This document shows positions 1 to 64,000 of a stretch of DNA of 64,000 bases, in pieces. Under the pieces are notes generated by a model. It was not told where the DNA came from. It worked only from the letters and a program-made list of their open reading frames with translations, and ran no database searches. Numbering within the stretch: position 1 is the first letter of the stretch; every line of letters starts with the position of its first letter. The stretch is from Propionibacteriaceae bacterium. GTDB taxonomy: Bacteria; Actinomycetota; Actinomycetes; Propionibacteriales; Propionibacteriaceae. The position numbers were made by a program, and so were the translations under genes. The DNA is taken from assembly GCA_031272505.1 (NCBI GenBank), contig JAISTQ010000054.1, positions 62,001 through 126,000 of the forward strand, written 5' to 3'.

Positions 1-2120
1 CGGTTGACGAGGCTGGCAATGAGTCCACGCCGGTCACCGTCCCGCTGGATGTCACCCCGCCTGGCGCTCCGAGCGTCACCGAGGCGAACGGCGAGCACAT
101 CGCCGGCACCGCACCTGGCGATGACATCGACGAGGTAGTGGTCACCTATCCGAAGGATGGCGGCGGCACCGGCGAAATCCACGTCCCGGTCAACCCGGAT
201 GGCACCTACTCGGTGGACACCCCGGCGGACGCCGCAGATGGCCCGCTCACCGTGGTCGCGGTCGATGAGGCTGGCAATGAGTCCGCCCCGACGACCACCA
301 CGCTGGACACCACGCCGCCGTCGAGCCCGACGGTAGACACCGCGAACAAGGACGAGATCTCCGGCTCCGCGCCTGGCGATGACGTCAAGGAAGTCGTGGT
401 CACCTATCCGAAGGAAGATGGCACCACTGGTACGGTCACCTGCCCGGTCACCGCTGGCAAGTTCTCCTGCGATACCCCGGCAGACGCGGACGACGGCACC
501 ATCTCGGTGGTCGCCAAGGATGAGGCTGGCAACACCTCGCCGGCAGTCACCTTCCCGATCGACGTCACCCCGCCGCCGTCTCCGACGGTCGACACGGTGA
601 ACGGCGACGAGATCTCCGGCACCGCGCCTGGTGATGATGTCGACCATGTCGAGGTCACCTATCCGAAGGAAGATGGCACCACCGGCACGATCGATTGCCC
701 GGTCACCGCTGGCAAGTTCAAGTGCGATACTCCGGATGACGCCACCAACGGCACCATCTCGGTGGTCACCGTGGACGAGGCCGGCAACGAGTCCGACCCG
801 GTCACCAAGCCGCTGGACGTCACTCCGCCGTCGAACCCGAAGGTGGATGTCGCGAACAAGGACGAGATCTCCGGCACCGCGCCTGGTGATGATGTCGACC
901 ATGTCGAGATCACCTATCCGAAGGATGGCGGCGGCACCGGCAAGATCGATTGCCCGGTCTCGGCTGGCAAGTTCAAGTGCGATACCCCGGCTGACGCCAC
1001 CGATGGCGACGTCAAGGTCGCGGCAGTGGACGACGCGGGCAACAAGTCCGGCGAAGTCACCTTCCCGATCGACGTCACGCCGCCGAGCGCGCCGAGCAAC
1101 GCGCATCAGGATCGCGATTCGAACAACAAGCCGGTCGTCACCAATGATCCGGCGAAGGATGCCGAGCCTGGTTCCACCATCGTGGTCACCTGGCCGGATG
1201 GCACCACCTCTGAGTCGACGGTGAATCCGGATGGCTCGTGGTCCGTGCCGATCCCGGATGGCATGAAGGATGGCGACGCCTCCGTCGTGGTCAAGGATCC
1301 GGCTGGCAACCCGTCGGCGGCTGTGAAGGTCCCGGTGGACGTCACCGCTCCGGACAAGCCGACGATTGAGAAGGCCGACAACACCGGTATCTCCGGCAAG
1401 GCCGAGCCTGAGTCGACCGTGACGATCACCCTGCCGCCTGGCTCCACGCCGACCGCCGTTGGCGATTGCAAGGTTGGCTCCGTGGCGGGCACCTTGGTAT
1501 GCACCGTTGGCAAGGACGGCACCTGGAGCTATCCGGGCCCGCTCACCGACGACATCAAGTCCGGTGTGATCACCGTGGTCGCCACCGACAAGGCTGGCAA
1601 CGTCTCCCCGGCCGCCACTGCCACCCTGGACAACAAGGTGCAGTCCGGCACGATCAGCGGCCCGGAGTCCATCCTGGTCACCACTGATCAGGGCGAGCCG
1701 GTCGACGTCAAGGTCCTCGGCAAGTACACGACGGATGCCACTCCGCTGGTCATCGCGTCCTATGAGCAGCCCGATAACGGCACCGTGTCCTTCAACCCGG
1801 CTACCACCGGCCTGGATGTGGTGAACGCTACCGGCTACCTGACCTACACGCCTGACGATGAGTTCTCTGGCACCGACAGCTTCAATGTGACGATGTCGAA
1901 CGCCAAGGGCACCACCAAGACCGTTCCGGTCATCGTCACGGTGAAGGCCACGACCCAGACGAACCCGTCGCCGTCGCCGACCACCACCACGGTCGCTCCG
2001 ACCGGCGGTGACACGGTCACGACGAACAGTTGGTGGTTCGCCGGTCTGCTCGGCCTGCTGGGTCTCAGCGTCATCGTGGTCGCGGCGCTCCTGCGCCGCC
2101 GCCGCGACGAACACAACTAA
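1..2120 (+). CDS. Surface protein with tandem Ig-like repeats and cell-wall sorting tail (5' partial)
   Basis: The frame is open from the left edge (codons start at base 3), so the N-terminus and signal peptide lie outside the window; about 705 residues are visible. At least four Ig-like units of about 85 residues follow each other, each opening with a TPP motif and carrying APGDD and DEAGN motifs. Several hold a Cys pair 8-10 residues apart that could form a disulfide. More divergent Ig units and a cadherin-like domain with the motif TYTPDDEFSGTDSF follow. The tail is a Pro/Thr linker, VAPTGG, a hydrophobic helix and an RRRR cluster, which is the layout of a sortase substrate. The motif VAPTG is not canonical LPxTG but is close to the LAxTG type used by class E sortases. 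The sortase gene lies directly downstream. An adhesin or stalk role is inferred; no ligand can be named. Confidence 0.85.
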   Translation, partial: VDEAGNESTPVTVPLDVTPPGAPSVTEANGEHIAGTAPGDDIDEVVVTYPKDGGGTGEIHVPVNPDGTYSVDTPADAADGPLTVVAVDEAGNESAPTTTTLDTTPPSSPTVDTANKDEISGSAPGDDVKEVVVTYPKEDGTTGTVTCPVTAGKFSCDTPADADDGTISVVAKDEAGNTSPAVTFPIDVTPPPSPTVDTVNGDEISGTAPGDDVDHVEVTYPKEDGTTGTIDCPVTAGKFKCDTPDDATNGTISVVTVDEAGNESDPVTKPLDVTPPSNPKVDVANKDEISGTAPGDDVDHVEITYPKDGGGTGKIDCPVSAGKFKCDTPADATDGDVKVAAVDDAGNKSGEVTFPIDVTPPSAPSNAHQDRDSNNKPVVTNDPAKDAEPGSTIVVTWPDGTTSESTVNPDGSWSVPIPDGMKDGDASVVVKDPAGNPSAAVKVPVDVTAPDKPTIEKADNTGISGKAEPESTVTITLPPGSTPTAVGDCKVGSVAGTLVCTVGKDGTWSYPGPLTDDIKSGVITVVATDKAGNVSPAATATLDNKVQSGTISGPESILVTTDQGEPVDVKVLGKYTTDATPLVIASYEQPDNGTVSFNPATTGLDVVNATGYLTYTPDDEFSGTDSFNVTMSNAKGTTKTVPVIVTVKATTQTNPSPSPTTTTVAPTGGDTVTTNSWWFAGLLGLLGLSVIVVAALLRRRRDEHN
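48..1090 (+). repeat. Tandem ~255-bp coding repeats (Ig-like units)
   Basis: TPP-encoding boundaries recur near 48, 306, 562, 817 and 1072, a period of about 255 bp (85 codons). Long stretches are nearly identical at the DNA level between units. Such arrays can expand or shrink by recombination and are prone to assembly collapse. Confidence 0.8.
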
Positions 2121-2143
2121 ACCTGACACCAACTAACCCCAGA

Positions 2144-2178
2144 GAGGAGGGGGGCTACGCGAGTAGCTCCCCTCCTTC
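2144..2178 (+). terminator. Hairpin terminator after the Ig-repeat protein
   Basis: A stem of about 14 bp (arms 2145-2158 and 2163-2176, one G-U pair) closes a GCGA loop 25 nt after the stop codon. The following T-run is short (CTCCTT), so the terminator call rests mainly on stem strength and position. Confidence 0.65.
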
Positions 2179-2208
2179 ACCTTTGGAATAAAACCAGAGC
2201 CACATCGT

Positions 2209-2214
2209 TAGACT
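2209..2214 (+). promoter_or_regulatory. -10 hexamer of a leaderless sortase promoter
   Basis: TAGACT ends 7 nt before the sortase ATG, so transcription would start at or next to the start codon. No Shine-Dalgarno sequence precedes that ATG. Confidence 0.55.
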
Positions 2215-2221
2215 AGGTACT

Positions 2222-2956
2222 ATGTCCGATCTCTTGGAGTTGCACGAAGAGCCCGAAGCGGAGCGCGAGCCGAAAAAGAAGCGCGGCCTGATGTGGCTGC
2301 TGCTCCTGTTCGGCCTAATCTTGATCCTGTCCAGCGCGACCATCATCCTGACGTCGATGTTCGTCCCGCCCGTGGAGAACGCCACCAAGGACCTCGACGG
2401 CAACTGGGTCGTCCCCGAAGACGACACCGGCTGGAATGACCCGGACGCCATCGCCGCCATCGACGCCGTGGACGAAATCCCCACCGGCGGACGCTTCATC
2501 GTCCCGTCCGTGGGCTTGGACGCCGCCCTCGGCGAGGCCAACTCCTACAAGGGCGTGATCAACCCGCCCGGCTTCAAGTCCGTCTATCGCATCCGCGACA
2601 TGGGCGTTTCGCTCGACAAGGCCGCCGAAGGGACGGTGTACGTGGCCACCCACTCGCTGCGTCACGGCGGCCGCGGCCCCGGCAACTATCTCTTTGACGT
2701 GGACACCGGCCAGATTACCGTCAAGATCGGCGACGAGATGATCGCCGACGGGGTGAAATACCACGTCGTCGACTTCCGCTCCATCCCAAAGGCGGATCTG
2801 GGCTCCCAATCCGACATCTGGGAAAACAGCCCTGGCCGCCTCGTCGTCATCACCTGCCTCCAGCGCCCCGACAACTCCGCCTCCCGCAACAACGTCGTCA
2901 TCATCGGCCAACTCGACGGCACCGACTCCACCACCTCCGGCGGCACCGAAGAATAA
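2222..2956 (+). CDS. Sortase family transpeptidase (class E-like)
   Basis: The product is a 244-residue membrane enzyme predicted to cleave a sorting motif and attach surface proteins to peptidoglycan. A charged cytoplasmic N-terminus is followed by one membrane helix (about residues 23-47) and an extracellular sortase domain (about 90-232). The catalytic triad is visible: His144 in VATHS, Cys212 in VVITC, and Arg222 in SRNNVV. It lies 101 nt after the Ig-repeat protein, whose tail carries VAPTG, so that protein is the likely substrate (inference). The start was chosen because the preceding TAGACT box fits a leaderless transcript. The class E assignment rests on the single N-terminal anchor and actinobacterial context; class D or F cannot be fully excluded. 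Confidence 0.88.
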   Translation: MSDLLELHEEPEAEREPKKKRGLMWLLLLFGLILILSSATIILTSMFVPPVENATKDLDGNWVVPEDDTGWNDPDAIAAIDAVDEIPTGGRFIVPSVGLDAALGEANSYKGVINPPGFKSVYRIRDMGVSLDKAAEGTVYVATHSLRHGGRGPGNYLFDVDTGQITVKIGDEMIADGVKYHVVDFRSIPKADLGSQSDIWENSPGRLVVITCLQRPDNSASRNNVVIIGQLDGTDSTTSGGTEE

Positions 2957-2959
2957 CCC

Positions 2960-3252
2960 CCTCGCGCGGCTCCGCGAAATTGTCCTCGCTTCGCTCGGGC
3001 TCAGTTGTTCGTCGGAATGCCTTCGGCTCCTCCTCACTGGATTCCCAGCCTGCGGCTGAGAATGACGGGATGAGGTCACACTTTCGCGTCATCCTCGACG
3101 AACGTCGGGGATCCAGACGATTGAGGAGCGGGAGAGCGAGCTTGCTCATTCGACCGAGACGATTGAGTCTGACAGAGCGAAGCCCGAACAGTGAGCGACG
3201 CGCGTAGCGCTTGGAGCGAACACACTGAGCGGGAGCGGAGCGACCACCGATA
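2960..3252. repeat. Composite palindromic element R1 (head-to-head pair, intergenic)
   Basis: This fills most of the gap between the sortase and menE. It contains a short unit in reverse orientation and, after a spacer, a long unit in forward orientation starting at GCGTCATCCTCGACG. Each unit has hairpin A (GTCATYCTC-stem-GGRATCCAG), hairpin B before TTGGAGCGAAC, and a GAGCG-GAGCGA-type end. About 89 bp of the long unit (from about 3109) is the reverse complement of the element inside menC with one mismatch. Nothing in it looks like a gene. Confidence 0.85.
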
Positions 3253-3270
3253 CCGAGGCGGCACCCCCAC

Positions 3271-3276
3271 TACACT
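3271..3276 (+). promoter_or_regulatory. -10 hexamer of a leaderless menE promoter
   Basis: TACACT ends 7 nt before the ATG at 3284. It supports that ATG over the more upstream in-frame start at 3191, which would read through the repeat element. Confidence 0.5.
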
Positions 3277-3283
3277 GGGCATC

Positions 3284-4555
3284 ATGCATATGCAAGTGGT
3301 GTCGGGGGAGGGGGTCAGGCCCGCGTTGCGGCGGGTGTTGGCCGGTGAGGGGTGCGTGGCCGTCATTCCCGAAAAGGGGGCGGAGCCGTATTTGCGGATG
3401 TTGCGGCCCGAGGTGCCGGTGGAGCATGACGAGTGTGCGCTGATCGTGGCGACGTCGGGGGCGACGGGCGACCCGAAGGGGGTGATGCTGAGTGTGGATG
3501 CGGTGCGGTTCATGGTGGAGGCGACGCATCGGCGGCTCGGCGGGCCGGGGCGCTGGGATTGCGCGTTGCCGGTGCACCACATCGCCGGATTGATGACGAT
3601 CGCGCGGGATCTCGTCGCTGTGGAAGCCGCTGGGAGCGCCGAAATGCCCAAATACACGTCGATGGTGCCCGCGCAGTTGCACCAGGCGTTTCAGAATCCG
3701 GCTGAGAGCGCCAAATTGCGCCAATTTCAGGCTATTTTGCTGGGCGGCTCGGCCATCCCCGCCGGAATGCTGGAGGCGGCCGCAGCCGCCGGCCTCAACG
3801 TCGTCACCACCTACGGCATGTCCGAAACCTGCGGCGGCTGCGTCTACAACCGCCTCCCCCTCGACGGAGTCACCATCGGCTTCGAAAAGGACGTCGCTGT
3901 CTCGACCGCCAGCCCGGAGGGTGAGTCTCGGGGCACCCACTGGCCGTCATCCGCTATCCTCCCGGCAGCGACCAGTAGCCCCCAGCCACGCACCCCACCC
4001 CCGTCATCCTCGACGAATGTCGGGGATCCAGTGAGCGACGTGCCGGAGGCACTTGGAGCGAACCAAGGGCGCGCGAGCGTAGCGAGCACCATTACCCTCT
4101 CGGGGCCGATGGCATTCTTGGGGTATCGGCTGGCACCGGAGTTGACGGCGGCGGTGTTGACGGGCCAGACGGTGCGCACCCGCGATCTGGGGTACGTGGC
4201 CGATGGGCTGCTCTACGTGACGGGCCGGATGGACGACGTGGTGATCTCCGGGGGCGAGAACGTAGATCTGCACGCGGCGCAACAGGCCGCCGACCGCCTC
4301 TTCGGCATCGACGCCGCCACCCGGGTGGTGCTCGTCGATGTCCCCGACCCCCGTTTCGGCGTACGCATCGTGGCGGTGACGGCCAATGTCCTGCCGGACG
4401 CCCAGATCGTCAACCCGCTGGCCGAGGTGCTGGAGCGTCCCGCCGTCCCGAAGCAGATCCATCGCCTGGACGCGCTGCCGTTGACGGCGTTGGGAAAGCT
4501 GAGCCGCGATAAGATAAGGGAGTTGATTGACGCGGGGGCGAGTCCGAGAAAGTGA
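3284..4555 (+). CDS. menE: o-Succinylbenzoate--CoA ligase with in-frame repeat insertion
   Basis: MenE activates o-succinylbenzoate with ATP and CoA in menaquinone synthesis. The ANL-superfamily P-loop ATSGATGDPKG, the TYGMSET motif and the C-terminal hinge GRMDDVVISGGENV are present. The protein is 423 residues, roughly 60 longer than a compact actinobacterial MenE. The excess is a block at about 3895-4090 that encodes Ser/Pro/Ala-rich, MenE-unlike sequence and consists of a palindromic repeat element; native sequence resumes at ITLSGPM. The insertion lies just after the TYGMSET region in a surface-loop-like position and keeps the frame. The start at 3284 was chosen from the leaderless promoter and the end of R1. 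It is followed after 1 nt by menA. Activity is likely but unproven. Confidence 0.88.
   Translation: MHMQVVSGEGVRPALRRVLAGEGCVAVIPEKGAEPYLRMLRPEVPVEHDECALIVATSGATGDPKGVMLSVDAVRFMVEATHRRLGGPGRWDCALPVHHIAGLMTIARDLVAVEAAGSAEMPKYTSMVPAQLHQAFQNPAESAKLRQFQAILLGGSAIPAGMLEAAAAAGLNVVTTYGMSETCGGCVYNRLPLDGVTIGFEKDVAVSTASPEGESRGTHWPSSAILPAATSSPQPRTPPPSSSTNVGDPVSDVPEALGANQGRASVASTITLSGPMAFLGYRLAPELTAAVLTGQTVRTRDLGYVADGLLYVTGRMDDVVISGGENVDLHAAQQAADRLFGIDAATRVVLVDVPDPRFGVRIVAVTANVLPDAQIVNPLAEVLERPAVPKQIHRLDALPLTALGKLSRDKIRELIDAGASPRK
3895..4090 (+). repeat. Palindromic element R2, in frame inside menE
   Basis: It contains hairpin A (CTCGAC-GAAT-GTCGGGG), hairpin B (GTGCC-GGA-GGCAC), TTGGAGCGAAC and the end GAGCGTAGCGAGCACC. 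An upstream module (TCGACCGCCAGCCCGGAGG and the following ~30 bp) is shared with the element in menD. It is about 195 bp, or 65 codons, with no stop codon in the menE frame. Confidence 0.85.
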
Positions 4556-4556
4556 T

Positions 4557-5429
4557 ATGGCTTCGATAGCTCAATGGGTGGAGGGTGCCCGGTTGCGCAC
4601 CCTGCCGGCGGCGATTTCCCCGGTGGTGGGCGGCGCCGCCATCGCGATTTACGAGCACCAGTTCGATTGGCTGCTGTGCATCCTGGCGCTGGTGACCGCG
4701 CTGCTGATCCAGATCGGCTCGAATCTGGCCAACGACTATTCGGACGGCATCCGGGGCACCGACGCCGAGCGGGTCGGCCCGCTGCGGCTGGTGGGTTCCG
4801 GAGCGGCCCGCCCAAAGCAGGTGCTGGGAGCGGCGCTGGGCTGCTGGGTCTTGGCGGCCGTGACGGGCCTGGTCGTCGTCATGCTGACCGGCTATTGGTG
4901 GCTGCTCGCGGTGGGCGCGGGCTGCATCGTCGCGGCCTGGTTTTACACCGGCGGGAAGCACCCGTATGGGTACGCCGGGCTGGGGGAGTTGTTCGTCTTC
5001 GTCTGCTATGGCCTGGTGGCGGTGAACTTCACCGTGTTCATCCAGGTGGGCGCGTTCACCTGGGGAGGGCTGTGGGTCTCGGTGGCGCTGGGGCTGCTCT
5101 GCTGCGGCATCCTGGTGGCCAACAACCTACGCGACATTGACGGCGATCTGGCCGCGGGCAAGCGCACGCTGGCCACCAAGATGGGCGCGCCAGGCACCCG
5201 TTATTTCTACTTGGCGCTCGTCATCGCCGCCACCTTGGCGGTTGTCGCCGTCGCCTTGGCCACCGATTGGTGGGCGCTGCTGGGGCTGGCGATGCTGGTG
5301 CTGCTCGTCGATCCGCTGCGGCTGGTGTTGCGCGGGGCGACGGGCCGTCCGCTCATCTATGTGCTGAAACTCACCGGCTTGGCCGAGCTGCTCTGCTCGC
5401 TGGGCCTGCTGGTGGGCCTGCTGGGGTGA
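4557..5429 (+). CDS. menA: 1,4-Dihydroxy-2-naphthoate polyprenyltransferase
   Basis: MenA joins the polyprenyl chain to 1,4-dihydroxy-2-naphthoate at the membrane, giving demethylmenaquinone. The 290-residue protein has the UbiA-family prenyl-diphosphate motif NDYSDGIRGTD and a second Asp-rich motif NNLRDIDGDLAAGKRTLA, with about eight hydrophobic helices. The ATG at 4557 lies 1 nt after the menE stop, so translation is probably coupled; an in-frame start at 4527 would overlap menE and is less likely. Its prenyl donor may come from the polyprenyl diphosphate synthase at 27418-28377. No insertion is seen in this gene, unlike its neighbours menE, menC and menD. Confidence 0.93.
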   Translation: MASIAQWVEGARLRTLPAAISPVVGGAAIAIYEHQFDWLLCILALVTALLIQIGSNLANDYSDGIRGTDAERVGPLRLVGSGAARPKQVLGAALGCWVLAAVTGLVVVMLTGYWWLLAVGAGCIVAAWFYTGGKHPYGYAGLGELFVFVCYGLVAVNFTVFIQVGAFTWGGLWVSVALGLLCCGILVANNLRDIDGDLAAGKRTLATKMGAPGTRYFYLALVIAATLAVVAVALATDWWALLGLAMLVLLVDPLRLVLRGATGRPLIYVLKLTGLAELLCSLGLLVGLLG

Positions 5430-5433
5430 GCCC

Positions 5434-6645
5434 ATGGAGAGCTTCGTCTATGCCATCGAGATGCCCACCGAGTTCCGAGGCATCACCCGCCGCGAGGGGA
5501 TGATTCTGCGCGGGGCGGCCGGCCTGGGGGAGTGGTCGCCGTTTTGGGATTATGACGACGCGGAGTCCCGCCCCTGGTGGCAGGCGGCTCTGGAGGCGGC
5601 CGAGCAGGGGTTCCCCGCCCCGGTGCGCCACACTGTCCCCGTCAACGTGACCATCCCCGCCGTCTCCCCCGCCGACGCGCACCACCGCGTCCTCGCCTCC
5701 GGCTGCGCCACCGCCAAAGTCAAAGTCGCCCACTACCCGTTGGTATCGAGTTCGCTTCGCTCACGCACTCTTTGTTCGCTCCAAGCACCTTCGGTGCGTC
5801 GCTCACTGTTCGGGCTTCGCCCTGTCAGACTCAATCGTCTCGGTCGAATGAGCAAGCTCGCTCTCCCGCTCCTCAATCGTCTGGATTCCCAGCCTACGGC
5901 TGAGAATGACGGGGCGGGGACACACTCTCTCCGTCATCCTCGACCGCAGGTCGGGGATCCAGTCCGACCAGGCCGGAGGCCTCTGGGAGGACAAAGCACG
6001 CGGGAGCGAAGCGACCACCACTTAGCAGACGAGGCACGGGTGGAGGCGGTGCGCGATGCGCTGGGGGCGGCGGGGAAGCTGCGGCTTGACGCGAACGGGT
6101 CGTGGAGCGTGGACGAGGCGTTCGCCCGGATCAAGGCATACGCCAAATACGACCTGGAGTACGTGGAGCAGCCCTGTGCCAGCATCGACGAGCTGGCCGA
6201 GTTGCGCCGGAAGCTGGCGCGGGCCGGCGTCAATGTGCGCATCGCCGCCGACGAGTCGATTCGCCACAGTGGCGATCCGCTGCGGGTGAGCCGGGCCGAG
6301 GCGGCCGACATCGCGGTGCTCAAGGTGCAGCCGCTGGGGGGAGTGCGCCGCTGCCTGGAGCTGGCCGAGCAAATCGGGCTGAGCGTCGTCGTCTCGTCAG
6401 CCTTGGAGACGTCGGTGGGCATCCGGATGGGCCTGGCCCTCGCCGCCGCGTTGCCGACCCTGGATTTCGCCTGCGGCCTGAACACCGTCGCATTGTTGTC
6501 TCATGATGTGGTCACCACGCCGCTGGTAGCGGAGCACGGCCAGCTCACGCTCCGCGAGGTGGAGCTGGCTCCCGGAGCCGATTGGGCTGCCGACGCTGAC
6601 ACCGTTACCCGTTGGCAACAGCGCCGCGATAGGCTCAGCGCGTGA
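5434..6645 (+). CDS. menC: o-Succinylbenzoate synthase with ~90-residue in-frame repeat insertion
   Basis: MenC, an enolase-superfamily enzyme, dehydrates SHCHC to o-succinylbenzoate. The catalytic set is visible: the KxK motif in TAKVKV, metal ligands in DANG, VEQP and AADES, and the second Lys in LKVQP. The protein has 403 residues where about 310-330 is usual. The extra sequence begins right after KVKVA and ends before DEARVEAVRDALG; it is rich in Arg, Ser, Leu and Pro and is encoded by a palindromic element (5741-6020). The insertion sits close to the first catalytic Lys, so activity depends on it looping out. The ATG lies 4 nt after menA, and the 3' end overlaps menD by 4 nt (GTGA). Confidence 0.88.
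   Translation: MESFVYAIEMPTEFRGITRREGMILRGAAGLGEWSPFWDYDDAESRPWWQAALEAAEQGFPAPVRHTVPVNVTIPAVSPADAHHRVLASGCATAKVKVAHYPLVSSSLRSRTLCSLQAPSVRRSLFGLRPVRLNRLGRMSKLALPLLNRLDSQPTAENDGAGTHSLRHPRPQVGDPVRPGRRPLGGQSTRERSDHHLADEARVEAVRDALGAAGKLRLDANGSWSVDEAFARIKAYAKYDLEYVEQPCASIDELAELRRKLARAGVNVRIAADESIRHSGDPLRVSRAEAADIAVLKVQPLGGVRRCLELAEQIGLSVVVSSALETSVGIRMGLALAAALPTLDFACGLNTVALLSHDVVTTPLVAEHGQLTLREVELAPGADWAADADTVTRWQQRRDRLSA
5741..6020. repeat. Palindromic composite element R3, in frame inside menC
   Basis: A long unit in reverse orientation is joined head-to-head with a short unit in forward orientation, mirroring R1. About 89 bp of the long unit is the reverse complement of R1 with one mismatch. Hairpin arms are CTCAGCC/GGCTGGG and GCACC/GGTGC in the reverse unit, and CTCGACC/GGTCGGGG and AGGCC/GGCCT in the forward unit. 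The whole ~280 bp has no stop codon in the menC frame. Confidence 0.87.
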
Positions 6646-7109
6646 CCAAATCCGAACGGATTGCCGCCGAGGTAGTCGCGGAGTTGTTGGAGCGGGGGGT
6701 ACGCGAAGCAGTGCTCTGCCCCGGTTCGCGCAGCGCCCCCTTGGCTTTGGCGTTGGCGCAGGCCGAGCAGCAGGGGAGCTTGCGGTTGCACGTCCGCATT
6801 GACGAGCGGGGTGCCGGATTCCTGGCGCTGGGTTTGGCGAAGGCCACCGAGGCGCCGACGGCGGTGGTCACCACCTCCGGCACGGCGGTGGGGAATCTGC
6901 TCCCCGCGGTGATGGAGGCCTACCACGCGCGGGTGCCGCTGGTCGTCGTCACCGCTGACCGCCCGGAAGGATGGGCCGAAAAGCGGGCGAACCAGACCAC
7001 CTGGCAATCCGGCATCTTCGGGCGCTTCACCGAGCCTGGCGAGCACATCGGGCCAGCGCATCTCAACGTGCACCTGGGCGAACCGCTGGTGGAGGTGGAG
7101 GATGACTAA
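6642..7109 (+). CDS. menD: MenD N-terminal (PYR) part, separate ORF
   Basis: MenD (SEPHCHC synthase) condenses isochorismate with 2-oxoglutarate using thiamine diphosphate. This 155-residue ORF holds the N-terminal domain: CPGSRSAPLALAL, the catalytic-Glu motif RIDERGAGFLALG, TTSGTAVGNLLPAV and TADRP. After WQSGIFG it jumps almost directly to GPAHLN, lacking roughly 30 residues normally found there, and then stops. The stop overlaps the ATG of the next ORF (ATGACTAA, 7102-7109). Repairing the frame alone would not restore the missing helix region, so this is not a simple one-base error. It may work as a two-subunit enzyme made by coupled translation, or it may be decaying. It starts with GTG overlapping the menC stop. 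Confidence 0.8.
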   Translation: MTKSERIAAEVVAELLERGVREAVLCPGSRSAPLALALAQAEQQGSLRLHVRIDERGAGFLALGLAKATEAPTAVVTTSGTAVGNLLPAVMEAYHARVPLVVVTADRPEGWAEKRANQTTWQSGIFGRFTEPGEHIGPAHLNVHLGEPLVEVEDD

Positions 7110-8133
7110 CGCCGTCGTCATCGCCGGGGACGCCCGCCCTGCCGTGGGCCGGCAAGCCAACGAGTTCGCGCGTGCCCACGGCTTGCCGCTGGTCGCCGAG
7201 CCGTCCTCGAATGCCCGCTACGGCGACGCGCTGCGCTACGGACGGGTGCTGCTCGCCTCCCGGCTCGCCGCCGAAATCGAGGTGGTGTTCGTCTTCGGCC
7301 ACCCCACCCTCTCCCGCCCGGTTGCCCGCCTGCTCGACCGCCGCGACATCCAGATCATCCGCCTCGCCGACGAAGTGCAAGTCGCCCCCATCGCGGTGAC
7401 CGCGCTCGCCACCGACACCGCCTGGCTCGACAAGTGGCACACCGCCGACGATTCGGTCACCCCACTTGAACCCTCAGGGGCGTTATCTTCGACCGTCGGC
7501 CCGGAGGGTAAGTCTCCCGGCACCTTTTGGCCGTCATTCTCAGCCGAAGGCTGGCGACGTGCCGGAGGCACTTGGAGCGAACCAAGTACGAGTGAGCGCA
7601 GCGAACACCACCCACTCTTCCTGGGCAACTCCAACGTCATCCGCGACTTCGACCTGGCCCCCGTGCCCGCGGAGGCGGTGCGGGTGTACGCCAACCGGGG
7701 GCTGTCCGGCATTGACGGCGTGGTCTCCACGGCCATCGGGGTGGCCCTGGGGCTGGGGGAGCCGACCCTCGCCGTCATCGGGGACGTCTCCTTCATCCAT
7801 GACCTGAACGCGCTGGCCATCCCCACCGGCGAACCGCGCCCCCAACTGCGCATCGTGGTGGTGGACGACCATGGCGGTTCGATCTTCGCCTCGCTGGAGT
7901 ACGGACGGTCGGAGTTCGCCGCCCACTTCGAGCGGCTCTTCGCCACCCCCACTGACGTCGACCTCGCGGCCACCGTCGCCGCCCTCGGCATCCCCGTGCA
8001 GACCGTCGCGAGCTGGGAGGCCTGCCAGCAGCTCCCGGAAATCGCCGGGCTGGAAGTCGTCATCCTTACCGCCGACCGCTCCCAGCGTCAAGCCGAAGCC
8101 CAAGCGCTCGCCCGCATCGCCCAGGAGTTGTGA
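7102..8133 (+). CDS. menD: MenD middle and C-terminal (TPP-binding) part, separate ORF with repeat
   Basis: This 343-residue ORF continues MenD in another frame: the middle domain (VVIAG, HPTLSRPVARLLDR), then GNSNVIRD, NRGLSGIDGVVSTAIG and the TPP/Mg motif GDVSFIHDLNAL with DDHGGSIFASLE. Between DKWHTADD and FLGNSNVIRD, where a family member has about 50 ordinary residues, it carries a repeat-encoded stretch (about 7487-7610), so here the element seems to replace native sequence rather than only add to it. TPP-binding and substrate motifs are otherwise intact. The 8-nt overlap with the upstream ORF predicts translational coupling. Together the two ORFs make about 498 residues against the usual 530-580. 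Confidence 0.8.
   Translation: MTNAVVIAGDARPAVGRQANEFARAHGLPLVAEPSSNARYGDALRYGRVLLASRLAAEIEVVFVFGHPTLSRPVARLLDRRDIQIIRLADEVQVAPIAVTALATDTAWLDKWHTADDSVTPLEPSGALSSTVGPEGKSPGTFWPSFSAEGWRRAGGTWSEPSTSERSEHHPLFLGNSNVIRDFDLAPVPAEAVRVYANRGLSGIDGVVSTAIGVALGLGEPTLAVIGDVSFIHDLNALAIPTGEPRPQLRIVVVDDHGGSIFASLEYGRSEFAAHFERLFATPTDVDLAATVAALGIPVQTVASWEACQQLPEIAGLEVVILTADRSQRQAEAQALARIAQEL
7487..7610 (+). repeat. Palindromic element R4, in frame inside menD
   Basis: It begins with the same module as R2 (TCGACCGTCGGCCCGGAGG). It then has a shortened hairpin A (CTCAGCC-GAA-GGCTG), hairpin B (GTGCC-GGA-GGCAC), TTGGAGCGAACCAAG and the end GAGCGCAGCGAACACC. It is read in a different phase from R2 and still has no stop. 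Confidence 0.82.
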
Positions 8134-8882
8134 TGCCCGTCCCACTCGCCGATGTCTGGGCAGCGATGCCCACCTGGGGCTGGGTGGTCCTCGGCGTGAC
8201 GGCCTTCACCATCGGCTTTTCGAAGACGGCGGTGAACGGCCTGGGCACCCTCTGTATCGCGGTGCTCGCGATGCTGATGCCCGCCCGCGAATCCACCGGC
8301 GTGGCCCTGTTGTTGCTGCTGGTCGGCGACATCGTGGCGGTGATCGTCTACCGCAAGAACGTGGAGTGGAAGCTGCTCGCCAACCTGATCCTGCCGGTGC
8401 TGCTCGGCCTTGGTTTGGGCACCGCCTTCCTCAGCTTCGTCGACGACCTGGTGCTGAAGCGCACCATCGGCGTGGTGCTGCTGGTGCTGCTGCTCATCGG
8501 GCTCTTGCCGGTGAAAGTGAATGCCTCCGGCCTGCCCATGAAGCTCACCTACGGCTCGCTGGCCGGCTTCACCACCATGGTCGCCAACGCCGGCGGCCCG
8601 GCCATGAACCTCTACCTGCTCGCCTCGAAATTCGACAAGTGGCGCTTCATCGCCACCACTAGTTGGTTCTTCTTCGCCGTCAACGTCACCAAAGTCCCCT
8701 TCCAAATCGCCCAGGGCATCATCGTCCCCGACACCGCCCGCCTCGCCGCCACCCTCGCCGCCCTGGTGCTGCTCGGCTGTTGGATCGGCCGCCTCACCAT
8801 CGACCACATCAACCAACACCTCTTCGACACCCTCGTCATCATCCTCACCGCCATCTCCGCCCTCTACCTCATCTTCGGCTAG
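8133..8882 (+). CDS. TauE/SafE family membrane permease
   Basis: The 249-residue protein is almost entirely hydrophobic, with about eight predicted membrane helices and the paired-repeat look of the TauE/SafE family (GFSKTAVNGLGTL near the N-terminus, ANAGGPAMNLYLL in the second half). Members export or import small sulfur-containing or organic anions; the substrate here cannot be told. The ATG shares one base with the menD stop (TGATG) and follows an AGGAG box at 8123-8127, so it is probably cotranscribed with the men genes. A GTG at 8130 is an alternative start. A link to menaquinone synthesis is positional only. Confidence 0.82.
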   Translation: MPVPLADVWAAMPTWGWVVLGVTAFTIGFSKTAVNGLGTLCIAVLAMLMPARESTGVALLLLLVGDIVAVIVYRKNVEWKLLANLILPVLLGLGLGTAFLSFVDDLVLKRTIGVVLLVLLLIGLLPVKVNASGLPMKLTYGSLAGFTTMVANAGGPAMNLYLLASKFDKWRFIATTSWFFFAVNVTKVPFQIAQGIIVPDTARLAATLAALVLLGCWIGRLTIDHINQHLFDTLVIILTAISALYLIFG

Positions 8883-8981
8883 CCCCCGCAATTCGGACAG
8901 CCCTTCTCGCCATGCGCACCCAACAGCCCGCGTCATCCGTCAGACCGAGCAAAGATGCAGGGTATCAACAGCAGGAGTGGA

Positions 8982-8987
8982 TAGAAT
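8982..8987 (+). promoter_or_regulatory. -10 hexamer of a leaderless menF promoter
   Basis: TAGAAT ends 8 nt before the GTG start of menF and no Shine-Dalgarno sequence is seen. This suggests a second transcription unit starting at menF. Confidence 0.55.
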
Positions 8988-8995
8988 AGTGGGCT

Positions 8996-10054
8996 GTGCC
9001 TACCCCGGAAGTGATGTGGATTCGACGTGGCGTCGGGGTGGCCATTGAAGTGGTGGAGCAGCGGATTGCGGCGGCGACGCTGAGTGAGGCGGCGGCCCAG
9101 CTGCGCGAATTGCGCCCCCAGGGGCGGGCGTTCGTGTGTGGCACGTTTGATCCGCAGCACAGCGCGGCGCAAGCGGTGGTGTTGCTGGGGCCGGAGCGGG
9201 CGCTCGACGTGGCGAGCGTCACCAAAGCGCCGTCCCCAAGTCACGTAGCCGCGGAGCACTACCGCGAGTACACCGGCAAGATTCAACAAGCGACCGCGAA
9301 GATCTCCGCCACCGAGTTGGAGAAGGTGGTGTTGGCCCGCGCGCTCACCTTGCAGGCTCCCGCCACGATTGATCCGACCCAGGTCGTCGCCTGCCTGGCG
9401 CAGGCGTACCCCACCTGCTGGACGTTCTATCTGGACGGGTTGGTTGGGGCCTCGCCAGAGTTGCTGGTGCGGGTCCAGGATGGGCTGGTAACGTCACGGG
9501 TGTTGGCGGGGACGATCCGGCGGGCTCCCGGCTCGGAGGCCAAGCTCGCCAGTTGGTTGGCGGGCGACGACAAGAATCTGCGCGAGCACGAGTTTGCCCG
9601 CGATTCAGTGGCGGCGGCGCTGCGGCCGTTCTGCACCGCGATGAATGTGCCCGAATCCCCCTCGGTGCTGCACCTGCCCAACGTGCTGCACCTGGCTTCG
9701 GAGATCACCGGCGCGTTGAAGCCCGGCTTCTCAGCGTTGGATTTGGCTATCGCGCTGCACCCGTCGGCGGCCGTCTGCGGCACCCCGACGGAGTTGGCCC
9801 GGCAGACCATCGCCGAGTTGGAGGGCTTGGATCGCGGCCATTACGCCGCGCCCATCGGCTGGGTGGACGCCCAAGGCAACGGCGAACTTGCCATCGCGTT
9901 GCGCTGCGGGCAGATTCACCCCGACGATCCGAGCCGCATCACCCTTTACGCGGGCGCGGGCATCGTCGCCGATTCTGACGCCGCCGAAGAGTACGCGGAG
10001 ACCGAATCAAAGCTGCTGCCGATGCTGCACGCGTTAGGGTATACCCATGAGTGA
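8996..10054 (+). CDS. menF: Isochorismate synthase
   Basis: MenF converts chorismate to isochorismate, the first committed step to menaquinone. The 352-residue protein matches the chorismate-binding fold: [31 protein letters not shown], the HLASEITG motif, [14 protein letters not shown] and [19 protein letters not shown]. These match the isochorismate/anthranilate synthase I family, and the menaquinone context picks MenF over a siderophore EntC-type enzyme. The GTG start follows a leaderless-type promoter. The 3' end overlaps menG by 8 nt (ATGAGTGA), so the two are probably coupled. Confidence 0.9.
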
Positions 10055-10724
10055 AAGAAAACGTGACGACGTAGCCCAGATGTTCGACTCGGTGGCCCGT
10101 CGCTACGATCTACTCAACGACGTGCTCTCGGTAGGACAGGATCGCCGCTGGCGCAAAGCCCTGTTGCAGGCCGTCGATCCGCAGCCCGGAATGCGCATCC
10201 TCGATCTGGCCGCGGGCACCGGCACTTCCACCCAGCCTTTCTCGGATGCGGGAGCCGAAGTGGTCGCGGTGGACATCTCGCTCGGCATGTTGATCGTGGG
10301 CCAAGCCCGGCTTCCCGGCGAACGCTTCGTCAACGCCGACGCGCTCAAACTGCCTTTCGGCGATGACACCTTCGACGTCGTCACCATCTCTTTCGGGCTG
10401 CGCAACATCATCGACGTGCCCGCCGCCCTCGTCGAATTGCGGCGGGTCACCGCCCCCGGCGGCAAGTTGGTGGTCTGCGAATTCTCCACCCCGAAGCTCA
10501 AGCCCTTCCGCGCCGTCTACCAGCAATACCTCAAGCGCGTCCTTCCCAACTTGGCCAAGCTCTCCACCTCGAACCCCGACGCCTATCGCTACCTCACCGA
10601 TTCCATCCTCGCCTGGCCCGACCAGACCACCCTCGCCGGTATCATCCGGGACGCTGGCTGGCACCAAGTCGCTTGGAAAAACCTCACCAACGGCATCGTC
10701 GCCCTCCACCGCGCCACCAAGTAG
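10047..10724 (+). CDS. menG: Demethylmenaquinone methyltransferase
   Basis: MenG/UbiE methylates demethylmenaquinone with S-adenosylmethionine, completing menaquinone. The 225-residue protein has the UbiE signatures [20 protein letters not shown] and [13 protein letters not shown], plus [14 protein letters not shown] and the [15 protein letters not shown] strand. Length is typical. Translation is probably coupled to menF through the ATGAGTGA overlap. menB and menH are not in this window and must lie elsewhere. Confidence 0.93.
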
Positions 10725-10767
10725 CCCGAAAAACGTCGGAAACTCGCTCCGCGAAAAGCCTGCCGCT

Positions 10768-10811
10768 ACCCACAATCAGCCCAAAAATGGCTGTTTTCTA
10801 AAATCGTGGGT
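10768..10811. repeat. 44-bp palindrome, copy 1
   Basis: The ends are ACCCACAAT and ATCGTGGGT (one mismatch to a perfect inverted repeat) enclosing exactly 26 bp, which contain an inner CAGCC/GGCTG stem. The outer 9-bp arms and the total length match copy 2; the inner stem differs. Confidence 0.65.
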
Positions 10812-10873
10812 AACCGAACATGCTGTGGGAGGATGGTTTACGCTCAATAGTCTCGCCGATCCGGGCGGAAACG

Positions 10874-10917
10874 ACCCACAATTTTGAAAACCGACCGGTT
10901 TTCACCAGATTGTGGGT
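10874..10917. repeat. 44-bp palindrome, copy 2
   Basis: The perfect 9-bp ends ACCCACAAT and ATTGTGGGT enclose 26 bp, which contain a nested stem GAAAACCG/CGGTTTTC with a 2-nt loop. Length and ends match copy 1. Confidence 0.7.
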
Positions 10918-10966
10918 TTGCTCCGACACCGGGGACGGGGTGGGAAGCGCGTCCGCGGAGCGGCGC

Positions 10967-11131
10967 AAGAGTTGATTCATAAGTCGGGTTCGTAGCGAGG
11001 ATGGGCTATGGGAGCCGCATCGTAAGGCGGAAGGTCGCCTGGATACTGGTGGTATCCCGGCTGACCTGACAACGCCACGAGGGGGTTTCCAGAGGCCACC
11101 GCAGTAGGACGGGACTTATGAATCAACTCTT
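10967..11131. mobile_element. MITE-like element with 19-bp perfect terminal inverted repeats
   Basis: The left end AAGAGTTGATTCATAAGTC (10967-10985) is the exact reverse complement of 11113-11131. The 165-bp interior has no ORF. A shortened relative with the same left end lies at 29562-29617. The size, perfect ends and lack of coding capacity fit a non-autonomous transposon. Target-site duplication was not clear, and the cognate transposase is not in the window. Confidence 0.7.
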
Positions 11132-11186
11132 AGAGGTCGGGGTTCGGATAGGATGGGGGTGTTCCGTTTGTCCCCCCAGGAGAGCC

Positions 11187-12479
11187 ATGAGTGAGATTGC
11201 CGTGTGCGATGTGGTGGTCGTGGGGGCGGGGCCGGCCGGGGCGGCGACGGCGGCGTACCTGGCGGGGCATGGGGTGGATGTGGTGTTGCTGGACAAGGCG
11301 GAGTTTCCGCGGGCGAAGGCGTGTGGGGATGGGTTGACGCCCCGAGCCGTCAAACAGTTGGTGCGCCTCGGGGTGGACATCTCGGACGAAAAGGCTTGGC
11401 CGCGCAACCAGGGGCTGCGGGTTTACGGCGGGCGCTACCAGTTGGACACGGAGGCCCTGGAAATCCCGTGGCCGGAGCTGATCGGGTTCCCGGCGTACGG
11501 GCTGGTGAAGCGCCGCGAGGAGTTCGATAATCTGCTGGTTAGCTACGCGGTTTCAAAAGGGGCGCGGTTCATTTCGGGGGTGACGGTGGAGGCTGCCCTC
11601 GTCGAGAACGGCCGGGTGGTCGGGGTGCAAGCCGCCGGTGAGACCAAACAGACGTTCCGGGCCGCCGTGGTGGTGGCTGCCGATGGCGCGGCCTCGCGGG
11701 TGGCGAAGTCGCTGGGCGTGGAGGCGGATCGCCGCAAGCCGATGGGCGTAGCCGTCCGGGGCCGCTATCAAAGCCCCAGGGCAGGCGAATCTTGGATGGA
11801 AAGCTGGCTGGAGTTGCGCGACGCGAAAGGCGGGCTGCTGCCCGGCTACGGCTGGGTGTTCCCCGAAGGTGGGGGGAGCTGCAACGTCGGTTTGGGCGTA
11901 TTGCAGGCAGGCGACGTCAACGTGCGCAAGCTGCTGGGGCAGTGGCTGGAGGGGCTGCCCGTGCAGTGGCAGTTTGACGACGTCCACCTGGAGGGCCACC
12001 TGGCGTCGGCGGCGCTGCCGATGTGCCTGAACCGGGGAGTGCTCTACAAACACGGCCTGCTGTTCGTGGGGGACAGCGCCGGGATGGTCAGCCCGTTCAA
12101 CGGCGAAGGCATCGCCTATGCCCTGGAGGCCGCCAGCTTCGCCGCGGCGGCGATAGTGGACGCCAAAGCGCGCGGTTTCGGCACCCCCAGCGCCGAGCAA
12201 TCGCTGCGTGGCTACGGCATTCGCGTCCACGAGGAGTGGGTCGGATACTTCCAACTTGGACGGGTATTCGCCGCTCTCATAGGAAAACCAGAGATAATGC
12301 GTATCTGTACTCGGTACGGCTTGCCCCACCCGAGCCTGATGCGCTTTACAATGAAGCTATTGGCCCATCTGTTTGATCGCTCCGGTGGGGACTGGATGGA
12401 TCGGGTCATCAGCTACGCAACCAAGGCCGCCAGCTTGACGGCCGCAACAACGCCGCGCCCGCGCGGCCAGAAGGGATGA
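11187..12479 (+). CDS. Geranylgeranyl reductase family FAD enzyme, MenJ-like menaquinone tail reductase
   Basis: The 430-residue flavoprotein starts with a Rossmann FAD motif (VVVGAGPAGAATAAYLA) and has the family landmarks KACGDGLTPRAV, VVAADGAASRVAKSLG and LFVGDSAGMVSPFNGEGIAYALE. In mycobacteria the homologue MenJ saturates one isoprene unit of menaquinone. Its position between the menaquinone genes and complex I supports the same role here (inference); archaeal-type lipid reduction is the other family function. The ATG at 11187 follows a good AGGAGAG box at 11178-11184; the longer in-frame start at 11118 would begin inside the MITE-like element and was rejected. Translation ends 10 nt before nuoA, so it probably leads the nuo operon. 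Confidence 0.87.
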   Translation: MSEIAVCDVVVVGAGPAGAATAAYLAGHGVDVVLLDKAEFPRAKACGDGLTPRAVKQLVRLGVDISDEKAWPRNQGLRVYGGRYQLDTEALEIPWPELIGFPAYGLVKRREEFDNLLVSYAVSKGARFISGVTVEAALVENGRVVGVQAAGETKQTFRAAVVVAADGAASRVAKSLGVEADRRKPMGVAVRGRYQSPRAGESWMESWLELRDAKGGLLPGYGWVFPEGGGSCNVGLGVLQAGDVNVRKLLGQWLEGLPVQWQFDDVHLEGHLASAALPMCLNRGVLYKHGLLFVGDSAGMVSPFNGEGIAYALEAASFAAAAIVDAKARGFGTPSAEQSLRGYGIRVHEEWVGYFQLGRVFAALIGKPEIMRICTRYGLPHPSLMRFTMKLLAHLFDRSGGDWMDRVISYATKAASLTAATTPRPRGQKG

Positions 12480-12488
12480 TAAACGTCT

Positions 12489-12848
12489 ATGAGTCCCTAT
12501 ATCCCATTCCTAGCGATGCTGGCGTTGGCGGCGTTCTTCCTCTGCGTCGCCATCCTGCTCAGCTCGGTGATCGGGCCGCGCCGCAAAGGCCGGACGAAGT
12601 ACGAGCCCTACGAGTGCGGCATCGATCCGACGCCGACGCCGGTGGGAGGCGGGAAGTTTCCCGTCAAGTATTACCTGATCGCGATGCTCTACATCGTCTT
12701 TGACGTGGAGATCGTGTTCCTCTACCCGTGGGCGGTGGCCTTCGACCAGTTGGGTCTGTTCGCGCTCATTGAGATGCTGCTCTTCAGCTTGGCGATCGGC
12801 ATCTCTTACGTATACATCTGGCGCCGTGGCGGCCTGGAGTGGGATTAG
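12489..12848 (+). CDS. nuoA: NADH-quinone oxidoreductase subunit A
   Basis: NuoA is a membrane subunit of complex I near the quinone-site junction. The 119-residue protein has three predicted membrane helices and the conserved loop YEPYECGIDPTPTPVGGG, followed by KYYLIAMLYIVFDVEIVFLYPW. It opens the 14-gene nuo cluster, 10 nt after the MenJ-like gene. Confidence 0.95.
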   Translation: MSPYIPFLAMLALAAFFLCVAILLSSVIGPRRKGRTKYEPYECGIDPTPTPVGGGKFPVKYYLIAMLYIVFDVEIVFLYPWAVAFDQLGLFALIEMLLFSLAIGISYVYIWRRGGLEWD

Positions 12849-12858
12849 GAGGTGAGCC

Positions 12859-13422
12859 ATGGCTGGTGGATTGGAAGATAAGCTGCACGAAGGTTTTATC
12901 CTGACGACGGTCGAAGGCATCTTCGGCTGGATGCGGCAAGCCTCGCTCTGGCCGGCGACGTTCGGCCTGGCCTGCTGCGCGATTGAGATGATGGCCTTCG
13001 GCTCGGCTAGGTTCGATTCGGCCCGCTGGGGCCAAGAGGTGTTCCGCGCCTCCCCGCGCCAGGCGGATCTGATGATCATCTCGGGCCGGGTGAGCCAGAA
13101 GATGGCCCCGGTGATGCGCCGCGTCTACGATCAGATGCCGAATCCGAAATGGGTGATCGCGATGGGGGCCTGCGCCTCGTCCGGCGGCATGTTCAACAAC
13201 TACGCCATCATTCAGGGCGGCGATCATGTGGTGCCCGTCGACGTGTACCTGCCCGGTTGCCCGCCGCGTCCCGACATGCTGATCGACGCGATGTTCAAGC
13301 TGAAGAAGCAGATCATCGCGCATCGTCCGGCGGGCGGGCATGAGCTGCGGGTTTGGGACGAGTTGGAGGCCGCCGCGTTGACGGCCCCGGCCACCCAGGA
13401 GCAGAAAGGGCTGATGCGATGA
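12859..13422 (+). CDS. nuoB: NADH-quinone oxidoreductase subunit B
   Basis: NuoB carries the N2 iron-sulfur cluster that passes electrons to menaquinone. The 187-residue protein shows the ligand pattern: tandem Cys in LACCAIEMM, a Cys in GACASSGG and one in LPGCPPRPD. An AGGAGG box precedes the ATG by 6-7 nt. The 3' end overlaps nuoC by 4 nt. Confidence 0.96.
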
Positions 13423-14051
13423 GTTTCGGTACCCAGGAAGGGGCTTGGTCATCGGGGACGGGGGACACCTCCGGCTTCGGCGGCATTGTCACGAAAATAG
13501 AGTTTCCGAAGGGCAGCGAGCCGCCCTACGGCGGTTGGTATGACGGCGCGATCGCCCGTTTGGGCGAGTTGGTCGCCGAGCCCACGGTCGCCGTCGTCTT
13601 CGACCGGGGCGAGTTGACGCTCCACGTGGCCCGCGAAAAGCTGCTGGAGGTCGTCCAAGCCCTCCGCGATGACGCGAAGCTGCGCTTCGAATACTGCGTC
13701 TCGGTCTCCGGGGTGCACTACCCGGCGGATGCGGGGGCGGAGTTGCACGTCGTCTACCATCTGCTCTCCATCACGCACAACCGGCGCCTGCGCCTGGAAG
13801 TCAGCGTCCCGGACGCCGATCCGCACCTGCCCAGCGTGGTGCGCGTCTACCCGGCCGCCGACTGGCATGAGCGCGAAGCGTGGGACATGTTCGGCATCGT
13901 CTTTGACGGCCACCCGTACCTGACGCGCATTCTGATGCCGGACGACTGGGTCGGCCATCCGCAGCGCAAGGATTACCCGCTGGGTGGCATCCCGGTCGAG
14001 TTCAAGGGCGCGAAAGTGCCGCCGGTCGATCAGCGGAGGAGCTACCGATGA
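13419..14051 (+). CDS. nuoC: NADH-quinone oxidoreductase subunit C
   Basis: NuoC is a peripheral-arm subunit linking NuoB and NuoD. The 210-residue protein ends with the family signature [16 protein letters not shown] and RKDYPLGG. The ATG overlapping the nuoB stop (ATGA) was chosen over an upstream in-frame start at 13353 lying inside nuoB. It is separate from NuoD, unlike the NuoCD fusion of enterobacteria. A 4-nt overlap joins it to nuoD. Confidence 0.94.
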
Positions 14052-15391
14052 GCGCCAGCATAGATTTCTACGCCGCCCCCGGCCACGAGGACGAGTTCAC
14101 CGCCTACGAGACGAACGCCGCCGGCGAGTTCGAGGCGATTCAGGCCGAGCAGGCAGATCGCGAAGACCGCGTGCTCGTCATCAACATGGGCCCGCAGCAC
14201 CCGTCCACCCACGGGGTGTTGCGGCTGATGGTCGAATGTGACGGCGAGACGGTGGTGAAGATCCGCCCCGGCATCGGCTTCCTGCACACCGGCATCGAAA
14301 AGTCGATGGAATACCGCTCGTACACCCAGGGCACCGCGTTCGTCACCCGGATGGATTACGTCGCCCCGCTGTTCAACGAGGCCGCCTACGTGCTCAGCGT
14401 GGAGCGGTTGCTCGGCATTGAGGATCAGATTCCGAAACGCGCCCAGGACATCCGGGTGCTGATGATGGAGCTGTGCCGCTTGGCCTCGCATCTGGTGGCC
14501 ATCGCCACCGGCGGTCTGGAGATCGGCGCGCTCACCGTCTATATGAACGGCTTCCGCGAGCGCGAGATGATCCTCGATTTCTTCGAGGCGGTCACCGGCC
14601 TACGGATGAACCACGAGTACATCCGGCCCGGCGGGGTCGCCAACGATCTGCCCGAGAACGCCATCGCGCAGTTGCACGACATCATCGACTGGGTGGAGAA
14701 ACGGCTCCCGGAAATCCACCAGTTCTGCGACGACAACCCGATCTTCAAGGGCCGGATGCAAGGCATCGCCTACATGGATTTGACGGCGTGCTTCGCCCTC
14801 GGCGTCACCGGCCCGTGCCTGCGCTCGGCGGGAATGCCGTGGGATCTGCGCAAGAGCCAGCCGTACTGCGGCTACGAGACGTACGACTTCAACGTCCCCA
14901 CCCAGGAGTCGGCCGACGCCTATGGCCGCTACCTGGTGCGGATGGCGGAGATGGAGGAGAGCCTGAAGATCGTCAAACAGGCGTGTGACCGCCTGGACGC
15001 GAGCCGCGGCGAGCCGGTGATGATCGACGATCCGGCGCTGAAATGGCCCGCGCAGTTGGCTTTGGGGCCCGACGGCCAGGGCAACTCGCACGAGCACATC
15101 AAGCAGATCATGGGCGAGTCGATGGAGAGCCTGATCCACCACTTCAAGCTGGTGTCGTCCGGCTTCGAGGTGCCGCCCGGCCAAGCCTACGTGCCGATTG
15201 AGAGCCCGAAGGGCGAGCTGGGCTGCCATGTGGTCGCGGACGGCGGCGCCCACCCCTACCGGGTGCACATGCGCGATCCGGGGTTCAACCACTTGCAGGC
15301 GGTGCCGCTGCTCTGCGAAGGCGGCATGATCGCCGACATTGTGGTGGCCATCGGGTCACTCGACCCAGTGATGGGAGGTGTAGACCGATGA
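14048..15391 (+). CDS. nuoD: NADH-quinone oxidoreductase subunit D
   Basis: NuoD (49-kDa type) forms the quinone-binding pocket with NuoB. The 447-residue protein has the [15 protein letters not shown] motif with its quinone-site His, and the usual GGLEIGALT and C-terminal [18 protein letters not shown]. The first ~40 residues are a somewhat acidic extension. It overlaps nuoC and nuoE by 4 nt at each end. Confidence 0.95.
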
Positions 15392-15990
15392 AAGAAGAAT
15401 TAGAGCAGATCATGGCGCGGTATCCGCAGCCCCGCTCGGCCATCATGCCGATGCTGCATCTGGTGCAGAGCTACGAAGGCTACGTCAGCGATGCCGGCGT
15501 GGAGTTGGTGGCGGAGCTGCTGGGGCTCACCATCGCCCAGGTGCGCGGCGTGTCCACCTTCTACACCCAGTATCGCCAGCATCCGGCGGGCAAGCACCAC
15601 ATCGGGGTTTGCGCCACCGCGTTGTGCGCGGTGCTCGGCGGAGACGCGGTGTACGCGGCGGTCTCCGAAAAACTCGGCATCAAGGCCGACGAGACGACGG
15701 CGGACGGCCTCTTCTCCCTGGAGCGCATCGAGTGCAACGCGGCCTGCGACTTCGCCCCGGTGATGATGATCAACTGGGAGTTCATGGACAACATGACCCC
15801 CGAGAAGGCGGTCGCCATCCTCGACGATCTGGCCGCCGGCAAGCCGGTGCAGCCGGAGCGCGGCGCCACGCTGACGTCCTGGAAGGAGAACGAGCGGGTG
15901 CTCGCCGGTTTCTATGACGGTCGGGCTGACGAAGGGGTCTCCGCGGGCGTTTCCTCGCTGCGCAGCACCCCGAAGGGGGGTAAGAAATGA
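15388..15990 (+). CDS. nuoE: NADH-quinone oxidoreductase subunit E
   Basis: NuoE is a thioredoxin-fold subunit with the N1a [2Fe-2S] cluster. The four ligands are visible as C-x4-C in [13 protein letters not shown] and C-x3-C in [10 protein letters not shown]. At 200 residues it carries a short basic C-terminal extension (ending in KGGKK). It overlaps its neighbours by 4 nt. Its presence together with nuoF and nuoG shows a complete NADH-input module. Confidence 0.94.
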
Positions 15991-17290
15991 CGGAGTTGCT
16001 TACCCCGATCCTGAGCGCCAACTGGGGCGTGGACAAGTCGTGGACGCTCAAGTCCTATCTCAGCTTTGACGGCTTCGAAGGCGCGAAAAAGGCCCTGAAG
16101 CTGAAGCCCGAAGAGGTGCTGGAGATCGTCAAGGAATCCGGGCTGCGGGGCCGAGGCGGCGCGGGCTTCCCCACCGGCACCAAGTGGAGCTTCGTGCCCC
16201 AGGACAACCCGAATCCGAAATACCTGGTGGTGAACGCCGACGAATCCGAGCCCGGCACCTGCAAGGACATGCCGCTGCTGCTGGCCAGCCCCCACACGCT
16301 TTTGGAAGGCATCGTGATCGCGTCATATGCGATCCACTGCCACACCGCGTTCGTGTATGTGCGCGGCGAGGTGGCGCACGTGGCCCGACGGCTGCAGGCG
16401 GCGGTGGCCGAGCTGTACGCGGCCGGCTGGCTCGGCAAGGACATCCAGGGCTCCGGCTTCGATCTGGACGTGGTCGTCCACTCCGGCGCGGGCGCCTACA
16501 TCTGCGGCGAGGAAACCGCGCTGCTGGATTCGCTGGAAGGCAAGCGCGGGCAGCCCCGGCTGCGGCCCCCGTTCCCGGCGGTGGCCGGCCTGTACGCCTC
16601 GCCGACGGTGATCAACAACGTGGAGTCGATCTCGTCCGTCCCGTGCATTCTGCGCAACGGGGCCGAGTGGTTCAGCGCCATGGGCACCGAGAAATCCAAA
16701 GGCTTCACCATCTATTCGCTTTCCGGCCACGTGGCCAAGCCGGGCCAGTATGAGGCTCCGCTGGGCACCACCTTCGCGCAACTGTTGGAGTGCGCGGGCG
16801 GGATGCGCGCCGGGCATGAGTTGAAGTTCTTCACGCCGGGCGGCTCGTCCACCCCGATCCTCACCCCCGCCGACGTCGACATCCCGATGGATTACGAAGG
16901 CATGGTGGGCGCGGGCACGATGCTGGGCACCAAGGCGTTGCAGGTTTTCGACGAGACGACTTCCATCGTCCGCACCACGCTGCGCTGGAGCGAGTTCTAC
17001 GCGCACGAGTCCTGCGGCAAGTGCACCCCCTGCCGGGAAGGCACCGGCTGGCTGGTGCAACTGCTCAAACGGCTGGAGGCCGGGCAGGGTCACGAGGGCG
17101 ACGTGGACAAGCTGCTCAGCGTCTGTGACGACATCAACGGGCTCAGCTTCTGCGCGCTGGCCGGAGGCGCGGTCGCCTGCGTCACCAGCGCCGTCAAGCA
17201 TTTCCGCGAAGAGTTCGAGCTCGGCTACACCACCCCCGCTTGGGAGGCTTTCCCCTATGAGTTATCGACGGCCTGGGCAGGAGGTGCGAA

Positions 17291-17294
<4 letters not shown>
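15987..17294 (+). CDS. nuoF: NADH-quinone oxidoreductase subunit F
   Basis: NuoF binds NADH and FMN and carries the N3 [4Fe-4S] cluster. The 435-residue protein shows GRGGAGFPTG (FMN/NADH site), GAYICGEETALLDSLEG and the cluster motif ESCGKCTPCREGTGW with a later Cys in SFCALAGGAV. Length is typical for actinobacteria. Confidence 0.95.
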
Positions 17295-19281
<1,987 letters not shown>

Positions 19282-19285
<4 letters not shown>

Positions 19286-20571
19286 ACGATCCATGGTGGA
19301 TGATTGTGATCAAAGTGGTAGTGCTCTTTGTGCTGCTCTTGGCCTGGACGATCTTCAACGTCTGGTATGAACGCCGCCTGGTCGGCAAGATGCAGCATCG
19401 CAAGGGGCCGATCATGAACGGCCCGTTCGGCCTCGGCCAAGCCTTGGCGGACGGCATGAAAGCCCTGATCAAAGAGGATTTCATGCCCTCGATGGTGGAC
19501 AAGGTGCTCTTCACCCTCGCCCCCATCATCTCCGGCACCGCCGCCTTCACCGCGTGGGCGCTGATTCCGTTCGGTGGCGAAGTCGAGATCTTCGGCGTCA
19601 CCACCAAGTTGCAGGTGGCCGATCTGCCCGTCGGCGTGCTGGTGATTCTGGCCGTCACCTCGGTGGGCATCTACGGGTTCGTGCTGGCCGGCTGGTCGTC
19701 CAACTCGCCCTACCCGCTGCTCGGGGCGCTGCGCTCGTCCGCCCAGATGATCTCCTATGAGGTCTCGATGGGCTTGAGCTTCGCCGCCGTCTTCCTCTAT
19801 GCCGGGTCGATGTCCACCTCCGACATCGTGGGCAAACAGGGCGAGGGCTTCGCGTTGTTCAATCTCGACATCGGCCTGCAGAACTGGTACTGGCTCTCGC
19901 TGCTGCCCAGCTTCCTGATCTACGTGGTCTCCATGGTCGGCGAGACGAACCGCGCCCCCTTCGATCTGGTGGAGGCCGAATCGGAGCTGGTCTCGGGCTA
20001 CATCACCGAATACTCCGGCTTCCGCTACGCGATCTACTTCCTCGCCGAATACATCAACATGGCGACGGTCTCCGCGATCGCCACCACGCTGTTCATGGGC
20101 GGGTACCACTGTCCGTGGCCGCTGAGTTTGTGGGAGCCGCTGAACAACCCGTGGCTCGGCCCGGTGTGGTTCATCATCAAGGTGCAACTCTTCATCTCGC
20201 TGTTCGTGTGGCTGCGCGGCACCCTGCCGCGGTTCCGCTACGACCAGTTCATGAGCCTGGGCTGGAAGGGCCTGATTCCGATCTCGGCGGGCTGGCTGCT
20301 GCTGGTGGCCATCATCCGCGAGGCGCAACAGCAGGGCTGGCTCACCTCGCAGTGGTTCTACGGCATCGTGCTCGGGGCGGCCGCCATCATCTTGGTGCTG
20401 CTCTTGTTCACCAGCCCGAAGCCACCCCCAGCAGAGGTGGACACCAGTCCGGAAGTGATTGACGCGTTCGCGGGCGGCTTCCCCGTCGCCCCGCTGCCCG
20501 GCCAAGTATTGGCTGACGAAACCCACCCGGCTCCGAAACCACCCAAACCGGAAGTGGAGGTGCTGCCATGA
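19282..20571 (+). CDS. nuoH: NADH-quinone oxidoreductase subunit H
   Basis: NuoH is the membrane subunit that completes the quinone tunnel. The 429-residue protein has eight or more helices and the conserved loops [34 protein letters not shown] and the [11 protein letters not shown] segment. A ~50-residue Pro-rich C-terminal extension follows the last helix, as in several actinobacterial homologues. It overlaps nuoG and nuoI by 4 nt. Confidence 0.95.
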
Positions 20572-21134
20572 GTTTCTTCAGCGCTTGGGCCGGCTTCGCC
20601 GTCACCTTCAAAAATATCTTCCGCAAGGCCTTCACCCAGGGTTACCCGGAGAAAGGCAAAGAGAAAGTCACCGCGCCGCGCTTCCACGGGCGGCACCAGT
20701 TGAACCGCTGGCCGGACGGGCTGGAAAAGTGCGTCGGCTGCGAACTGTGCGCCTGGGCCTGCCCGGCGGACGCCATCTACGTGGAGGGCGCCGCGAACAC
20801 CGACGCGGAACGCTACTCTCCCGGTGAGCGCTACGGGCGGGTCTACGAGATCAACTACCTGCGCTGCATCTTCTGCGGGCTCTGCATTGAGGCCTGCCCC
20901 ACCCGCGCGTTGACGATGACGAACGAGTTCAAGCTCGCCAACACCACCCGCGAATCGTTGATCTACACCAAGGACATGCTGCTGGTGGATCTGGTGCCCG
21001 GCATGGTCGCCCCGCCGCATCCGCGTTTGCTCGGCTGTGACGAAAAGGGCTACTTTACCGGGCTGCCGCCCACCGGCCAATCCGACAATCGGGTGCCGGT
21101 AAGCGCCAACCCCGAGGAGGTGGGCAATGACTGA
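20568..21134 (+). CDS. nuoI: NADH-quinone oxidoreductase subunit I
   Basis: NuoI carries clusters N6a and N6b. The 188-residue protein has two ferredoxin-type motifs, [17 protein letters not shown] and [18 protein letters not shown], spaced as in the family. It overlaps nuoJ by 8 nt (ATGACTGA). Confidence 0.96.
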
Positions 21135-21987
21135 GACACTCGAGATCACCCCGCAGTTGGTCGGCATCATCCTCTGCGGCGCGCTCGCCATCATCGGCGG
21201 CATCGGGCTGATCACCTTGCGCAAGGCGGTGCACGCGGCGCTCTCGCTGGCGTTTGTGATGGTGAACCTCGCCGTCATCTACGCGCTCTTTGATGCCGCG
21301 CTGCTGGCCGCCGCCCAGGTGATCGTCTACACCGGCGCGATCCTGATGCTCTTCCTGTTCGTGATCATGCTGGTCGGCGTGGATCGCACCGAATCCCACC
21401 GCGAGCCGATCCGGGGCCTGAAGCCCACCGCGATTGTCGCCGGCATCGGGCTCTGCGCCTTGATCATCCTCGGGGTCGGCTCGGCGCTCACCGCGACGCC
21501 CGTCGGCCTGGAGTCGGCGAACGCCACCTGGGGCGGGAACGTCGAATCGCTGGCGGTGCTGATCTTCCAAAGCTACGTCTTCCCGTTCGAGTACATCTCG
21601 GCGTTGATGATCATCGCCCCGGTGGGCGCGATGGTGTTGGCGCACGGGGCTCGGCTGCGGCCCAAGCGCACCCAGGCGGATCGGGCGGCGGAGCGAATCG
21701 CCGCCTACGCCAAGTCCGGCGCCCATCCCGGCCCGCTGCCGAATGCGGCGGTCACCGCGCTGCATGATTCAATCGCCACCCCGGCGCTGCTGCCCGACGG
21801 CTCCATCTCGGCCGCCTCGGTGGCGGAGGCGATGGTGGAGCGGGACGCGGTCGTCAATACCCAGTGGGTCGCCGCCCGCACGGCGGAACGCTTTGCGGAG
21901 CTGAATGGCGAGGTGGAGCCTGCCGTCGTCACCCCGGAGCCGCTGGAACTGATCGACACCGACGAGGAGAGAGGAGCCTTGAAGTGA
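21127..21987 (+). CDS. nuoJ: NADH-quinone oxidoreductase subunit J
   Basis: NuoJ is a five-helix proton-channel subunit. The 286-residue protein has the expected helices (for example [20 protein letters not shown]). A hydrophilic C-terminal region of about 110 residues, longer than in E. coli, is common in actinobacteria. Its stop overlaps the GTG of nuoK. Confidence 0.93.
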
Positions 21988-22289
21988 ATCCCACCTTGTT
22001 AGCCGTGGTCACGCTGGCCGCCGTGCTGTTTTGCATCGGGCTGGTCGGCGTGCTGATCCGGCGCAACGCGCTGATCATCTTCATGTGTGTGGAGTTGATG
22101 CTGAACGCCGCAAACCTGCTGTTCGTCGCCTTCGCGTGGGCGCATGGCGGGCTGGACGGCCAAGTCGCCGCCTTCTTCGTGATGGTGGTGGCCGCCGCCG
22201 AAGTGGTGGTCGGGCTGTCAATCATCGTTGCCGTCTATCGGGCCCGGCGCACCACCAGCGTGGACGTGCCGGACGCGCTGAGGCTATAG
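21984..22289 (+). CDS. nuoK: NADH-quinone oxidoreductase subunit K
   Basis: NuoK is a three-helix subunit with two membrane Glu residues essential for proton pumping, seen here in [12 protein letters not shown] and [11 protein letters not shown]. It has 101 residues. The GTG start at 21984 (GTGA overlap with nuoJ) gives the normal family length; the longer in-frame start at 21864 lies inside nuoJ. Confidence 0.94.
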
Positions 22290-22298
22290 GGGGTCGAA

Positions 22299-24218
22299 AT
22301 GGAAATCGGTACTTTGACATTCGACGCCACCGGCCTCTACCAGTACTCCTGGCTGCTGATCGCGATTCCGGCGCTGAGCGCGCTGCTGCTGCTCACCTTC
22401 GGCCCGCTGTTTGACCGCAAAGCCCACTGGCTGGGCGTGTTCGCCTCCTGCGCCTCCTGTGGGTACGCGCTCGCGCTGTTCTACGCGATGTTGCGCACCG
22501 GCGCGGCGGAGCGGGCGGTGGACGTCCCGGTCGCCGAGTGGATCTCGGCGGGATCGTGGACGGTCAGCTTCGGCCTGCAGATCGACCAGCTTTCCATCCT
22601 GTTCGCGCTCTTGATCACCACCGTCGGCTCCATCATCCACATCTATTCGGTGGGCTATATGGCTGACGATCCGCGTCGCCGCCGCTTCTTCGCCTACCTG
22701 AACCTCTTCATCGCCGCGATGCTGCTGCTGGTGCTCGCCGATTCGTATCTGACGCTCTTCGTCGGCTGGGAGGGCGTCGGTTTGGCGTCATACCTGCTGA
22801 TCGGTTTCTGGCAGCACAAGCCGAGCGCGGCCGCGGCCGCCAAGAAAGCCTTCGTGATGAACCGCATCGGCGATCTGGGCTTGACGATGGCGATGTTCTC
22901 GATGTTCGCCTGGTGCGGCTCAGTGAGCTTCGCCGACGTCTTCGCCAAGGTTGACGGCATCGATCCGGGCTGGGTGACGGCCATCGGATTCTTCCTGCTG
23001 CTGGCCGCCTGCGGCAAGTCGGCGCAGGTGCCGTTGCAGGCGTGGCTGCTGGACGCCATGGAAGGCCCGACCCCGGTCTCCGCGTTGATCCACGCGGCCA
23101 CCATGGTTACCGCGGGCGTCTACCTGATCGTCCGCTCGAACGCCATCTACGCGCTGGCGCCGGTGGCTTCGGTGGCGGTGGTGATCGTGGCGCTGGTGAC
23201 CATCTTCGTCGGCGCCTGGATCGGCTGCTCCAAGGACGACATCAAGAAGGTGCTGGCCGGCTCCACCATGAGCCAGATCGGCTACATGATGCTGGCGGCG
23301 GGCCTGGGCGCGCTGATCGGCCCGGTCGCCTACGCCTTCGCGATCTTCCACTTGCTCACCCACGGCTGTTTCAAGGCGAATATGTTCTTGGGGGCCGGCT
23401 CGGTGATGCACGCCACCGACGGCGATGTGGACATGCGGCATTTCGGGGCGCTGCGCAAGGCGCTGCCCGTCACTTTCCTCACCTTCGCCTGCGGCTATCT
23501 GGCGATCATCGGCATTCCGCCGCTGGCTGGCTACTTCTCCAAGGATCACATCGTGGAGGCCGCCTTCGAGTACCACCTCGGGGTGGGCCTGGCGGCGCTG
23601 ATCGGCGCCGGTTTGACGGCCTTCTACATGACCCGCCTGCTGGTGATGACGTTCTTCGGCAAAGCCCGTTGGGTGGAGGGCGTGCATCCGCACGAATCCC
23701 CGAAGATCATGACGATCCCGCTGATTCTGCTCGCCCTCGCCTCGATTGGGGCCGGGGTGGCGTTGAACGCCTGGATCATCGATTGGATGGCGCCCATCTC
23801 AGCGGTCGCCGGCGAAACCCACGCGGTTTCCTGGATGCCCACCCCGATTGGGATCGCCACCTTGGCTACGGTCGCCCTCGGCGTGTTGGCGGCCATCTGG
23901 CTGTTCGGCCGGTGCGAGGTGCCGTCCACCCCGCCGCAGACCAAGAATCCGTTGGTGATCGTCGGCCGTCGGGACGTCTTCGGCGACGTCATCAACGACA
24001 CCTTGGTCGTCAAGCCGGTGATGGCGTTGTCCACCGCCGCCGACGTCGTCGACCAATCCGGCCTGGATCGGATGTGGAACGGCCTCGGCAAAGGCACGCT
24101 GGCGTTGAGCCAGCTCACCCGAAAAGTGCAAACCGGCCGGGTGAGATCGTATGCGCTGGTGACGGTGCTCGGGGCGCTGCTGGTCGGCGTGCTGTTACTC
24201 ATCGGACAGCTGGGATAG
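22299..24218 (+). CDS. nuoL: NADH-quinone oxidoreductase subunit L
   Basis: NuoL is the distal antiporter-like proton pump with the long lateral helix. The 639-residue protein shows FVGWEGVGLASYLLIGFW, the KSAQVPLQAWLLDAMEGPTP segment with its channel Lys, LIHAATMVTAGVYL, and the TH loop in FHLLTHGCFKANMFLGAG. It starts 9 nt after nuoK behind a GGGGGTCG box. Confidence 0.95.
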   Translation: MEIGTLTFDATGLYQYSWLLIAIPALSALLLLTFGPLFDRKAHWLGVFASCASCGYALALFYAMLRTGAAERAVDVPVAEWISAGSWTVSFGLQIDQLSILFALLITTVGSIIHIYSVGYMADDPRRRRFFAYLNLFIAAMLLLVLADSYLTLFVGWEGVGLASYLLIGFWQHKPSAAAAAKKAFVMNRIGDLGLTMAMFSMFAWCGSVSFADVFAKVDGIDPGWVTAIGFFLLLAACGKSAQVPLQAWLLDAMEGPTPVSALIHAATMVTAGVYLIVRSNAIYALAPVASVAVVIVALVTIFVGAWIGCSKDDIKKVLAGSTMSQIGYMMLAAGLGALIGPVAYAFAIFHLLTHGCFKANMFLGAGSVMHATDGDVDMRHFGALRKALPVTFLTFACGYLAIIGIPPLAGYFSKDHIVEAAFEYHLGVGLAALIGAGLTAFYMTRLLVMTFFGKARWVEGVHPHESPKIMTIPLILLALASIGAGVALNAWIIDWMAPISAVAGETHAVSWMPTPIGIATLATVALGVLAAIWLFGRCEVPSTPPQTKNPLVIVGRRDVFGDVINDTLVVKPVMALSTAADVVDQSGLDRMWNGLGKGTLALSQLTRKVQTGRVRSYALVTVLGALLVGVLLLIGQLG

Positions 24219-24227
24219 GAGGATTTG

Positions 24228-25751
24228 ATGACATTCCCGCTGTTGACTTGTTTAGGGCTGCTGCCGATCATCGGCGCGGCGATCTTGATCCTGCCGGTCC
24301 GCGCGGCTGGCAAGTGGATCGGGTTGGGCTTCGCGCTGGCCACGCTCGGTTTGGCGGCGGCCGCGGTCCCCGTCTATCTGGGCGATCCCACCGCGTTGAC
24401 GCAGACGGTCCCCTGGATTCCCGCCTTCGGCGCCTACTGGGCGTTGAGCGTGGACGGTATGGGGTTGACGATGGTGCTGCTCACCGCGTTGCTCACCCCG
24501 TTGGTGCTGTTCGCCGAATGGAACATCACCGGCAAAGGCACCAAGTGGACGTCTCAGGCGTTCGCGGCGTTGGTGCTGCTGCTGGAAGGCTTGAGCCTGC
24601 TGGTGTTCATGGCTGACGACATCCTGCTGTTCTACATCTGCTTCGAGGCCACGCTGATCCCGATGTACTTCCTGATTGGCGGTTTCGGCGGCGAGCGGCG
24701 TTCCCAGGCGGCTTTGAAGTTCCTGCTCTTCGGCCTGGCTGGCGGCCTGATCATGCTGGTGTCGGTGGTCGGCATCGGCTCGTTCTCGCAGCAGGCCATC
24801 GGCGCTCCCACCTATCTGATCTCGCAGATCGGCGTCTCCCTCTCCGGCGGCAGCACTTGGGCTTGGGTGCTGATGCTGTGCTTCCTGGCCGCGTTCATCC
24901 TGAAGGCCCCGATGGTGCCGGTACACACCTGGCTGCCCACCGCCGCTGAAGAAGCCACCCCGGGCTCGTCAGTGCTGATGGTGGGCATCCTCGACAAGAT
25001 CGGCACCTTCGGCATGATCCGCATCTGCCTCACCCTGTTCCCGGTGGAGAGCGCGGCGATCGCGCCGGTGATGATCGTCTTGGCGCTGGTCTCCATCATC
25101 TATGGGGCGCTGGCGGCAATCGGCTCGAAGAATCTGCTGCGGCTGGTGGCCTACACCTCGGTGAGCCACTTCGGCTTCATGGTGCTGGGCATCTACACTT
25201 TCACCTCGGTGGGCTTGGGCGGCACCATGTTCTACCAGGTGAACCACGGCTTCTCCACGGCGGCGCTGTTCCTGGTGCTCGGCTTCCTGATCAAGCGGCG
25301 CGGCTCGGCCAACGTCGCCGATTACGGCGGGGTGCAGTCGCAGGCGCCGATCCTTTCCGGGGCGCTGCTGCTGGCCGGCCTTTCCGGCTTGGCGCTGCCC
25401 GGCATGTCCACCTTCGTCTCCGAGTTTGAGGTGCTGGCCGGCTCCTGGTCGCGCTACCCGTGGGCGGCGATTGTGGCCGCCCTGGGCACGGTGCTGGCCG
25501 CCGTCTACATCCTGCTGATGTACCAGCGGACGATGACGGGCCCAGCCACCCCCGAAGTCGAGGAGACGATCACCACTGATTTGACGTTGAAGGAGAAGCT
25601 GGTGGCGTTCGGCTTGGCGGCCGTGGTGATCATCTTGGGATTGATACCCAACTTGGCGCTCTCGGTGATCACGCCGACCGCGCAAGAGACGCTTACCCAG
25701 ATCGGCGTCGCCGACCATCAAGCTCCACTAGGTGAGGAGGTGCCGGCATGA
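24228..25751 (+). CDS. nuoM: NADH-quinone oxidoreductase subunit M
   Basis: NuoM is the second antiporter-like pump. The 507-residue protein has the essential-Glu helix FEATLIPMYFLIGGFGG and the Lys-containing KAPMVPVHTWLPTAAEEATP, plus SVSHFGFMVLG. The ATG at 24228 follows AGGAGG; the TTG 3 nt upstream is less likely. It overlaps nuoN by 4 nt. Confidence 0.95.
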   Translation: MTFPLLTCLGLLPIIGAAILILPVRAAGKWIGLGFALATLGLAAAAVPVYLGDPTALTQTVPWIPAFGAYWALSVDGMGLTMVLLTALLTPLVLFAEWNITGKGTKWTSQAFAALVLLLEGLSLLVFMADDILLFYICFEATLIPMYFLIGGFGGERRSQAALKFLLFGLAGGLIMLVSVVGIGSFSQQAIGAPTYLISQIGVSLSGGSTWAWVLMLCFLAAFILKAPMVPVHTWLPTAAEEATPGSSVLMVGILDKIGTFGMIRICLTLFPVESAAIAPVMIVLALVSIIYGALAAIGSKNLLRLVAYTSVSHFGFMVLGIYTFTSVGLGGTMFYQVNHGFSTAALFLVLGFLIKRRGSANVADYGGVQSQAPILSGALLLAGLSGLALPGMSTFVSEFEVLAGSWSRYPWAAIVAALGTVLAAVYILLMYQRTMTGPATPEVEETITTDLTLKEKLVAFGLAAVVIILGLIPNLALSVITPTAQETLTQIGVADHQAPLGEEVPA

Positions 25752-27373
25752 TCGCGCTGGAAACCGTGGCTCCCGTAATTGAGTGGCAATCGCTCTCGCC
25801 GGTGCTGATCGTGCTCGGCGGGGCCTGCCTGGGCGTGATCTGGGAGGGGGTGCTGCCCCGGCGGCTGCGCAACCCGTTCCAGATCGTCACGCTGCTGGCG
25901 GCGATCATCGGCGCCCTCACCATGTTGACGCTCAACTTCCTCCATGCCTCGCTGGCTACGGATGCCGCCACCTCCGTCGATCCGAAAGTCGGCCTGCTGG
26001 CGGTGGGCACGCTGTGCTCGGACGGCCCGTCGATGGCCGCCTGGTTCGCGCTGCTGGTCTTCGGCGGCCTGGCGTTGCTGATCTTCGGGGATCGGCAGCT
26101 CAACCAGGGGGCGAGCGCTTTTGCCTCGGCGGCCGCCACCACCCCCGGCAGTGACGAGGAGCAGTTGGCGGACACCATTGGCCGCGAGCACACCGAGGTT
26201 TACGCGCTCGGGCTGTTCTCGCTGGCCGGCATGATGGTGTTCGTCGCCGCGAACGACCTGATCACCATGTTCATCGCCCTGGAGGTGATGAGCCTGCCGC
26301 TGTACCTGCTCGCCGCCATCGCCCGGCGCAAGCGGCTGCTCAGCCAAGAAGCGGCGTTGAAATACTTCCTGCTGGGGGCGTTCGCCTCGGCGTTCTTCCT
26401 CTTCGGGGCGGCGCTGATCTACGGCTATAGCGGCAGCTTCCAATGGGCGGGCATCGATTCGGCGATCTCCGGCGGCTCCACCAGCGGCGTGGCGGTGGTC
26501 ACTTTTGGTGACGGCATCCTGATCACCGGCGTGGCGCTGTTGGCGGTGGGCCTGCTCTTCAAGATGGGCGCGGTGCCCTTCCAGTCTTGGGTGCCGGACG
26601 TCTACACCGGCTCGCCCACCCCGGTCACCGGCTGGATGGCCGTCGGGGTGAAGATCGCGGCGATCCTGGGCATGATGCGCGTCTTCTACGTCGCCCTGGG
26701 CGGCATCCGCTGGACGTGGCAGCCGGTTATCGCCGTGGTGGCGGTGCTCACCATGGTCGTCGGCGTCATCATGGCGCTCGCGCAGACGAACATCAAGCGG
26801 CTGCTCGCCTATTCGGCGGTCTCCCACGCGGGCTTCATCTTGACGGCGGTGGTCGGCACCCAGTTCTATGTGGGCGCGGGCCAGTTGAACGCCATCGGCT
26901 CGGTGATGTTCTACCTGATTGGCTACGGTTTCGCCACCATTGCCGGCTTCGCCATCATCATGATGGTGCGGCGCGGCTCGGCAGAGGCCTGGGATTTGGA
27001 TGATTGGGCGGGCATCGGGGTGAAGAACCCGGTGGTCGGCGTACTCTTCGCCATCGTGCTGCTCAGCTTCGCGGGCATCCCGCTCACCGCCGGCTTCATC
27101 GGCAAGTGGGCGGTCTTCACCTCCGCGTGGACGGGCGGCTACTGGTGGCTCGCGGTGGTCGGCATCGCCTTCTCCCTGGTCGCCGCCTACCTGTACCTGA
27201 AAGTGCTGATCAAGATGTTCTTCGCCCCACCCGCTGAAGGCGTCCGCGTCGCCAAAGCCTCCCCGTTCGTCTGGATCCCGGTGATCATCTCCACCATCGC
27301 CACCCTCATCCTCGGCCTCCTCCCCGGCCCCGTGATGCAGTGGCTCAGCACCCTCGAAATCTTCATCCGCTAG
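25748..27373 (+). CDS. nuoN: NADH-quinone oxidoreductase subunit N
   Basis: NuoN is the third antiporter-like pump and ends the nuo operon. The 541-residue protein has FIALEVMSLPLYLLAA, the channel segment LFKMGAVPFQSWVPDVYTGSPTP and the SVSHAGF-like motif AVSHAGFILTA. No clear hairpin terminator lies in the 44 bp between its stop and the convergent polyprenyl synthase gene. Confidence 0.95.
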   Translation: MIALETVAPVIEWQSLSPVLIVLGGACLGVIWEGVLPRRLRNPFQIVTLLAAIIGALTMLTLNFLHASLATDAATSVDPKVGLLAVGTLCSDGPSMAAWFALLVFGGLALLIFGDRQLNQGASAFASAAATTPGSDEEQLADTIGREHTEVYALGLFSLAGMMVFVAANDLITMFIALEVMSLPLYLLAAIARRKRLLSQEAALKYFLLGAFASAFFLFGAALIYGYSGSFQWAGIDSAISGGSTSGVAVVTFGDGILITGVALLAVGLLFKMGAVPFQSWVPDVYTGSPTPVTGWMAVGVKIAAILGMMRVFYVALGGIRWTWQPVIAVVAVLTMVVGVIMALAQTNIKRLLAYSAVSHAGFILTAVVGTQFYVGAGQLNAIGSVMFYLIGYGFATIAGFAIIMMVRRGSAEAWDLDDWAGIGVKNPVVGVLFAIVLLSFAGIPLTAGFIGKWAVFTSAWTGGYWWLAVVGIAFSLVAAYLYLKVLIKMFFAPPAEGVRVAKASPFVWIPVIISTIATLILGLLPGPVMQWLSTLEIFIR

Positions 27374-27417
27374 CCAAGTTCGAGTCTCCCGACCCACGTG
27401 GCAACGGTTTCACGGGC

Positions 27418-28377
27418 TCAGGAAGAGCGATTGATGAGGTCGGTGGTGAGGGATTGCAGGGTGCGTTTGGCGGGGCTGTCCGGGAAGCAGTCGAGATGCG
27501 CGCGGGCGATGGCGGCGCGGCGCTCGACCTCCGCTTTCGCCTGCGCGAGCGCGGGGTGAGCCCGCAGCAACGTGACGGCTTCCGCCACCTCCGCGTCGGT
27601 GAGGCCCGGTTTGGCCAACAAGTCTTGCAGCCGCCCAGCTCCATCGGTCAACGCCAAAAGCGTCGGCAAAGTCGGCACCCCCGCCTTCAAATCCGTGCCC
27701 GGCGTTTTGCCCGACTCATCAGACTCAATATCCAAGATGTCGTCAGAGAGCTGGAACACCATCCCGATTTCCTCGCCGAAGGCCGCCAACGCCGCCAACT
27801 GATCCGGGCCCAGCCCCGCAACCATGCCCCCGAAGACCGCCGAAGTGGAGATCAGCGAACCCGTCTTGTCCGCGATCACCTGCAAATACGACTCCAATGA
27901 CGTCTGCGCCAACCCGGCCGGCTGCAACGTCTCATTGATCTGCCCCTGCACCAGCCGCTGGAACGTCCGCGCCTGCAGCGCCACATACTCCACCCCCAAC
28001 TCCGCCACAATCGCCGACGCCCGCGCGAACAGATAATCGCCCACCAGAATCGCCCGCAGATTCCCATACCGCGCATTCGCCGACGGCACCGACCGGCGCA
28101 CTTCCGCCTCGTCCATCACATCGTCGTGATACAACGAAGCCACATGCGTCAACTCCACCACCAGACACGCCTTCACCACCGCATCCGCATCCGCTTCCCG
28201 GCCACCCAACTGGCTCGCCAGAATCACCAACGTCGGCCGAAACCGCTTACCGCCCGCCGCGATCAAATGCCGCGCCGCCTGCGAAATGAACTCCGTGTTC
28301 GCCTCCGCCTGCGCCAACAACCCGGCCTCCACCGCCTGCAGCAGCGCCTTGACCCCCCGGCCCAACTTCGGATGCAT
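27418..28377 (-). CDS. Long-chain polyprenyl diphosphate synthase
   Basis: The 319-residue enzyme extends a prenyl diphosphate with isopentenyl diphosphate. The first Asp-rich motif is DDVMD, in a YHDDVMDEAEVRR context, the second is DDILD, and GGKRFRP near residue 43 binds the phosphate. Next to nuo and the men genes, the product is probably the menaquinone side chain (hepta- to nonaprenyl); the exact length cannot be read safely from the sequence. The start follows a TAGACT box by 6 nt. Confidence 0.9.
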   Translation of the reverse strand: MHPKLGRGVKALLQAVEAGLLAQAEANTEFISQAARHLIAAGGKRFRPTLVILASQLGGREADADAVVKACLVVELTHVASLYHDDVMDEAEVRRSVPSANARYGNLRAILVGDYLFARASAIVAELGVEYVALQARTFQRLVQGQINETLQPAGLAQTSLESYLQVIADKTGSLISTSAVFGGMVAGLGPDQLAALAAFGEEIGMVFQLSDDILDIESDESGKTPGTDLKAGVPTLPTLLALTDGAGRLQDLLAKPGLTDAEVAEAVTLLRAHPALAQAKAEVERRAAIARAHLDCFPDSPAKRTLQSLTTDLINRSS

Positions 28378-28383
28378 GGCCCC

Positions 28384-28389
28384 AGTCTA
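28384..28389 (-). promoter_or_regulatory. -10 hexamer of a leaderless polyprenyl synthase promoter
   Basis: TAGACT on the minus strand ends 6 nt before the ATG; no Shine-Dalgarno sequence is present. Confidence 0.55.
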
Positions 28390-28437
28390 TCCGCCACCCA
28401 CGATCCGGGGAGTGTCAGATAAACGGTGGGCGGGCGC

Positions 28438-29544
28438 TCAGATGTGTTGCTGGGCGGTGGTGACGGAGGTGACGAGGTCTTGCCAGGAGGCGATGAACTT
28501 ATTCACCCCTTCGGTTTCCAGGAGGTCGACGACGTCGTCGTAGTCGATGCCGACGCTGGCGAGATCGTCCATCACCTGTTGGGCGTGGGGACGGAAGCTG
28601 GTGGTGGTGTCGCTGATCAGTTCGCCGGGTTCGCCGTGGTCGGCGTAGGCGGCGAGGGTGGCGCCGGGCATGGTGTTCACGCACGGTTTGGTGATCAGCT
28701 CGGAGACATAGAGCGTGTCCGGATAGGCGGGGTTCTTGACGCCAGTGGAGGCCCAGAGCGGCCGCTGCACGTTCGCCCCCTTGGCTTTCAGAGCCTCGAA
28801 GCGCGGGGTGGTGAAGACGTCCACGTATTCGGCGAAGGCCAGCCGGGCGTTCGCCACCGCCGCCTTGCCGCGCAGGGCCAGCGCCGCATCCGTCCCGATG
28901 GCTTCCAGCCGCTTGTCGATCTCGGTGTCCACCCGGGAGACGAAGAAGGACGCCACCGAATGGATGGTCGAGATGTCCCGGCCCGCCGCCAGCGCGTCCT
29001 CCAAACCGAGGATGTAGGCATCCATCACCGCGCGGTAGCGCTCCAGGGAGAAGATCAAGGTGACGTTCACGGAGATGCCCGCCGCGATGGTGCTGCGGAT
29101 CGCCGGCAGCCCGGCCTTGGTGGCGGGAATCTTGATCAGCACGTTCGGCTCGCCGACCAGTTGGCGCAGCTCGGCCGCCTGGGTGACGGTGAGGTCGGTC
29201 TCGTGCGCCAGCCCCGGCTCCACCTCGATGGAGACCCGGCCGTCATAGCCGCCGCTGCTCGCGTACACCGGGGCGAAAAGCTGGCAGGCCGCCTTCACGT
29301 CCACGCTCATCAGCCGCCGGATCACCTCGGGGATCGGCACGCCTTTCAGGGCGGCCAACTCGTCCCCATAGACGCTCAAGTCTTGGAAGGCGGCCGCGAA
29401 AATCGTGGGGTTGGTGGTGACGCCGGTGACTGAATCTTCGTTGATCAGCTCGGCCAGCTTGCCGGAGCGGAGCAGCTCGCGGGAGAGATCGTCCAGCCAG
29501 ATGGAGACGCCAGCTTGGTGCAGTTTGCGTAAACGTTCGTTCAT
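28438..29544 (-). CDS. tal: Transaldolase
   Basis: Transaldolase moves a dihydroxyacetone unit between sugar phosphates in the pentose phosphate pathway. The 368-residue length and motifs match the actinobacterial type: [13 protein letters not shown], the Schiff-base Lys in [33 protein letters not shown] and the C-terminal ASWQDLV. It stands as its own unit (leaderless-type promoter at 29552) upstream of the polyprenyl synthase on the same strand. Confidence 0.93.
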
Positions 29545-29551
29545 GATTCAA

Positions 29552-29557
29552 ATCCTA
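29552..29557 (-). promoter_or_regulatory. -10 hexamer of a leaderless transaldolase promoter
   Basis: TAGGAT on the minus strand ends 7 nt before the ATG. It abuts the short MITE-like derivative at 29562. Confidence 0.45.
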
Positions 29558-29561
29558 GAGT

Positions 29562-29617
29562 AAGAGTTGATTCAGAAGGCGGGTTCGTAGCGTGGAAGCG
29601 AATTATGCGTCAACTCT
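29562..29617. mobile_element. Deleted derivative of the 165-bp MITE-like element
   Basis: The first 35 bp (AAGAGTTGATTCAGAAGGC and on) match the left end of the element at 10967 at about 31 positions, and the right end (GCGTCAACTCT) is a diverged version of the other end. Only about 56 bp remain, so most of the interior has been lost. It lies between the divergent transaldolase and amidase genes. Confidence 0.55.
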
Positions 29618-29635
29618 AGGTGGCATGATTGGAAC

Positions 29636-31027
29636 ATGGACTTGCATGAGTTGGGTGCCGTGGATCTCGCCCAAGCAGTGCGGAAGCGGGAAGTCTCCGC
29701 TCGGGAGGTGGCCGAGCACACGCTGCGCCGGGCGGAGGCGGCTAGCTCGCAACTCGGCGCGTTTACGGTACTGGCTCCCGATCTGGCGCTTGCCCAGGCT
29801 GACGAGATCGACCGGCAGTTGGCGCGCGGCGCGGCCCCGGACGCACAGCAAGCCCCCTTCCTGGGGGTGCCCTGCCCGATCAAAGACTTGACGCCGGTGG
29901 CCGGCCTGCCCTACCAGCGCGGCAGCATCGCGCATCTGGGGGAAGTGGCCGAAGTGGATGACGACATCGTCGGCTGGCTGCGCGCGGCGGGCACGCTGAT
30001 GGTGGGCAAGACCAACACCCCGGAGTTCGGGCTGCCGTGCTACACCGAGCCCGATCCGGCGATCGCCCCACCCGCGCGCACCCCTTACGATCCAAGCCGC
30101 ACCGCGGGCGGCTCCTCCGGGGGAGCGGCGGTGGCGGTGGCGAGCCAGATCGTCCCCATCGCGCATGGTTCGGACGGCGGCGGCTCGATCCGGATTCCGG
30201 CCTCCTGCTGTGGCCTGGTGGGGCTGAAGGCCTCGCGCGGGAGAGTTCCCAACGGCATGAACCTGCCCGGTCCGGCGTTCACCACCGACGGGGTGCTGAC
30301 CCGGACAGTCAAAGACACGCAGGCCGCCTTCGCGGTGCTGAGCCGCCAGCGCGGCCGCGGTGACACCATCCAGGGCAGCCAAACGCGCTCCCTGGCCCGT
30401 CCGCGGCGGGTCGGCGTGTTGACACAGCCGATCATCGCCGAAGCCCCGGTCCATCCGGACTGTTTGGACGCGGTGACGATCACCGCCATCAGGTTGGAGG
30501 AGTTGGGTTGCGAGGTCACCGACGCCCCGGTGCCGTTCCCCGTCGAGCAGTGGGACGCCTTCGCGGCGCTCTGGGCGGTGGGGGCGCTCGCCGAGCCGCT
30601 CACGCCCGCGCAGGAGGAACAGATCCGTCCGCTCACCCGCTGGCTCCGCGACGAAGGCCGCAAGTATTCCGGGCTGGAGCTGATGCAAGCCTGGGGCGCC
30701 GCCCAGCAGACCGCCCGCGACGTGCACACCGCGTGGGAGAGCTTCGACGTCATCCTCACCCCGACGCTGGCCCAGCCGCCCGTCCAGCCCGAAGCGCTGC
30801 GCGATGACACCGACCCGGCGGCCGACTTCGCCGCGCAGACCCGATTCACGCCTTGGACGTCGTTATATAATTTATGCGGACTTCCGGCCATTTCGCTTCC
30901 GCTGCACACTACCAGGATCGATGGGGTGACCCTCCCCATCGGGGTGATGCTCGGAGCCCACTGGGGGGCCGATGAGTTGCTGCTCGGGATTGCGGCATGT
31001 TTGGAAGAGGAGTTTTCCAATGAGTGA
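29636..31027 (+). CDS. Amidase signature family hydrolase
   Basis: The 463-residue protein hydrolyses an amide of unknown identity. The Ser-cisSer-Lys triad is visible: Lys in VPCPIKDL, Ser in GGSSGGAAVAVA and the nucleophile Ser in DGGGSIRIPASCCGLVGLK. It is not placed with gatC or gatB, so a GatA role in tRNA amidation is not favoured. A CATGAT box 6 nt before the ATG suggests a leaderless start. Its 3' end overlaps the next gene by 8 nt (ATGAGTGA), implying coupled expression with the PstS-like protein. Confidence 0.88.
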   Translation: MDLHELGAVDLAQAVRKREVSAREVAEHTLRRAEAASSQLGAFTVLAPDLALAQADEIDRQLARGAAPDAQQAPFLGVPCPIKDLTPVAGLPYQRGSIAHLGEVAEVDDDIVGWLRAAGTLMVGKTNTPEFGLPCYTEPDPAIAPPARTPYDPSRTAGGSSGGAAVAVASQIVPIAHGSDGGGSIRIPASCCGLVGLKASRGRVPNGMNLPGPAFTTDGVLTRTVKDTQAAFAVLSRQRGRGDTIQGSQTRSLARPRRVGVLTQPIIAEAPVHPDCLDAVTITAIRLEELGCEVTDAPVPFPVEQWDAFAALWAVGALAEPLTPAQEEQIRPLTRWLRDEGRKYSGLELMQAWGAAQQTARDVHTAWESFDVILTPTLAQPPVQPEALRDDTDPAADFAAQTRFTPWTSLYNLCGLPAISLPLHTTRIDGVTLPIGVMLGAHWGADELLLGIAACLEEEFSNE

Positions 31028-32540
31028 GTTCGCCCCACCCACAACCGAGGGCCCGCGCGACGTTCCGTCACGGGCCCGGTATTACGTATTGACGACGCTG
31101 TTCGCCTTTTTGGTGCTGCCCTTGGGCGCCGCAATGGCGGGCTCTTTGGCGGTGCTCGTCGCCAATTCGCAGCCAGCCGTCACCATCTGCTATGTGGTGC
31201 CCATCGCGCTGGTGGCGGGCCTCTTTTGGGCGTTTTGGGGAGGGAGGTATCCGCAGCCCGACACCTGGTTCGCCCGGCTGGCCCCGCTCACCATCTCCTG
31301 CGCCTGGTTCATCGTGTCCTACCTGGTGCCCGCCTGGCTCATCGGCGCGGGCTCGGAAGCGTTCAGCTACACCGCTTGGATCTCGGTCCCGTGGCTGCCC
31401 GCCAGTTTCTTCCTGGCGTTAACTGGCACCGAATCCGCTTGGCCGATCCTGATCGGCACCTACTTCGCGGTCTCCGCGCTCGCCTATATCATCGCCAACC
31501 TGCTTCGTGCGGCCGAGTTCCGCAAGCGGATCGGCTGGCTGTGGACGGCCTTGATCGCGGCGGTGCTGACGGGGGCGGTCGTCTATGTGATGTCCCCGGC
31601 GGTGCAGGGCGTGGTGCTGGAAGACGACGAAACGGTGGACAAAGTCACCGACAGCCTGCTGATCGACGAATACCGTCCGTTCGGCTACCCCCAATCGAAG
31701 ATCGTCCAGCCGGACACCCCCGCCAGCTTGCAGATCACCAGCGATTTCCCGGTCCTGGACGGGGCGACGGCCTTCTATCCGGTGTATTCGGCGGTCGCGA
31801 ACGCCACCTACGTGCCGCCGTCCACCGAAGCGAACGCGCTGCGGGCTTTCACCGACAATTTCGTGATTTGCCGCACCACCCCATATGCCTTCGAGTATTT
31901 GATTGACGGCAAAGTGGACGTGATCTTCACCTTCGCGCCCTCGGCGGAGCAGGCGGCGGCGGCCGAAGCCGCGGGCAAGCAGCTCACCTTGACGCCGATC
32001 GGCCAGGAGGCGTTCGTCTTCTTCGTCAACTCCGGCAATCTCGTCGATTCGCTCACCGTCGCGCAGGCCCGCGACATCTACACCGGCAAGCTCACCAACT
32101 GGAACCAGCTCGGCGGCCAGGATATGGAGATCCAGGCGTTCCAGCGGGAGGCGGGCTCCGGCTCGCAGACAATCATGCTCTCCGCGGTGATGCAGGGCGA
32201 GCAGATGATGCCGGCACCACGGGAACGCATCGAGGTGGCGATGGCCGGGATGGCCAACAAGGTGGCCGACTACCGCAACTACTACGGCGCGGTCGGCTAC
32301 TCCTTCCGCTGGTATCTCGAACACATGCACGACAACCCGCAGCTCAAGCTGCTGAAGATGGACGGCGTGGCGCCCGATACGGCGATGATCGCCAACGGCA
32401 CTTACCCGCTGACGGTGCCCTTCTATGCGATCACCGCGGGAACCACCAACGCCAACACCCAAAAACTCATCGATTGGCTGGTCTCCGACGAGGGGCAAGC
32501 TCTGATCGAGAAGGTGGGCTACGTGGGGATCAATCCCTAA
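31020..32540 (+). CDS. Membrane-anchored PstS-like solute-binding protein (six-helix N-terminal domain)
   Basis: The 506-residue protein begins with about six predicted membrane helices (residues ~23-187), followed by an extracellular PBP-like domain. That domain resembles phosphate-binding PstS: AQARDIYTGKLTNWNQLGG, FQREAGSGSQT and DWLVSDEGQALIEKVGYVGI. An ordinary PstS is a secreted lipoprotein; here the binding domain is built onto a polytopic membrane domain with no lipobox. No pstCAB genes are nearby. It may be a sensor or a self-contained binding/transport protein (inference). The ATG at 31020 overlaps the amidase end and follows GAAGAGGAG; the upstream start at 30972 lies inside the amidase gene. 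Confidence 0.8.
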   Translation: MSEFAPPTTEGPRDVPSRARYYVLTTLFAFLVLPLGAAMAGSLAVLVANSQPAVTICYVVPIALVAGLFWAFWGGRYPQPDTWFARLAPLTISCAWFIVSYLVPAWLIGAGSEAFSYTAWISVPWLPASFFLALTGTESAWPILIGTYFAVSALAYIIANLLRAAEFRKRIGWLWTALIAAVLTGAVVYVMSPAVQGVVLEDDETVDKVTDSLLIDEYRPFGYPQSKIVQPDTPASLQITSDFPVLDGATAFYPVYSAVANATYVPPSTEANALRAFTDNFVICRTTPYAFEYLIDGKVDVIFTFAPSAEQAAAAEAAGKQLTLTPIGQEAFVFFVNSGNLVDSLTVAQARDIYTGKLTNWNQLGGQDMEIQAFQREAGSGSQTIMLSAVMQGEQMMPAPRERIEVAMAGMANKVADYRNYYGAVGYSFRWYLEHMHDNPQLKLLKMDGVAPDTAMIANGTYPLTVPFYAITAGTTNANTQKLIDWLVSDEGQALIEKVGYVGINP

Positions 32541-32549
32541 GAATCACTC

Positions 32550-33875
32550 TTAGTCGTCGGAATCGTCGGTGAAGACGTCCGGGATGCCGTCCAGGTTGGC
32601 GTCCACCGCCTCCCGGGAGGCGATGTCGCGATAGTGGCGATTCCGGGAGGCCAGGATGGCGCCGCCGATCAGCGCGGAGAGCACCGAGGCGGTGATCACC
32701 GCCACTTTGCCGATGTCCTCGTAGTCCGGGTGGAGCGCCTCGAAGCTGATCTGGTTGACCAGCAGCGCCACCGTGAACCCGACTCCGCCCACCACGGCCA
32801 GGCCGAACACGTCAATCCACTTGATGTCCGGATCGAGGTTGGCGTTGCGCAGCCGGGTGACCAGCCACGTCGAGCCAAAGATGCCGATCGCCTTGCCCAC
32901 CGGCAGGCCGATGATGATGCCCAGGCCGATGGTGGACGTCAATGAACTCTGCAGGTGCTCCCAGCCGCCGAAGGCCACTCCGGCGGTGAAGAAGGCGAAC
33001 ACCGGGGCCGCAAACCCGGCGGAGATCGGACGCACCTTGTCTTCCATGGATTGCGCCAGCCCGGCGCCTTGGCCGTTGGAGCCGACCGGCACCAGGAAGC
33101 CGAGCACCACGCCGGAGATGGTGGCGTGGATGCCGGAGTTGAAGAAGAGCGCCCAAGTGATGACGGCCAGGATCGTCAAAACAATCGTGGAAAGGACGCG
33201 GTAGCGCCGGATGAACTGCCTCCCGAACTGCACCAGCAAGCAGAACCCGGCCATCGGAATCAGCGAGAGGCCGAGGAAGCCCAGATGCAGATCGGTGGCG
33301 TAGGCGATGGCGATGATGGCGATGCCGATCAGATCGTCGGTGACGGCCAAAGTGAGCAGGAAGGTGCGCATCGCCGCGGGCAGGTGGGAGCCGATCACGG
33401 CCAGCACCCCCACCGCGAAAGCGATGTCGGTGGCCACCGGGACGGCCCAGCCGCGCAAGGCCGCCGCGTCATTCCAGTTGATCGCGATATAGATGATCGC
33501 GGGCCCGGCCACCCCGCCGAAAGCCGCCACAATCGGGACGATGGCGGTGCGCGGATCGTGTAGGTCTCCGGCGACGAACTCGCGTTTGAGCTCCAGGCCG
33601 ACCAGGAAGAAGAAGATGGCCAGCAGCCCGTCAGCGGCGAACTCGCCGACCGTCAGGTGCAGCTTCAGCCCGAGCAGATCCCATTCGATCAGGTGGAAAT
33701 CGCGCACCCCGAAGTAGAAGTCGGGCCAGACGTTGGCGATGGTCATCGCGATCACCGCCGCGCCCAGCAGCAGCAGCCCCGAAGTCGTCTCCCGCTCCAA
33801 GATCCTGGAGACGCGCGAAGTCTCCCGCCAACTCCCGCGCGAGAGGGTGGGCTTCGGAGACGTCGGATGACTCAT
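32550..33875 (-). CDS. nhaA: Na+/H+ antiporter NhaA
   Basis: NhaA exports Na+ (or Li+) in exchange for protons. The 441-residue protein has 11-12 predicted helices, the FFFLVGLELKREFV segment and the paired Asp site in TLAVTDDLIGIAIIAIAYA (equivalent to Asp163/Asp164 of E. coli). N- and C-terminal hydrophilic extensions are longer than in E. coli, and the C-terminus is acidic. It converges with the PstS-like gene with a 9-bp gap. Confidence 0.93.
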   Translation of the reverse strand: MSHPTSPKPTLSRGSWRETSRVSRILERETTSGLLLLGAAVIAMTIANVWPDFYFGVRDFHLIEWDLLGLKLHLTVGEFAADGLLAIFFFLVGLELKREFVAGDLHDPRTAIVPIVAAFGGVAGPAIIYIAINWNDAAALRGWAVPVATDIAFAVGVLAVIGSHLPAAMRTFLLTLAVTDDLIGIAIIAIAYATDLHLGFLGLSLIPMAGFCLLVQFGRQFIRRYRVLSTIVLTILAVITWALFFNSGIHATISGVVLGFLVPVGSNGQGAGLAQSMEDKVRPISAGFAAPVFAFFTAGVAFGGWEHLQSSLTSTIGLGIIIGLPVGKAIGIFGSTWLVTRLRNANLDPDIKWIDVFGLAVVGGVGFTVALLVNQISFEALHPDYEDIGKVAVITASVLSALIGGAILASRNRHYRDIASREAVDANLDGIPDVFTDDSDD

Positions 33876-33882
33876 GAGAGCA

Positions 33883-33888
33883 ATGGTA
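33883..33888 (-). promoter_or_regulatory. -10 hexamer of a leaderless nhaA promoter
   Basis: TACCAT on the minus strand ends 7 nt before the nhaA ATG. Confidence 0.5.
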
Positions 33889-33913
33889 ACCCCAGATTGT
33901 TACGGCTGGGCGG

Positions 33914-35803
33914 TTACCAGATCTTCACCCGCTGCTCGGCCGGCAGCCAGAGCGCGTCGGATTCCGTCAAGGCGAAGGCGGCATAGAAGGCGTCGAGGTT
34001 CCGCACCACCTGGTTGCAGCGGAATTCGTCGGGGGAGTGCGGATCGGTGGCGATCTGGGTGGCCAACGCCTCGTCGCGGCGCTTGCACTGCCAGGAGAGC
34101 GCCCAGGCGTAGAAGAAAAGCTGCTGGGCGGAGACGCTGGGGTTGCCGTCGGCGAGCTGCCAGGCTAGATAGGCGATGCCGAGGCCGCCGAGGTCGCCGA
34201 TGTTCTCGCCCAGGGTGAGTTCGCCGTTCACGTGGGTGTCGGGCAGTTGGGCGGGGGCGAGCGCGTCATATTGGCCCACCAACGCGGCGGTGCGCGCTTC
34301 GAAGGCCTCCCGGTCGGCGGGCGTCCACCAGTCGCGCAGCGCGCCGGTGCCGTCGAAGGTGGAGCCTTGATCGTCAAACCCGTGGCCGATCTCATGGCCG
34401 ATGATCGCGCCGATGGAGCCGTAGTTTTCGGCGTCTGCGGCCGTCACATCGAAGAAAGGCGGCTGCAGGATCGCCGCCGGGAAGACGATCTCGTTGCGCA
34501 GCGGATGGTAGTAGGCGTTGACGGTCTGCGGGGTCATCAGCCACTCCCACTTGCGGATCGGCTGGCCCAGTTTGCTCAGCTCGTCCGCCCAGAAGAACTC
34601 GGAGGCCCGCAGCGCGTTGCCGACCAGGTCGTCACGCTTGATTTCCAGCCCGGTGTAGTCGAACCAGCGATCCGGGTAGCCGATCTTCGGGGTGAACTGC
34701 TCCAGCTTGCGCAGCGCCTCCGCCTTCGTTTCCGCGCCCATCCAATCCAGCTCGGTGATCGAGATGCGGTAGGCCTCGATGAGGTTGGCGACCAGCGCGT
34801 CCATCCGGGCTTTCGCGTCCGGCGGGAAGTGCTTGGCCACATAGAGCTTGCCGACGGCCTCGCCGAGGGTGTCCTCGACCAGCGCCACCCCGCGCTTCCA
34901 ACGCGGCTTGATCTCCGGGGTGCCGTTCAGCACCGTGCCATAGAAGCGGAATTGCTCGTTGACCAGTTCGTCGGGCAGCAGCGAGGCCAACCCCGAGGTG
35001 GCCGCCCAGCGCGCCCAGAGCTTCCACTCGTCCAAACGCGCGGCGGTGAGCAGCCCGGCCAACGCGGTGAAATAGGACGGCATCGCGTTGACGAAAACGC
35101 CCTCCAAAGGCACCCCGGCAGCTTCGAACAGCGGCGACCAATCGAACCCGCCGCAGGATTCGACGAGGTCTGCGAACGTCATCGGGTTGTACATTTTGCG
35201 CATGTCGCGGGTGGTGACTTTGTCCCAGTGGTTTGCGGCCACCTGCGTCTCCAAGGCGATGATCGGCTCGGCGGCGGTGGCAATCATGGTGGCGACGTGG
35301 TGGCGGTATTCGGCGAGGATCTCGGCGTGCTGCTCCAGCCGGTAGTACTCCTCGTCGGGCAGGCCGATGCCGGATTGCTCCAGGAAGAGGATGTAGGTGG
35401 ACGGATCAGCCGGATCGGATTCCACATCCATCGCCATCGGGGAGCCGGTGCCCCGGCGGATCGACCGGCCAAAGTAGGCGAGCAATTCTTCGATGGAGGT
35501 GATGGCGTCGATTTCGTCCAACAGCGGCTGCAGCGGGGCCAAGCCCAGCGCGGCCACCCGTTCGGTGTCCATGAAGGAGGCGTAGAGGTCTTCCACCTTG
35601 GCGGCCTCCGAGCCCGGCTCCGAGCCCGAGAGCGAGGTGACGATCTCCTTGATCGCCGCCTCGGAATCATCCGAGAGTTTCACGAAGATGCCAGCCGAAG
35701 CGCGATCCGGCGCGATCTCGGCGGTGGCCAGCCACTTTCCGTTGACGTGGCGGAACAGGTCGTCCTGCGGGCGGATGGCGGGATCTAAATCGTAAGCAGT
35801 CAC
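33914..35803 (-). CDS. M13 family zinc metallopeptidase (PepO/neprilysin-like)
   Basis: The 629-residue enzyme belongs to the neprilysin family, which cleaves short peptides. The zinc site is HEIGH in IIGHEIGHGFDDQGS (about residue 464), the third ligand Glu lies in GENIGDLGGL (about 533), and NAYYHPLRNEIVFPAAIL is the substrate-backbone motif. No signal peptide or N-terminal helix is seen, so it is probably cytosolic or exported by an unrecognised route. The GTG start follows a TAGACT box by 6 nt; this box overlaps the korB stop codon. Confidence 0.92.
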   Translation of the reverse strand: MTAYDLDPAIRPQDDLFRHVNGKWLATAEIAPDRASAGIFVKLSDDSEAAIKEIVTSLSGSEPGSEAAKVEDLYASFMDTERVAALGLAPLQPLLDEIDAITSIEELLAYFGRSIRRGTGSPMAMDVESDPADPSTYILFLEQSGIGLPDEEYYRLEQHAEILAEYRHHVATMIATAAEPIIALETQVAANHWDKVTTRDMRKMYNPMTFADLVESCGGFDWSPLFEAAGVPLEGVFVNAMPSYFTALAGLLTAARLDEWKLWARWAATSGLASLLPDELVNEQFRFYGTVLNGTPEIKPRWKRGVALVEDTLGEAVGKLYVAKHFPPDAKARMDALVANLIEAYRISITELDWMGAETKAEALRKLEQFTPKIGYPDRWFDYTGLEIKRDDLVGNALRASEFFWADELSKLGQPIRKWEWLMTPQTVNAYYHPLRNEIVFPAAILQPPFFDVTAADAENYGSIGAIIGHEIGHGFDDQGSTFDGTGALRDWWTPADREAFEARTAALVGQYDALAPAQLPDTHVNGELTLGENIGDLGGLGIAYLAWQLADGNPSVSAQQLFFYAWALSWQCKRRDEALATQIATDPHSPDEFRCNQVVRNLDAFYAAFALTESDALWLPAEQRVKIW

Positions 35804-35809
35804 CCGCTC

Positions 35810-35815
35810 AGTCTA
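35810..35815 (-). promoter_or_regulatory. -10 hexamer of a leaderless M13 peptidase promoter
   Basis: TAGACT on the minus strand ends 6 nt before the GTG start and overlaps the TAG stop codon of korB. Confidence 0.5.
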
Positions 35816-36856
35816 CGACACCGTCCAGGTGTCGCGACCGGTAATGTACTCCTGCAGCGAATCCAGTGAGGAGACGGTGCCCGCCGTCTGGTCGCGGACC
35901 TGCTCGTCATAGGTGGGACGGGCGACGTCGCGGAAGACGCCGATGGTGGCTTGCCGCAGCACCCCGATGTCGGTGAGCCGGGAAAGCTCGAAGGCCAGCG
36001 ACGGATCTTCGCGGTAAGCGTCGTGGACGACGACCTTCTTCTTGCCCACGTCGGTGACCCGCGCCACACCCAGGGAGCCATCCTTGCCGCGCACCACGCC
36101 GAGCGAGCCATCCGGGCCGAAGATGATCGGCTCGCCGTGGCGCAACTCGATCAGGTTCGCCTCCGGGCCCTTGAGCGCGTCAAAAGCGCCGGTGTTGTAG
36201 ATCTGGCAGTTCTGATAGATCTCCACCAGGGCGGCGCCGGGCGTCTGCACCGCGCGGGTGAGCGTCTCGGTGAGGTGGGCGCGATTCGAATCGATGGTGC
36301 GGGCCACGAAGGAGGCCTCCGCGCCGAGCGCCAGCGACACCGCGTTGAACGGCACCTCCACCGTGCCCTTCGGGGACGATTTCGTCACCTTGCCCAGCTC
36401 CGAAGTGGGGGAGTACTGGCCTTTCGTCAAGCCGTAGATGCGGTTGTTGAACAGCATGATGGTGATGTTCACGTTGCGGCGCAGCGCGTGGATCAGGTGG
36501 TTGCCGCCAATCGAGAGCGCGTCGCCGTCACCGGTGACCACCCAAACCGCCAGATCCGGCCGGGAGACCGCGATGCCGGAAGCGATCGCCGGCGCCCGCC
36601 CGTGGATAGTGTGCATCCCGTAGGTGTCCAGGTAGTAGGGGAAACGCGAGGAGCAGCCGATGCCGGAGACGATCACGATGTTCTCCTGCTTGATCTCCAG
36701 CTCGGGCAGGATGCCCTGGAAGGTGGAGAGGATGGCGTAATCGCCGCAGCCGGGGCACCATTTCACCTCTTGGTTGGAGACGAAATCCGCGCGCTGGTAG
36801 GGCTTTTCGACGTGGGGCACATGATCAAGCCCGTGGAAATCCGTGGCTTCGCTCAT
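35813..36856 (-). CDS. korB: 2-Oxoacid:ferredoxin oxidoreductase beta subunit
   Basis: KorB binds thiamine diphosphate and, with KorA, decarboxylates 2-oxoglutarate (or a related 2-oxoacid) to the CoA ester while reducing ferredoxin. The 347-residue protein shows the cluster Cys motif KWCPGCGDYAIL, GIGCSSRFPYY and the TPP/Mg motif VVTGDGDALSIGGNH followed by NNRIYGLTKGQYSPTS. A 4-nt overlap joins it to korA. In mycobacteria this pair replaces 2-oxoglutarate dehydrogenase under low oxygen; substrate here is inferred. Confidence 0.92.
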   Translation of the reverse strand: MSEATDFHGLDHVPHVEKPYQRADFVSNQEVKWCPGCGDYAILSTFQGILPELEIKQENIVIVSGIGCSSRFPYYLDTYGMHTIHGRAPAIASGIAVSRPDLAVWVVTGDGDALSIGGNHLIHALRRNVNITIMLFNNRIYGLTKGQYSPTSELGKVTKSSPKGTVEVPFNAVSLALGAEASFVARTIDSNRAHLTETLTRAVQTPGAALVEIYQNCQIYNTGAFDALKGPEANLIELRHGEPIIFGPDGSLGVVRGKDGSLGVARVTDVGKKKVVVHDAYREDPSLAFELSRLTDIGVLRQATIGVFRDVARPTYDEQVRDQTAGTVSSLDSLQEYITGRDTWTVS

Positions 36857-38700
36857 TTCGACACCTCCTCGATGATCGGCTTGAGGAATGCGGCCAGCTC
36901 GCTTTGGGCCATCGGCAAGCCGCGCATCTGGTGATAGCTGATGGTGTCGATCAGGTACGTCGAGCGGATCAGCAGGTTCAGCTGGCCGAGATTCAACTCT
37001 GGGATGACCACTTTTTCGTAGCGCTTCAGGATGTCGCCGAGATCATGCGGGAGCGGGAAGACATTGCGGAGCACCAGCGTGGCCACGTCCTTGCCTTTGC
37101 GGCGCAGCTTCAGCGCGGCCGCCTCAATGGCCCCGTAGCTGGAGCCCCAGCCGAGCACCAGCACTTTGGCCCGGCCGCCCGGATCATCCACCTTCAGGGG
37201 GGCGTAGTCGTCAGCCACCTTCTCGACCTTCTGCTGCCGGATGTGGGTCATTTTTTCGTGGTTTTCGGGGGTGTAGGAGACGTTGCCCGTGGTCTCGCCC
37301 TTCTCCAGGCCGCCGACGCGGTGCTGCAGGCCGTCAGTGCCCGGCAGCGCCCAGGCGCGGGCGAGGTTTTCGTCACGCAGGTAGGGCAGGTAGGTGCCGT
37401 CGGGGCCGTTCGGCGCGGTGGTGAAGTGCGGCTCGATGGCGGGCAGCTCGGTGAGCACCGGGATCCGCCACGGCTCCGCCCCGTTGGCGAGGTAGCTGTC
37501 GGAGAGCACCATCACCGGGGTGCGGTATTTGATCGCCATCTCGGCCGCCTCGTAGGTGGCGTCGAAGCAGTCTGACGGGGTGAGCGGGGCGATCACCGGC
37601 ATCGGCGCCTCCCCGTGCCGCCCGAAGATCGCGGAGAGTAGATCGGATTGTTCGGTCTTGGTGGGCAGGCCGGTCGACGGGCCGCCGCGCTGCACGTCCA
37701 CGACCACCAGCGGCAGCTCCAGCATCACCGCCAAGCCGAGCGTCTCCGTCTTCAGATCGAGGCCGGGGCCGGAGGTGACGGTGGCGCCCAGGCAGCCCGC
37801 GAAGCTGGCCCCCAACGCCACGCCCGCCGCCGCGATCTCGTCCTCGGCCTGGAAGGTGAGCACGCCTTGGCTCTTCGCCGCCGCCAGATAGTGGAGCACG
37901 TCGGAGGCCGGGGTGATCGGGTAGGCGCCCAGGAAGAGCTGCATCCCGGCCTTGGCGGCTGCCGCCATCAAGCCCCAGGCGATGGCCCGGTTGCCGGAAA
38001 TCTGCCGGTAGGTGCCGGCCGTCGGATTTGACGACGGGATGGAGAAGCGGTTCGGGAATAGCTCGGCTGTCTCGCCGAAGTTGTAGCCGGCGTTGAAGGC
38101 CGCCAGGTTCGCGTCCCGGATGGACTCCCGGTCGGCGAACTTGCCTTCGATGAAATCGCGGGTCGGCTGGACCGGGCGGTCATAGAGCCAGCTGAGCAGC
38201 CCCAGCGCGTAGAAATTCTTGGTGCGGGCGGCGTCCTTGCGGGAGAGCCCGAACGGGGCGGCCGCCTCGGTGGTGCGCTTCGTCAACGGCAGCGCGAAGA
38301 GCTGGAAGCGCTCCAGGGAGCCGTCGGTGAGCGGATCGCTCGCATAGCCCGCTTTGGAGAGCGAACGGGAGGTGAACTCGTCGGCGTCGCAGATCAACAG
38401 GCCGCCGTCCTCCAGATCGCCGATGTTCGCCTTCAAGGCCGCCGGGTTCATGACGACCAGCACGTCGAGCGTGTCGCCGGGCGTGAAAGTATGGAAATCG
38501 GCGAAGTGGATCTGATACGAGGAGACGCCAGCCACCGTGCCCTGCGGGGCGCGGATTTCCGCCGGATAGTTCGGCAGGATGGAGAACTCGTTCCCGGCCA
38601 GCGCCACCTCGTGGGTGAGGCGGTTGCCAGCCAACTGCATTCCGTCCCCCGAATCACCGGCGAGACGGATGACCACATGGTCAATATTGATCTTGTTCAA
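36853..38700 (-). CDS. korA: 2-Oxoacid:ferredoxin oxidoreductase alpha subunit (gamma-alpha fusion)
   Basis: KorA is the large subunit. It has the N-terminal gamma-type domain (VVIRLAGDSGDGMQLAGNRLT) followed by the pyrimidine-binding alpha domain (GNRAIAWGLMAAAAKAGMQ, YPITPASD, TVTSGPGLDLKTE). The TTG at 38700 gives 615 residues and places VVIRLAG after about eight residues, as usual in the family. The longest in-frame reading would start at 38775, upstream of the best -10 box (38756-38761), so it would not be transcribed. TTG has no Shine-Dalgarno sequence and overlaps the stop of a 16-codon leader ORF (TTGA), so its translation may depend on coupling. Confidence 0.88.
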   Translation of the reverse strand: MNKINIDHVVIRLAGDSGDGMQLAGNRLTHEVALAGNEFSILPNYPAEIRAPQGTVAGVSSYQIHFADFHTFTPGDTLDVLVVMNPAALKANIGDLEDGGLLICDADEFTSRSLSKAGYASDPLTDGSLERFQLFALPLTKRTTEAAAPFGLSRKDAARTKNFYALGLLSWLYDRPVQPTRDFIEGKFADRESIRDANLAAFNAGYNFGETAELFPNRFSIPSSNPTAGTYRQISGNRAIAWGLMAAAAKAGMQLFLGAYPITPASDVLHYLAAAKSQGVLTFQAEDEIAAAGVALGASFAGCLGATVTSGPGLDLKTETLGLAVMLELPLVVVDVQRGGPSTGLPTKTEQSDLLSAIFGRHGEAPMPVIAPLTPSDCFDATYEAAEMAIKYRTPVMVLSDSYLANGAEPWRIPVLTELPAIEPHFTTAPNGPDGTYLPYLRDENLARAWALPGTDGLQHRVGGLEKGETTGNVSYTPENHEKMTHIRQQKVEKVADDYAPLKVDDPGGRAKVLVLGWGSSYGAIEAAALKLRRKGKDVATLVLRNVFPLPHDLGDILKRYEKVVIPELNLGQLNLLIRSTYLIDTISYHQMRGLPMAQSELAAFLKPIIEEVSK

Positions 38701-38747
38701 GGTAGTAGCTTTCGGCAGTACTGCGGTGTACTCGGTGTGGTGGACAC
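38697..38747 (-). CDS. Candidate leaderless leader peptide coupled to korA
   Basis: A GTG at 38747 lies 8 nt after a TACTAT -10 box, the spacing used by other leaderless genes in this window. It opens a 16-codon ORF (MSTTPSTPQYCRKLLP) whose TGA overlaps the TTG start of korA. This is a prediction from layout only. A single Cys codon near the end is notable because mycobacteria use leaderless Cys-containing leader ORFs for control. It could be an accidental ORF. Confidence 0.4.
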   Translation of the reverse strand: MSTTPSTPQYCRKLLP

Positions 38748-38755
38748 GGTTTGCA

Positions 38756-38761
38756 ATAGTA
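38756..38761 (-). promoter_or_regulatory. -10 hexamer of the korA transcription unit
   Basis: TACTAT on the minus strand is the best -10 match upstream of korA and sets the probable RNA start near 38747. No strong -35 match is seen. Confidence 0.45.
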
Positions 38762-38892
38762 CTCCAGCCCCGCAAGCCGTTCCATGCTTTGGACGGGCGT
38801 TTCCCAAATCGTTATCAACCCTGCCAATCCGTGCACCACACCCCCTCCAAAATGAGAATAATTCCACCTCCGCCCGGAGGGCACCGGGGGTC

Positions 38893-38912
38893 CGCGGGGG
38901 TCGTCCCCCGCG
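38893..38912. repeat. GC hairpin between korA and tRNA-Tyr
   Basis: A perfect 8-bp stem CGCGGGGG/CCCCCGCG closes a TCGT loop. It follows the tRNA terminator and may add to termination or insulate korA; no T-run is attached. Confidence 0.5.
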
Positions 38913-38920
38913 TATTACGA

Positions 38921-38957
38921 AAGATGACCCGGCTCGTTTTCACGAGCAGGGTCATCC
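38921..38957 (-). terminator. Terminator of tRNA-Tyr
   Basis: The arms GATGACCC-x-GCTCG (38923-38936) and CGAGC-x-GGGTCATC (38943-38956) form a stem with one mismatch and a 6-nt loop, 11 nt after the tRNA 3' end. On the minus strand it is followed by TTTCG. Confidence 0.7.
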
Positions 38958-38967
38958 TGAATCACGT

Positions 38968-39049
38968 GGCGGGTGATGGATTCGAACCACCGAAGGCATA
39001 CACCGACAGATTTACAGTCTGCTCCCATTGGCCGCTCGGGCAACCCGCC
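38968..39049 (-). tRNA. tRNA-Tyr (GUA)
   Basis: The 82-nt minus-strand sequence folds as a class II tRNA: acceptor GGCGGGT/ACCCGCC, anticodon loop CTGTAAA with anticodon GUA (39013-39015), a long variable arm, and TΨC loop GGTTCGAATCC. The 3' CCA is not encoded. Confidence 0.93.
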
Positions 39050-39099
39050 GTAGCAACGCGACTTTACCAGAGGTGGGCGGATATGACAAAAGGTTGGCC

Positions 39100-39105
39100 G
39101 ATAAT
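39100..39105 (+). promoter_or_regulatory. -10 hexamer of a leaderless exonuclease III promoter
   Basis: GATAAT ends 6 nt before the ATG at 39112; no Shine-Dalgarno sequence is present. Confidence 0.5.
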
Positions 39106-39111
39106 TGACCT

Positions 39112-39927
39112 ATGCGGATCGGGACTTTCAACGTGAACGGGATACGGGCGTGCGTGCGCCGGGGGTTTGAGCCGTGGCTGGCGCAGGCCGGGTTGGACGT
39201 GCTGGTGCTGCAGGAGGTGCGTTGCCCGGTGGCGGAGCTTCCCGACGTCTTCGGTGGCTGGCATAGCGAGTATTTCCAAGGGAATCAGCCGGGGCGCAAC
39301 GGGGTGATGGTGCTCAGCAAGATCGAGCCGAGCGCGGTGCGCGAAGGCTTTGGGTACAAAGACGATCCGCAGGGCCGCTACCTGGAGACGGATTTTGACG
39401 GATTGACGATTGCCTGCCTGTATCTGCCCAAGGGGGGCTCGCCGGCGGTGGGCACCGAGGACCATCTGGAGCGCTATCACCGGAAGATGGCGTTCATGGC
39501 CGCCTTCAAGGAGTATGTGCGCGAGCATATCGCGGATCAACAGGCCGCCGGGCGTGAGTATCTGCTGATGGGGGATATGAACATCGCGCACACCGAGGCG
39601 GATTTGAAGAACTGGCGCTCCAACCAGGAGACGGACGGCTTCCTGCCCGAGGAGCGCGCGTGGTTCGGCGAGTTGCTGGGCGTCGGCCTGGTCGACGTGG
39701 TGCGGCAATTGCATCCCGGCGAGGACGGCCCCTACTCATGGTGGAGTTGGCGCGGCCGGGCCTTCACCTCGGACGCCGGCTGGCGCATCGACTACCACCT
39801 GGCCACGCCCGGCTGGGCGGCCCGCGCTACCAGCGGCGGCACCATCAAAGAGCCCAGCTACGAGGCCCGCCTCTCCGACCACGCCGCCGTCATCGTGGAG
39901 TACTCCACCCGTCATTCTCGGGCGTAG
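39112..39927 (+). CDS. Exonuclease III family AP endonuclease
   Basis: The 271-residue enzyme acts in base-excision repair at abasic sites and 3' ends. Catalytic landmarks of the EEP fold are NVNGIRA, LQEVRC (metal Glu), GRYLETDF, the MGDMNIAH Asp/Asn motif and the final LSDHAAVIVEY with the active His. The last residues (RHSRA) and the TAG stop are supplied by palindromic element R5, so the gene end appears to have been set by repeat insertion. It is most like bacterial Xth/ExoA; the precise subgroup is not assigned. Confidence 0.9.
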   Translation: MRIGTFNVNGIRACVRRGFEPWLAQAGLDVLVLQEVRCPVAELPDVFGGWHSEYFQGNQPGRNGVMVLSKIEPSAVREGFGYKDDPQGRYLETDFDGLTIACLYLPKGGSPAVGTEDHLERYHRKMAFMAAFKEYVREHIADQQAAGREYLLMGDMNIAHTEADLKNWRSNQETDGFLPEERAWFGELLGVGLVDVVRQLHPGEDGPYSWWSWRGRAFTSDAGWRIDYHLATPGWAARATSGGTIKEPSYEARLSDHAAVIVEYSTRHSRA

Positions 39928-39998
39928 CCCGGGAATCCAGTTCGCGACGTACCGAAGCTACTTGGAGCGAACAAAGAGCGCCCGAGCGAAGCGAGGTC
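39910..39998 (+). repeat. Palindromic element R5 between convergent genes, supplying both stop codons
   Basis: Hairpin A is CTCGGGC-GTA-GCCCGGG; its loop region contains the TAG stop of the exonuclease gene. Hairpin B (GTACC-GAA-GCTAC) is imperfect, followed by TTGGAGCGAAC and GAGCGAAGCGAGGTC. The last bases give the TGA stop of the ABC ATPase on the opposite strand. Confidence 0.85.
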
Positions 39999-40725
39999 AA
40001 TTTGTGGACAATTTAGTGAAGATCTCTTCGAGGGTGGCGCCGTTGTGTTGGGCGCGCAGTTCGTTGGGCGTCCCTTCGGCGACGAGGCGGCCCGAGTTGA
40101 TGAAGGCGAGCCGGTTGCAGTGGGAGGCCTCGTCCATGTAATGGGTGGTGACGAAGAGCGTCACCCCGGTCTTCGCCAACTCGTAGAGCAGATCCCAGAA
40201 GCGGCGCCGGGCGAGCGGATCGACGCCGGAGGTCGGCTCGTCGAGAAAAAGCAGCTCGGGGGAGTGGATGGTGGCCGCGCCGAGGGCGAGCCGCTGCCGC
40301 CAGCCGACGGAGAGATTCGCCGTCAACTCCGATTCCCGGCCGCGCAGATCGGCCATGTCGAGGATGTATTCGCGCCGGGCGGCGAACTCGTCCGGGTCCA
40401 GGTTGTAGACGCCCCCGTAGAAGCGCAGGTTCTCCTCCACCGTCATGTCCTCGAAGAGGGAGAATTTCTGGCTCATGTAGCCGATCCGGCGGCGCACCTC
40501 GGCCACCCGCTTGGCCACGTTGGCGCCCAGCACGTAGGCCTTGCCCGATGACGGGGTGAGCGAGCCGGTCAGCATCCGGATGGTGGTGGTCTTGCCCGAC
40601 CCGTTCGCGCCCAGGAAGCCAAAGACCTGGCCCACCGGCACCTCCAGGGAGAGGTGGTCCACCGCGGTGAAGTGTCCGAACCGCTTGGTGAGGTTCTGGA
40701 TGCTGATGGCGTTCGCTTCGGTCAT
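39997..40725 (-). CDS. ABC-2 exporter ATPase, last gene of the exporter operon
   Basis: The 242-residue protein powers export of an unknown substrate. It has Walker A GANGSGKTT, the Q-loop SQKFSLFEDMTV, an altered signature (ANLSVGWRQRLALG instead of LSGGQ) and Walker B LLFLDEPTSGVDPLARR. Its ATG shares one base with the stop of the permease gene (TAATG). The stop codon lies in palindromic element R5. It pairs with the ATPase at 42972-43928; in the E. coli YbhGFSR exporter these two halves are fused in YbhF. Confidence 0.88.
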   Translation of the reverse strand: MTEANAISIQNLTKRFGHFTAVDHLSLEVPVGQVFGFLGANGSGKTTTIRMLTGSLTPSSGKAYVLGANVAKRVAEVRRRIGYMSQKFSLFEDMTVEENLRFYGGVYNLDPDEFAARREYILDMADLRGRESELTANLSVGWRQRLALGAATIHSPELLFLDEPTSGVDPLARRRFWDLLYELAKTGVTLFVTTHYMDEASHCNRLAFINSGRLVAEGTPNELRAQHNGATLEEIFTKLSTN

Positions 40726-41849
40726 TACATTTCTCGCAATCTGCGGTGGGTGGCGAAGATGGCGGAGGTGAAGAAGATGACGGCGAAGGTGGTCAGGGCG
40801 AGCAAGGGGACGGCCATGTCGATGAAGTCGGTGGCCTTCATGAAGGTGGAGCGCAGGATTTCAATCATGTGGGTGAGCGGCAGCAGTTGGGAGACCCAGG
40901 AGAGGGTGGGCGGCATGGAGTCGATGGGGAACACCCAGCCCGAAAGCACGATGGAGGGGATCAGGGTGAAGACCACCGCCTGCTGCGCCTGTTGCCGGTT
41001 GGACGAGATCAGCGAGATCAGCAGCCCGAGCCCGATGCAGACCAGCAGGAACAAGAGCAGCCCCACCATCAGCACCAGCGCGTTGCCCACGAACGGCACC
41101 CCGAACCACCAGGAGCCGAGCACCCCGATGAACAGCGCCTGCGCGGTGGCGATCAACGCATAGGGCACCACCTTGCCGGCCAGATACTCGCCGGGCAGGA
41201 TCGGGGTGACGAACATCTGCTCCAAGGTGCCCGATTCGCGTTCGCGCACCACCGCCATGCTCATCACCACCATCAGCGAGAGCATCATGATCAGCGAGAC
41301 CAAGCCCGGAATCATGGCGTTCACGGTAGCCAAAGTGGGATTCGCCACTACCCGCACTTTCGCGTCAATCTGCGGGACGCCGCCCACTGACCCGTAGGAC
41401 GAGGCGAGTTGCGCGTTGTACGCCTGTACGATCTGCGCGGCATACGAGGAGGCCACCGTGGAGACCTGCGCGTTCGAGCCGTCCACCACGATTGCGATTG
41501 GGGCCACCCGTCCGGCGTCCACTTCCGCGCCCGTCCCTTTGGCGATCACCACCGCGATCAGGGCTTTCCCGTCGTCCAGCAGCGGCTGGATGTCGCTCTC
41601 GGTGGCCAACTGCTCCTTGATCTCGAAGAAACCGGAGGCGGAGAAGGATTGCGTCAAGGTGCGCGAGACCGGGCTGTGATCCAGATCGACCACCGCCATC
41701 GAAATGTCCTTGATGTCCGCGCTCACCACGTAGCCGAGCAGCAGCAACTGCGCGATCGGCATGATGATCAGCATCCGCAACAGGATCGGATCGCGGGCCA
41801 ACTGCAGGAATTCCTTCCAGATCAGCAGCCGTACTCTCACCCAGCTCAC
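40725..41849 (-). CDS. ABC-2 type permease (YbhR/YbhS-like), second
   Basis: The 374-residue protein has an N-terminal helix, a large extracytoplasmic domain (about residues 45-175) and five C-terminal helices with RERESGTLEQMFVTPILPGEYLAGK, the typical coupling region of YhgE/YbhR-type permeases. It overlaps the upstream permease gene by 4 nt, and probably forms a heterodimer with it. Confidence 0.87.
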   Translation of the reverse strand: MSWVRVRLLIWKEFLQLARDPILLRMLIIMPIAQLLLLGYVVSADIKDISMAVVDLDHSPVSRTLTQSFSASGFFEIKEQLATESDIQPLLDDGKALIAVVIAKGTGAEVDAGRVAPIAIVVDGSNAQVSTVASSYAAQIVQAYNAQLASSYGSVGGVPQIDAKVRVVANPTLATVNAMIPGLVSLIMMLSLMVVMSMAVVRERESGTLEQMFVTPILPGEYLAGKVVPYALIATAQALFIGVLGSWWFGVPFVGNALVLMVGLLLFLLVCIGLGLLISLISSNRQQAQQAVVFTLIPSIVLSGWVFPIDSMPPTLSWVSQLLPLTHMIEILRSTFMKATDFIDMAVPLLALTTFAVIFFTSAIFATHRRLREM

Positions 41850-42979
41850 CGCAGCCTCCTTCGGTAGAAATGCGCGGCCAAGGTGATCGCCAGCACCGCG
41901 AAGATCAGCATGAAGCTCATCTCCGGCAGCACCTCGGCGAAACCGGCCCCTTTCAAGAAGACGTCACGGGTGAGTTCCACCATGAAACGCACCGGCAGCG
42001 CGCAGGAGAGCCACTGGATCCACTCGGGTAGCTGTTCGAGCGCGAACACGAAGCCCGAGAGCAGGAATGACGGCAGGAACGCCACCACAATCGCCATCAT
42101 GTTCGCCGACTCCAAGGTGTTGCAGAATGACGAGATCAGCATCCCCAACGCCAACCCGCAGACCACGAAGATGAAGGTGCCGAGGGCGAACGCGAACAGG
42201 TTGCCGCGCAGCGGGATGTTGAACAGCCACTTCGACACCAAGGTGATGATGCCCACTTCGGTGAGCGCCAGAATCGACCACGGCAGCAGTTTGCCGAGCA
42301 GCAGCTCGGTGGGCCGGGTGGCGGACACGGTGATCTGATCTTGGGTGCCCTGGGCGCGCTCGCGGACCAGCGAGACCGACGTCTGCTGCACGGTGACGAT
42401 CATCATGATCACCACCAAAAGGCCGGGGATCAGGTAGTCGGAACTCTTCAGCTCCGGGTTGTACCAGGTGCGCATCAAAGGCTCCAGCCCGCCTACCGCG
42501 GAAATGTCCACCCCGTTCAGATCGGCCCAACGGACGGCCAACTCGCGGTTGTATTGGGTGGTGAGCGCCAGCGCGGCAGCGCGCGAGACCCGGCCCGAGT
42601 TCGGCTCCGAGCCGTCCACATAGACGCCGACTTCCGCCGTCAAACCAGCGAGCAGATCCTTGCCAAATCCCTTCGGGATGACCAGCACGATGGAGACCCG
42701 CCCCTCGTCGATGACGGCGTCCACCCCGGAGATGGTGTCGGCCCGATAGCTGACGTTGAACAGGTCGGAGGCGTCGAAGGCTTGCGCGTATTCGCGGCTG
42801 GTCGGGGTGTTGTCCATGTCCACGATCCCGGTGGGGACGTTGCGGATGTCGAAGCTGATCGCGTAGGCGAAGAGCAGCAGCATCAGCACCGGCATCAGCA
42901 GCACCGCGGCCAGCATCCGGGGATCCCGCCACAAGTGCAGGAACTCCTTCCCGGTGATCGCCAAGATTCGGTTAAGCAT
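41846..42979 (-). CDS. ABC-2 type permease (YbhR/YbhS-like), first
   Basis: The 377-residue protein has the same layout as its partner: an N-terminal helix, an extracytoplasmic domain and C-terminal helices with RERAQGTQDQITVSATRPTE before LLLGKLLPW. It overlaps the upstream ATPase gene by 8 nt and the downstream permease by 4 nt, indicating tight cotranslation. Confidence 0.87.
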   Translation of the reverse strand: MLNRILAITGKEFLHLWRDPRMLAAVLLMPVLMLLLFAYAISFDIRNVPTGIVDMDNTPTSREYAQAFDASDLFNVSYRADTISGVDAVIDEGRVSIVLVIPKGFGKDLLAGLTAEVGVYVDGSEPNSGRVSRAAALALTTQYNRELAVRWADLNGVDISAVGGLEPLMRTWYNPELKSSDYLIPGLLVVIMMIVTVQQTSVSLVRERAQGTQDQITVSATRPTELLLGKLLPWSILALTEVGIITLVSKWLFNIPLRGNLFAFALGTFIFVVCGLALGMLISSFCNTLESANMMAIVVAFLPSFLLSGFVFALEQLPEWIQWLSCALPVRFMVELTRDVFLKGAGFAEVLPEMSFMLIFAVLAITLAAHFYRRRLR

Positions 42980-43928
42980 CGGCGGCCTCCTGAACCGGGG
43001 CCGTCTCGGCGAGCACGGCGAATGCCGATTCCATGTCCATGTTGATCGCGTTGAGCTCGTAGGGTATCCCCGCCTGGTGCAGCGCCTCGCGCACCCGCTC
43101 GCCGGCCAGCGCCGAATCCTTGGCGAGGATGCGCACCTCGTCGCCGAAGATGTGCCCGGAGCTCACGCCTGCAATCCGGGCGTCGCGCAGCACGGTGGCC
43201 GTCTCGTGCGGATCGGTGGTGAGCACGCTGAGCAGCGTCCCCTCCACCATCGCCTTGATTTCGGCGGGCGTGCCTTGCCGGGTGATCCGGCCCGCGTCGA
43301 TGAAAGCCAGTTGGTCGCAGCGCTCGGCCTCGTCCATATACGGGGTGGCCACCACAATCGTCTTGCCGTCGGCGCGCAGCCGGGCGATCACCTCCCAGAA
43401 CTCCCGGCGGGAGACCGGATCGACGCCGGTGGTCGGCTCGTCCAGCAGCAGCAGATCCGGCTCGTGCATCAGCACCGAGGCGAGCATCAGCTTCTGCTTC
43501 ATACCGCCGGAGAGCCGGGCCGCGAAACGCTTCGCGAACGGCGTCAACCCCATCTGCTCCAAGAGTTTCGCCGAGCGTTCCTTCCGCTCCGCCTTTTTCA
43601 CCCCGCGCAGCCGGGCGAAGAAGTTGACGTTCTCGGTGATGGTGAGATCGGGATACATCGAAAAGCGCTGCGGCATGTAGCCCATCCGGGCGCTGACCTC
43701 TTCGGTGTCGCGCACCAGCGAGTTGCCGAAGATCAGCGCGTCGCCGGAATCCGGGGCGAGCACCGTGGCCAGCATCCGGATCAGGGTGGATTTCCCGGCG
43801 CCGTCCGGGCCCACCAGCCCAAACACCGTGCCCGGGCTTACTTCCAGGCTGATTCCGGCCACCGCGACCACCGCCCGGAAGTGTTTTACCAACGGGCGGT
43901 CGGTGCTGGCGATGGCGAGCTGATCCAT
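42972..43928 (-). CDS. ABC-2 exporter ATPase, first
   Basis: The 318-residue protein has Walker A GPDGAGKST, the signature RLSGGMKQKLMLA, Walker B LLLLDEPTTGVDPVSRR and a ~75-residue C-terminal extension typical of drug-export ATPases. Unlike the second ATPase, its signature motif is canonical, so the two may form an asymmetric pair with one fully active site (inference). Confidence 0.9.
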   Translation of the reverse strand: MDQLAIASTDRPLVKHFRAVVAVAGISLEVSPGTVFGLVGPDGAGKSTLIRMLATVLAPDSGDALIFGNSLVRDTEEVSARMGYMPQRFSMYPDLTITENVNFFARLRGVKKAERKERSAKLLEQMGLTPFAKRFAARLSGGMKQKLMLASVLMHEPDLLLLDEPTTGVDPVSRREFWEVIARLRADGKTIVVATPYMDEAERCDQLAFIDAGRITRQGTPAEIKAMVEGTLLSVLTTDPHETATVLRDARIAGVSSGHIFGDEVRILAKDSALAGERVREALHQAGIPYELNAINMDMESAFAVLAETAPVQEAADA

Positions 43929-43935
43929 GGGGCGG

Positions 43936-44721
43936 CTACTCGAAGGAAATGCTGACGGGCATACCGGGCTTCAGGCTGCCGGACGCGGCATAGGCGGCCT
44001 CAATGCGGAAGCGGACCTGATAGACCAGCTTGGTACGTTGGTCCTGGGTCTGCACGGTGTTCGGGGTGAACTCGGCGGTGTCGGAGATGTACTCGATCTC
44101 CGCGGCCACCGCGTCGCCGGAATCCGGCTGGATCTGCACGCTCTGGCCCAGCTTGATGTTGCCGATCTCGGTCTCCGGCACATAGCCGCGCACGAACAGA
44201 TCGGAGGTGTCCAGGATGGTGAGCAGGTTCCTGCCGGGGGCGGCCGCCTGGCCCACGGTGGCGATCACCTCGGAGACCACGCCCGCCGCCGGAGCCTTCA
44301 CGCTGGCGTAGCTGATCTGCAGCTTGGCCAACTCCACCTGGGCGTTCGCCTGCTCCACCTTCGCCTTGGCGGCCTTCACGTCCGCCTTCGAGCCGTCGTC
44401 CTGCGCGTTGGTGACGGCCGCTTCGGCGGCGACCACCGCCTGTTCCGCCTGCTTCAACTGCAACTCCAGCGCCTCGGTGTCCAACTGCACCAGCACGTCG
44501 TCCGCGTTGACGGTGTCGCCCTCGGAGACCAGCACCTCGGCCACCCGCGCGGTGATCAGGCTGGCCACCTGGTATTCGGTGGCCTCGACCGTCCCGCCGA
44601 CTTCGGCCTTCGCCACCTCCCCGGGGTTGGTGGACACCCACCACCACCAGACGCCGCCGGCGACCAACGCCAGCACCACCACGATGATCACCGGGATCGG
44701 AGGTCTTTTATGCTTTGCCAT
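43936..44721 (-). CDS. HlyD-family membrane fusion protein
   Basis: The 261-residue protein has one N-terminal membrane helix (about residues 9-28), a biotinyl-lipoyl-like segment (VAEVLVSEGDTVNADDVLVQLD), a short coiled hairpin rich in Ala/Gln/Lys (about 75-125) and the second lipoyl half (VKAPAAGVVSEVIATVGQ). It resembles YbhG. In diderms such proteins reach an outer-membrane channel; here the partner is unknown. It sits 7 nt upstream of the ATPase gene in the same operon. Confidence 0.87.
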   Translation of the reverse strand: MAKHKRPPIPVIIVVVLALVAGGVWWWWVSTNPGEVAKAEVGGTVEATEYQVASLITARVAEVLVSEGDTVNADDVLVQLDTEALELQLKQAEQAVVAAEAAVTNAQDDGSKADVKAAKAKVEQANAQVELAKLQISYASVKAPAAGVVSEVIATVGQAAAPGRNLLTILDTSDLFVRGYVPETEIGNIKLGQSVQIQPDSGDAVAAEIEYISDTAEFTPNTVQTQDQRTKLVYQVRFRIEAAYAASGSLKPGMPVSISFE

Positions 44722-44731
44722 GTTTCATCCT

Positions 44732-46075
44732 TTATTCCTTTTGGCCGCAATTGGCGGCTGAAGTGAAAACCAATTTCACCGGCGTCCCAGCCGGCAACGC
44801 GTCGGCGCTGGCCACCACCACCTCGACCGCCCGGGTGAGATGGATCTCCTCGGTGGCTAGGGTGTTCGGCGGAAACTCAGCCTGCGGGGCCACGCTTTGC
44901 ACCGTGCCGGTGGCCGTCTGCCCCCAGTCGGTGGTGATGCAGCTCAGCGCGGCGACTTCCGGCACCTGGCTGGGCGGCAGCCAGACGCGGATCTGCGCGT
45001 CTTGGTCCGGACGCAGGGTGGCCACCGTCGCCCCGGCGGCCAGCACGTCGCCGGGTTGCGGCAGCGTCATCACCGTGCCCGCTTGGCTGGCGGTGATGGT
45101 GAGCTGGGCGCGTTGGCTGGCCCACAGTTCCGGAGCCACGCTGAGGGTGTCGGCCGCCTTGCTGGCCAGCGTCTTCGCCTGCGCCAACTGCACCAGGGCG
45201 TCGTCCAGCTTCGCCTCGGCCTGGTCCAGCTTCTCGGTGTTCGATTTGACGGTGCGCTTCGACTTCTTCAGCTTCTTCTCGGCGGCGGTGAGCTTCTTTT
45301 TGGCCGCCTTCAGTTTGGTTTGCGCGGCCTTGAGCTGTTGCTTCCCGGTGGCGATCTTTTTCAGCCCGGCATTCACCTTGGCCAGCGCCTGCTCGGTGGC
45401 GGTGCGCTGCGGGCCGGGCGGCAGCACCTTGAGCGCGGCCACCAACTGCTTTTTCTGGCTCTTCAGCGTCTTTTCGTTCTTGGCCAGGGTGGTCTGCTGC
45501 TTTGCCAGCGCTTTCTCGGATTTCGCGAGGTCCTTTTTGCCTTTCTTGAGCGTCTTTTCGGCCTTTTTGATCTGCTTTTTGGCGTCGGCGATCTGGTCCC
45601 GCCCTTCCGCGATGTCGTCGCGTTTCTCGTCCAGATCCTTGATCGTCTGCGCCAGCACGCTCACCTGCGCTTTGGCTTCGTCAGCCTGCGCCTGGCCCGC
45701 GCTCCCGGCCAACTCCCACGCCCGGCCGTCAAGCTGCGCCAGCACGTCACCCGCGCTCACCTGCTGCCCGACCTTTACCGGCACCTCGACCACCTGGTAC
45801 CAGGTGGTGTCGGTGTTGACGGCTGGAGCCGACGTGTCGGTATCGCCCAGGGAGTTGCCGATTGACTCGTCCACCTCGGCGTCCTCGTCCTCGGGATCGA
45901 AGTCTTCCTCCGTTTCGGTGAGCGTGATCTCGGTGTCCAACTGCGGATAGGCGAGGATGGGCGCGGAAAGTGTGGTGACGGGCGTGTCCACCGTCCCCAC
46001 ATATTCGGCCTCGGGACTGGCCCCGCACCCAGCCAAGGCAAGCGCCAATGCGCCCAAAAGAGCAAGACGCCGCAC
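44732..46075 (-). CDS. Lipoprotein HlyD-like adaptor with long Lys/Ala coiled coil
   Basis: The 447-residue protein begins with a lipoprotein signal (lipobox LALAGC, Cys near residue 17). A lipoyl-like half (VPVKVGQQVSAGDVLAQLDG) is followed by a coiled-coil region of about 170 residues, extremely rich in Lys, Ala and Gln (roughly residues 130-300), then the second half (TITASQAGTVMTLPQPGDVLAAG) and a beta-barrel-like part. It is the first gene of the exporter operon. The GTG start follows GGAAGGGG, and TATGAT near 46102-46107 is a plausible -10. Two adaptor proteins in one exporter operon is uncommon. Confidence 0.83.
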   Translation of the reverse strand: MRRLALLGALALALAGCGASPEAEYVGTVDTPVTTLSAPILAYPQLDTEITLTETEEDFDPEDEDAEVDESIGNSLGDTDTSAPAVNTDTTWYQVVEVPVKVGQQVSAGDVLAQLDGRAWELAGSAGQAQADEAKAQVSVLAQTIKDLDEKRDDIAEGRDQIADAKKQIKKAEKTLKKGKKDLAKSEKALAKQQTTLAKNEKTLKSQKKQLVAALKVLPPGPQRTATEQALAKVNAGLKKIATGKQQLKAAQTKLKAAKKKLTAAEKKLKKSKRTVKSNTEKLDQAEAKLDDALVQLAQAKTLASKAADTLSVAPELWASQRAQLTITASQAGTVMTLPQPGDVLAAGATVATLRPDQDAQIRVWLPPSQVPEVAALSCITTDWGQTATGTVQSVAPQAEFPPNTLATEEIHLTRAVEVVVASADALPAGTPVKLVFTSAANCGQKE

Positions 46076-46150
46076 AATAACCCCTTCCGCAGGTTGGTTA
46101 AATCATAGGGGAGTTGGCTGTGTTCATAGCTGCCGCTTAGCCAGATTTAG

Positions 46151-46156
46151 TAGGCT
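46151..46156 (+). promoter_or_regulatory. -10 hexamer of a leaderless PrsW-family promoter
   Basis: TAGGCT ends 7 nt before the GTG at 46164. It lies in the divergent gap with the exporter operon. Confidence 0.5.
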
Positions 46157-46163
46157 TACGCGG

Positions 46164-47540
46164 GTGAGTGTAGTTGCCGTCCCCAGCTTGGCTGAACAGC
46201 CATTGCCGTTGCGGCTGCTGCGCTCCAAGTGGACTTGGATCCTGCTGGCGGCCACCGCGCTCTTCGCGCTCTGCCTCTACGACCAATACCAGATGGTGAT
46301 GGGCGACGCCGACGCGGTGGACAATGTGGCGCCCGGCCTCAACTTCTCGGCGGTGAAGATTTCTGCGGGCCTGGCTTTCTGGACGCTGCTCTTCTGGGTG
46401 GTGGTGTTCTTGCTCATCGACCGCTTCCACCCGGCGCGGCCGAACCTGTGGTACCTGTCGCTGGGCTGGGGGATCAGCGTCGCCACCTTCGTCTCTATAT
46501 ATATAAATACCTGGGCTTCGGTGAAGCTGGGGGTGGAGCAGACCGGCGGTGATCCAGCGGCGGCCGCCCGCACCGCCACTTTCATCGCCCCCTTTGTGGA
46601 GGAGGCCGCCAAGGCCACCGTCTTGTTCTGGCTGGCGATTCTGCTGCGCTACCGCATGGTTTCGAAGCTGACGATGATCTCGCTCGCGGGCTTGAGCGCG
46701 GCGGGCTTCGCCTTCACCGAGAACATCATCTACTACTGCCGGGTGATCGTCTATTCCTCGGGGACGATCGCGGTGGGCGATCCGGAATCCGCGCTCACCC
46801 AGATCGTCTGGGCGCGCGGGGTGTTCACCGCCTTCGGGCATCCGCTGTTCACCTGTATGACGGGGTTGGGCATCGCCATCGCGGTGCGCACCCGTTCGAA
46901 GCTGGTGCGGGTGTTGGCCCCGGTGACGGGCTATCTGTTCGCCTCTTTGCTGCACATGCTCTTCAACTCGCAGACCTCCATCAACTCCGAGGACACGCTT
47001 TATATGCTCTATTTCCTGGTGGTGCTGCCGGTGCTGCTCTCCCTGGTGATCGCGCTGATCCGCCAGGAGTTCACGCAGGGAAAGCTGATCAACGCCCGGT
47101 TGACGGATTACGTCCGGATGGGTTGGCTGGCCGATTCCGACCCGGTGGCCTTCGCCAAGATCCGCTACCGCTTCCGGGCGCTGCTGATCGCGCTGCTGCG
47201 CGGCTGGCGGGTTTTCGTGGCCACCGTGCGGATGCAGCGCACCATGACGGAGCTGGCGTACATCCGCGACGCCGAGGCCCGCGGCGTGATGGACGAGGAG
47301 GCCAAGGCCCGCGCCAAGGAGTTGATCCTGCGCATCCAGGGGCTGCGCGCGCTCGCCATCACCGATCCGCGCGGCCTGAAGCTCGGCCTGCCGCCGGTCT
47401 GGAAGAAGCTGAAGGCACTGGTGACCCGCCGCCGTCAACCCGAGTACTCCCAACTGCCGGCTGGCTGGGGCGCACCCTCGGCCTCGGCCACCGATGTCGG
47501 CTACTCGGCCGTCAACCCCACTTGGGATCCGCCCGCGTAA
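46164..47540 (+). CDS. PrsW family intramembrane metalloprotease
   Basis: The 458-residue polytopic protein has the PrsW/Abi-like active-site set: EExxK in APFVEEAAKA, the GFAFTEN motif, a His in FGHPLF and HMLFNS. In Bacillus, PrsW cleaves an anti-sigma factor; the target here is unknown. Eight or so helices are followed by a basic cytoplasmic tail of about 150 residues. The GTG at 46164 was chosen because of the leaderless promoter and because it starts just before the first helix; the longer open frame from 45957 overlaps the divergent gene. Confidence 0.85.
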   Translation: MSVVAVPSLAEQPLPLRLLRSKWTWILLAATALFALCLYDQYQMVMGDADAVDNVAPGLNFSAVKISAGLAFWTLLFWVVVFLLIDRFHPARPNLWYLSLGWGISVATFVSIYINTWASVKLGVEQTGGDPAAAARTATFIAPFVEEAAKATVLFWLAILLRYRMVSKLTMISLAGLSAAGFAFTENIIYYCRVIVYSSGTIAVGDPESALTQIVWARGVFTAFGHPLFTCMTGLGIAIAVRTRSKLVRVLAPVTGYLFASLLHMLFNSQTSINSEDTLYMLYFLVVLPVLLSLVIALIRQEFTQGKLINARLTDYVRMGWLADSDPVAFAKIRYRFRALLIALLRGWRVFVATVRMQRTMTELAYIRDAEARGVMDEEAKARAKELILRIQGLRALAITDPRGLKLGLPPVWKKLKALVTRRRQPEYSQLPAGWGAPSASATDVGYSAVNPTWDPPA

Positions 47541-47648
47541 TTATCCCCAGCCGCGGTCTTTCCGCCCCCGAGTTATCCACAGAAAAAAACTGCTTAACCG
47601 TTTGCGCTACTCCAGCCCTAATTAACCAGGTGACAGAAAGGAGAAGCC
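47541..47648. other. Upstream region of ssb with two DnaA-box-like sites
   Basis: TTATCCACA (47573-47581), a consensus DnaA box, lies about 30 bp after a weaker TTATCCCCA (47542-47550). Two sites alone do not make an origin; they may tie ssb expression to DnaA. An AAAGGAG box precedes the ssb ATG. Confidence 0.3.
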
Positions 47649-48209
47649 ATGGAAGCTTCAGTATGGATGACGGGCCGCATCGGCGGCAGCGTCGATTTTC
47701 GCACCGTCAAAGAAAACACCCCCTGCGCCTCGTTCTCGTTGGCGTGCACTCCCAGCCGGTACCGCGAGGGCGAATGGAAGGATGACGGCACCCTCTGGGT
47801 GCGGGTCTCCTGCTTTGGCCAGTTGGCCAACTCGGTGAAGGCCAGCTTCGCCAAAGGGCAGCCGGTCTTCGCCGCCGGCAAGCTGCGGGTGCGCAAATGG
47901 AAGGATCAGGAGAACCACGAGCGCGAGACCCTGGAGATGACGGCCAGCGCCGTCGGCCACGATCTCACCTTCGGCACCACCGTCTTTTCCAAGCGCAACG
48001 GCAACGGAAACGGCGGCGACACCAACACCAACGGGGAAGCCAACGGCAGCTACGGCGACAACGGCGGCCACCTGCCCCACGGCAACGGCGGCAATGGTTA
48101 TGGCAACGGCTCCAACGGCGCCAGCCCCGCCATTCCCGCAGCCCCCGCCGTCAACCCCATCACCGGCGAAATCTCCACCCCCGCGACCTACACTTCCGAA
48201 ACGGCGTAG
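47649..48209 (+). CDS. ssb: Single-stranded DNA-binding protein
   Basis: The 186-residue protein has an OB fold (about residues 1-115: VWMTGRIGGSVDFR, FSLACTPSRYREGEWKDDGT, WVRVSCFGQLA, KGQPVFAAGKLRVRKW). A Gly/Asn-rich flexible linker follows. The C-terminus (ISTPATYTSETA) lacks the acidic DDDIPF tip of housekeeping SSB, so it looks more like the second, SsbB-type paralogue of actinobacteria. It is not next to rpsF or rplI as the main ssb usually is. Confidence 0.85.
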   Translation: MEASVWMTGRIGGSVDFRTVKENTPCASFSLACTPSRYREGEWKDDGTLWVRVSCFGQLANSVKASFAKGQPVFAAGKLRVRKWKDQENHERETLEMTASAVGHDLTFGTTVFSKRNGNGNGGDTNTNGEANGSYGDNGGHLPHGNGGNGYGNGSNGASPAIPAAPAVNPITGEISTPATYTSETA

Positions 48210-48240
48210 GTACTGATAAGGTAATGACATCGTTAGTACC
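48209..48240. promoter_or_regulatory. Inverted repeat before the antitoxin-like gene
   Basis: GGTACT and AGTACC form a perfect 6-bp inverted repeat separated by 20 bp, 23 nt before the ATG at 48263. Ribbon-helix-helix antitoxins usually bind such sites to repress their own gene, so this is a candidate operator. Confidence 0.35.
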
Positions 48241-48262
48241 TTCACCGACTCGGGAGGCTCAG

Positions 48263-48565
48263 ATGTCCAAGGATGCCGTCTTCACACTGAAACTGGAAAA
48301 GAGCCTGCGCGACGACTTTATGGAAGAAGCCGCAGCTGAACACCGTCCAGCCTCACAGGTGATCCGCGAGCTGATGTATCGCTACATTGAAGAGCGGAGA
48401 ACCAAGCAGTCATCCCAAGACCCGGCCTACCAAGACTATGTCCGGGCGATGATCGCGCAAGGCATCGCGGATTATGAAGCCGGTCGAATCATCTCTAATG
48501 AAGAAGCGAATGACGAGGCGAAACAGTGGCTTACAGAGCTGAAGCGGAGCTCAAGAGGCGCGTGA
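48263..48565 (+). CDS. Ribbon-helix-helix antitoxin-like protein (orphan)
   Basis: The 100-residue protein starts with a RelB/CopG-type DNA-binding fold (AVFTLKLEKSLRDDFMEEAA then ASQVIRELMYRYIEER), followed by a helical toxin-binding-like tail. It should bind DNA as a dimer. No toxin gene follows: an overlapping frame gives only a ~17-codon stub before a stop near 48580, so the toxin may be lost or elsewhere. A GGGAGG box precedes the ATG; an in-frame ATG at 48224 is an alternative start. Confidence 0.7.
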   Translation: MSKDAVFTLKLEKSLRDDFMEEAAAEHRPASQVIRELMYRYIEERRTKQSSQDPAYQDYVRAMIAQGIADYEAGRIISNEEANDEAKQWLTELKRSSRGA

Positions 48566-48585
48566 AAGACAATCCGTAGTGGTGA

Positions 48586-50268
<1,683 letters not shown>

Positions 50269-50348
50269 GTGTCTCCTTAGCGCTGTAATGACCAAAAACT
50301 GATTCTATCGGGGCTAGAGTAGGAATGCTGTTGACGTGAGGAGAACCA

Positions 50349-52187
50349 GTGCCTACTGTTGCGGAAATTTTGGCGGGCAAGCCAGAGACTGTCGGTCAGT
50401 TGATCGAGTGGCGGGTGTCCCATACCCCCTATGCCAGCGCCTTCAAATACCGGGATCGAGACGAACAATGGATCAGCTTGGATTGGCAGGAGACCGGCTT
50501 CCTGATTAAAAAGGTGGCCGCCGCCTTCCTGTCCCTGGGGCTGAAATACGAGGAGCGGGTGGCGATCATCGCCTCCACGCGGATGGAATGGATCCTGGCG
50601 GATCTTGGGGTGAACATGGCCGGTGGGGCCACCACCAGCATCTATCCGAACACCGCCGGGGAGGATTTCGACCACATCATGCTGGATTCGGAATCCTGCT
50701 TCGCGGTGGCCGAGAACGCCGATCAGCTCTTGAAGCTGTTCCAGTCCACCAAGGCGATCAAGAAGGTCCGCAAGATCATCTTGCTGGACGGCGAGAACAA
50801 GTCCGACATGGTGATCACCTGGAACGAGTTCCTGGAGTTGGGCGAGCAGGCCCTAGAGGAAAACCCGGAGATCGTCGCCGCCGCCCAAAAGGACATCACC
50901 GCGGACACGCTGGCCACCTTGGTCTACACCTCGGGCACCACCGGGATGCCCAAGGGCGTGGAGCTGGTGCATCGCGCCTGGGTGTATGAGGCCTTTTCCA
51001 TCGAGACGCTGAAGCTGATCGCCCCGAACGCGGTGCTCTACCTGTGGCTGCCGCTCTCGCATGTGTTCGGCAAGGATCTGGTGGCCGCGCAGCTCGGCAT
51101 CGGGTTCTGCTCGGCCGTCGACGGCCGGGTGGACAAGATCCTGGAGGGCTTGGGCGAGGTCAAACCCGACGTGATGTGCGGCGCCCCCCGGATTTTCGAG
51201 AAAGTCCGCGCCGCCGTCATGCTTTCCTTCCCGCGCAAGAGCGCCAAGGGCCGGATCGCCCGCTGGGCCTTCGCGGTGGGCCGTGATTCGCGCCCCTACC
51301 GGCTGGCGGGCAAGCCGCTGCCGAAGCGCCTGGCCACCCAGTACGCGCTGGCTGACAAGCTGGTCTTCTCCACTTTGAAGGAGAAGATGGGCGGCAACAT
51401 CAAGTTCTTCGTGTCCGGCTCGGCGAAGCTGTCGTCGCAGGTGTTGGGCTGGTTCTATTCGGCGGGCATCACCATCATCGAGGGCTACGGTTTGACGGAG
51501 ACCACCGCCGTCTCCACCGTCGGCCATTGGAACGATCCGCATTTCGGCACGGTCGGCTGGCCGCTGCCGGGCACCGAGGTGAAGATCGCGGACGACGGCG
51601 AGATCCTGCTCAAGGGCCCGGCGGTGATGCGCGGCTACCACAAGCTCCCGGATTTGACGAAGGAATCCTTGATCGACGGCTGGTTCCACACCGGCGACAT
51701 CGGCCATCTGGACGAAAGCGGCTCCCTGGTGATCACTGACCGCAAGAAGGATCTGCTGAAGACCTCGGGCGGCAAGTATGTGGCCCCCGCCAAGGTGGAG
51801 ACGGTGGTCGCCGCCTCCGTCCCCTATGTCTCGCAGGTGGTGGCGATCGGCGATGGCCGCAAGTACATCTCCGCGCTGCTCACCATGGACCGCCCGGCGG
51901 TGCTGCAGTGGGCCGAGCGGCACGGCATGGGGGAGCGCACCTTCCAGGACATCATCGATTCGGAGGAATTCCAGAAGGCGATCGCGGCGGGCATCGAGCG
52001 CGCGAACGCGAAGCTGGAGCACTGGGAGACGGTGAAGCGCTTTGCGATCCTGGCCCAGGAGTTTGGCGTCGCCGACGGCGGCGTCACCCCGTCGATGAAG
52101 ATCCGCCGCGCGGTGATCAGCCAGCGTTACGCCAAGGTGGTGGAGTCGCTCTACGATTCCGATCCGGTGGTGGATCTGCCCCAATAA
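50349..52187 (+). CDS. Long-chain fatty acid--CoA ligase
   Basis: The 612-residue AMP-forming ligase activates a fatty acid with ATP and CoA. Motifs: P-loop YTSGTTGMPKG (about residue 193), YGLTETTAVST, GWFHTGDIGHLDE and the C-terminal-domain DRKKDLLKTSGGKYVAP. It matches FadD15-type long-chain ligases of actinobacteria; the chain-length preference is not readable. The GTG start follows GAGGAG. It is divergent from ettA and followed by an acyl-CoA thioesterase, which hydrolyses the same class of product. Confidence 0.9.
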   Translation: MPTVAEILAGKPETVGQLIEWRVSHTPYASAFKYRDRDEQWISLDWQETGFLIKKVAAAFLSLGLKYEERVAIIASTRMEWILADLGVNMAGGATTSIYPNTAGEDFDHIMLDSESCFAVAENADQLLKLFQSTKAIKKVRKIILLDGENKSDMVITWNEFLELGEQALEENPEIVAAAQKDITADTLATLVYTSGTTGMPKGVELVHRAWVYEAFSIETLKLIAPNAVLYLWLPLSHVFGKDLVAAQLGIGFCSAVDGRVDKILEGLGEVKPDVMCGAPRIFEKVRAAVMLSFPRKSAKGRIARWAFAVGRDSRPYRLAGKPLPKRLATQYALADKLVFSTLKEKMGGNIKFFVSGSAKLSSQVLGWFYSAGITIIEGYGLTETTAVSTVGHWNDPHFGTVGWPLPGTEVKIADDGEILLKGPAVMRGYHKLPDLTKESLIDGWFHTGDIGHLDESGSLVITDRKKDLLKTSGGKYVAPAKVETVVAASVPYVSQVVAIGDGRKYISALLTMDRPAVLQWAERHGMGERTFQDIIDSEEFQKAIAAGIERANAKLEHWETVKRFAILAQEFGVADGGVTPSMKIRRAVISQRYAKVVESLYDSDPVVDLPQ

Positions 52188-52223
52188 TCTGATCCGCTGC
52201 GCACTGTTTTCGCCCAAGCGGGC

Positions 52224-52229
52224 TACCCT
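52224..52229 (+). promoter_or_regulatory. -10 hexamer of a leaderless thioesterase promoter
   Basis: TACCCT ends 6 nt before the ATG at 52236; no Shine-Dalgarno sequence is present. Confidence 0.45.
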
Positions 52230-52235
52230 AGTGCT

Positions 52236-53249
52236 ATGTCTTTCACGACGCAGGTCCCGATCCGCTGGGTCGATCTGGATGCCCAAGGGCATGTGAACAA
52301 CGCCGTCATCCCCGAGTACGCGCTGCAGGCTTGGGTGGCTTTTCTGACGGACGGCGGCCGCACCGAGCTGCTCAACGAGCTGGAGGTGCTGAAGGCGCAG
52401 GTGCAGTTCCTCGCGCCCATCCCGTTCTCCACCACGCCGATCACCGTCGAGTTGTCGGTGCTCGGGGTGACGGGCTTTCGCGCCCGGGTGGATTTCGTGA
52501 TGAAGACCGGCGCCCGGCGGGTGGCCTTGGTGCGCGCCACGCTCGGCTTCGCGGAGGCGGACGAGAGTAAATCGCTGACGGATCAGCAGCGCGCTTGGTT
52601 CGCCCACCACATCGTCCCGCATGGGACGGGCACCCAGGTGTTGACGGAAAAGCAGGTGAGCACCTCGGTGGAGGTGGCCCGCGAGAAGTCCCGCTCCGGT
52701 GAGCGCACCGCCATTGACGCGCTGGCGGCCTTGGTGTCGGGGGAGCAGCCGGTCACCGATTCCACCATCGAGCTGCACACGTCGGCCACCGATCCGTTCC
52801 CTCCCTTCCCGAATTGGCGGGTCGGCCCGGAGGCCTATGAGTACGATTTCGCGCTCCGCTACACCGACATCACCACCACCGGGCGGATCTCCCCGGTGGC
52901 GCTGTTCAAGATGGTCGCCGAGGCGCGGGTGCGGATGAACCCGCAGGACAACGGCAAGACCCGCATGGAGGAAGCGGCCGAGGCGGAGATGGTGTGGCTG
53001 GTGGTCCGCCAGGACGCCGAATACCTCGCCCCGATCCCTTACGCCGAGGAGCCGTTGAAGGTGCGCACCGCCTACGCCCGCGTCGGCAACACCTCGCTCA
53101 CCCTGGTCGCCCAGATCGAGCTGGACGGCGAGGCGCTGGCCCGCACCACCACCGTCCTCGTCGCCGCCGACTCCGCCGGCACCCCCATCCCCGTCCCCGA
53201 CTCCATCGCCGAAGGCATCAACATCTGGCCCGCCACCGTCGCCATCTGA
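52236..53249 (+). CDS. Double-hotdog acyl-CoA thioesterase
   Basis: The 337-residue protein has two hotdog domains. The first begins VPIRWVDLDAQGHVNNAVIPEY, with the catalytic Asp and the GHVNN turn of 4-hydroxybenzoyl-CoA-type thioesterases. The second starts near residue 205 (YDFALRYTDITTTGRISPVAL) with a degenerate GHVNN site. Such fused proteins act on acyl-CoA or acyl-carrier substrates; the exact one is unknown. Confidence 0.82.
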   Translation: MSFTTQVPIRWVDLDAQGHVNNAVIPEYALQAWVAFLTDGGRTELLNELEVLKAQVQFLAPIPFSTTPITVELSVLGVTGFRARVDFVMKTGARRVALVRATLGFAEADESKSLTDQQRAWFAHHIVPHGTGTQVLTEKQVSTSVEVAREKSRSGERTAIDALAALVSGEQPVTDSTIELHTSATDPFPPFPNWRVGPEAYEYDFALRYTDITTTGRISPVALFKMVAEARVRMNPQDNGKTRMEEAAEAEMVWLVVRQDAEYLAPIPYAEEPLKVRTAYARVGNTSLTLVAQIELDGEALARTTTVLVAADSAGTPIPVPDSIAEGINIWPATVAI

Positions 53250-53257
53250 CACTGCCT

Positions 53258-53280
53258 GAGCGAACGAAGTGAGCGAAGAC
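53258..53280 (+). repeat. Remnant R6 of the palindromic element family
   Basis: Only the end module remains (GAGCGAACGAAGTGAGCGAAG). It is directly followed by the 18-bp operator-like palindrome, the same order as at R7. Confidence 0.5.
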
Positions 53281-53283
53281 CAT

Positions 53284-53301
53284 ATGGGGAAACATCCCCA
53301 T
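53284..53301. promoter_or_regulatory. Operator-like palindrome copy 1 (before FHA gene)
   Basis: ATGGGGA-AACA-TCCCCAT: perfect 7-bp arms and a 4-bp spacer, about 60 bp before the FHA-like gene start and upstream of a TATGCT box at about 53325-53330. Confidence 0.55.
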
Positions 53302-53360
53302 AGCCATCTGTAGACCGCGAGCACTATGCTCTTACCAGACAGGCAAGCGAAGGGATTGTG

Positions 53361-54077
53361 ATGGCCCAAGAGATCATTCCGTTGACGTTGTTTTTCGAGG
53401 GGGAGTCGGTGGAAGTGCCGTCCGACGCCCCTTTCTACATCGGGCGGGAGGGTGATTTCGTCCCCGACGAGAACCCGTACCTGCATCGCCGCGCGCTGGA
53501 GATCGTCTTCGCGCACGGCATCTGGTGGCTGACGAACACCGGCTCGCACATCTCCGTCACCGTCTCTGATCCGCACACCAGCGCCCACACCTGGCTCACC
53601 CCCGGCGCCCGCACCCCCCTGATGTTCGACGAGACGATGGTCTCCTTCACCGCCGGGCCGTGGGAATACGAGATGACGATCCACAACGCGGTGCCGCTGT
53701 GGCAGTACGGCTTCTCCATCAGTTCGCAGGGCGGCAGCACCACCATCGGCGCGGTCACCCTCACCCGCAGCCAGAAGCAGTTGATCGTGGCGCTCGCCGA
53801 GCCCGCGCTCCGCCGCGAGGGGACTGGCTCGTCCGTCGTCCCCACCAACGCGGCCGCCGCTGAGCGGCTCGGGTGGGCCCGCACCCGCTTCAACCGCAAG
53901 CTGGACAACGTCTGCGACAAGCTGGACATGCTCGGCGTTGACGGGCTGCACGGGGGCACCACCGGCCACGCCACCAACCGCCGCGCCCGCCTGGTGGAGT
54001 TCGCGCTCTCCGCCGGGCTGGTCACCCCAGTGGATCTGCTGCTGTTGGACGAATCGGTGCCTGATGATGAAGAGTGA
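53361..54077 (+). CDS. FHA-like domain protein with C-terminal helical DNA-binding-like part
   Basis: The 238-residue protein has an N-terminal beta-rich segment resembling a forkhead-associated domain (FYIGREGDF, then HRRALEIVFAHGIWWLTNTG, about residues 25-70), which would bind phosphothreonine. The usual FHA Ser/His after the Arg-loop is only partly recognisable. After TRSQKQLIVALAEPALRREG (about 135-155) comes a winged-helix-like segment (NAAAAERLGWARTRFNRKLDNVCDKL). The pairing suggests a phosphorylation-responsive regulator, which is an inference. The ATG at 53361 follows GAAGGGA; a GTG 3 nt upstream is possible. The palindrome at 53284 lies in its promoter. Confidence 0.65.
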   Translation: MAQEIIPLTLFFEGESVEVPSDAPFYIGREGDFVPDENPYLHRRALEIVFAHGIWWLTNTGSHISVTVSDPHTSAHTWLTPGARTPLMFDETMVSFTAGPWEYEMTIHNAVPLWQYGFSISSQGGSTTIGAVTLTRSQKQLIVALAEPALRREGTGSSVVPTNAAAAERLGWARTRFNRKLDNVCDKLDMLGVDGLHGGTTGHATNRRARLVEFALSAGLVTPVDLLLLDESVPDDEE

Positions 54078-54175
54078 AAAAAGTCGTTGGAGTTAGCGAA
54101 ACTTTTTACATCTCATTTAACGAGACAGGAAACCTAATAACGCTCAGGATTTCTTTACTTTTCCCTCTAGACGAC

Positions 54176-54306
54176 TAAACTGGTTACATCGCGAGGGGGG
54201 TTGTACCTCGGTCAGCTTCGAAGTTGTAGCTAACTGAGGGAAGAGGCAATCTCCTGACCGTGCTTGTACTTAGACGTGCAAGCCCATCCAATTACCAGGA
54301 GTTTCT
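54176..54306 (+). promoter_or_regulatory. Promoter and structured ~120-nt leader of the GH3 gene
   Basis: TAAACT at 54176-54181 is a likely -10, placing the RNA start near 54188. The leader can form CGAGG/CCTCG (54192-54196 with 54206-54210), an alternative long-range stem CGGTCAG/CTGACCG (54209-54215 with 54254-54260) and a hairpin GCTTGTA/TGCAAGC (54262-54268 with 54277-54283), followed by an AGGAG box at 54297-54301. The first two stems share bases, so they are mutually exclusive. I do not recognise a known riboswitch class. Confidence 0.4.
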
Positions 54307-57300
54307 ATGAGATCAACTACCTACCGGCGGAGTATCATCGCTGGCCTGCTCACGGCTGGCTTGGTGTTCACCGGCATGCCTGGGATCACCACCCAGCAGG
54401 CCGCCGCCGCTCCACTATTGCCCTATCAAGACCAAACGCTTCCCTTCAGTGTCCGCGCCGCAGATTTGGTATCCCGCATGACGCTCGAAGAGAAGGCTCC
54501 GCAGTTCGCCTCGACCCTCTATACCGGGTCCTCTGGTGCCGCTGCGCCGGCCATCCCGCGCTTGGGTGTGCGCACCTACAACTACTGGTCCGAGGCGCTG
54601 CACGGCGTTGCCCGTGAAGGCCTGGCCACCGAGTTCCCCACCGGCTTGAACATCGCCGGCACCTGGGATCGCGATCTCGTGCAGGCGGCGACGAACGCCA
54701 TCTCCGATGAGGCGCGCGTGAAGACGAACGACTGCTACACCTTGGATGCCCAAGGCCAGCCGACCGTCTCGGTGGACACCCAATGCAAGGGCTTGACGTA
54801 TTGGTCCCCGACCATCAACCTCGCGCGTGATCCGCGCTGGGGCCGCGCCGATGAGAACTACGGCGAAGATCCGTACCTCGCCGGCGAGACCGCCGGCCAG
54901 TTCGTGCTCGGCCTGCAGGGCGGCAACGCCTCCAAGCCCGATACCGTCGGCGGTGGCATCCAGGCCAACTACCTGAAGGCCGTCTCCACCACCAAGCACT
55001 ATCTGGCCAACAACTCCGAGGTGAACCGTCACGACGGCACCTCGAACCTCTCGGATCGCTCGCTGCACGAGTATTACACCGCGCACTTCGGCAAGGCGAT
55101 GCAGGAGTACGGCGTGAAGTCGTACATGACGTCCTACAACGCGGTGAACGTGGTGGATACCTTCACCACCGACACTGCCGCCCCGCTCATCAAGACCGGC
55201 GTCGAGAGCGATTTCACCTCCATGGGTTCCGGCACTTACGAGGCCAGCACCCCGGTGTCCGCCAGCATCTATGTGAACAACACGCTGCTGCGCCGGATGT
55301 ACGGCTTTGACGGCTTCTCCACCTCAGACTGCGGCGCCACCAACAACGTGATCGGCGTGGGCGCCAGCTTCTCTGGTGGCCACGCTTGGCGTCCGGAGGC
55401 GCTCGGCGGCCGTCAAGTCACCGCCGCTGAAGGCGCCGCCTGGTCGCTGAAGGCCGGCACGGATGTCGACTGCTGGGCCACCGTTTACCCGCAGACGCTC
55501 CCGGTCGCGCAGCAGCAGGGCCTGGCCACTGAGCAGGATTGGGATGTCGCGCTGGTGCGCGCCTTCACCGTCCGCTTCCAGACTGGCGAATTCGACACGG
55601 TGAACCCGTATCGCACCAGCCAGTATGTCTCCGCCGCCAACAACGACAAGTCGATTGAGTCGGCCGAGCACCAGGCGATCGCACATCAGATGAGCCTGGA
55701 ATCCCCGGTGCTGCTCAAGAACGACGGCAACGTGCTGCCGTTCACCTCGAAGTCCGGCAACACGGTCATCGTGGGCTACTACGGCGAAGAGCCTGTGCAT
55801 GGCGGCTATTCTCCGGAGTCCACGCTGAACACCAAGTCGGCCTATGAGGGCGTCCGCGATTTCGTGGGTGCCAGTGGCAACGTCTCCATCATTGACGACG
55901 CGGATCTCGGTTTCTTCTCTTCGTCGAAGCCAATCATCGGTGGCTCGATGGACATGATGACTTTCCAGTACCGCGCCATCGACTACTACGATGCCACGAA
56001 CACTTACATCGGTTTCGCTCCGGCGAATGCCTCCACCATAACCGCTGACGGTGCTGGCTATACCTATGGCTGCTTCTCGTGGGGTTCTGTGAGCTTCTGC
56101 TTCGGCGGTAACGGCGCTAGCCTCAACGGTTATTTCGACATCAAGCAGACTGCTGGTGTTCCGGCTGGCGCGAATTCTATCCAGATCCCGCTCAGCCTCC
56201 CGTACGGTGGCACGAGCTATCTGCCCGCCGCTGCGGGTGAGCCGGCTGGCTGCATGTCCACCCCTGTGGGTTGCAAGACCATCGGTGAGATCACGTTGCA
56301 GGCTGGTTCGCATACGCCGGTCACCGTTCCGGTGTACAAGAACGAGTACATCACCGGCGCCTCCAGCTATGCCACGCAGTATCTGCCGCTGAACGTCACG
56401 CTGGCTCAGCTTGGCTTGGCACCTGGCGATACCGACACCATCCGCTTCTCCTTCGGCCTCACCGGTGTGGCTGCCGGTGGCTCCGGCCTCAGCTTCACCA
56501 CCGCGCAGGAGAATCAGATCAAGGCTGCTGATCGCGTGATCGTCTATATCGGCACCGCCGAAGGCGATTCGAATGAGGAGCAGGATCGCCCGAATGTGAA
56601 CTTCCCGCAGAGCCAGGCGCAGATGGCCAAGCAGATCGCGCAGTGGAATCCGAATACCGTGGTCTGGATCCAGGCGGTCGGCCAGATGAACATCACCCCG
56701 TTCAAGGACGATGTGAAGGCCATCATCTGGTCCACCTACAACGGCCAGTTCCAAGGCGATGCGGTGGCTGAGGTGCTCTGGAATGCCTCGGTGAACGTGG
56801 GCGCGGGCAAGACGGTCCAGGCGAATCCGTCTGGTCGCCTCACCTACACCTACTACTCTGACGTGCCGAACCAGTTGACGGCGTCGACGGATTACGCATT
56901 GACGACTACCGAGTACAAGGCCACCACCGATCCGGACGGCACGATTTGCGGCCGCACCTACTGGTATTACAAAGTGAGCGCTAGCTGCGCCGCCCCGGAT
57001 TATGTGTTCGGCCATGGCTTGAGCTACACCAGCTTCGCCTATTCCGGCCTCACCCTCTCGCAGACTTCGGTTACGCCGAATGACACCATCAACGCTTCGG
57101 TCACCGTCACCAACACCGGTGCCTATGCCGGGCGCGAAGTGGTGGAGCTGTATGCGATTTCCCCAGGTGCGGATGGCGAGAACCGGCCGTTGAAGCAGCT
57201 GAAGGGCTATGCCAAGACCGATCTGCTGCAGCCGGGCGCTTCCGTCACCGTGAGCATCCCGCTGAAGGCGTCGGATCTGTGGTTCTGGGATACCGCGGGC

Positions 57301-58593
57301 CAGAAGCGCGTCTATGACACCGGCGCGTGGAAGATCCAGGTGGCTCCGAGTTCCGCTGACGGCGCTGGTTTGACGGCCACGTTGAACATCTCCGGCACTC
57401 GCAAGGCGGGCGTGGATGTAGTCACCGCGATTCCGGATGGCGTCCAGCTCTATCTGACGACTCCGGATAACGTGATCAACGCCAACCTGTCGGCTACCAA
57501 GCACGATCAGTCCTTCTGGGATCTCACCGATCCGGCCGTGAAGGTGGAGTACTCGGTGCAGAATCCGGTCGTGGCGAAGGTCACCGCCGATGGCGTGGTC
57601 TCCCCGATCGCGGAGGGCGCTACCCTCGTGGTCGCCAAGGTCACCGCCGATGGCGAGACGAAGCAGACCACCTTCCCGGTAGTCGTGCATTCGCGGAACA
57701 TCACCTCCGGCGTGGCGATGACGCAGGGTAATGCTGCTGACGGCTACCCGCTGCCGAGTGTCACGGATTACACCTTCCAGGTGAACTTCCCGACTCCTTC
57801 CCCGACGCTCTCCGAAGCCAAGGCGGGCGTGCAGTTGAAGGCCAACATCTTCCCGGATGTCACCGGGACGGAGACCTTCAGCTACCTCATCGCCCCGATG
57901 GACAACAACTCCGCCGGCGCCTCCGTCACCAACAGCGGTCTGCTGAAGGCCACGAAGACGGGCGAGGTGGAAGTCACCGTTGTCGCGGAGCTGAACGGCG
58001 TGCAGAAGTCGCACACCATCAGGGTGCGGGTTACCGCTGATCCGGTCGCCCCGCAGGAGCCGACGACACCTTCCTCCAAGGTGAACTTGGCTACCTCCAC
58101 GGTGAAGGCCGGCTGGCGCGCCTACACCGGCAAGCAGGTGAAGCCTGGTTCCATCGTGGTGAACGGCGTGAAGCTCGTGGAAGGCACGGACTTCACCTAC
58201 ACCTCGCTGGGCACCAACAAGGCCATCGGCAAGGGCACCGCGGTAATCTCCGGCATCGGCACCCATGAAGGCACCAAGTCGGTTACCTTCAAGATTGTGC
58301 CGGCGAAGAGCAAGATCACCGCACTCACCCCGGCCAAGAAGAGCCTGAAGGTCACTTGGAAGAAGTCCTCCTCCGCCGAGGGCGTCACTGGCTACCAGGT
58401 CGCCTACAAGGTGAAGGGCGCGGCTTCGTTCAAGACGAAGACGGTCACCGGCGCTTCGAAGACATCCTTGACGCTTACTGGCTTGACAAAGGGCAAGCAG
58501 TACACCATCAAGGTACGTGCCTACAAGAAGATCTCCGGCGTCAGCTATCCTGGCCCGTGGACTCAAAAGACCTCCACCAAGAAGGTCAAGTAA
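54307..58593 (+). CDS. Secreted multidomain glycoside hydrolase family 3 (beta-xylosidase-like)
   Basis: The 1428-residue protein has a signal peptide ending near AAAA (about residue 38). The GH3 catalytic part carries TYNYWSEALHGVA, RDPRWGRADENYGEDPYLAG, STTKHYLANNSE and the nucleophile Asp341 in FSTSDCGATN. YxYWSEALHGV is typical of beta-xylosidase-type GH3 enzymes, so release of xylose or arabinose from plant glycans is likely. A beta-sandwich insert (about 540-730), the GH3 C-terminal part, an Fn3-like domain (about 905-1030), Big2-like Ig domains and a C-terminal Fn3 domain with Lys-rich linkers follow. There is no sorting motif, so it is secreted or held by binding domains. The tail resembles that of gut Firmicutes surface enzymes, hinting at domain exchange. 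Confidence 0.87.
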   Translation: MRSTTYRRSIIAGLLTAGLVFTGMPGITTQQAAAAPLLPYQDQTLPFSVRAADLVSRMTLEEKAPQFASTLYTGSSGAAAPAIPRLGVRTYNYWSEALHGVAREGLATEFPTGLNIAGTWDRDLVQAATNAISDEARVKTNDCYTLDAQGQPTVSVDTQCKGLTYWSPTINLARDPRWGRADENYGEDPYLAGETAGQFVLGLQGGNASKPDTVGGGIQANYLKAVSTTKHYLANNSEVNRHDGTSNLSDRSLHEYYTAHFGKAMQEYGVKSYMTSYNAVNVVDTFTTDTAAPLIKTGVESDFTSMGSGTYEASTPVSASIYVNNTLLRRMYGFDGFSTSDCGATNNVIGVGASFSGGHAWRPEALGGRQVTAAEGAAWSLKAGTDVDCWATVYPQTLPVAQQQGLATEQDWDVALVRAFTVRFQTGEFDTVNPYRTSQYVSAANNDKSIESAEHQAIAHQMSLESPVLLKNDGNVLPFTSKSGNTVIVGYYGEEPVHGGYSPESTLNTKSAYEGVRDFVGASGNVSIIDDADLGFFSSSKPIIGGSMDMMTFQYRAIDYYDATNTYIGFAPANASTITADGAGYTYGCFSWGSVSFCFGGNGASLNGYFDIKQTAGVPAGANSIQIPLSLPYGGTSYLPAAAGEPAGCMSTPVGCKTIGEITLQAGSHTPVTVPVYKNEYITGASSYATQYLPLNVTLAQLGLAPGDTDTIRFSFGLTGVAAGGSGLSFTTAQENQIKAADRVIVYIGTAEGDSNEEQDRPNVNFPQSQAQMAKQIAQWNPNTVVWIQAVGQMNITPFKDDVKAIIWSTYNGQFQGDAVAEVLWNASVNVGAGKTVQANPSGRLTYTYYSDVPNQLTASTDYALTTTEYKATTDPDGTICGRTYWYYKVSASCAAPDYVFGHGLSYTSFAYSGLTLSQTSVTPNDTINASVTVTNTGAYAGREVVELYAISPGADGENRPLKQLKGYAKTDLLQPGASVTVSIPLKASDLWFWDTAGQKRVYDTGAWKIQVAPSSADGAGLTATLNISGTRKAGVDVVTAIPDGVQLYLTTPDNVINANLSATKHDQSFWDLTDPAVKVEYSVQNPVVAKVTADGVVSPIAEGATLVVAKVTADGETKQTTFPVVVHSRNITSGVAMTQGNAADGYPLPSVTDYTFQVNFPTPSPTLSEAKAGVQLKANIFPDVTGTETFSYLIAPMDNNSAGASVTNSGLLKATKTGEVEVTVVAELNGVQKSHTIRVRVTADPVAPQEPTTPSSKVNLATSTVKAGWRAYTGKQVKPGSIVVNGVKLVEGTDFTYTSLGTNKAIGKGTAVISGIGTHEGTKSVTFKIVPAKSKITALTPAKKSLKVTWKKSSSAEGVTGYQVAYKVKGAASFKTKTVTGASKTSLTLTGLTKGKQYTIKVRAYKKISGVSYPGPWTQKTSTKKVK

Positions 58594-58606
58594 GTAAAAC
58601 CTCATC

Positions 58607-58642
58607 AGCAAGTGGCCCCAGGTCCCCCTGGGGCCACTTGCT
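58607..58642 (+). terminator. Terminator of the GH3 gene
   Basis: A perfect 16-bp stem (arms 58607-58622 and 58627-58642, AGCAAGTGGCCCCAGG and its complement) with a 4-nt loop starts 13 nt after the stop codon. The T-run is weak. Confidence 0.85.
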
Positions 58643-58646
58643 TCCC

Positions 58647-58735
58647 CGTCATCCTCGAGCCCCAGGCTCGGGGATCCAGTCCGACCATGCCGGAGGCATT
58701 TGGGAGGACACAGAACGTGTGAGCGAAGCGAACTC
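58647..58735 (+). repeat. Palindromic element R7 (intergenic)
   Basis: Hairpin A is CTCGAGCC-CCA-GGCTCGGGG, followed by ATCCAGTCCGACC, hairpin B ATGCC-GGA-GGCAT, TTTGGGAGGAC and GTGAGCGAAGCGAAC. It is followed within 4 bp by the second operator-like palindrome. Confidence 0.85.
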
Positions 58736-58738
58736 TAC

Positions 58739-58756
58739 ATGGGGAAACATCCCCAT
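58739..58756. promoter_or_regulatory. Operator-like palindrome copy 2 (before RCC1 gene)
   Basis: ATGGGGA-AACA-TCCCCAT, identical to copy 1. It ends 23 bp before the -10 box at 58780, so it covers or abuts the -35 region. Confidence 0.55.
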
Positions 58757-58779
58757 TTCGTCAATTGAAACCCGTCATT

Positions 58780-58785
58780 TACAAT
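58780..58785 (+). promoter_or_regulatory. -10 hexamer of a leaderless RCC1-protein promoter
   Basis: TACAAT ends 7 nt before the ATG at 58793; no Shine-Dalgarno sequence is present. Confidence 0.6.
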
Positions 58786-58792
58786 ATTCCCC

Positions 58793-61411
58793 ATGAGCGC
58801 CCAACGCTGCCGCAAACTCCTAGTCGCCGCCCTGTCCACGTCGCTGCTGGCTGGCCTGCTGGTGGCCGCCGTGCAGCCTGTCTCCAGCGCCAACGTGCCC
58901 GCTGGCTCCGTCGTCGCCTTTCGCGGCAGCACTCAGCTTCCCGTTCCCGATGGCTTGACCGACATCGTCGCCATCGCCTCGGCGAACACCCACAATCTGG
59001 CGCTGCGTGAAAATGGCACGGTAGTGCAATGGGAGATCAACGCCCCATCGGCGGCACAGACGGTGCCGGGTCTCACTAACGTCGTGGATATTTCGGTCGG
59101 TTGGAATCACTATCTAGCTGTCAGATCTGATGGAAGTGTTTGGGCTTGGGGCGACAATACCTTCGGACAACTGGGTATCGGAACTACTCTCAGCGCTCCT
59201 TCCCCTGAGAGACTGACGGGAATCGCCGGTGTCGTCAAGGTGAGAGCTGGAGCAGGCACGAGCGTTGCTTTGAAACCCAATGGAGAGGTTTGGGTGTGGG
59301 GATCGAATGAGCAAAGGGCACTGTGCCTTGCTGATGCTATCACCAAGCAACTAAGCCCTACACAACTCTCAGGCGGATCTGCTTCAGATGTTGCTGCGGG
59401 GGGTGCACACCTTGTGATCTTGGGATTCAATGGTGAAGTAGGTGCTTGTGGTTTATCGAATCCCATCCAGTCCAACCCTTTGAACTTTGGTCAGACAACT
59501 GTTCCTTCCGGTCTCTCCGGTGTAGTTGCAATCGGTGCTGGCCCGGCTTTCAGCGCTGCACTGAAATCTGATGGCTCGATAGTTTGGTGGGGAGTCGGTG
59601 CAGATTCCGCAACACACGAATGGCCTATATCCAGCAATGATATTAGTGACTTCGTGGTTGCGGTAAGGGAGGCAAGCAGTCTGAGGGCCATGGTTTGGGC
59701 GATCTACAACGACGGGACGGTGCTCGGTGGGCCGAGTTGGCTGCACGACGTCACTGCCATTTCGGCCGGTTCCGATTACGCCTTGGCGATTGTGAAAGCT
59801 GGTTCACCAACCACTCCGCCGGTCGCTTCTTGGGGTCTCACCTACGACGTGAACACGCCATCCGGTGCCTCAGTGGCCAGCGTCACCCTGCCAGCGGCAC
59901 AGTCGGGGATTGCGCAAGGATCGGCGTCTGCTGCGGTAGGCGCGCCATCTGGGGTGCCGGTGAAGTCGGGCGGCACCTACTCGTTCGCGGGCTGGTCAAC
60001 CACGGCTACCGGGGCCGTGGAGTACTCGGCCTCCGCCACCGTCACGTCTAGTGCCGATGTGACGCTCTACGCCCAGTGGACGTGGACGCCCACCCCGCCG
60101 CCGTCGACCTGGGCGCTCACCTTCAACGCCAACGCGCCAGCCGGTGCCTCGATGGCGGGGGTCACCCTGCCTGCGACGCAATCTGGGATTGCGCAGGGTG
60201 CGGCTTCCGCAGTCATCGGCGCGCCTGTCGGTGTGCCGGTACAGACTGGTGGCACCTATTCGTTTGTCGGATGGGCGCGCAGCTCCAGCGGGTCGGTGGA
60301 GTTTGTCGCCGCTTCCACCGTCACCTCTTCCGCGAATGTGACGCTCTATGCCCAGTGGTCCTGGATGCCCACGGCGGTACCCACGCCCACTTGGGCGCTG
60401 GCGTTCGACGTGAACGCGCCAGCGGGAGCTTCGGTCTCGGGTGTGTATCTGCCAGCGGGGCAGTCCGGGCTTACGCAGGGTGCGGCTTCGGCGGCAGTGG
60501 GTGCTCCAGTTGGGGTACCGGTGCAGGCCGGTGGCACCTACTCGTTTGCCGGATGGTCGACCAGTCCCACTGGAGGCGTGGTTTACACCGCGTCGTCATC
60601 GGTGATTTCCGCTGCGAACGTGACGCTCTATGCCCAGTGGGTGTGGACACCCACCGCGTCCCCCGAGCCGACGCCCACGCCCACGCCCACGCCAACGCCG
60701 ACGCCCACCCCAACACCGACCCCAGCGCCGGACGACAATCCCACGGTGGTGCAGGACGAGCCGGATGCGCCGTCTTGGTACATTCCGGGTACCGGCCTGT
60801 TCACGAAGGTGCCGAAGGTGTCGATTTCGGGGGTGGCAAAGGTGGGCCGGAAGTTGACGGCGAAGCCGGGCACCTGGAAGCCGGTGCCGGAGTTCGCGTA
60901 TCAGTGGTACCGGAATGGGAAGCCGATCGCGCAGGCGTGGGGAAAGACGTACACGGTGAAGGCCGCGGATTTGGGCAAGAAGATCACGGTGAAGGTGATC
61001 GCGTACAAGAGCTATTACAAGGTCACCAGGGTGCTCTCGAATGCGAAGAAGATCACGCGGGGGGCGCTGTCGCGCAAGCCGGTGCCGCAGATCACGGGCA
61101 CGGCGAAGGTGGGTGCGACGTTGAAGGTGAAGGCGGGCACCTGGAAGCCAAAGCCGGTGAAGCTCACTTACCAGTGGTATCGCAACGGCAAGAAGATCAA
61201 AGGGGCGACTGCGTCAACGTACGAGGTGAAGACCGCAGATGCGAAGCAGGTGATCACCGTCCGCGCCACCGGCACCAAGAGCGGCTACAAGACCGTCGCC
61301 AAACTCTCCAAACCCAAGCGCGTCGCCGCCCTCCCCAAGCCCAAACCCACACCTACCCCGTCATCCACCCCCTACACCGAACCCTGCGAATACGGCACCG
61401 ACAAATGCTGA
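58793..61411 (+). CDS. Secreted RCC1-repeat / InlB B-repeat surface protein
   Basis: The 872-residue protein has a signal peptide (about residues 1-33). RCC1-type propeller repeats (about 40-320; motifs GSVWAWGDNTFGQLG, GEVWVWGSN) are followed by three InlB B-type repeats of about 94 residues (about 345-620; GGTYSFAGW and VTLYAQW recur). A PTPT linker and two Ig-like modules with YQWYRNGK come last. The C-terminus (CEYGTDKC) has no sorting motif or helix, so cell attachment is unclear. Adhesion or protein binding is inferred. The DNA for about 59090-59750, inside the RCC1 part, is visibly less GC-rich than the flanks and has different codon use, as if a segment had been exchanged. Confidence 0.82.
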   Translation: MSAQRCRKLLVAALSTSLLAGLLVAAVQPVSSANVPAGSVVAFRGSTQLPVPDGLTDIVAIASANTHNLALRENGTVVQWEINAPSAAQTVPGLTNVVDISVGWNHYLAVRSDGSVWAWGDNTFGQLGIGTTLSAPSPERLTGIAGVVKVRAGAGTSVALKPNGEVWVWGSNEQRALCLADAITKQLSPTQLSGGSASDVAAGGAHLVILGFNGEVGACGLSNPIQSNPLNFGQTTVPSGLSGVVAIGAGPAFSAALKSDGSIVWWGVGADSATHEWPISSNDISDFVVAVREASSLRAMVWAIYNDGTVLGGPSWLHDVTAISAGSDYALAIVKAGSPTTPPVASWGLTYDVNTPSGASVASVTLPAAQSGIAQGSASAAVGAPSGVPVKSGGTYSFAGWSTTATGAVEYSASATVTSSADVTLYAQWTWTPTPPPSTWALTFNANAPAGASMAGVTLPATQSGIAQGAASAVIGAPVGVPVQTGGTYSFVGWARSSSGSVEFVAASTVTSSANVTLYAQWSWMPTAVPTPTWALAFDVNAPAGASVSGVYLPAGQSGLTQGAASAAVGAPVGVPVQAGGTYSFAGWSTSPTGGVVYTASSSVISAANVTLYAQWVWTPTASPEPTPTPTPTPTPTPTPTPTPAPDDNPTVVQDEPDAPSWYIPGTGLFTKVPKVSISGVAKVGRKLTAKPGTWKPVPEFAYQWYRNGKPIAQAWGKTYTVKAADLGKKITVKVIAYKSYYKVTRVLSNAKKITRGALSRKPVPQITGTAKVGATLKVKAGTWKPKPVKLTYQWYRNGKKIKGATASTYEVKTADAKQVITVRATGTKSGYKTVAKLSKPKRVAALPKPKPTPTPSSTPYTEPCEYGTDKC
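59827..60655 (+). repeat. Three InlB B-type coding repeats
   Basis: Units begin near 59830, 60109 and 60391 (period about 280 bp) and share GGCACCTA and GTGACGCTCTA-type stretches. Confidence 0.75.
60663..60727 (+). repeat. Pro-Thr hexanucleotide repeat tract
   Basis: Runs of (A)CGCCCAC/CACCCCA-type units encode a PTPTPT linker of about 20 residues; slippage here would change linker length or, if not in threes, the frame. Confidence 0.65.
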
Positions 61412-61460
61412 CTGTCAGCCAGCCCCAATGTGCGCGCACACTGTCTAAGAGTTGTCTGGA

Positions 61461-62039
61461 TCAGCTGCCAGAGGGAGTGGGATGCGCGGCTGCTTTTAGC
61501 TGGTGGAAGATTTCGACGAACTGGGCGGTGGCGGCTTGCGTACATTCCATGATGGCTCTCATGTCGGCCTTTCGCAGCGAGAATCCGCGGACGATGGTTT
61601 TCAGGGCGTCCCCATCCCCGGACATGGCCTTGCCGAGCGCGGCCCCGACGGCGATGGCATAGGTGGTGTTGCCGATGGTGAGCTTGGTGCTCTTCAGCTT
61701 GGTCACCTTCACGGTGACGTCGGAGAGCGGAGCCTCGGCGACCAGCCGCTTCTTGCCATCCAGCAGCGTCACGTTGCCTCCGCCAATCAGGCTCGTGCCG
61801 TTCTGGATGATCGGTATGCCCCTCCGCGCGACCTGCACGTGCTCGCCGACATACTGATACTGCGGCTGCGCGGCGGCCGGTGGCTGCGGCGCAACCCCCC
61901 ACGCCGGCGCGGGCTGCGCGACGGCCTGCGGCTGTGGGCCTGACGTCGGTTGCGGCTGATACTCCCATGGCTGGGCTCCCTGCGGGGGCTGGCCAGCAGG
62001 CCCAACGGCGGCCGGCCACTCAAAAGTCTCTTCATTCAT
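61461..62039 (-). CDS. Unknown protein, Pro/Gln-rich N-terminus with PH-like core
   Basis: I do not recognise this 192-residue protein. Residues 1-65 are rich in Pro, Gln and Ala and are probably disordered. Residues about 68-165 look like a small beta-rich domain (VQVARRGIPIIQNG, NVTLLDGKKRLVAEAPLSDVTVKVTK, KLTIGNTTYAIAVG), similar in shape to bacterial PH-like or GRAM domains. There is no signal peptide or helix. It is divergent from the T7SS-type gene at 62145, and the third operator-like palindrome lies between them. Confidence 0.6.
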   Translation of the reverse strand: MNEETFEWPAAVGPAGQPPQGAQPWEYQPQPTSGPQPQAVAQPAPAWGVAPQPPAAAQPQYQYVGEHVQVARRGIPIIQNGTSLIGGGNVTLLDGKKRLVAEAPLSDVTVKVTKLKSTKLTIGNTTYAIAVGAALGKAMSGDGDALKTIVRGFSLRKADMRAIMECTQAATAQFVEIFHQLKAAAHPTPSGS

Positions 62040-62073
62040 GTCATGATCCTTTCACGCCCCCACCCCCACGTCG

Positions 62074-62091
62074 ATGGGGACTTTTCCCCAT
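62074..62091. promoter_or_regulatory. Operator-like palindrome copy 3 (divergent promoter region)
   Basis: ATGGGGA-CTTT-TCCCCAT: same 7-bp arms and 4-bp spacing as copies 1 and 2, with a different spacer. It lies between the divergent genes at 62039 and 62145 and could control both. Confidence 0.5.
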
Positions 62092-62144
62092 TGCAGTGGT
62101 TTTTCGCCTCTGGTTGGCTGGTGCCCAACAGAAAGGAGGTCAAC

Positions 62145-63665
62145 ATGTACCCAGACCTGTTAGTTACCTACGATGACTACGAAGGGTGTCGCAACACACT
62201 GACTGGCATCCTCTGCGACTTGAAGGACCACACTCGGCAGTTCACTGCTCTCGGAAGCTATGTCGGGCACGCAGACTTGCAACAGAGGCTTGAACACTTC
62301 GCTGAAAGCTGGCAGATCAGACGCGGATGGACCATCGATCTACTCCACGAAATCCGCAATGAAATCGCCGAACAATGTCAAGCATGGGTGGATTTTGACA
62401 AGAACAGTTGCTTGGCGAATCGGCCCATGGAGAACAATCAACACACAACGAATCAGGATCAGAAGGATCAAGGCAACCCAAGCACGAATAACCAACAGGG
62501 TCCTAGTAATTCGAATCCCGCAATACCTCCACCCAATTCCCCGGCAGTTACTCCTCCCAAGCTCAAGGAAAAGGATCGAATTGGTCCTAAAAGGTTGCCA
62601 GGAGAAGAACCCCCAGAGATGAGACCTCGCAAGGCTAAAAAGGAAGCCGACACTTCCCAGGAAAAAGATGATGCAACTGCAACAGCTCCAATGGAGGTTA
62701 GTGGAGGGAACACTGGCACTGGCGTCGGTGAATCAAACCCAATCAACCCTTGGGCGCCAAAACCACTGGGAACAGTCTCATTACCGCAGACTGATGCAGA
62801 AGAAACCGCTGATGGAACGTACAAGGCATTCGAACAACCTGTTTCATCCCCACCGGTGGCAACGGGCGCACTTGGAGCGATTTTCAACTACCTTCAGAGG
62901 CAAGTGGCAGTTGAAGCCGCTGCAGAAGCTAGTACGCCAGCGGTCGAGCTGTCATTGGCGGATCGCATCAACTTGGAGCTCAGCGCGATGGGTATTACCG
63001 CAGAAGAAGTCACAGTCAAAGCAGACCCGATGGATCCCAACGCGATCGTCGCCTACTTGCAGACTGGTGATGGCTCGGTGCTGCAAGTGGAGTTGAGCAA
63101 GGCAGCAGCCGATACGGAGAATCTCTTTACCGCAGATGTGAGTACAACGCCCGTTTCGCTCACCGACAGTCTTGCCTCCGACCTGCAGAGTGATGATCTA
63201 GCTTTCCGTGACGCAGTTACTGAACGTGAAATGATGATCGAGCGTGAGGCAGCAATAGCACGCGAGGCGCTGGCCGCAAGCGAGCCTGATTTGGCAACTA
63301 CTTCAAGTTCCTTGAGTGGTAGTGGCGGCGGAGGCGGTCTTGGAGGTGGCAGCCTGGGGAGCGGCGGCCTCTTCGCTGACGATTCCAGCCTGATCGATCC
63401 TGACAGCAGTTTCAGTGGCTCAGATCTGTTTGGCACTACTTCAGTTACAACAAGTACAACCCCATCACACGATGCCTGGGGGTTACAGAGTCAGGTAACT
63501 GATTCGGACTCTTTGAGTTCGTCATCGGCTGGAATGGCCGGCATGGGGATGGGGATGATGGGTGGTGCCATGGGAATGCGTGGCGGCTCAAGTGGCCAGG
63601 ACGGCAAAGGAGTACGTAACAGAAATCGACGCCTCCTAGATGAGGCAGGAAAGGAAGGTGAATGA
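62145..63665 (+). CDS. T7SS-associated protein with WXG-like N-terminus and Gly/Met-rich tail
   Basis: The 506-residue protein starts with about 90 helical residues resembling an ESX/WXG100-type helical hairpin (FAESWQIRRGWTIDLLHEI). A long Asn/Pro/Ser-rich, probably disordered region follows, then an acidic helical part (about 310-430) and a Gly/Ser region with MAGMGMGMMGGAMGM near the end. Actinobacterial ESX-linked proteins often have such Gly/Met tails. The ATG follows AAAGGAGG at good spacing; the longer frame from 61950 overlaps the divergent gene. The DNA is near 50% GC, far below the rest of the window. Its stop overlaps the next gene by 4 nt (ATGA), so both are probably made together, perhaps as chaperone/partner and effector (inference). 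Confidence 0.65.
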   Translation: MYPDLLVTYDDYEGCRNTLTGILCDLKDHTRQFTALGSYVGHADLQQRLEHFAESWQIRRGWTIDLLHEIRNEIAEQCQAWVDFDKNSCLANRPMENNQHTTNQDQKDQGNPSTNNQQGPSNSNPAIPPPNSPAVTPPKLKEKDRIGPKRLPGEEPPEMRPRKAKKEADTSQEKDDATATAPMEVSGGNTGTGVGESNPINPWAPKPLGTVSLPQTDAEETADGTYKAFEQPVSSPPVATGALGAIFNYLQRQVAVEAAAEASTPAVELSLADRINLELSAMGITAEEVTVKADPMDPNAIVAYLQTGDGSVLQVELSKAAADTENLFTADVSTTPVSLTDSLASDLQSDDLAFRDAVTEREMMIEREAAIAREALAASEPDLATTSSSLSGSGGGGGLGGGSLGSGGLFADDSSLIDPDSSFSGSDLFGTTSVTTSTTPSHDAWGLQSQVTDSDSLSSSSAGMAGMGMGMMGGAMGMRGGSSGQDGKGVRNRNRRLLDEAGKEGE

Positions 63666-64000
63666 CAATGGGAAACAATCGACCCAAGGACTGGTCGGAG
63701 TTTGGTTACAGCTCTGATCCAGTGTCGGGAGATCCAGACAAGATCGCGGGCCAGGTTCAGAAGCTACATGAGTCTGCAAAGACTCTCAGAAGTGCTCGAA
63801 AGAACCTGAAGAACTTGATGGATCCAAAACGAAATGTGGGGGAGGGCTTCCAGAAGATTTTGGAAGACATTGAGATGGCGCGTGAAGCGATTCGAAAGAT
63901 TGAGTCACGTATTGATGGTGCGGAACTTGAGCTTGGTATGTACGCACATAAGCTTGAGGAATCTCAGACTGAGTCCCTAACGGCATATGGAAAAGGAAAG
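63662..64000 (+). CDS. Putative T7SS effector N-terminal domain (3' partial)
   Basis: The frame is open to the window edge; 113 codons are visible. The start contains WSEFGYSSDPVSGDPDKIAG, which matches the T7SS signal-domain pattern (SDPVPGDP) found at the N-terminus of large actinobacterial secreted toxins, followed by a long helical hairpin (about residues 28-100). The toxin or effector domain, if any, lies outside the window. ATG at 63662 overlaps the previous stop; another ATG at 63668 is equally placed. Confidence 0.6.
   Translation, partial: MTMGNNRPKDWSEFGYSSDPVSGDPDKIAGQVQKLHESAKTLRSARKNLKNLMDPKRNVGEGFQKILEDIEMAREAIRKIESRIDGAELELGMYAHKLEESQTESLTAYGKGK

Follow-up and report, generated by a model that had tools for sequence, protein, structure and literature searches.

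The DNA analysed here, referred to as the window, is a stretch of 64,000 nucleotides from a Propionibacteriaceae bacterium (C54:62001-126000 of genome G000, a draft of 2,233,753 bases in 67 contigs, 98.35% complete and with a reported contamination of 0.12%). Matches of its proteins point to the same family. Near one end it carries menE, menC and menD, each of which holds an insert made of palindromic modules, and further copies of these modules lie elsewhere in the window (Table 1). One of them follows an endonuclease/exonuclease-family ORF (39112-39927), the stop of which falls within hairpin A of the copy at 39911..39998. The original prediction had given six sites a common order of parts, namely hairpin A, hairpin B and a GAGCG-AGCGA end. 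This order was recovered at all of them except the one at 7533, where A is cut short (GTCATTCTC..., without GGRATCC). A tRNA was the sole match of Rfam in the window at gathering cut-off.

Table 1. Genes, inserts and copies of the palindromic element in the window (positions counted from its first letter)
Feature	Position	Strand	Details
A-B-C copy, left half of inverted pair	2982..3066	-	A 3039-3066, C core 2986-2996; covariance-model match G000:C54:64982-65066
Long A-D-B-C copy, right half of the same pair	3088..3247	+	A 3088-3114; module D with two ACGATTGAG within 3117-3167; B end 3211-3221; C core 3233-3243; covariance-model match
menE (o-succinylbenzoate-CoA ligase)	3290..4555	+	reading frame continuous through the insert
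menE insert, limits approximate	3895..4090	+	upstream piece common to the menD insert, then A-B-C (4003-4089); open in the menE frame
menC (o-succinylbenzoate synthase)	5434..6645	+	403 aa, insert about 90 aa
menC composite insert, limits approximate	5743..6023	+	minus-strand A-D-B-C (A 5883-5910, C core 5752-5762) inverted against plus-strand A-B-C (5933-6018)
menD, two overlapping frames (6642-7109, 7102-8133)	6642..8133	+	shorter than relatives
Insert in second half of menD, limits approximate	7487..7610	+	upstream piece, truncated A (7533-), B end 7572-7582, C core 7594-7604; covariance-model match G000:C54:69533-69608
A-B-C copy	39911..39998	+	covariance-model match
A-B-C copy, between two co-directional genes	58648..58735	+	covariance-model match
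Hairpin A, plus strand	3088-3114, 4003-4029, 5933-5960, 39911-39938, 58648-58677	+	
Hairpin A, minus strand	3039-3066, 5883-5910	-	

On the strand that folds, the element reads from 5' to 3' as a pyrimidine-rich leader of about 10 nt with C at its end, GTC, hairpin A, CCAG, hairpin B, hairpin C and a tail of about 12 nt. Hairpin A has the layout ATYCTC-arm-loop-arm-GGGRAT and hairpin B comes in several makes; in a longer make of the element, a module D with two ACGATTGAG sits between A and B. Module D (3117-3201 and 5796-5880 in the window) also contains GAGCGAGCTTGCTC, which we take to resemble Pseudomonas REP cores. The GAGCG-AGCGA end, module C, is itself a hairpin of the form XY-GA-GC-GNA-GC-GA-Y'X', in which XY pairs with Y'X' in 44 of 46 aligned copies and occurs in five makes (CC/GG, GT/AC, GG/CC, CT/AG and GC/GC) around GA-GC-loop-GC-GA. 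The outer step of hairpin B is GA/GA in 18 of the 46 copies and Watson-Crick in 24 (CC/GG 12, TC/GA 9, GC/GC 3), with 4 other rows. We presume the GA/GA steps to be compatible with sheared tandem G.A pairs.

The search patterns have to be kept in mind when such frequencies are read. The pattern for A fixes the first stem letters and the T of a T-G pair, and that for C (GAGCG..AGCGA) fixes the GA/GA step and the outer loop letters G and A; a count of 46/46 at such letters is therefore no test, since the patterns demand them. For a less biased count, the copies of each module were picked through another module, at loci chosen around exact matches to A or GGAGCGAAC. With hairpin A picked before the B end by ATCCA and pairing alone (n=59), CGTC stood ahead of the stem in 57/59 and T-G was the fifth pair in 57/59. 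After 79 B ends, a hairpin of the C plan was found in 66 and none in 13, and the GA/GA step was present in 57 of the 66, all of them picked by the B end.

Pattern search of the whole genome gave 100 copies of hairpin A in G000 (51 forward, 49 reverse) and none with the reversed-pattern control, and 69 copies of GGAGCGAAC against 9 in the control. The search with a covariance model that the original prediction had proposed was run on G000 with a model built from 46 copies. It gave at least 138 matches at E<=0.01, a lower bound because 150 of 1467 candidates were scored, and the weakest of these matches may be due to chance. The predicted dispersed modular family, with long and short forms arranged as inverted pairs, thus exists and is larger than had been claimed, and the possibility that only a few copies exist can be set aside. 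In pairs of A lying within 250 bp of each other, the tags face inside in 16 cases, outside in 1 and the same way in 1. Two contigs, C36 and C39, share a near-identical inverted composite copy in their first 220 bases (loci L038 and L042). Going by these contig ends, composites of greater size may be moved or recombined as single units, and more copies probably exist than were counted.

To follow the arms, 46 of 60 picked copies, 44 of them distinct, were aligned (alignment A2). Pairing was kept in 93.9% of 1147 cells, and 38 of the 70 unpaired cells fall at the GA/GA step of B. It can be seen that, first, 152 cells (in 13 pairs) had changed on both sides and 7 on one side only, the shuffles averaging 51 two-sided cells. 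Secondly, the covariation score was 0.322 as against 0.131 in shuffles that leave the relatedness among copies in place, and was reached by none of the 500. The number of further pair types was not exceptional (23 observed, 24.9 expected; 494/500 shuffles reach that value). When the partners were slid, pairing dropped to 24-39%, a control that favours the structure, which was drawn from the very same sequences. The prediction that the arms of the hairpins vary while pairing is kept therefore holds for A, B and C. Its corollary, that the fold itself is copied or selected, may hold: the paired changes are real, but correction of the palindromes by template switching could give them too.

Correction of this kind, by template switching or gene conversion at the fork, would need neither selection of the fold nor transposition. 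It accounts for two-sided changes with few intermediates, and tandem duplications of leader and 5' arm in a congener, G011 (L114, L120, L139, L143), also speak for it. Under correction, however, mismatches should vanish, yet the GA/GA step of C (57/66) and the T-G pair of A (57/59) are kept, and both the dispersal to more than 100 sites and the loop rule described below are left unexplained. We regard correction as a rather unlikely origin of the paired changes; the conserved mismatches and the loop rule, as we read them, argue for selection of the fold.

The loops follow a common rule. In a scan of hairpin A in which no loop was demanded, 90 of 99 loops were cGNAg, 5 were cGAAC or cGAAT and 4 were others; in the set picked by ATCCA and pairing, 53/59 were GNA triloops, with one GAAT and five others. 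Hairpin B of make B1 had perfect arms of at least 4 bp in 54 copies, with 37 triloops (35 of them GNA), 15 tetraloops and 2 others; GNNA made up 13/15 of the tetraloops, and 4 of those were GNRA. For B2, GNA was found in 27/29 triloops, beside one tetraloop that was not GNNA, and for B3 in 21/21, while none of the six copies of B4 follows the rule, their loops being such as CTT. The first-found loops of C in 66 copies were GNA (45), GNNA (4), CCGA or CTGA (12) and others (5), a second GAGC overlapping module C being the source of the CCGA loops. In a looser scan for C with paired flanks, GNA accounted for 93/104 triloops and GNNA for 8/26 tetraloops, 15 of the latter being CCGA. Most loops are thus cGNAg, cGNNAg or cGNABg, which stabilise DNA hairpins, and few are of the RNA type GNRA. 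As loops within one family share descent, these counts are not independent, and GNAC loops may alternatively be read as one extra G-C pair.

GNA and GNNA loops on GC stems have been described as making DNA mini-hairpins extraordinarily stable, with a melting temperature of 78 C for GCGAAGC (PMC4686876), and GNNA and GNAB tetraloops as stable in DNA and as counterparts of GNRA in RNA (PMC8373063). From the loop census and this literature, we infer that the fold is one of DNA. With DNA parameters, the top strand was the better folder in 57/58 copies. The z-score of the top strand against shuffles was -2.11 with RNA and -1.48 with DNA parameters, and the more negative RNA value counts against a DNA fold. 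The B4 loops, the 13 of 79 B ends without a hairpin of the C plan and a scan of G011 with GGGC-loop-GCCC, which is independent of the element and gave GNA in 5/15 triloops, count against the explanation favoured below.

The positions of the copies relative to genes were classed by the codon-usage score on both flanks of 96 clusters. Coding sequence lay on one side in 36, 16 lay between convergent and 0 between divergent genes, 15 had neither flank coding and 5 were at contig ends; 12 lay between flanks on the same strand in differing frames, 4 in the same frame with stops and 8 in the same frame without stops. Most of the 8 differing-frame clusters that were looked at (of 12) were, as far as listed, gene borders, and at three of them (L007:8792, L029 and L004) the copy may extend one end of a protein. 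An alternative reading bears on these positions, that the hairpins are selected as RNA, as 3'-end stabilisers, terminators or attenuators, and are copied by recombination. Copies between convergent genes, and not between divergent ones, suit an RNA role at 3' ends and weigh against the DNA-based explanation given below, as does the RNA folding score; Di Nocera et al. moreover suggested transcription, and a function as RNA, for many tagged REPs (PMC3733652). RNA selection accords poorly, on the other hand, with tetraloops that are GNNA or GNAB and seldom GNRA, with the rarity of one-sided changes (7 against 152 two-sided cells), and with in-gene copies in which A lies on the coding strand in menE and on the other strand in feoB. 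We consider it unlikely that the hairpins are selected as RNA.

The 8 stop-free in-frame inserts lie in 7 genes: menE, menC, the second half of menD, dnaX, a TarF-like glycerophosphotransferase gene, cydDC (twice) and feoB. Six additional G000 loci showed no further in-frame insert. The elements themselves had no excess of open frames (3.57 of 6 open, 3.48 in shuffles). For menC, in 28 of 29 congeners both flanks are at most 21 nt apart and the insert is absent (the 29th, 66% complete, shows no menC), and none of 37 aligned homologues has it. In an AlphaFold2 model of MenC the enzyme keeps its fold and the insert is disordered, with 282 residues at 90 or above and residues 107-188 below 50. 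Since menC of the congeners is about 60-70% identical, exact ends were not obtainable by target duplication. The first insert in CydDC is absent in CydD of the ten homologues chosen for alignment, and the second lies in a linker that is variable among aligned homologues. The site in FeoB, several of whose nearest named matches are from Micropruina, corresponds to a shorter, variable stretch in twelve chosen homologues.

The inserts might also stem from mis-assembly of repeats or sit in dying genes. Several contigs start or stop near a copy. The menD gene is split; compared with relatives, its first half lacks about 28 residues and a linker has been lost. The men operon may accordingly be decaying, although a two-part enzyme may be an alternative explanation of the split; possible decay weakens the three men cases and counts against the explanation that we prefer, because the men inserts may sit in decaying genes. 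Against artefact or pseudogenes as a general explanation, all eight counted cases are open through the insert, dnaX, feoB and cydDC have family-model matches on either side of it, and reported contamination is low (0.12%). It seems very improbable that the in-frame inserts arose in this way.

Among 29 congeners, the A pattern had no match in 26 and 1-2 matches in three. In G011, 196 copies of another hairpin, GTCATNCTGCGCGNAGNCGCAG, were found with a pattern in which a GNA loop is already required; G019 has two, and G000 and 27 others none. The G011 elements have the leader, GTCAT and the ATC end in common with those of G000, and GNA loops were seen in 21/22 of their A-type hairpins. Their close pairs, among the matches listed (100 of the 196 copies), have tags outside in 14 cases, inside in 3 and the same way in 4. 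One stop-free same-frame case, with a weak score, was found in 23 clusters classed. A second species of the genus has its own family, different in sequence and similar in plan. At L114, L120, L139 and L143 of G011, tandem direct repeats of about 25 bp, made of the local leader and 5' arm GTCATCCTGC, adjoin complete elements upstream, as if copying had stalled in the hairpin and restarted.

The A-to-C pattern matched one genome in genome_contigs, that of Pseudomonas viridiflava, in which A-type and C-type repeats adjoin (the scan may omit the genome of origin), and a wide sequence family was rejected on this ground. This Pseudomonas genome has 279 A-type hairpins against 0 in the control, and among the 100 matches listed, 99 loops were GNAN, 94 GNAB and 5 GNRA. 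The A-to-C pattern gave no match in viral_contigs and the long element none in plasmid and phage records, so that carriage by viruses, plasmids or phages was likewise rejected. Congener G027 has more C motifs than its control (57 as against 15); the 15 loci examined were ordinary sequence and another repeat, and this excess was discarded as well.

The linked REP-type (Y1 HUH) transposase envisaged in the original prediction was searched for and not found. Profile search with PF01797 gave no match in G000 (draft, 98.35% complete) or in G011, and a RAYT/Y1 enzyme was rejected as the present mobiliser because no match was seen in either carrier species. A reverse transcriptase ORF (PF00078) occurs once in G000 (L146, G000:C49:85208-85825), without an adjoining A or B-end match among the matches listed, and none was found in G011; reverse transcriptase as the common mobiliser was therefore rejected as well. 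Within the genus, 14 genomes out of 30 have one to three PF01797 matches each. A REPtron-like locus of another type is present within the genus, at L130 of G012, where a Y1 gene is accompanied by long palindromes flanked on the 5' side by GGAGC.

A further possibility is that a RAYT-type Y1 transposase spread the family and has since been lost from the lineage. Y1 genes are, as noted, present in about half of the genus genomes, and REPs can outlast the deletion of a REPtron (PMC3733652). Neither carrier species, however, has Y1; L130, the only one of four Y1 loci examined that has long palindromes, has the GGAGC-flanked type; and no transposase is reported to be linked to CGTC REPs (PMC3733652). 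A lost Y1 transposase is, in our judgement, an improbable source of the family.

The original prediction regarded the kind of element as not recognised, which was not borne out, hairpin A having the features of CGTC-tagged REPs. These were defined by Di Nocera et al. in 2013 and include dRS3 of Neisseria and RPE-4 and RPE-6 of Rickettsia; tagged REPs are reported within genes, of which many serve replication and repair, and a dedicated or linked transposase was not found for CGTC REPs by these authors (PMC3733652). Beside the CGTC tag (57/59; C at position -1 with 1.98 bits over 100 pattern-picked copies), the likeness comprises A-T and T-A first pairs, which the search pattern fixes (46/46) and which are not an independent test, and a stem of 9 bp with a 5-nt loop when cGNAg is read as the loop, within the published 8-9 bp and 4-5 nt (the stem has 10 bp in A copies whose inner arms are 5 nt long). 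The CCA tail is invariant in 46 aligned copies, its CC being fixed by the pattern and its A not. Both also have dimers, sites that are convergent or co-directional, in-gene copies (replication genes included) and no linked tyrosine transposase (PF01797 gave no match in G000 and G011). In contrast, the present family is from Actinomycetota, and its A only heads a composite, A-B-C, which is about 110 bp long and includes two further hairpins. Dimers of the published CGTC families mostly have tags outside, by tendency and not by strict definition, whereas 16 of the 18 close pairs in G000 have them inside.

With the RPE of Rickettsia, the family shares palindromes lying in frame in protein genes (here 8 of 96 clusters, in 7 conserved genes), and an RPE-bearing enzyme, that of gmk, can keep its activity (PMC2229807). 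It differs from them in phylum, in that the G000 elements are GC-rich and composite, and in numbers, with 8 gene inserts against 19 reading frames for RPE. Short hairpins, an unpaired 5' tag and inverted pairs are shared with REPs and REPINs with RAYT (the GTAG superfamily), whose tag is GTAG and not CGTC and whose cognate Y1 transposase was not found in G000. Actinobacteria are not among the five phyla named for CGTC REPs in the account drawn on here (PMC3733652), and our literature search showed no actinobacterial CGTC REPs among the papers listed, which is weak evidence of absence. We regard the family as a composite line of CGTC REPs that is new and belongs to a phylum which that source does not name. 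What appears to be new is the long A-B-C composite, the congener's own family, the eight in-frame inserts and the loop rule.

Taken together, the elements are likely to be mobile palindromes that would have spread through an enzyme either lost or still to be recognised. The explanation that we favour, and hold to be probable by a modest degree, is that composite CGTC-type REPs act and spread as folded single-stranded DNA, with a predicted non-Y1 enzyme, and that copies in genes are tolerated when in frame. The top strand would fold while the DNA is single-stranded, on the lagging strand or during repair; an enzyme, predicted to be other than a Y1 (RAYT-type) transposase of this genome, would recognise the CGTC tag and the hairpins; new copies would be made through insertion, and inserts in genes would survive as disordered loops. 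This explanation draws on the copy number, the three-hairpin anatomy, the covariation, the loop and mismatch rules, the in-frame positions, the menC genes of congeners that have no insert, and the failure to detect Y1. With one genome per species, no insertion event, target duplication or empty site at the DNA level was seen, which counts against mobility.

A wider conjecture may be added, which we offer with considerable doubt: CGTC palindromes across phyla would carry a DNA loop code (cGNAg, cGNNAg and cGNABg with tandem G.A steps) that is read by a non-Y1 single-strand enzyme, each species would keep a private family, and new disordered segments would thereby enter essential proteins. CGTC REPs, as described in 2013, have no known transposase, and an RNA role has been suggested for them (PMC3733652). 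The loop rule offers a cheap and direct test of DNA versus RNA throughout the superfamily. Two congeners, each with a private family whose tags lie mostly inside in the one and mostly outside in the other, and in neither of which Y1 was detected, are a natural place to hunt for the missing enzyme through gene content. The inserts in dnaX, feoB and cydDC show how DNA of this kind could give an actinobacterium additional protein segments.
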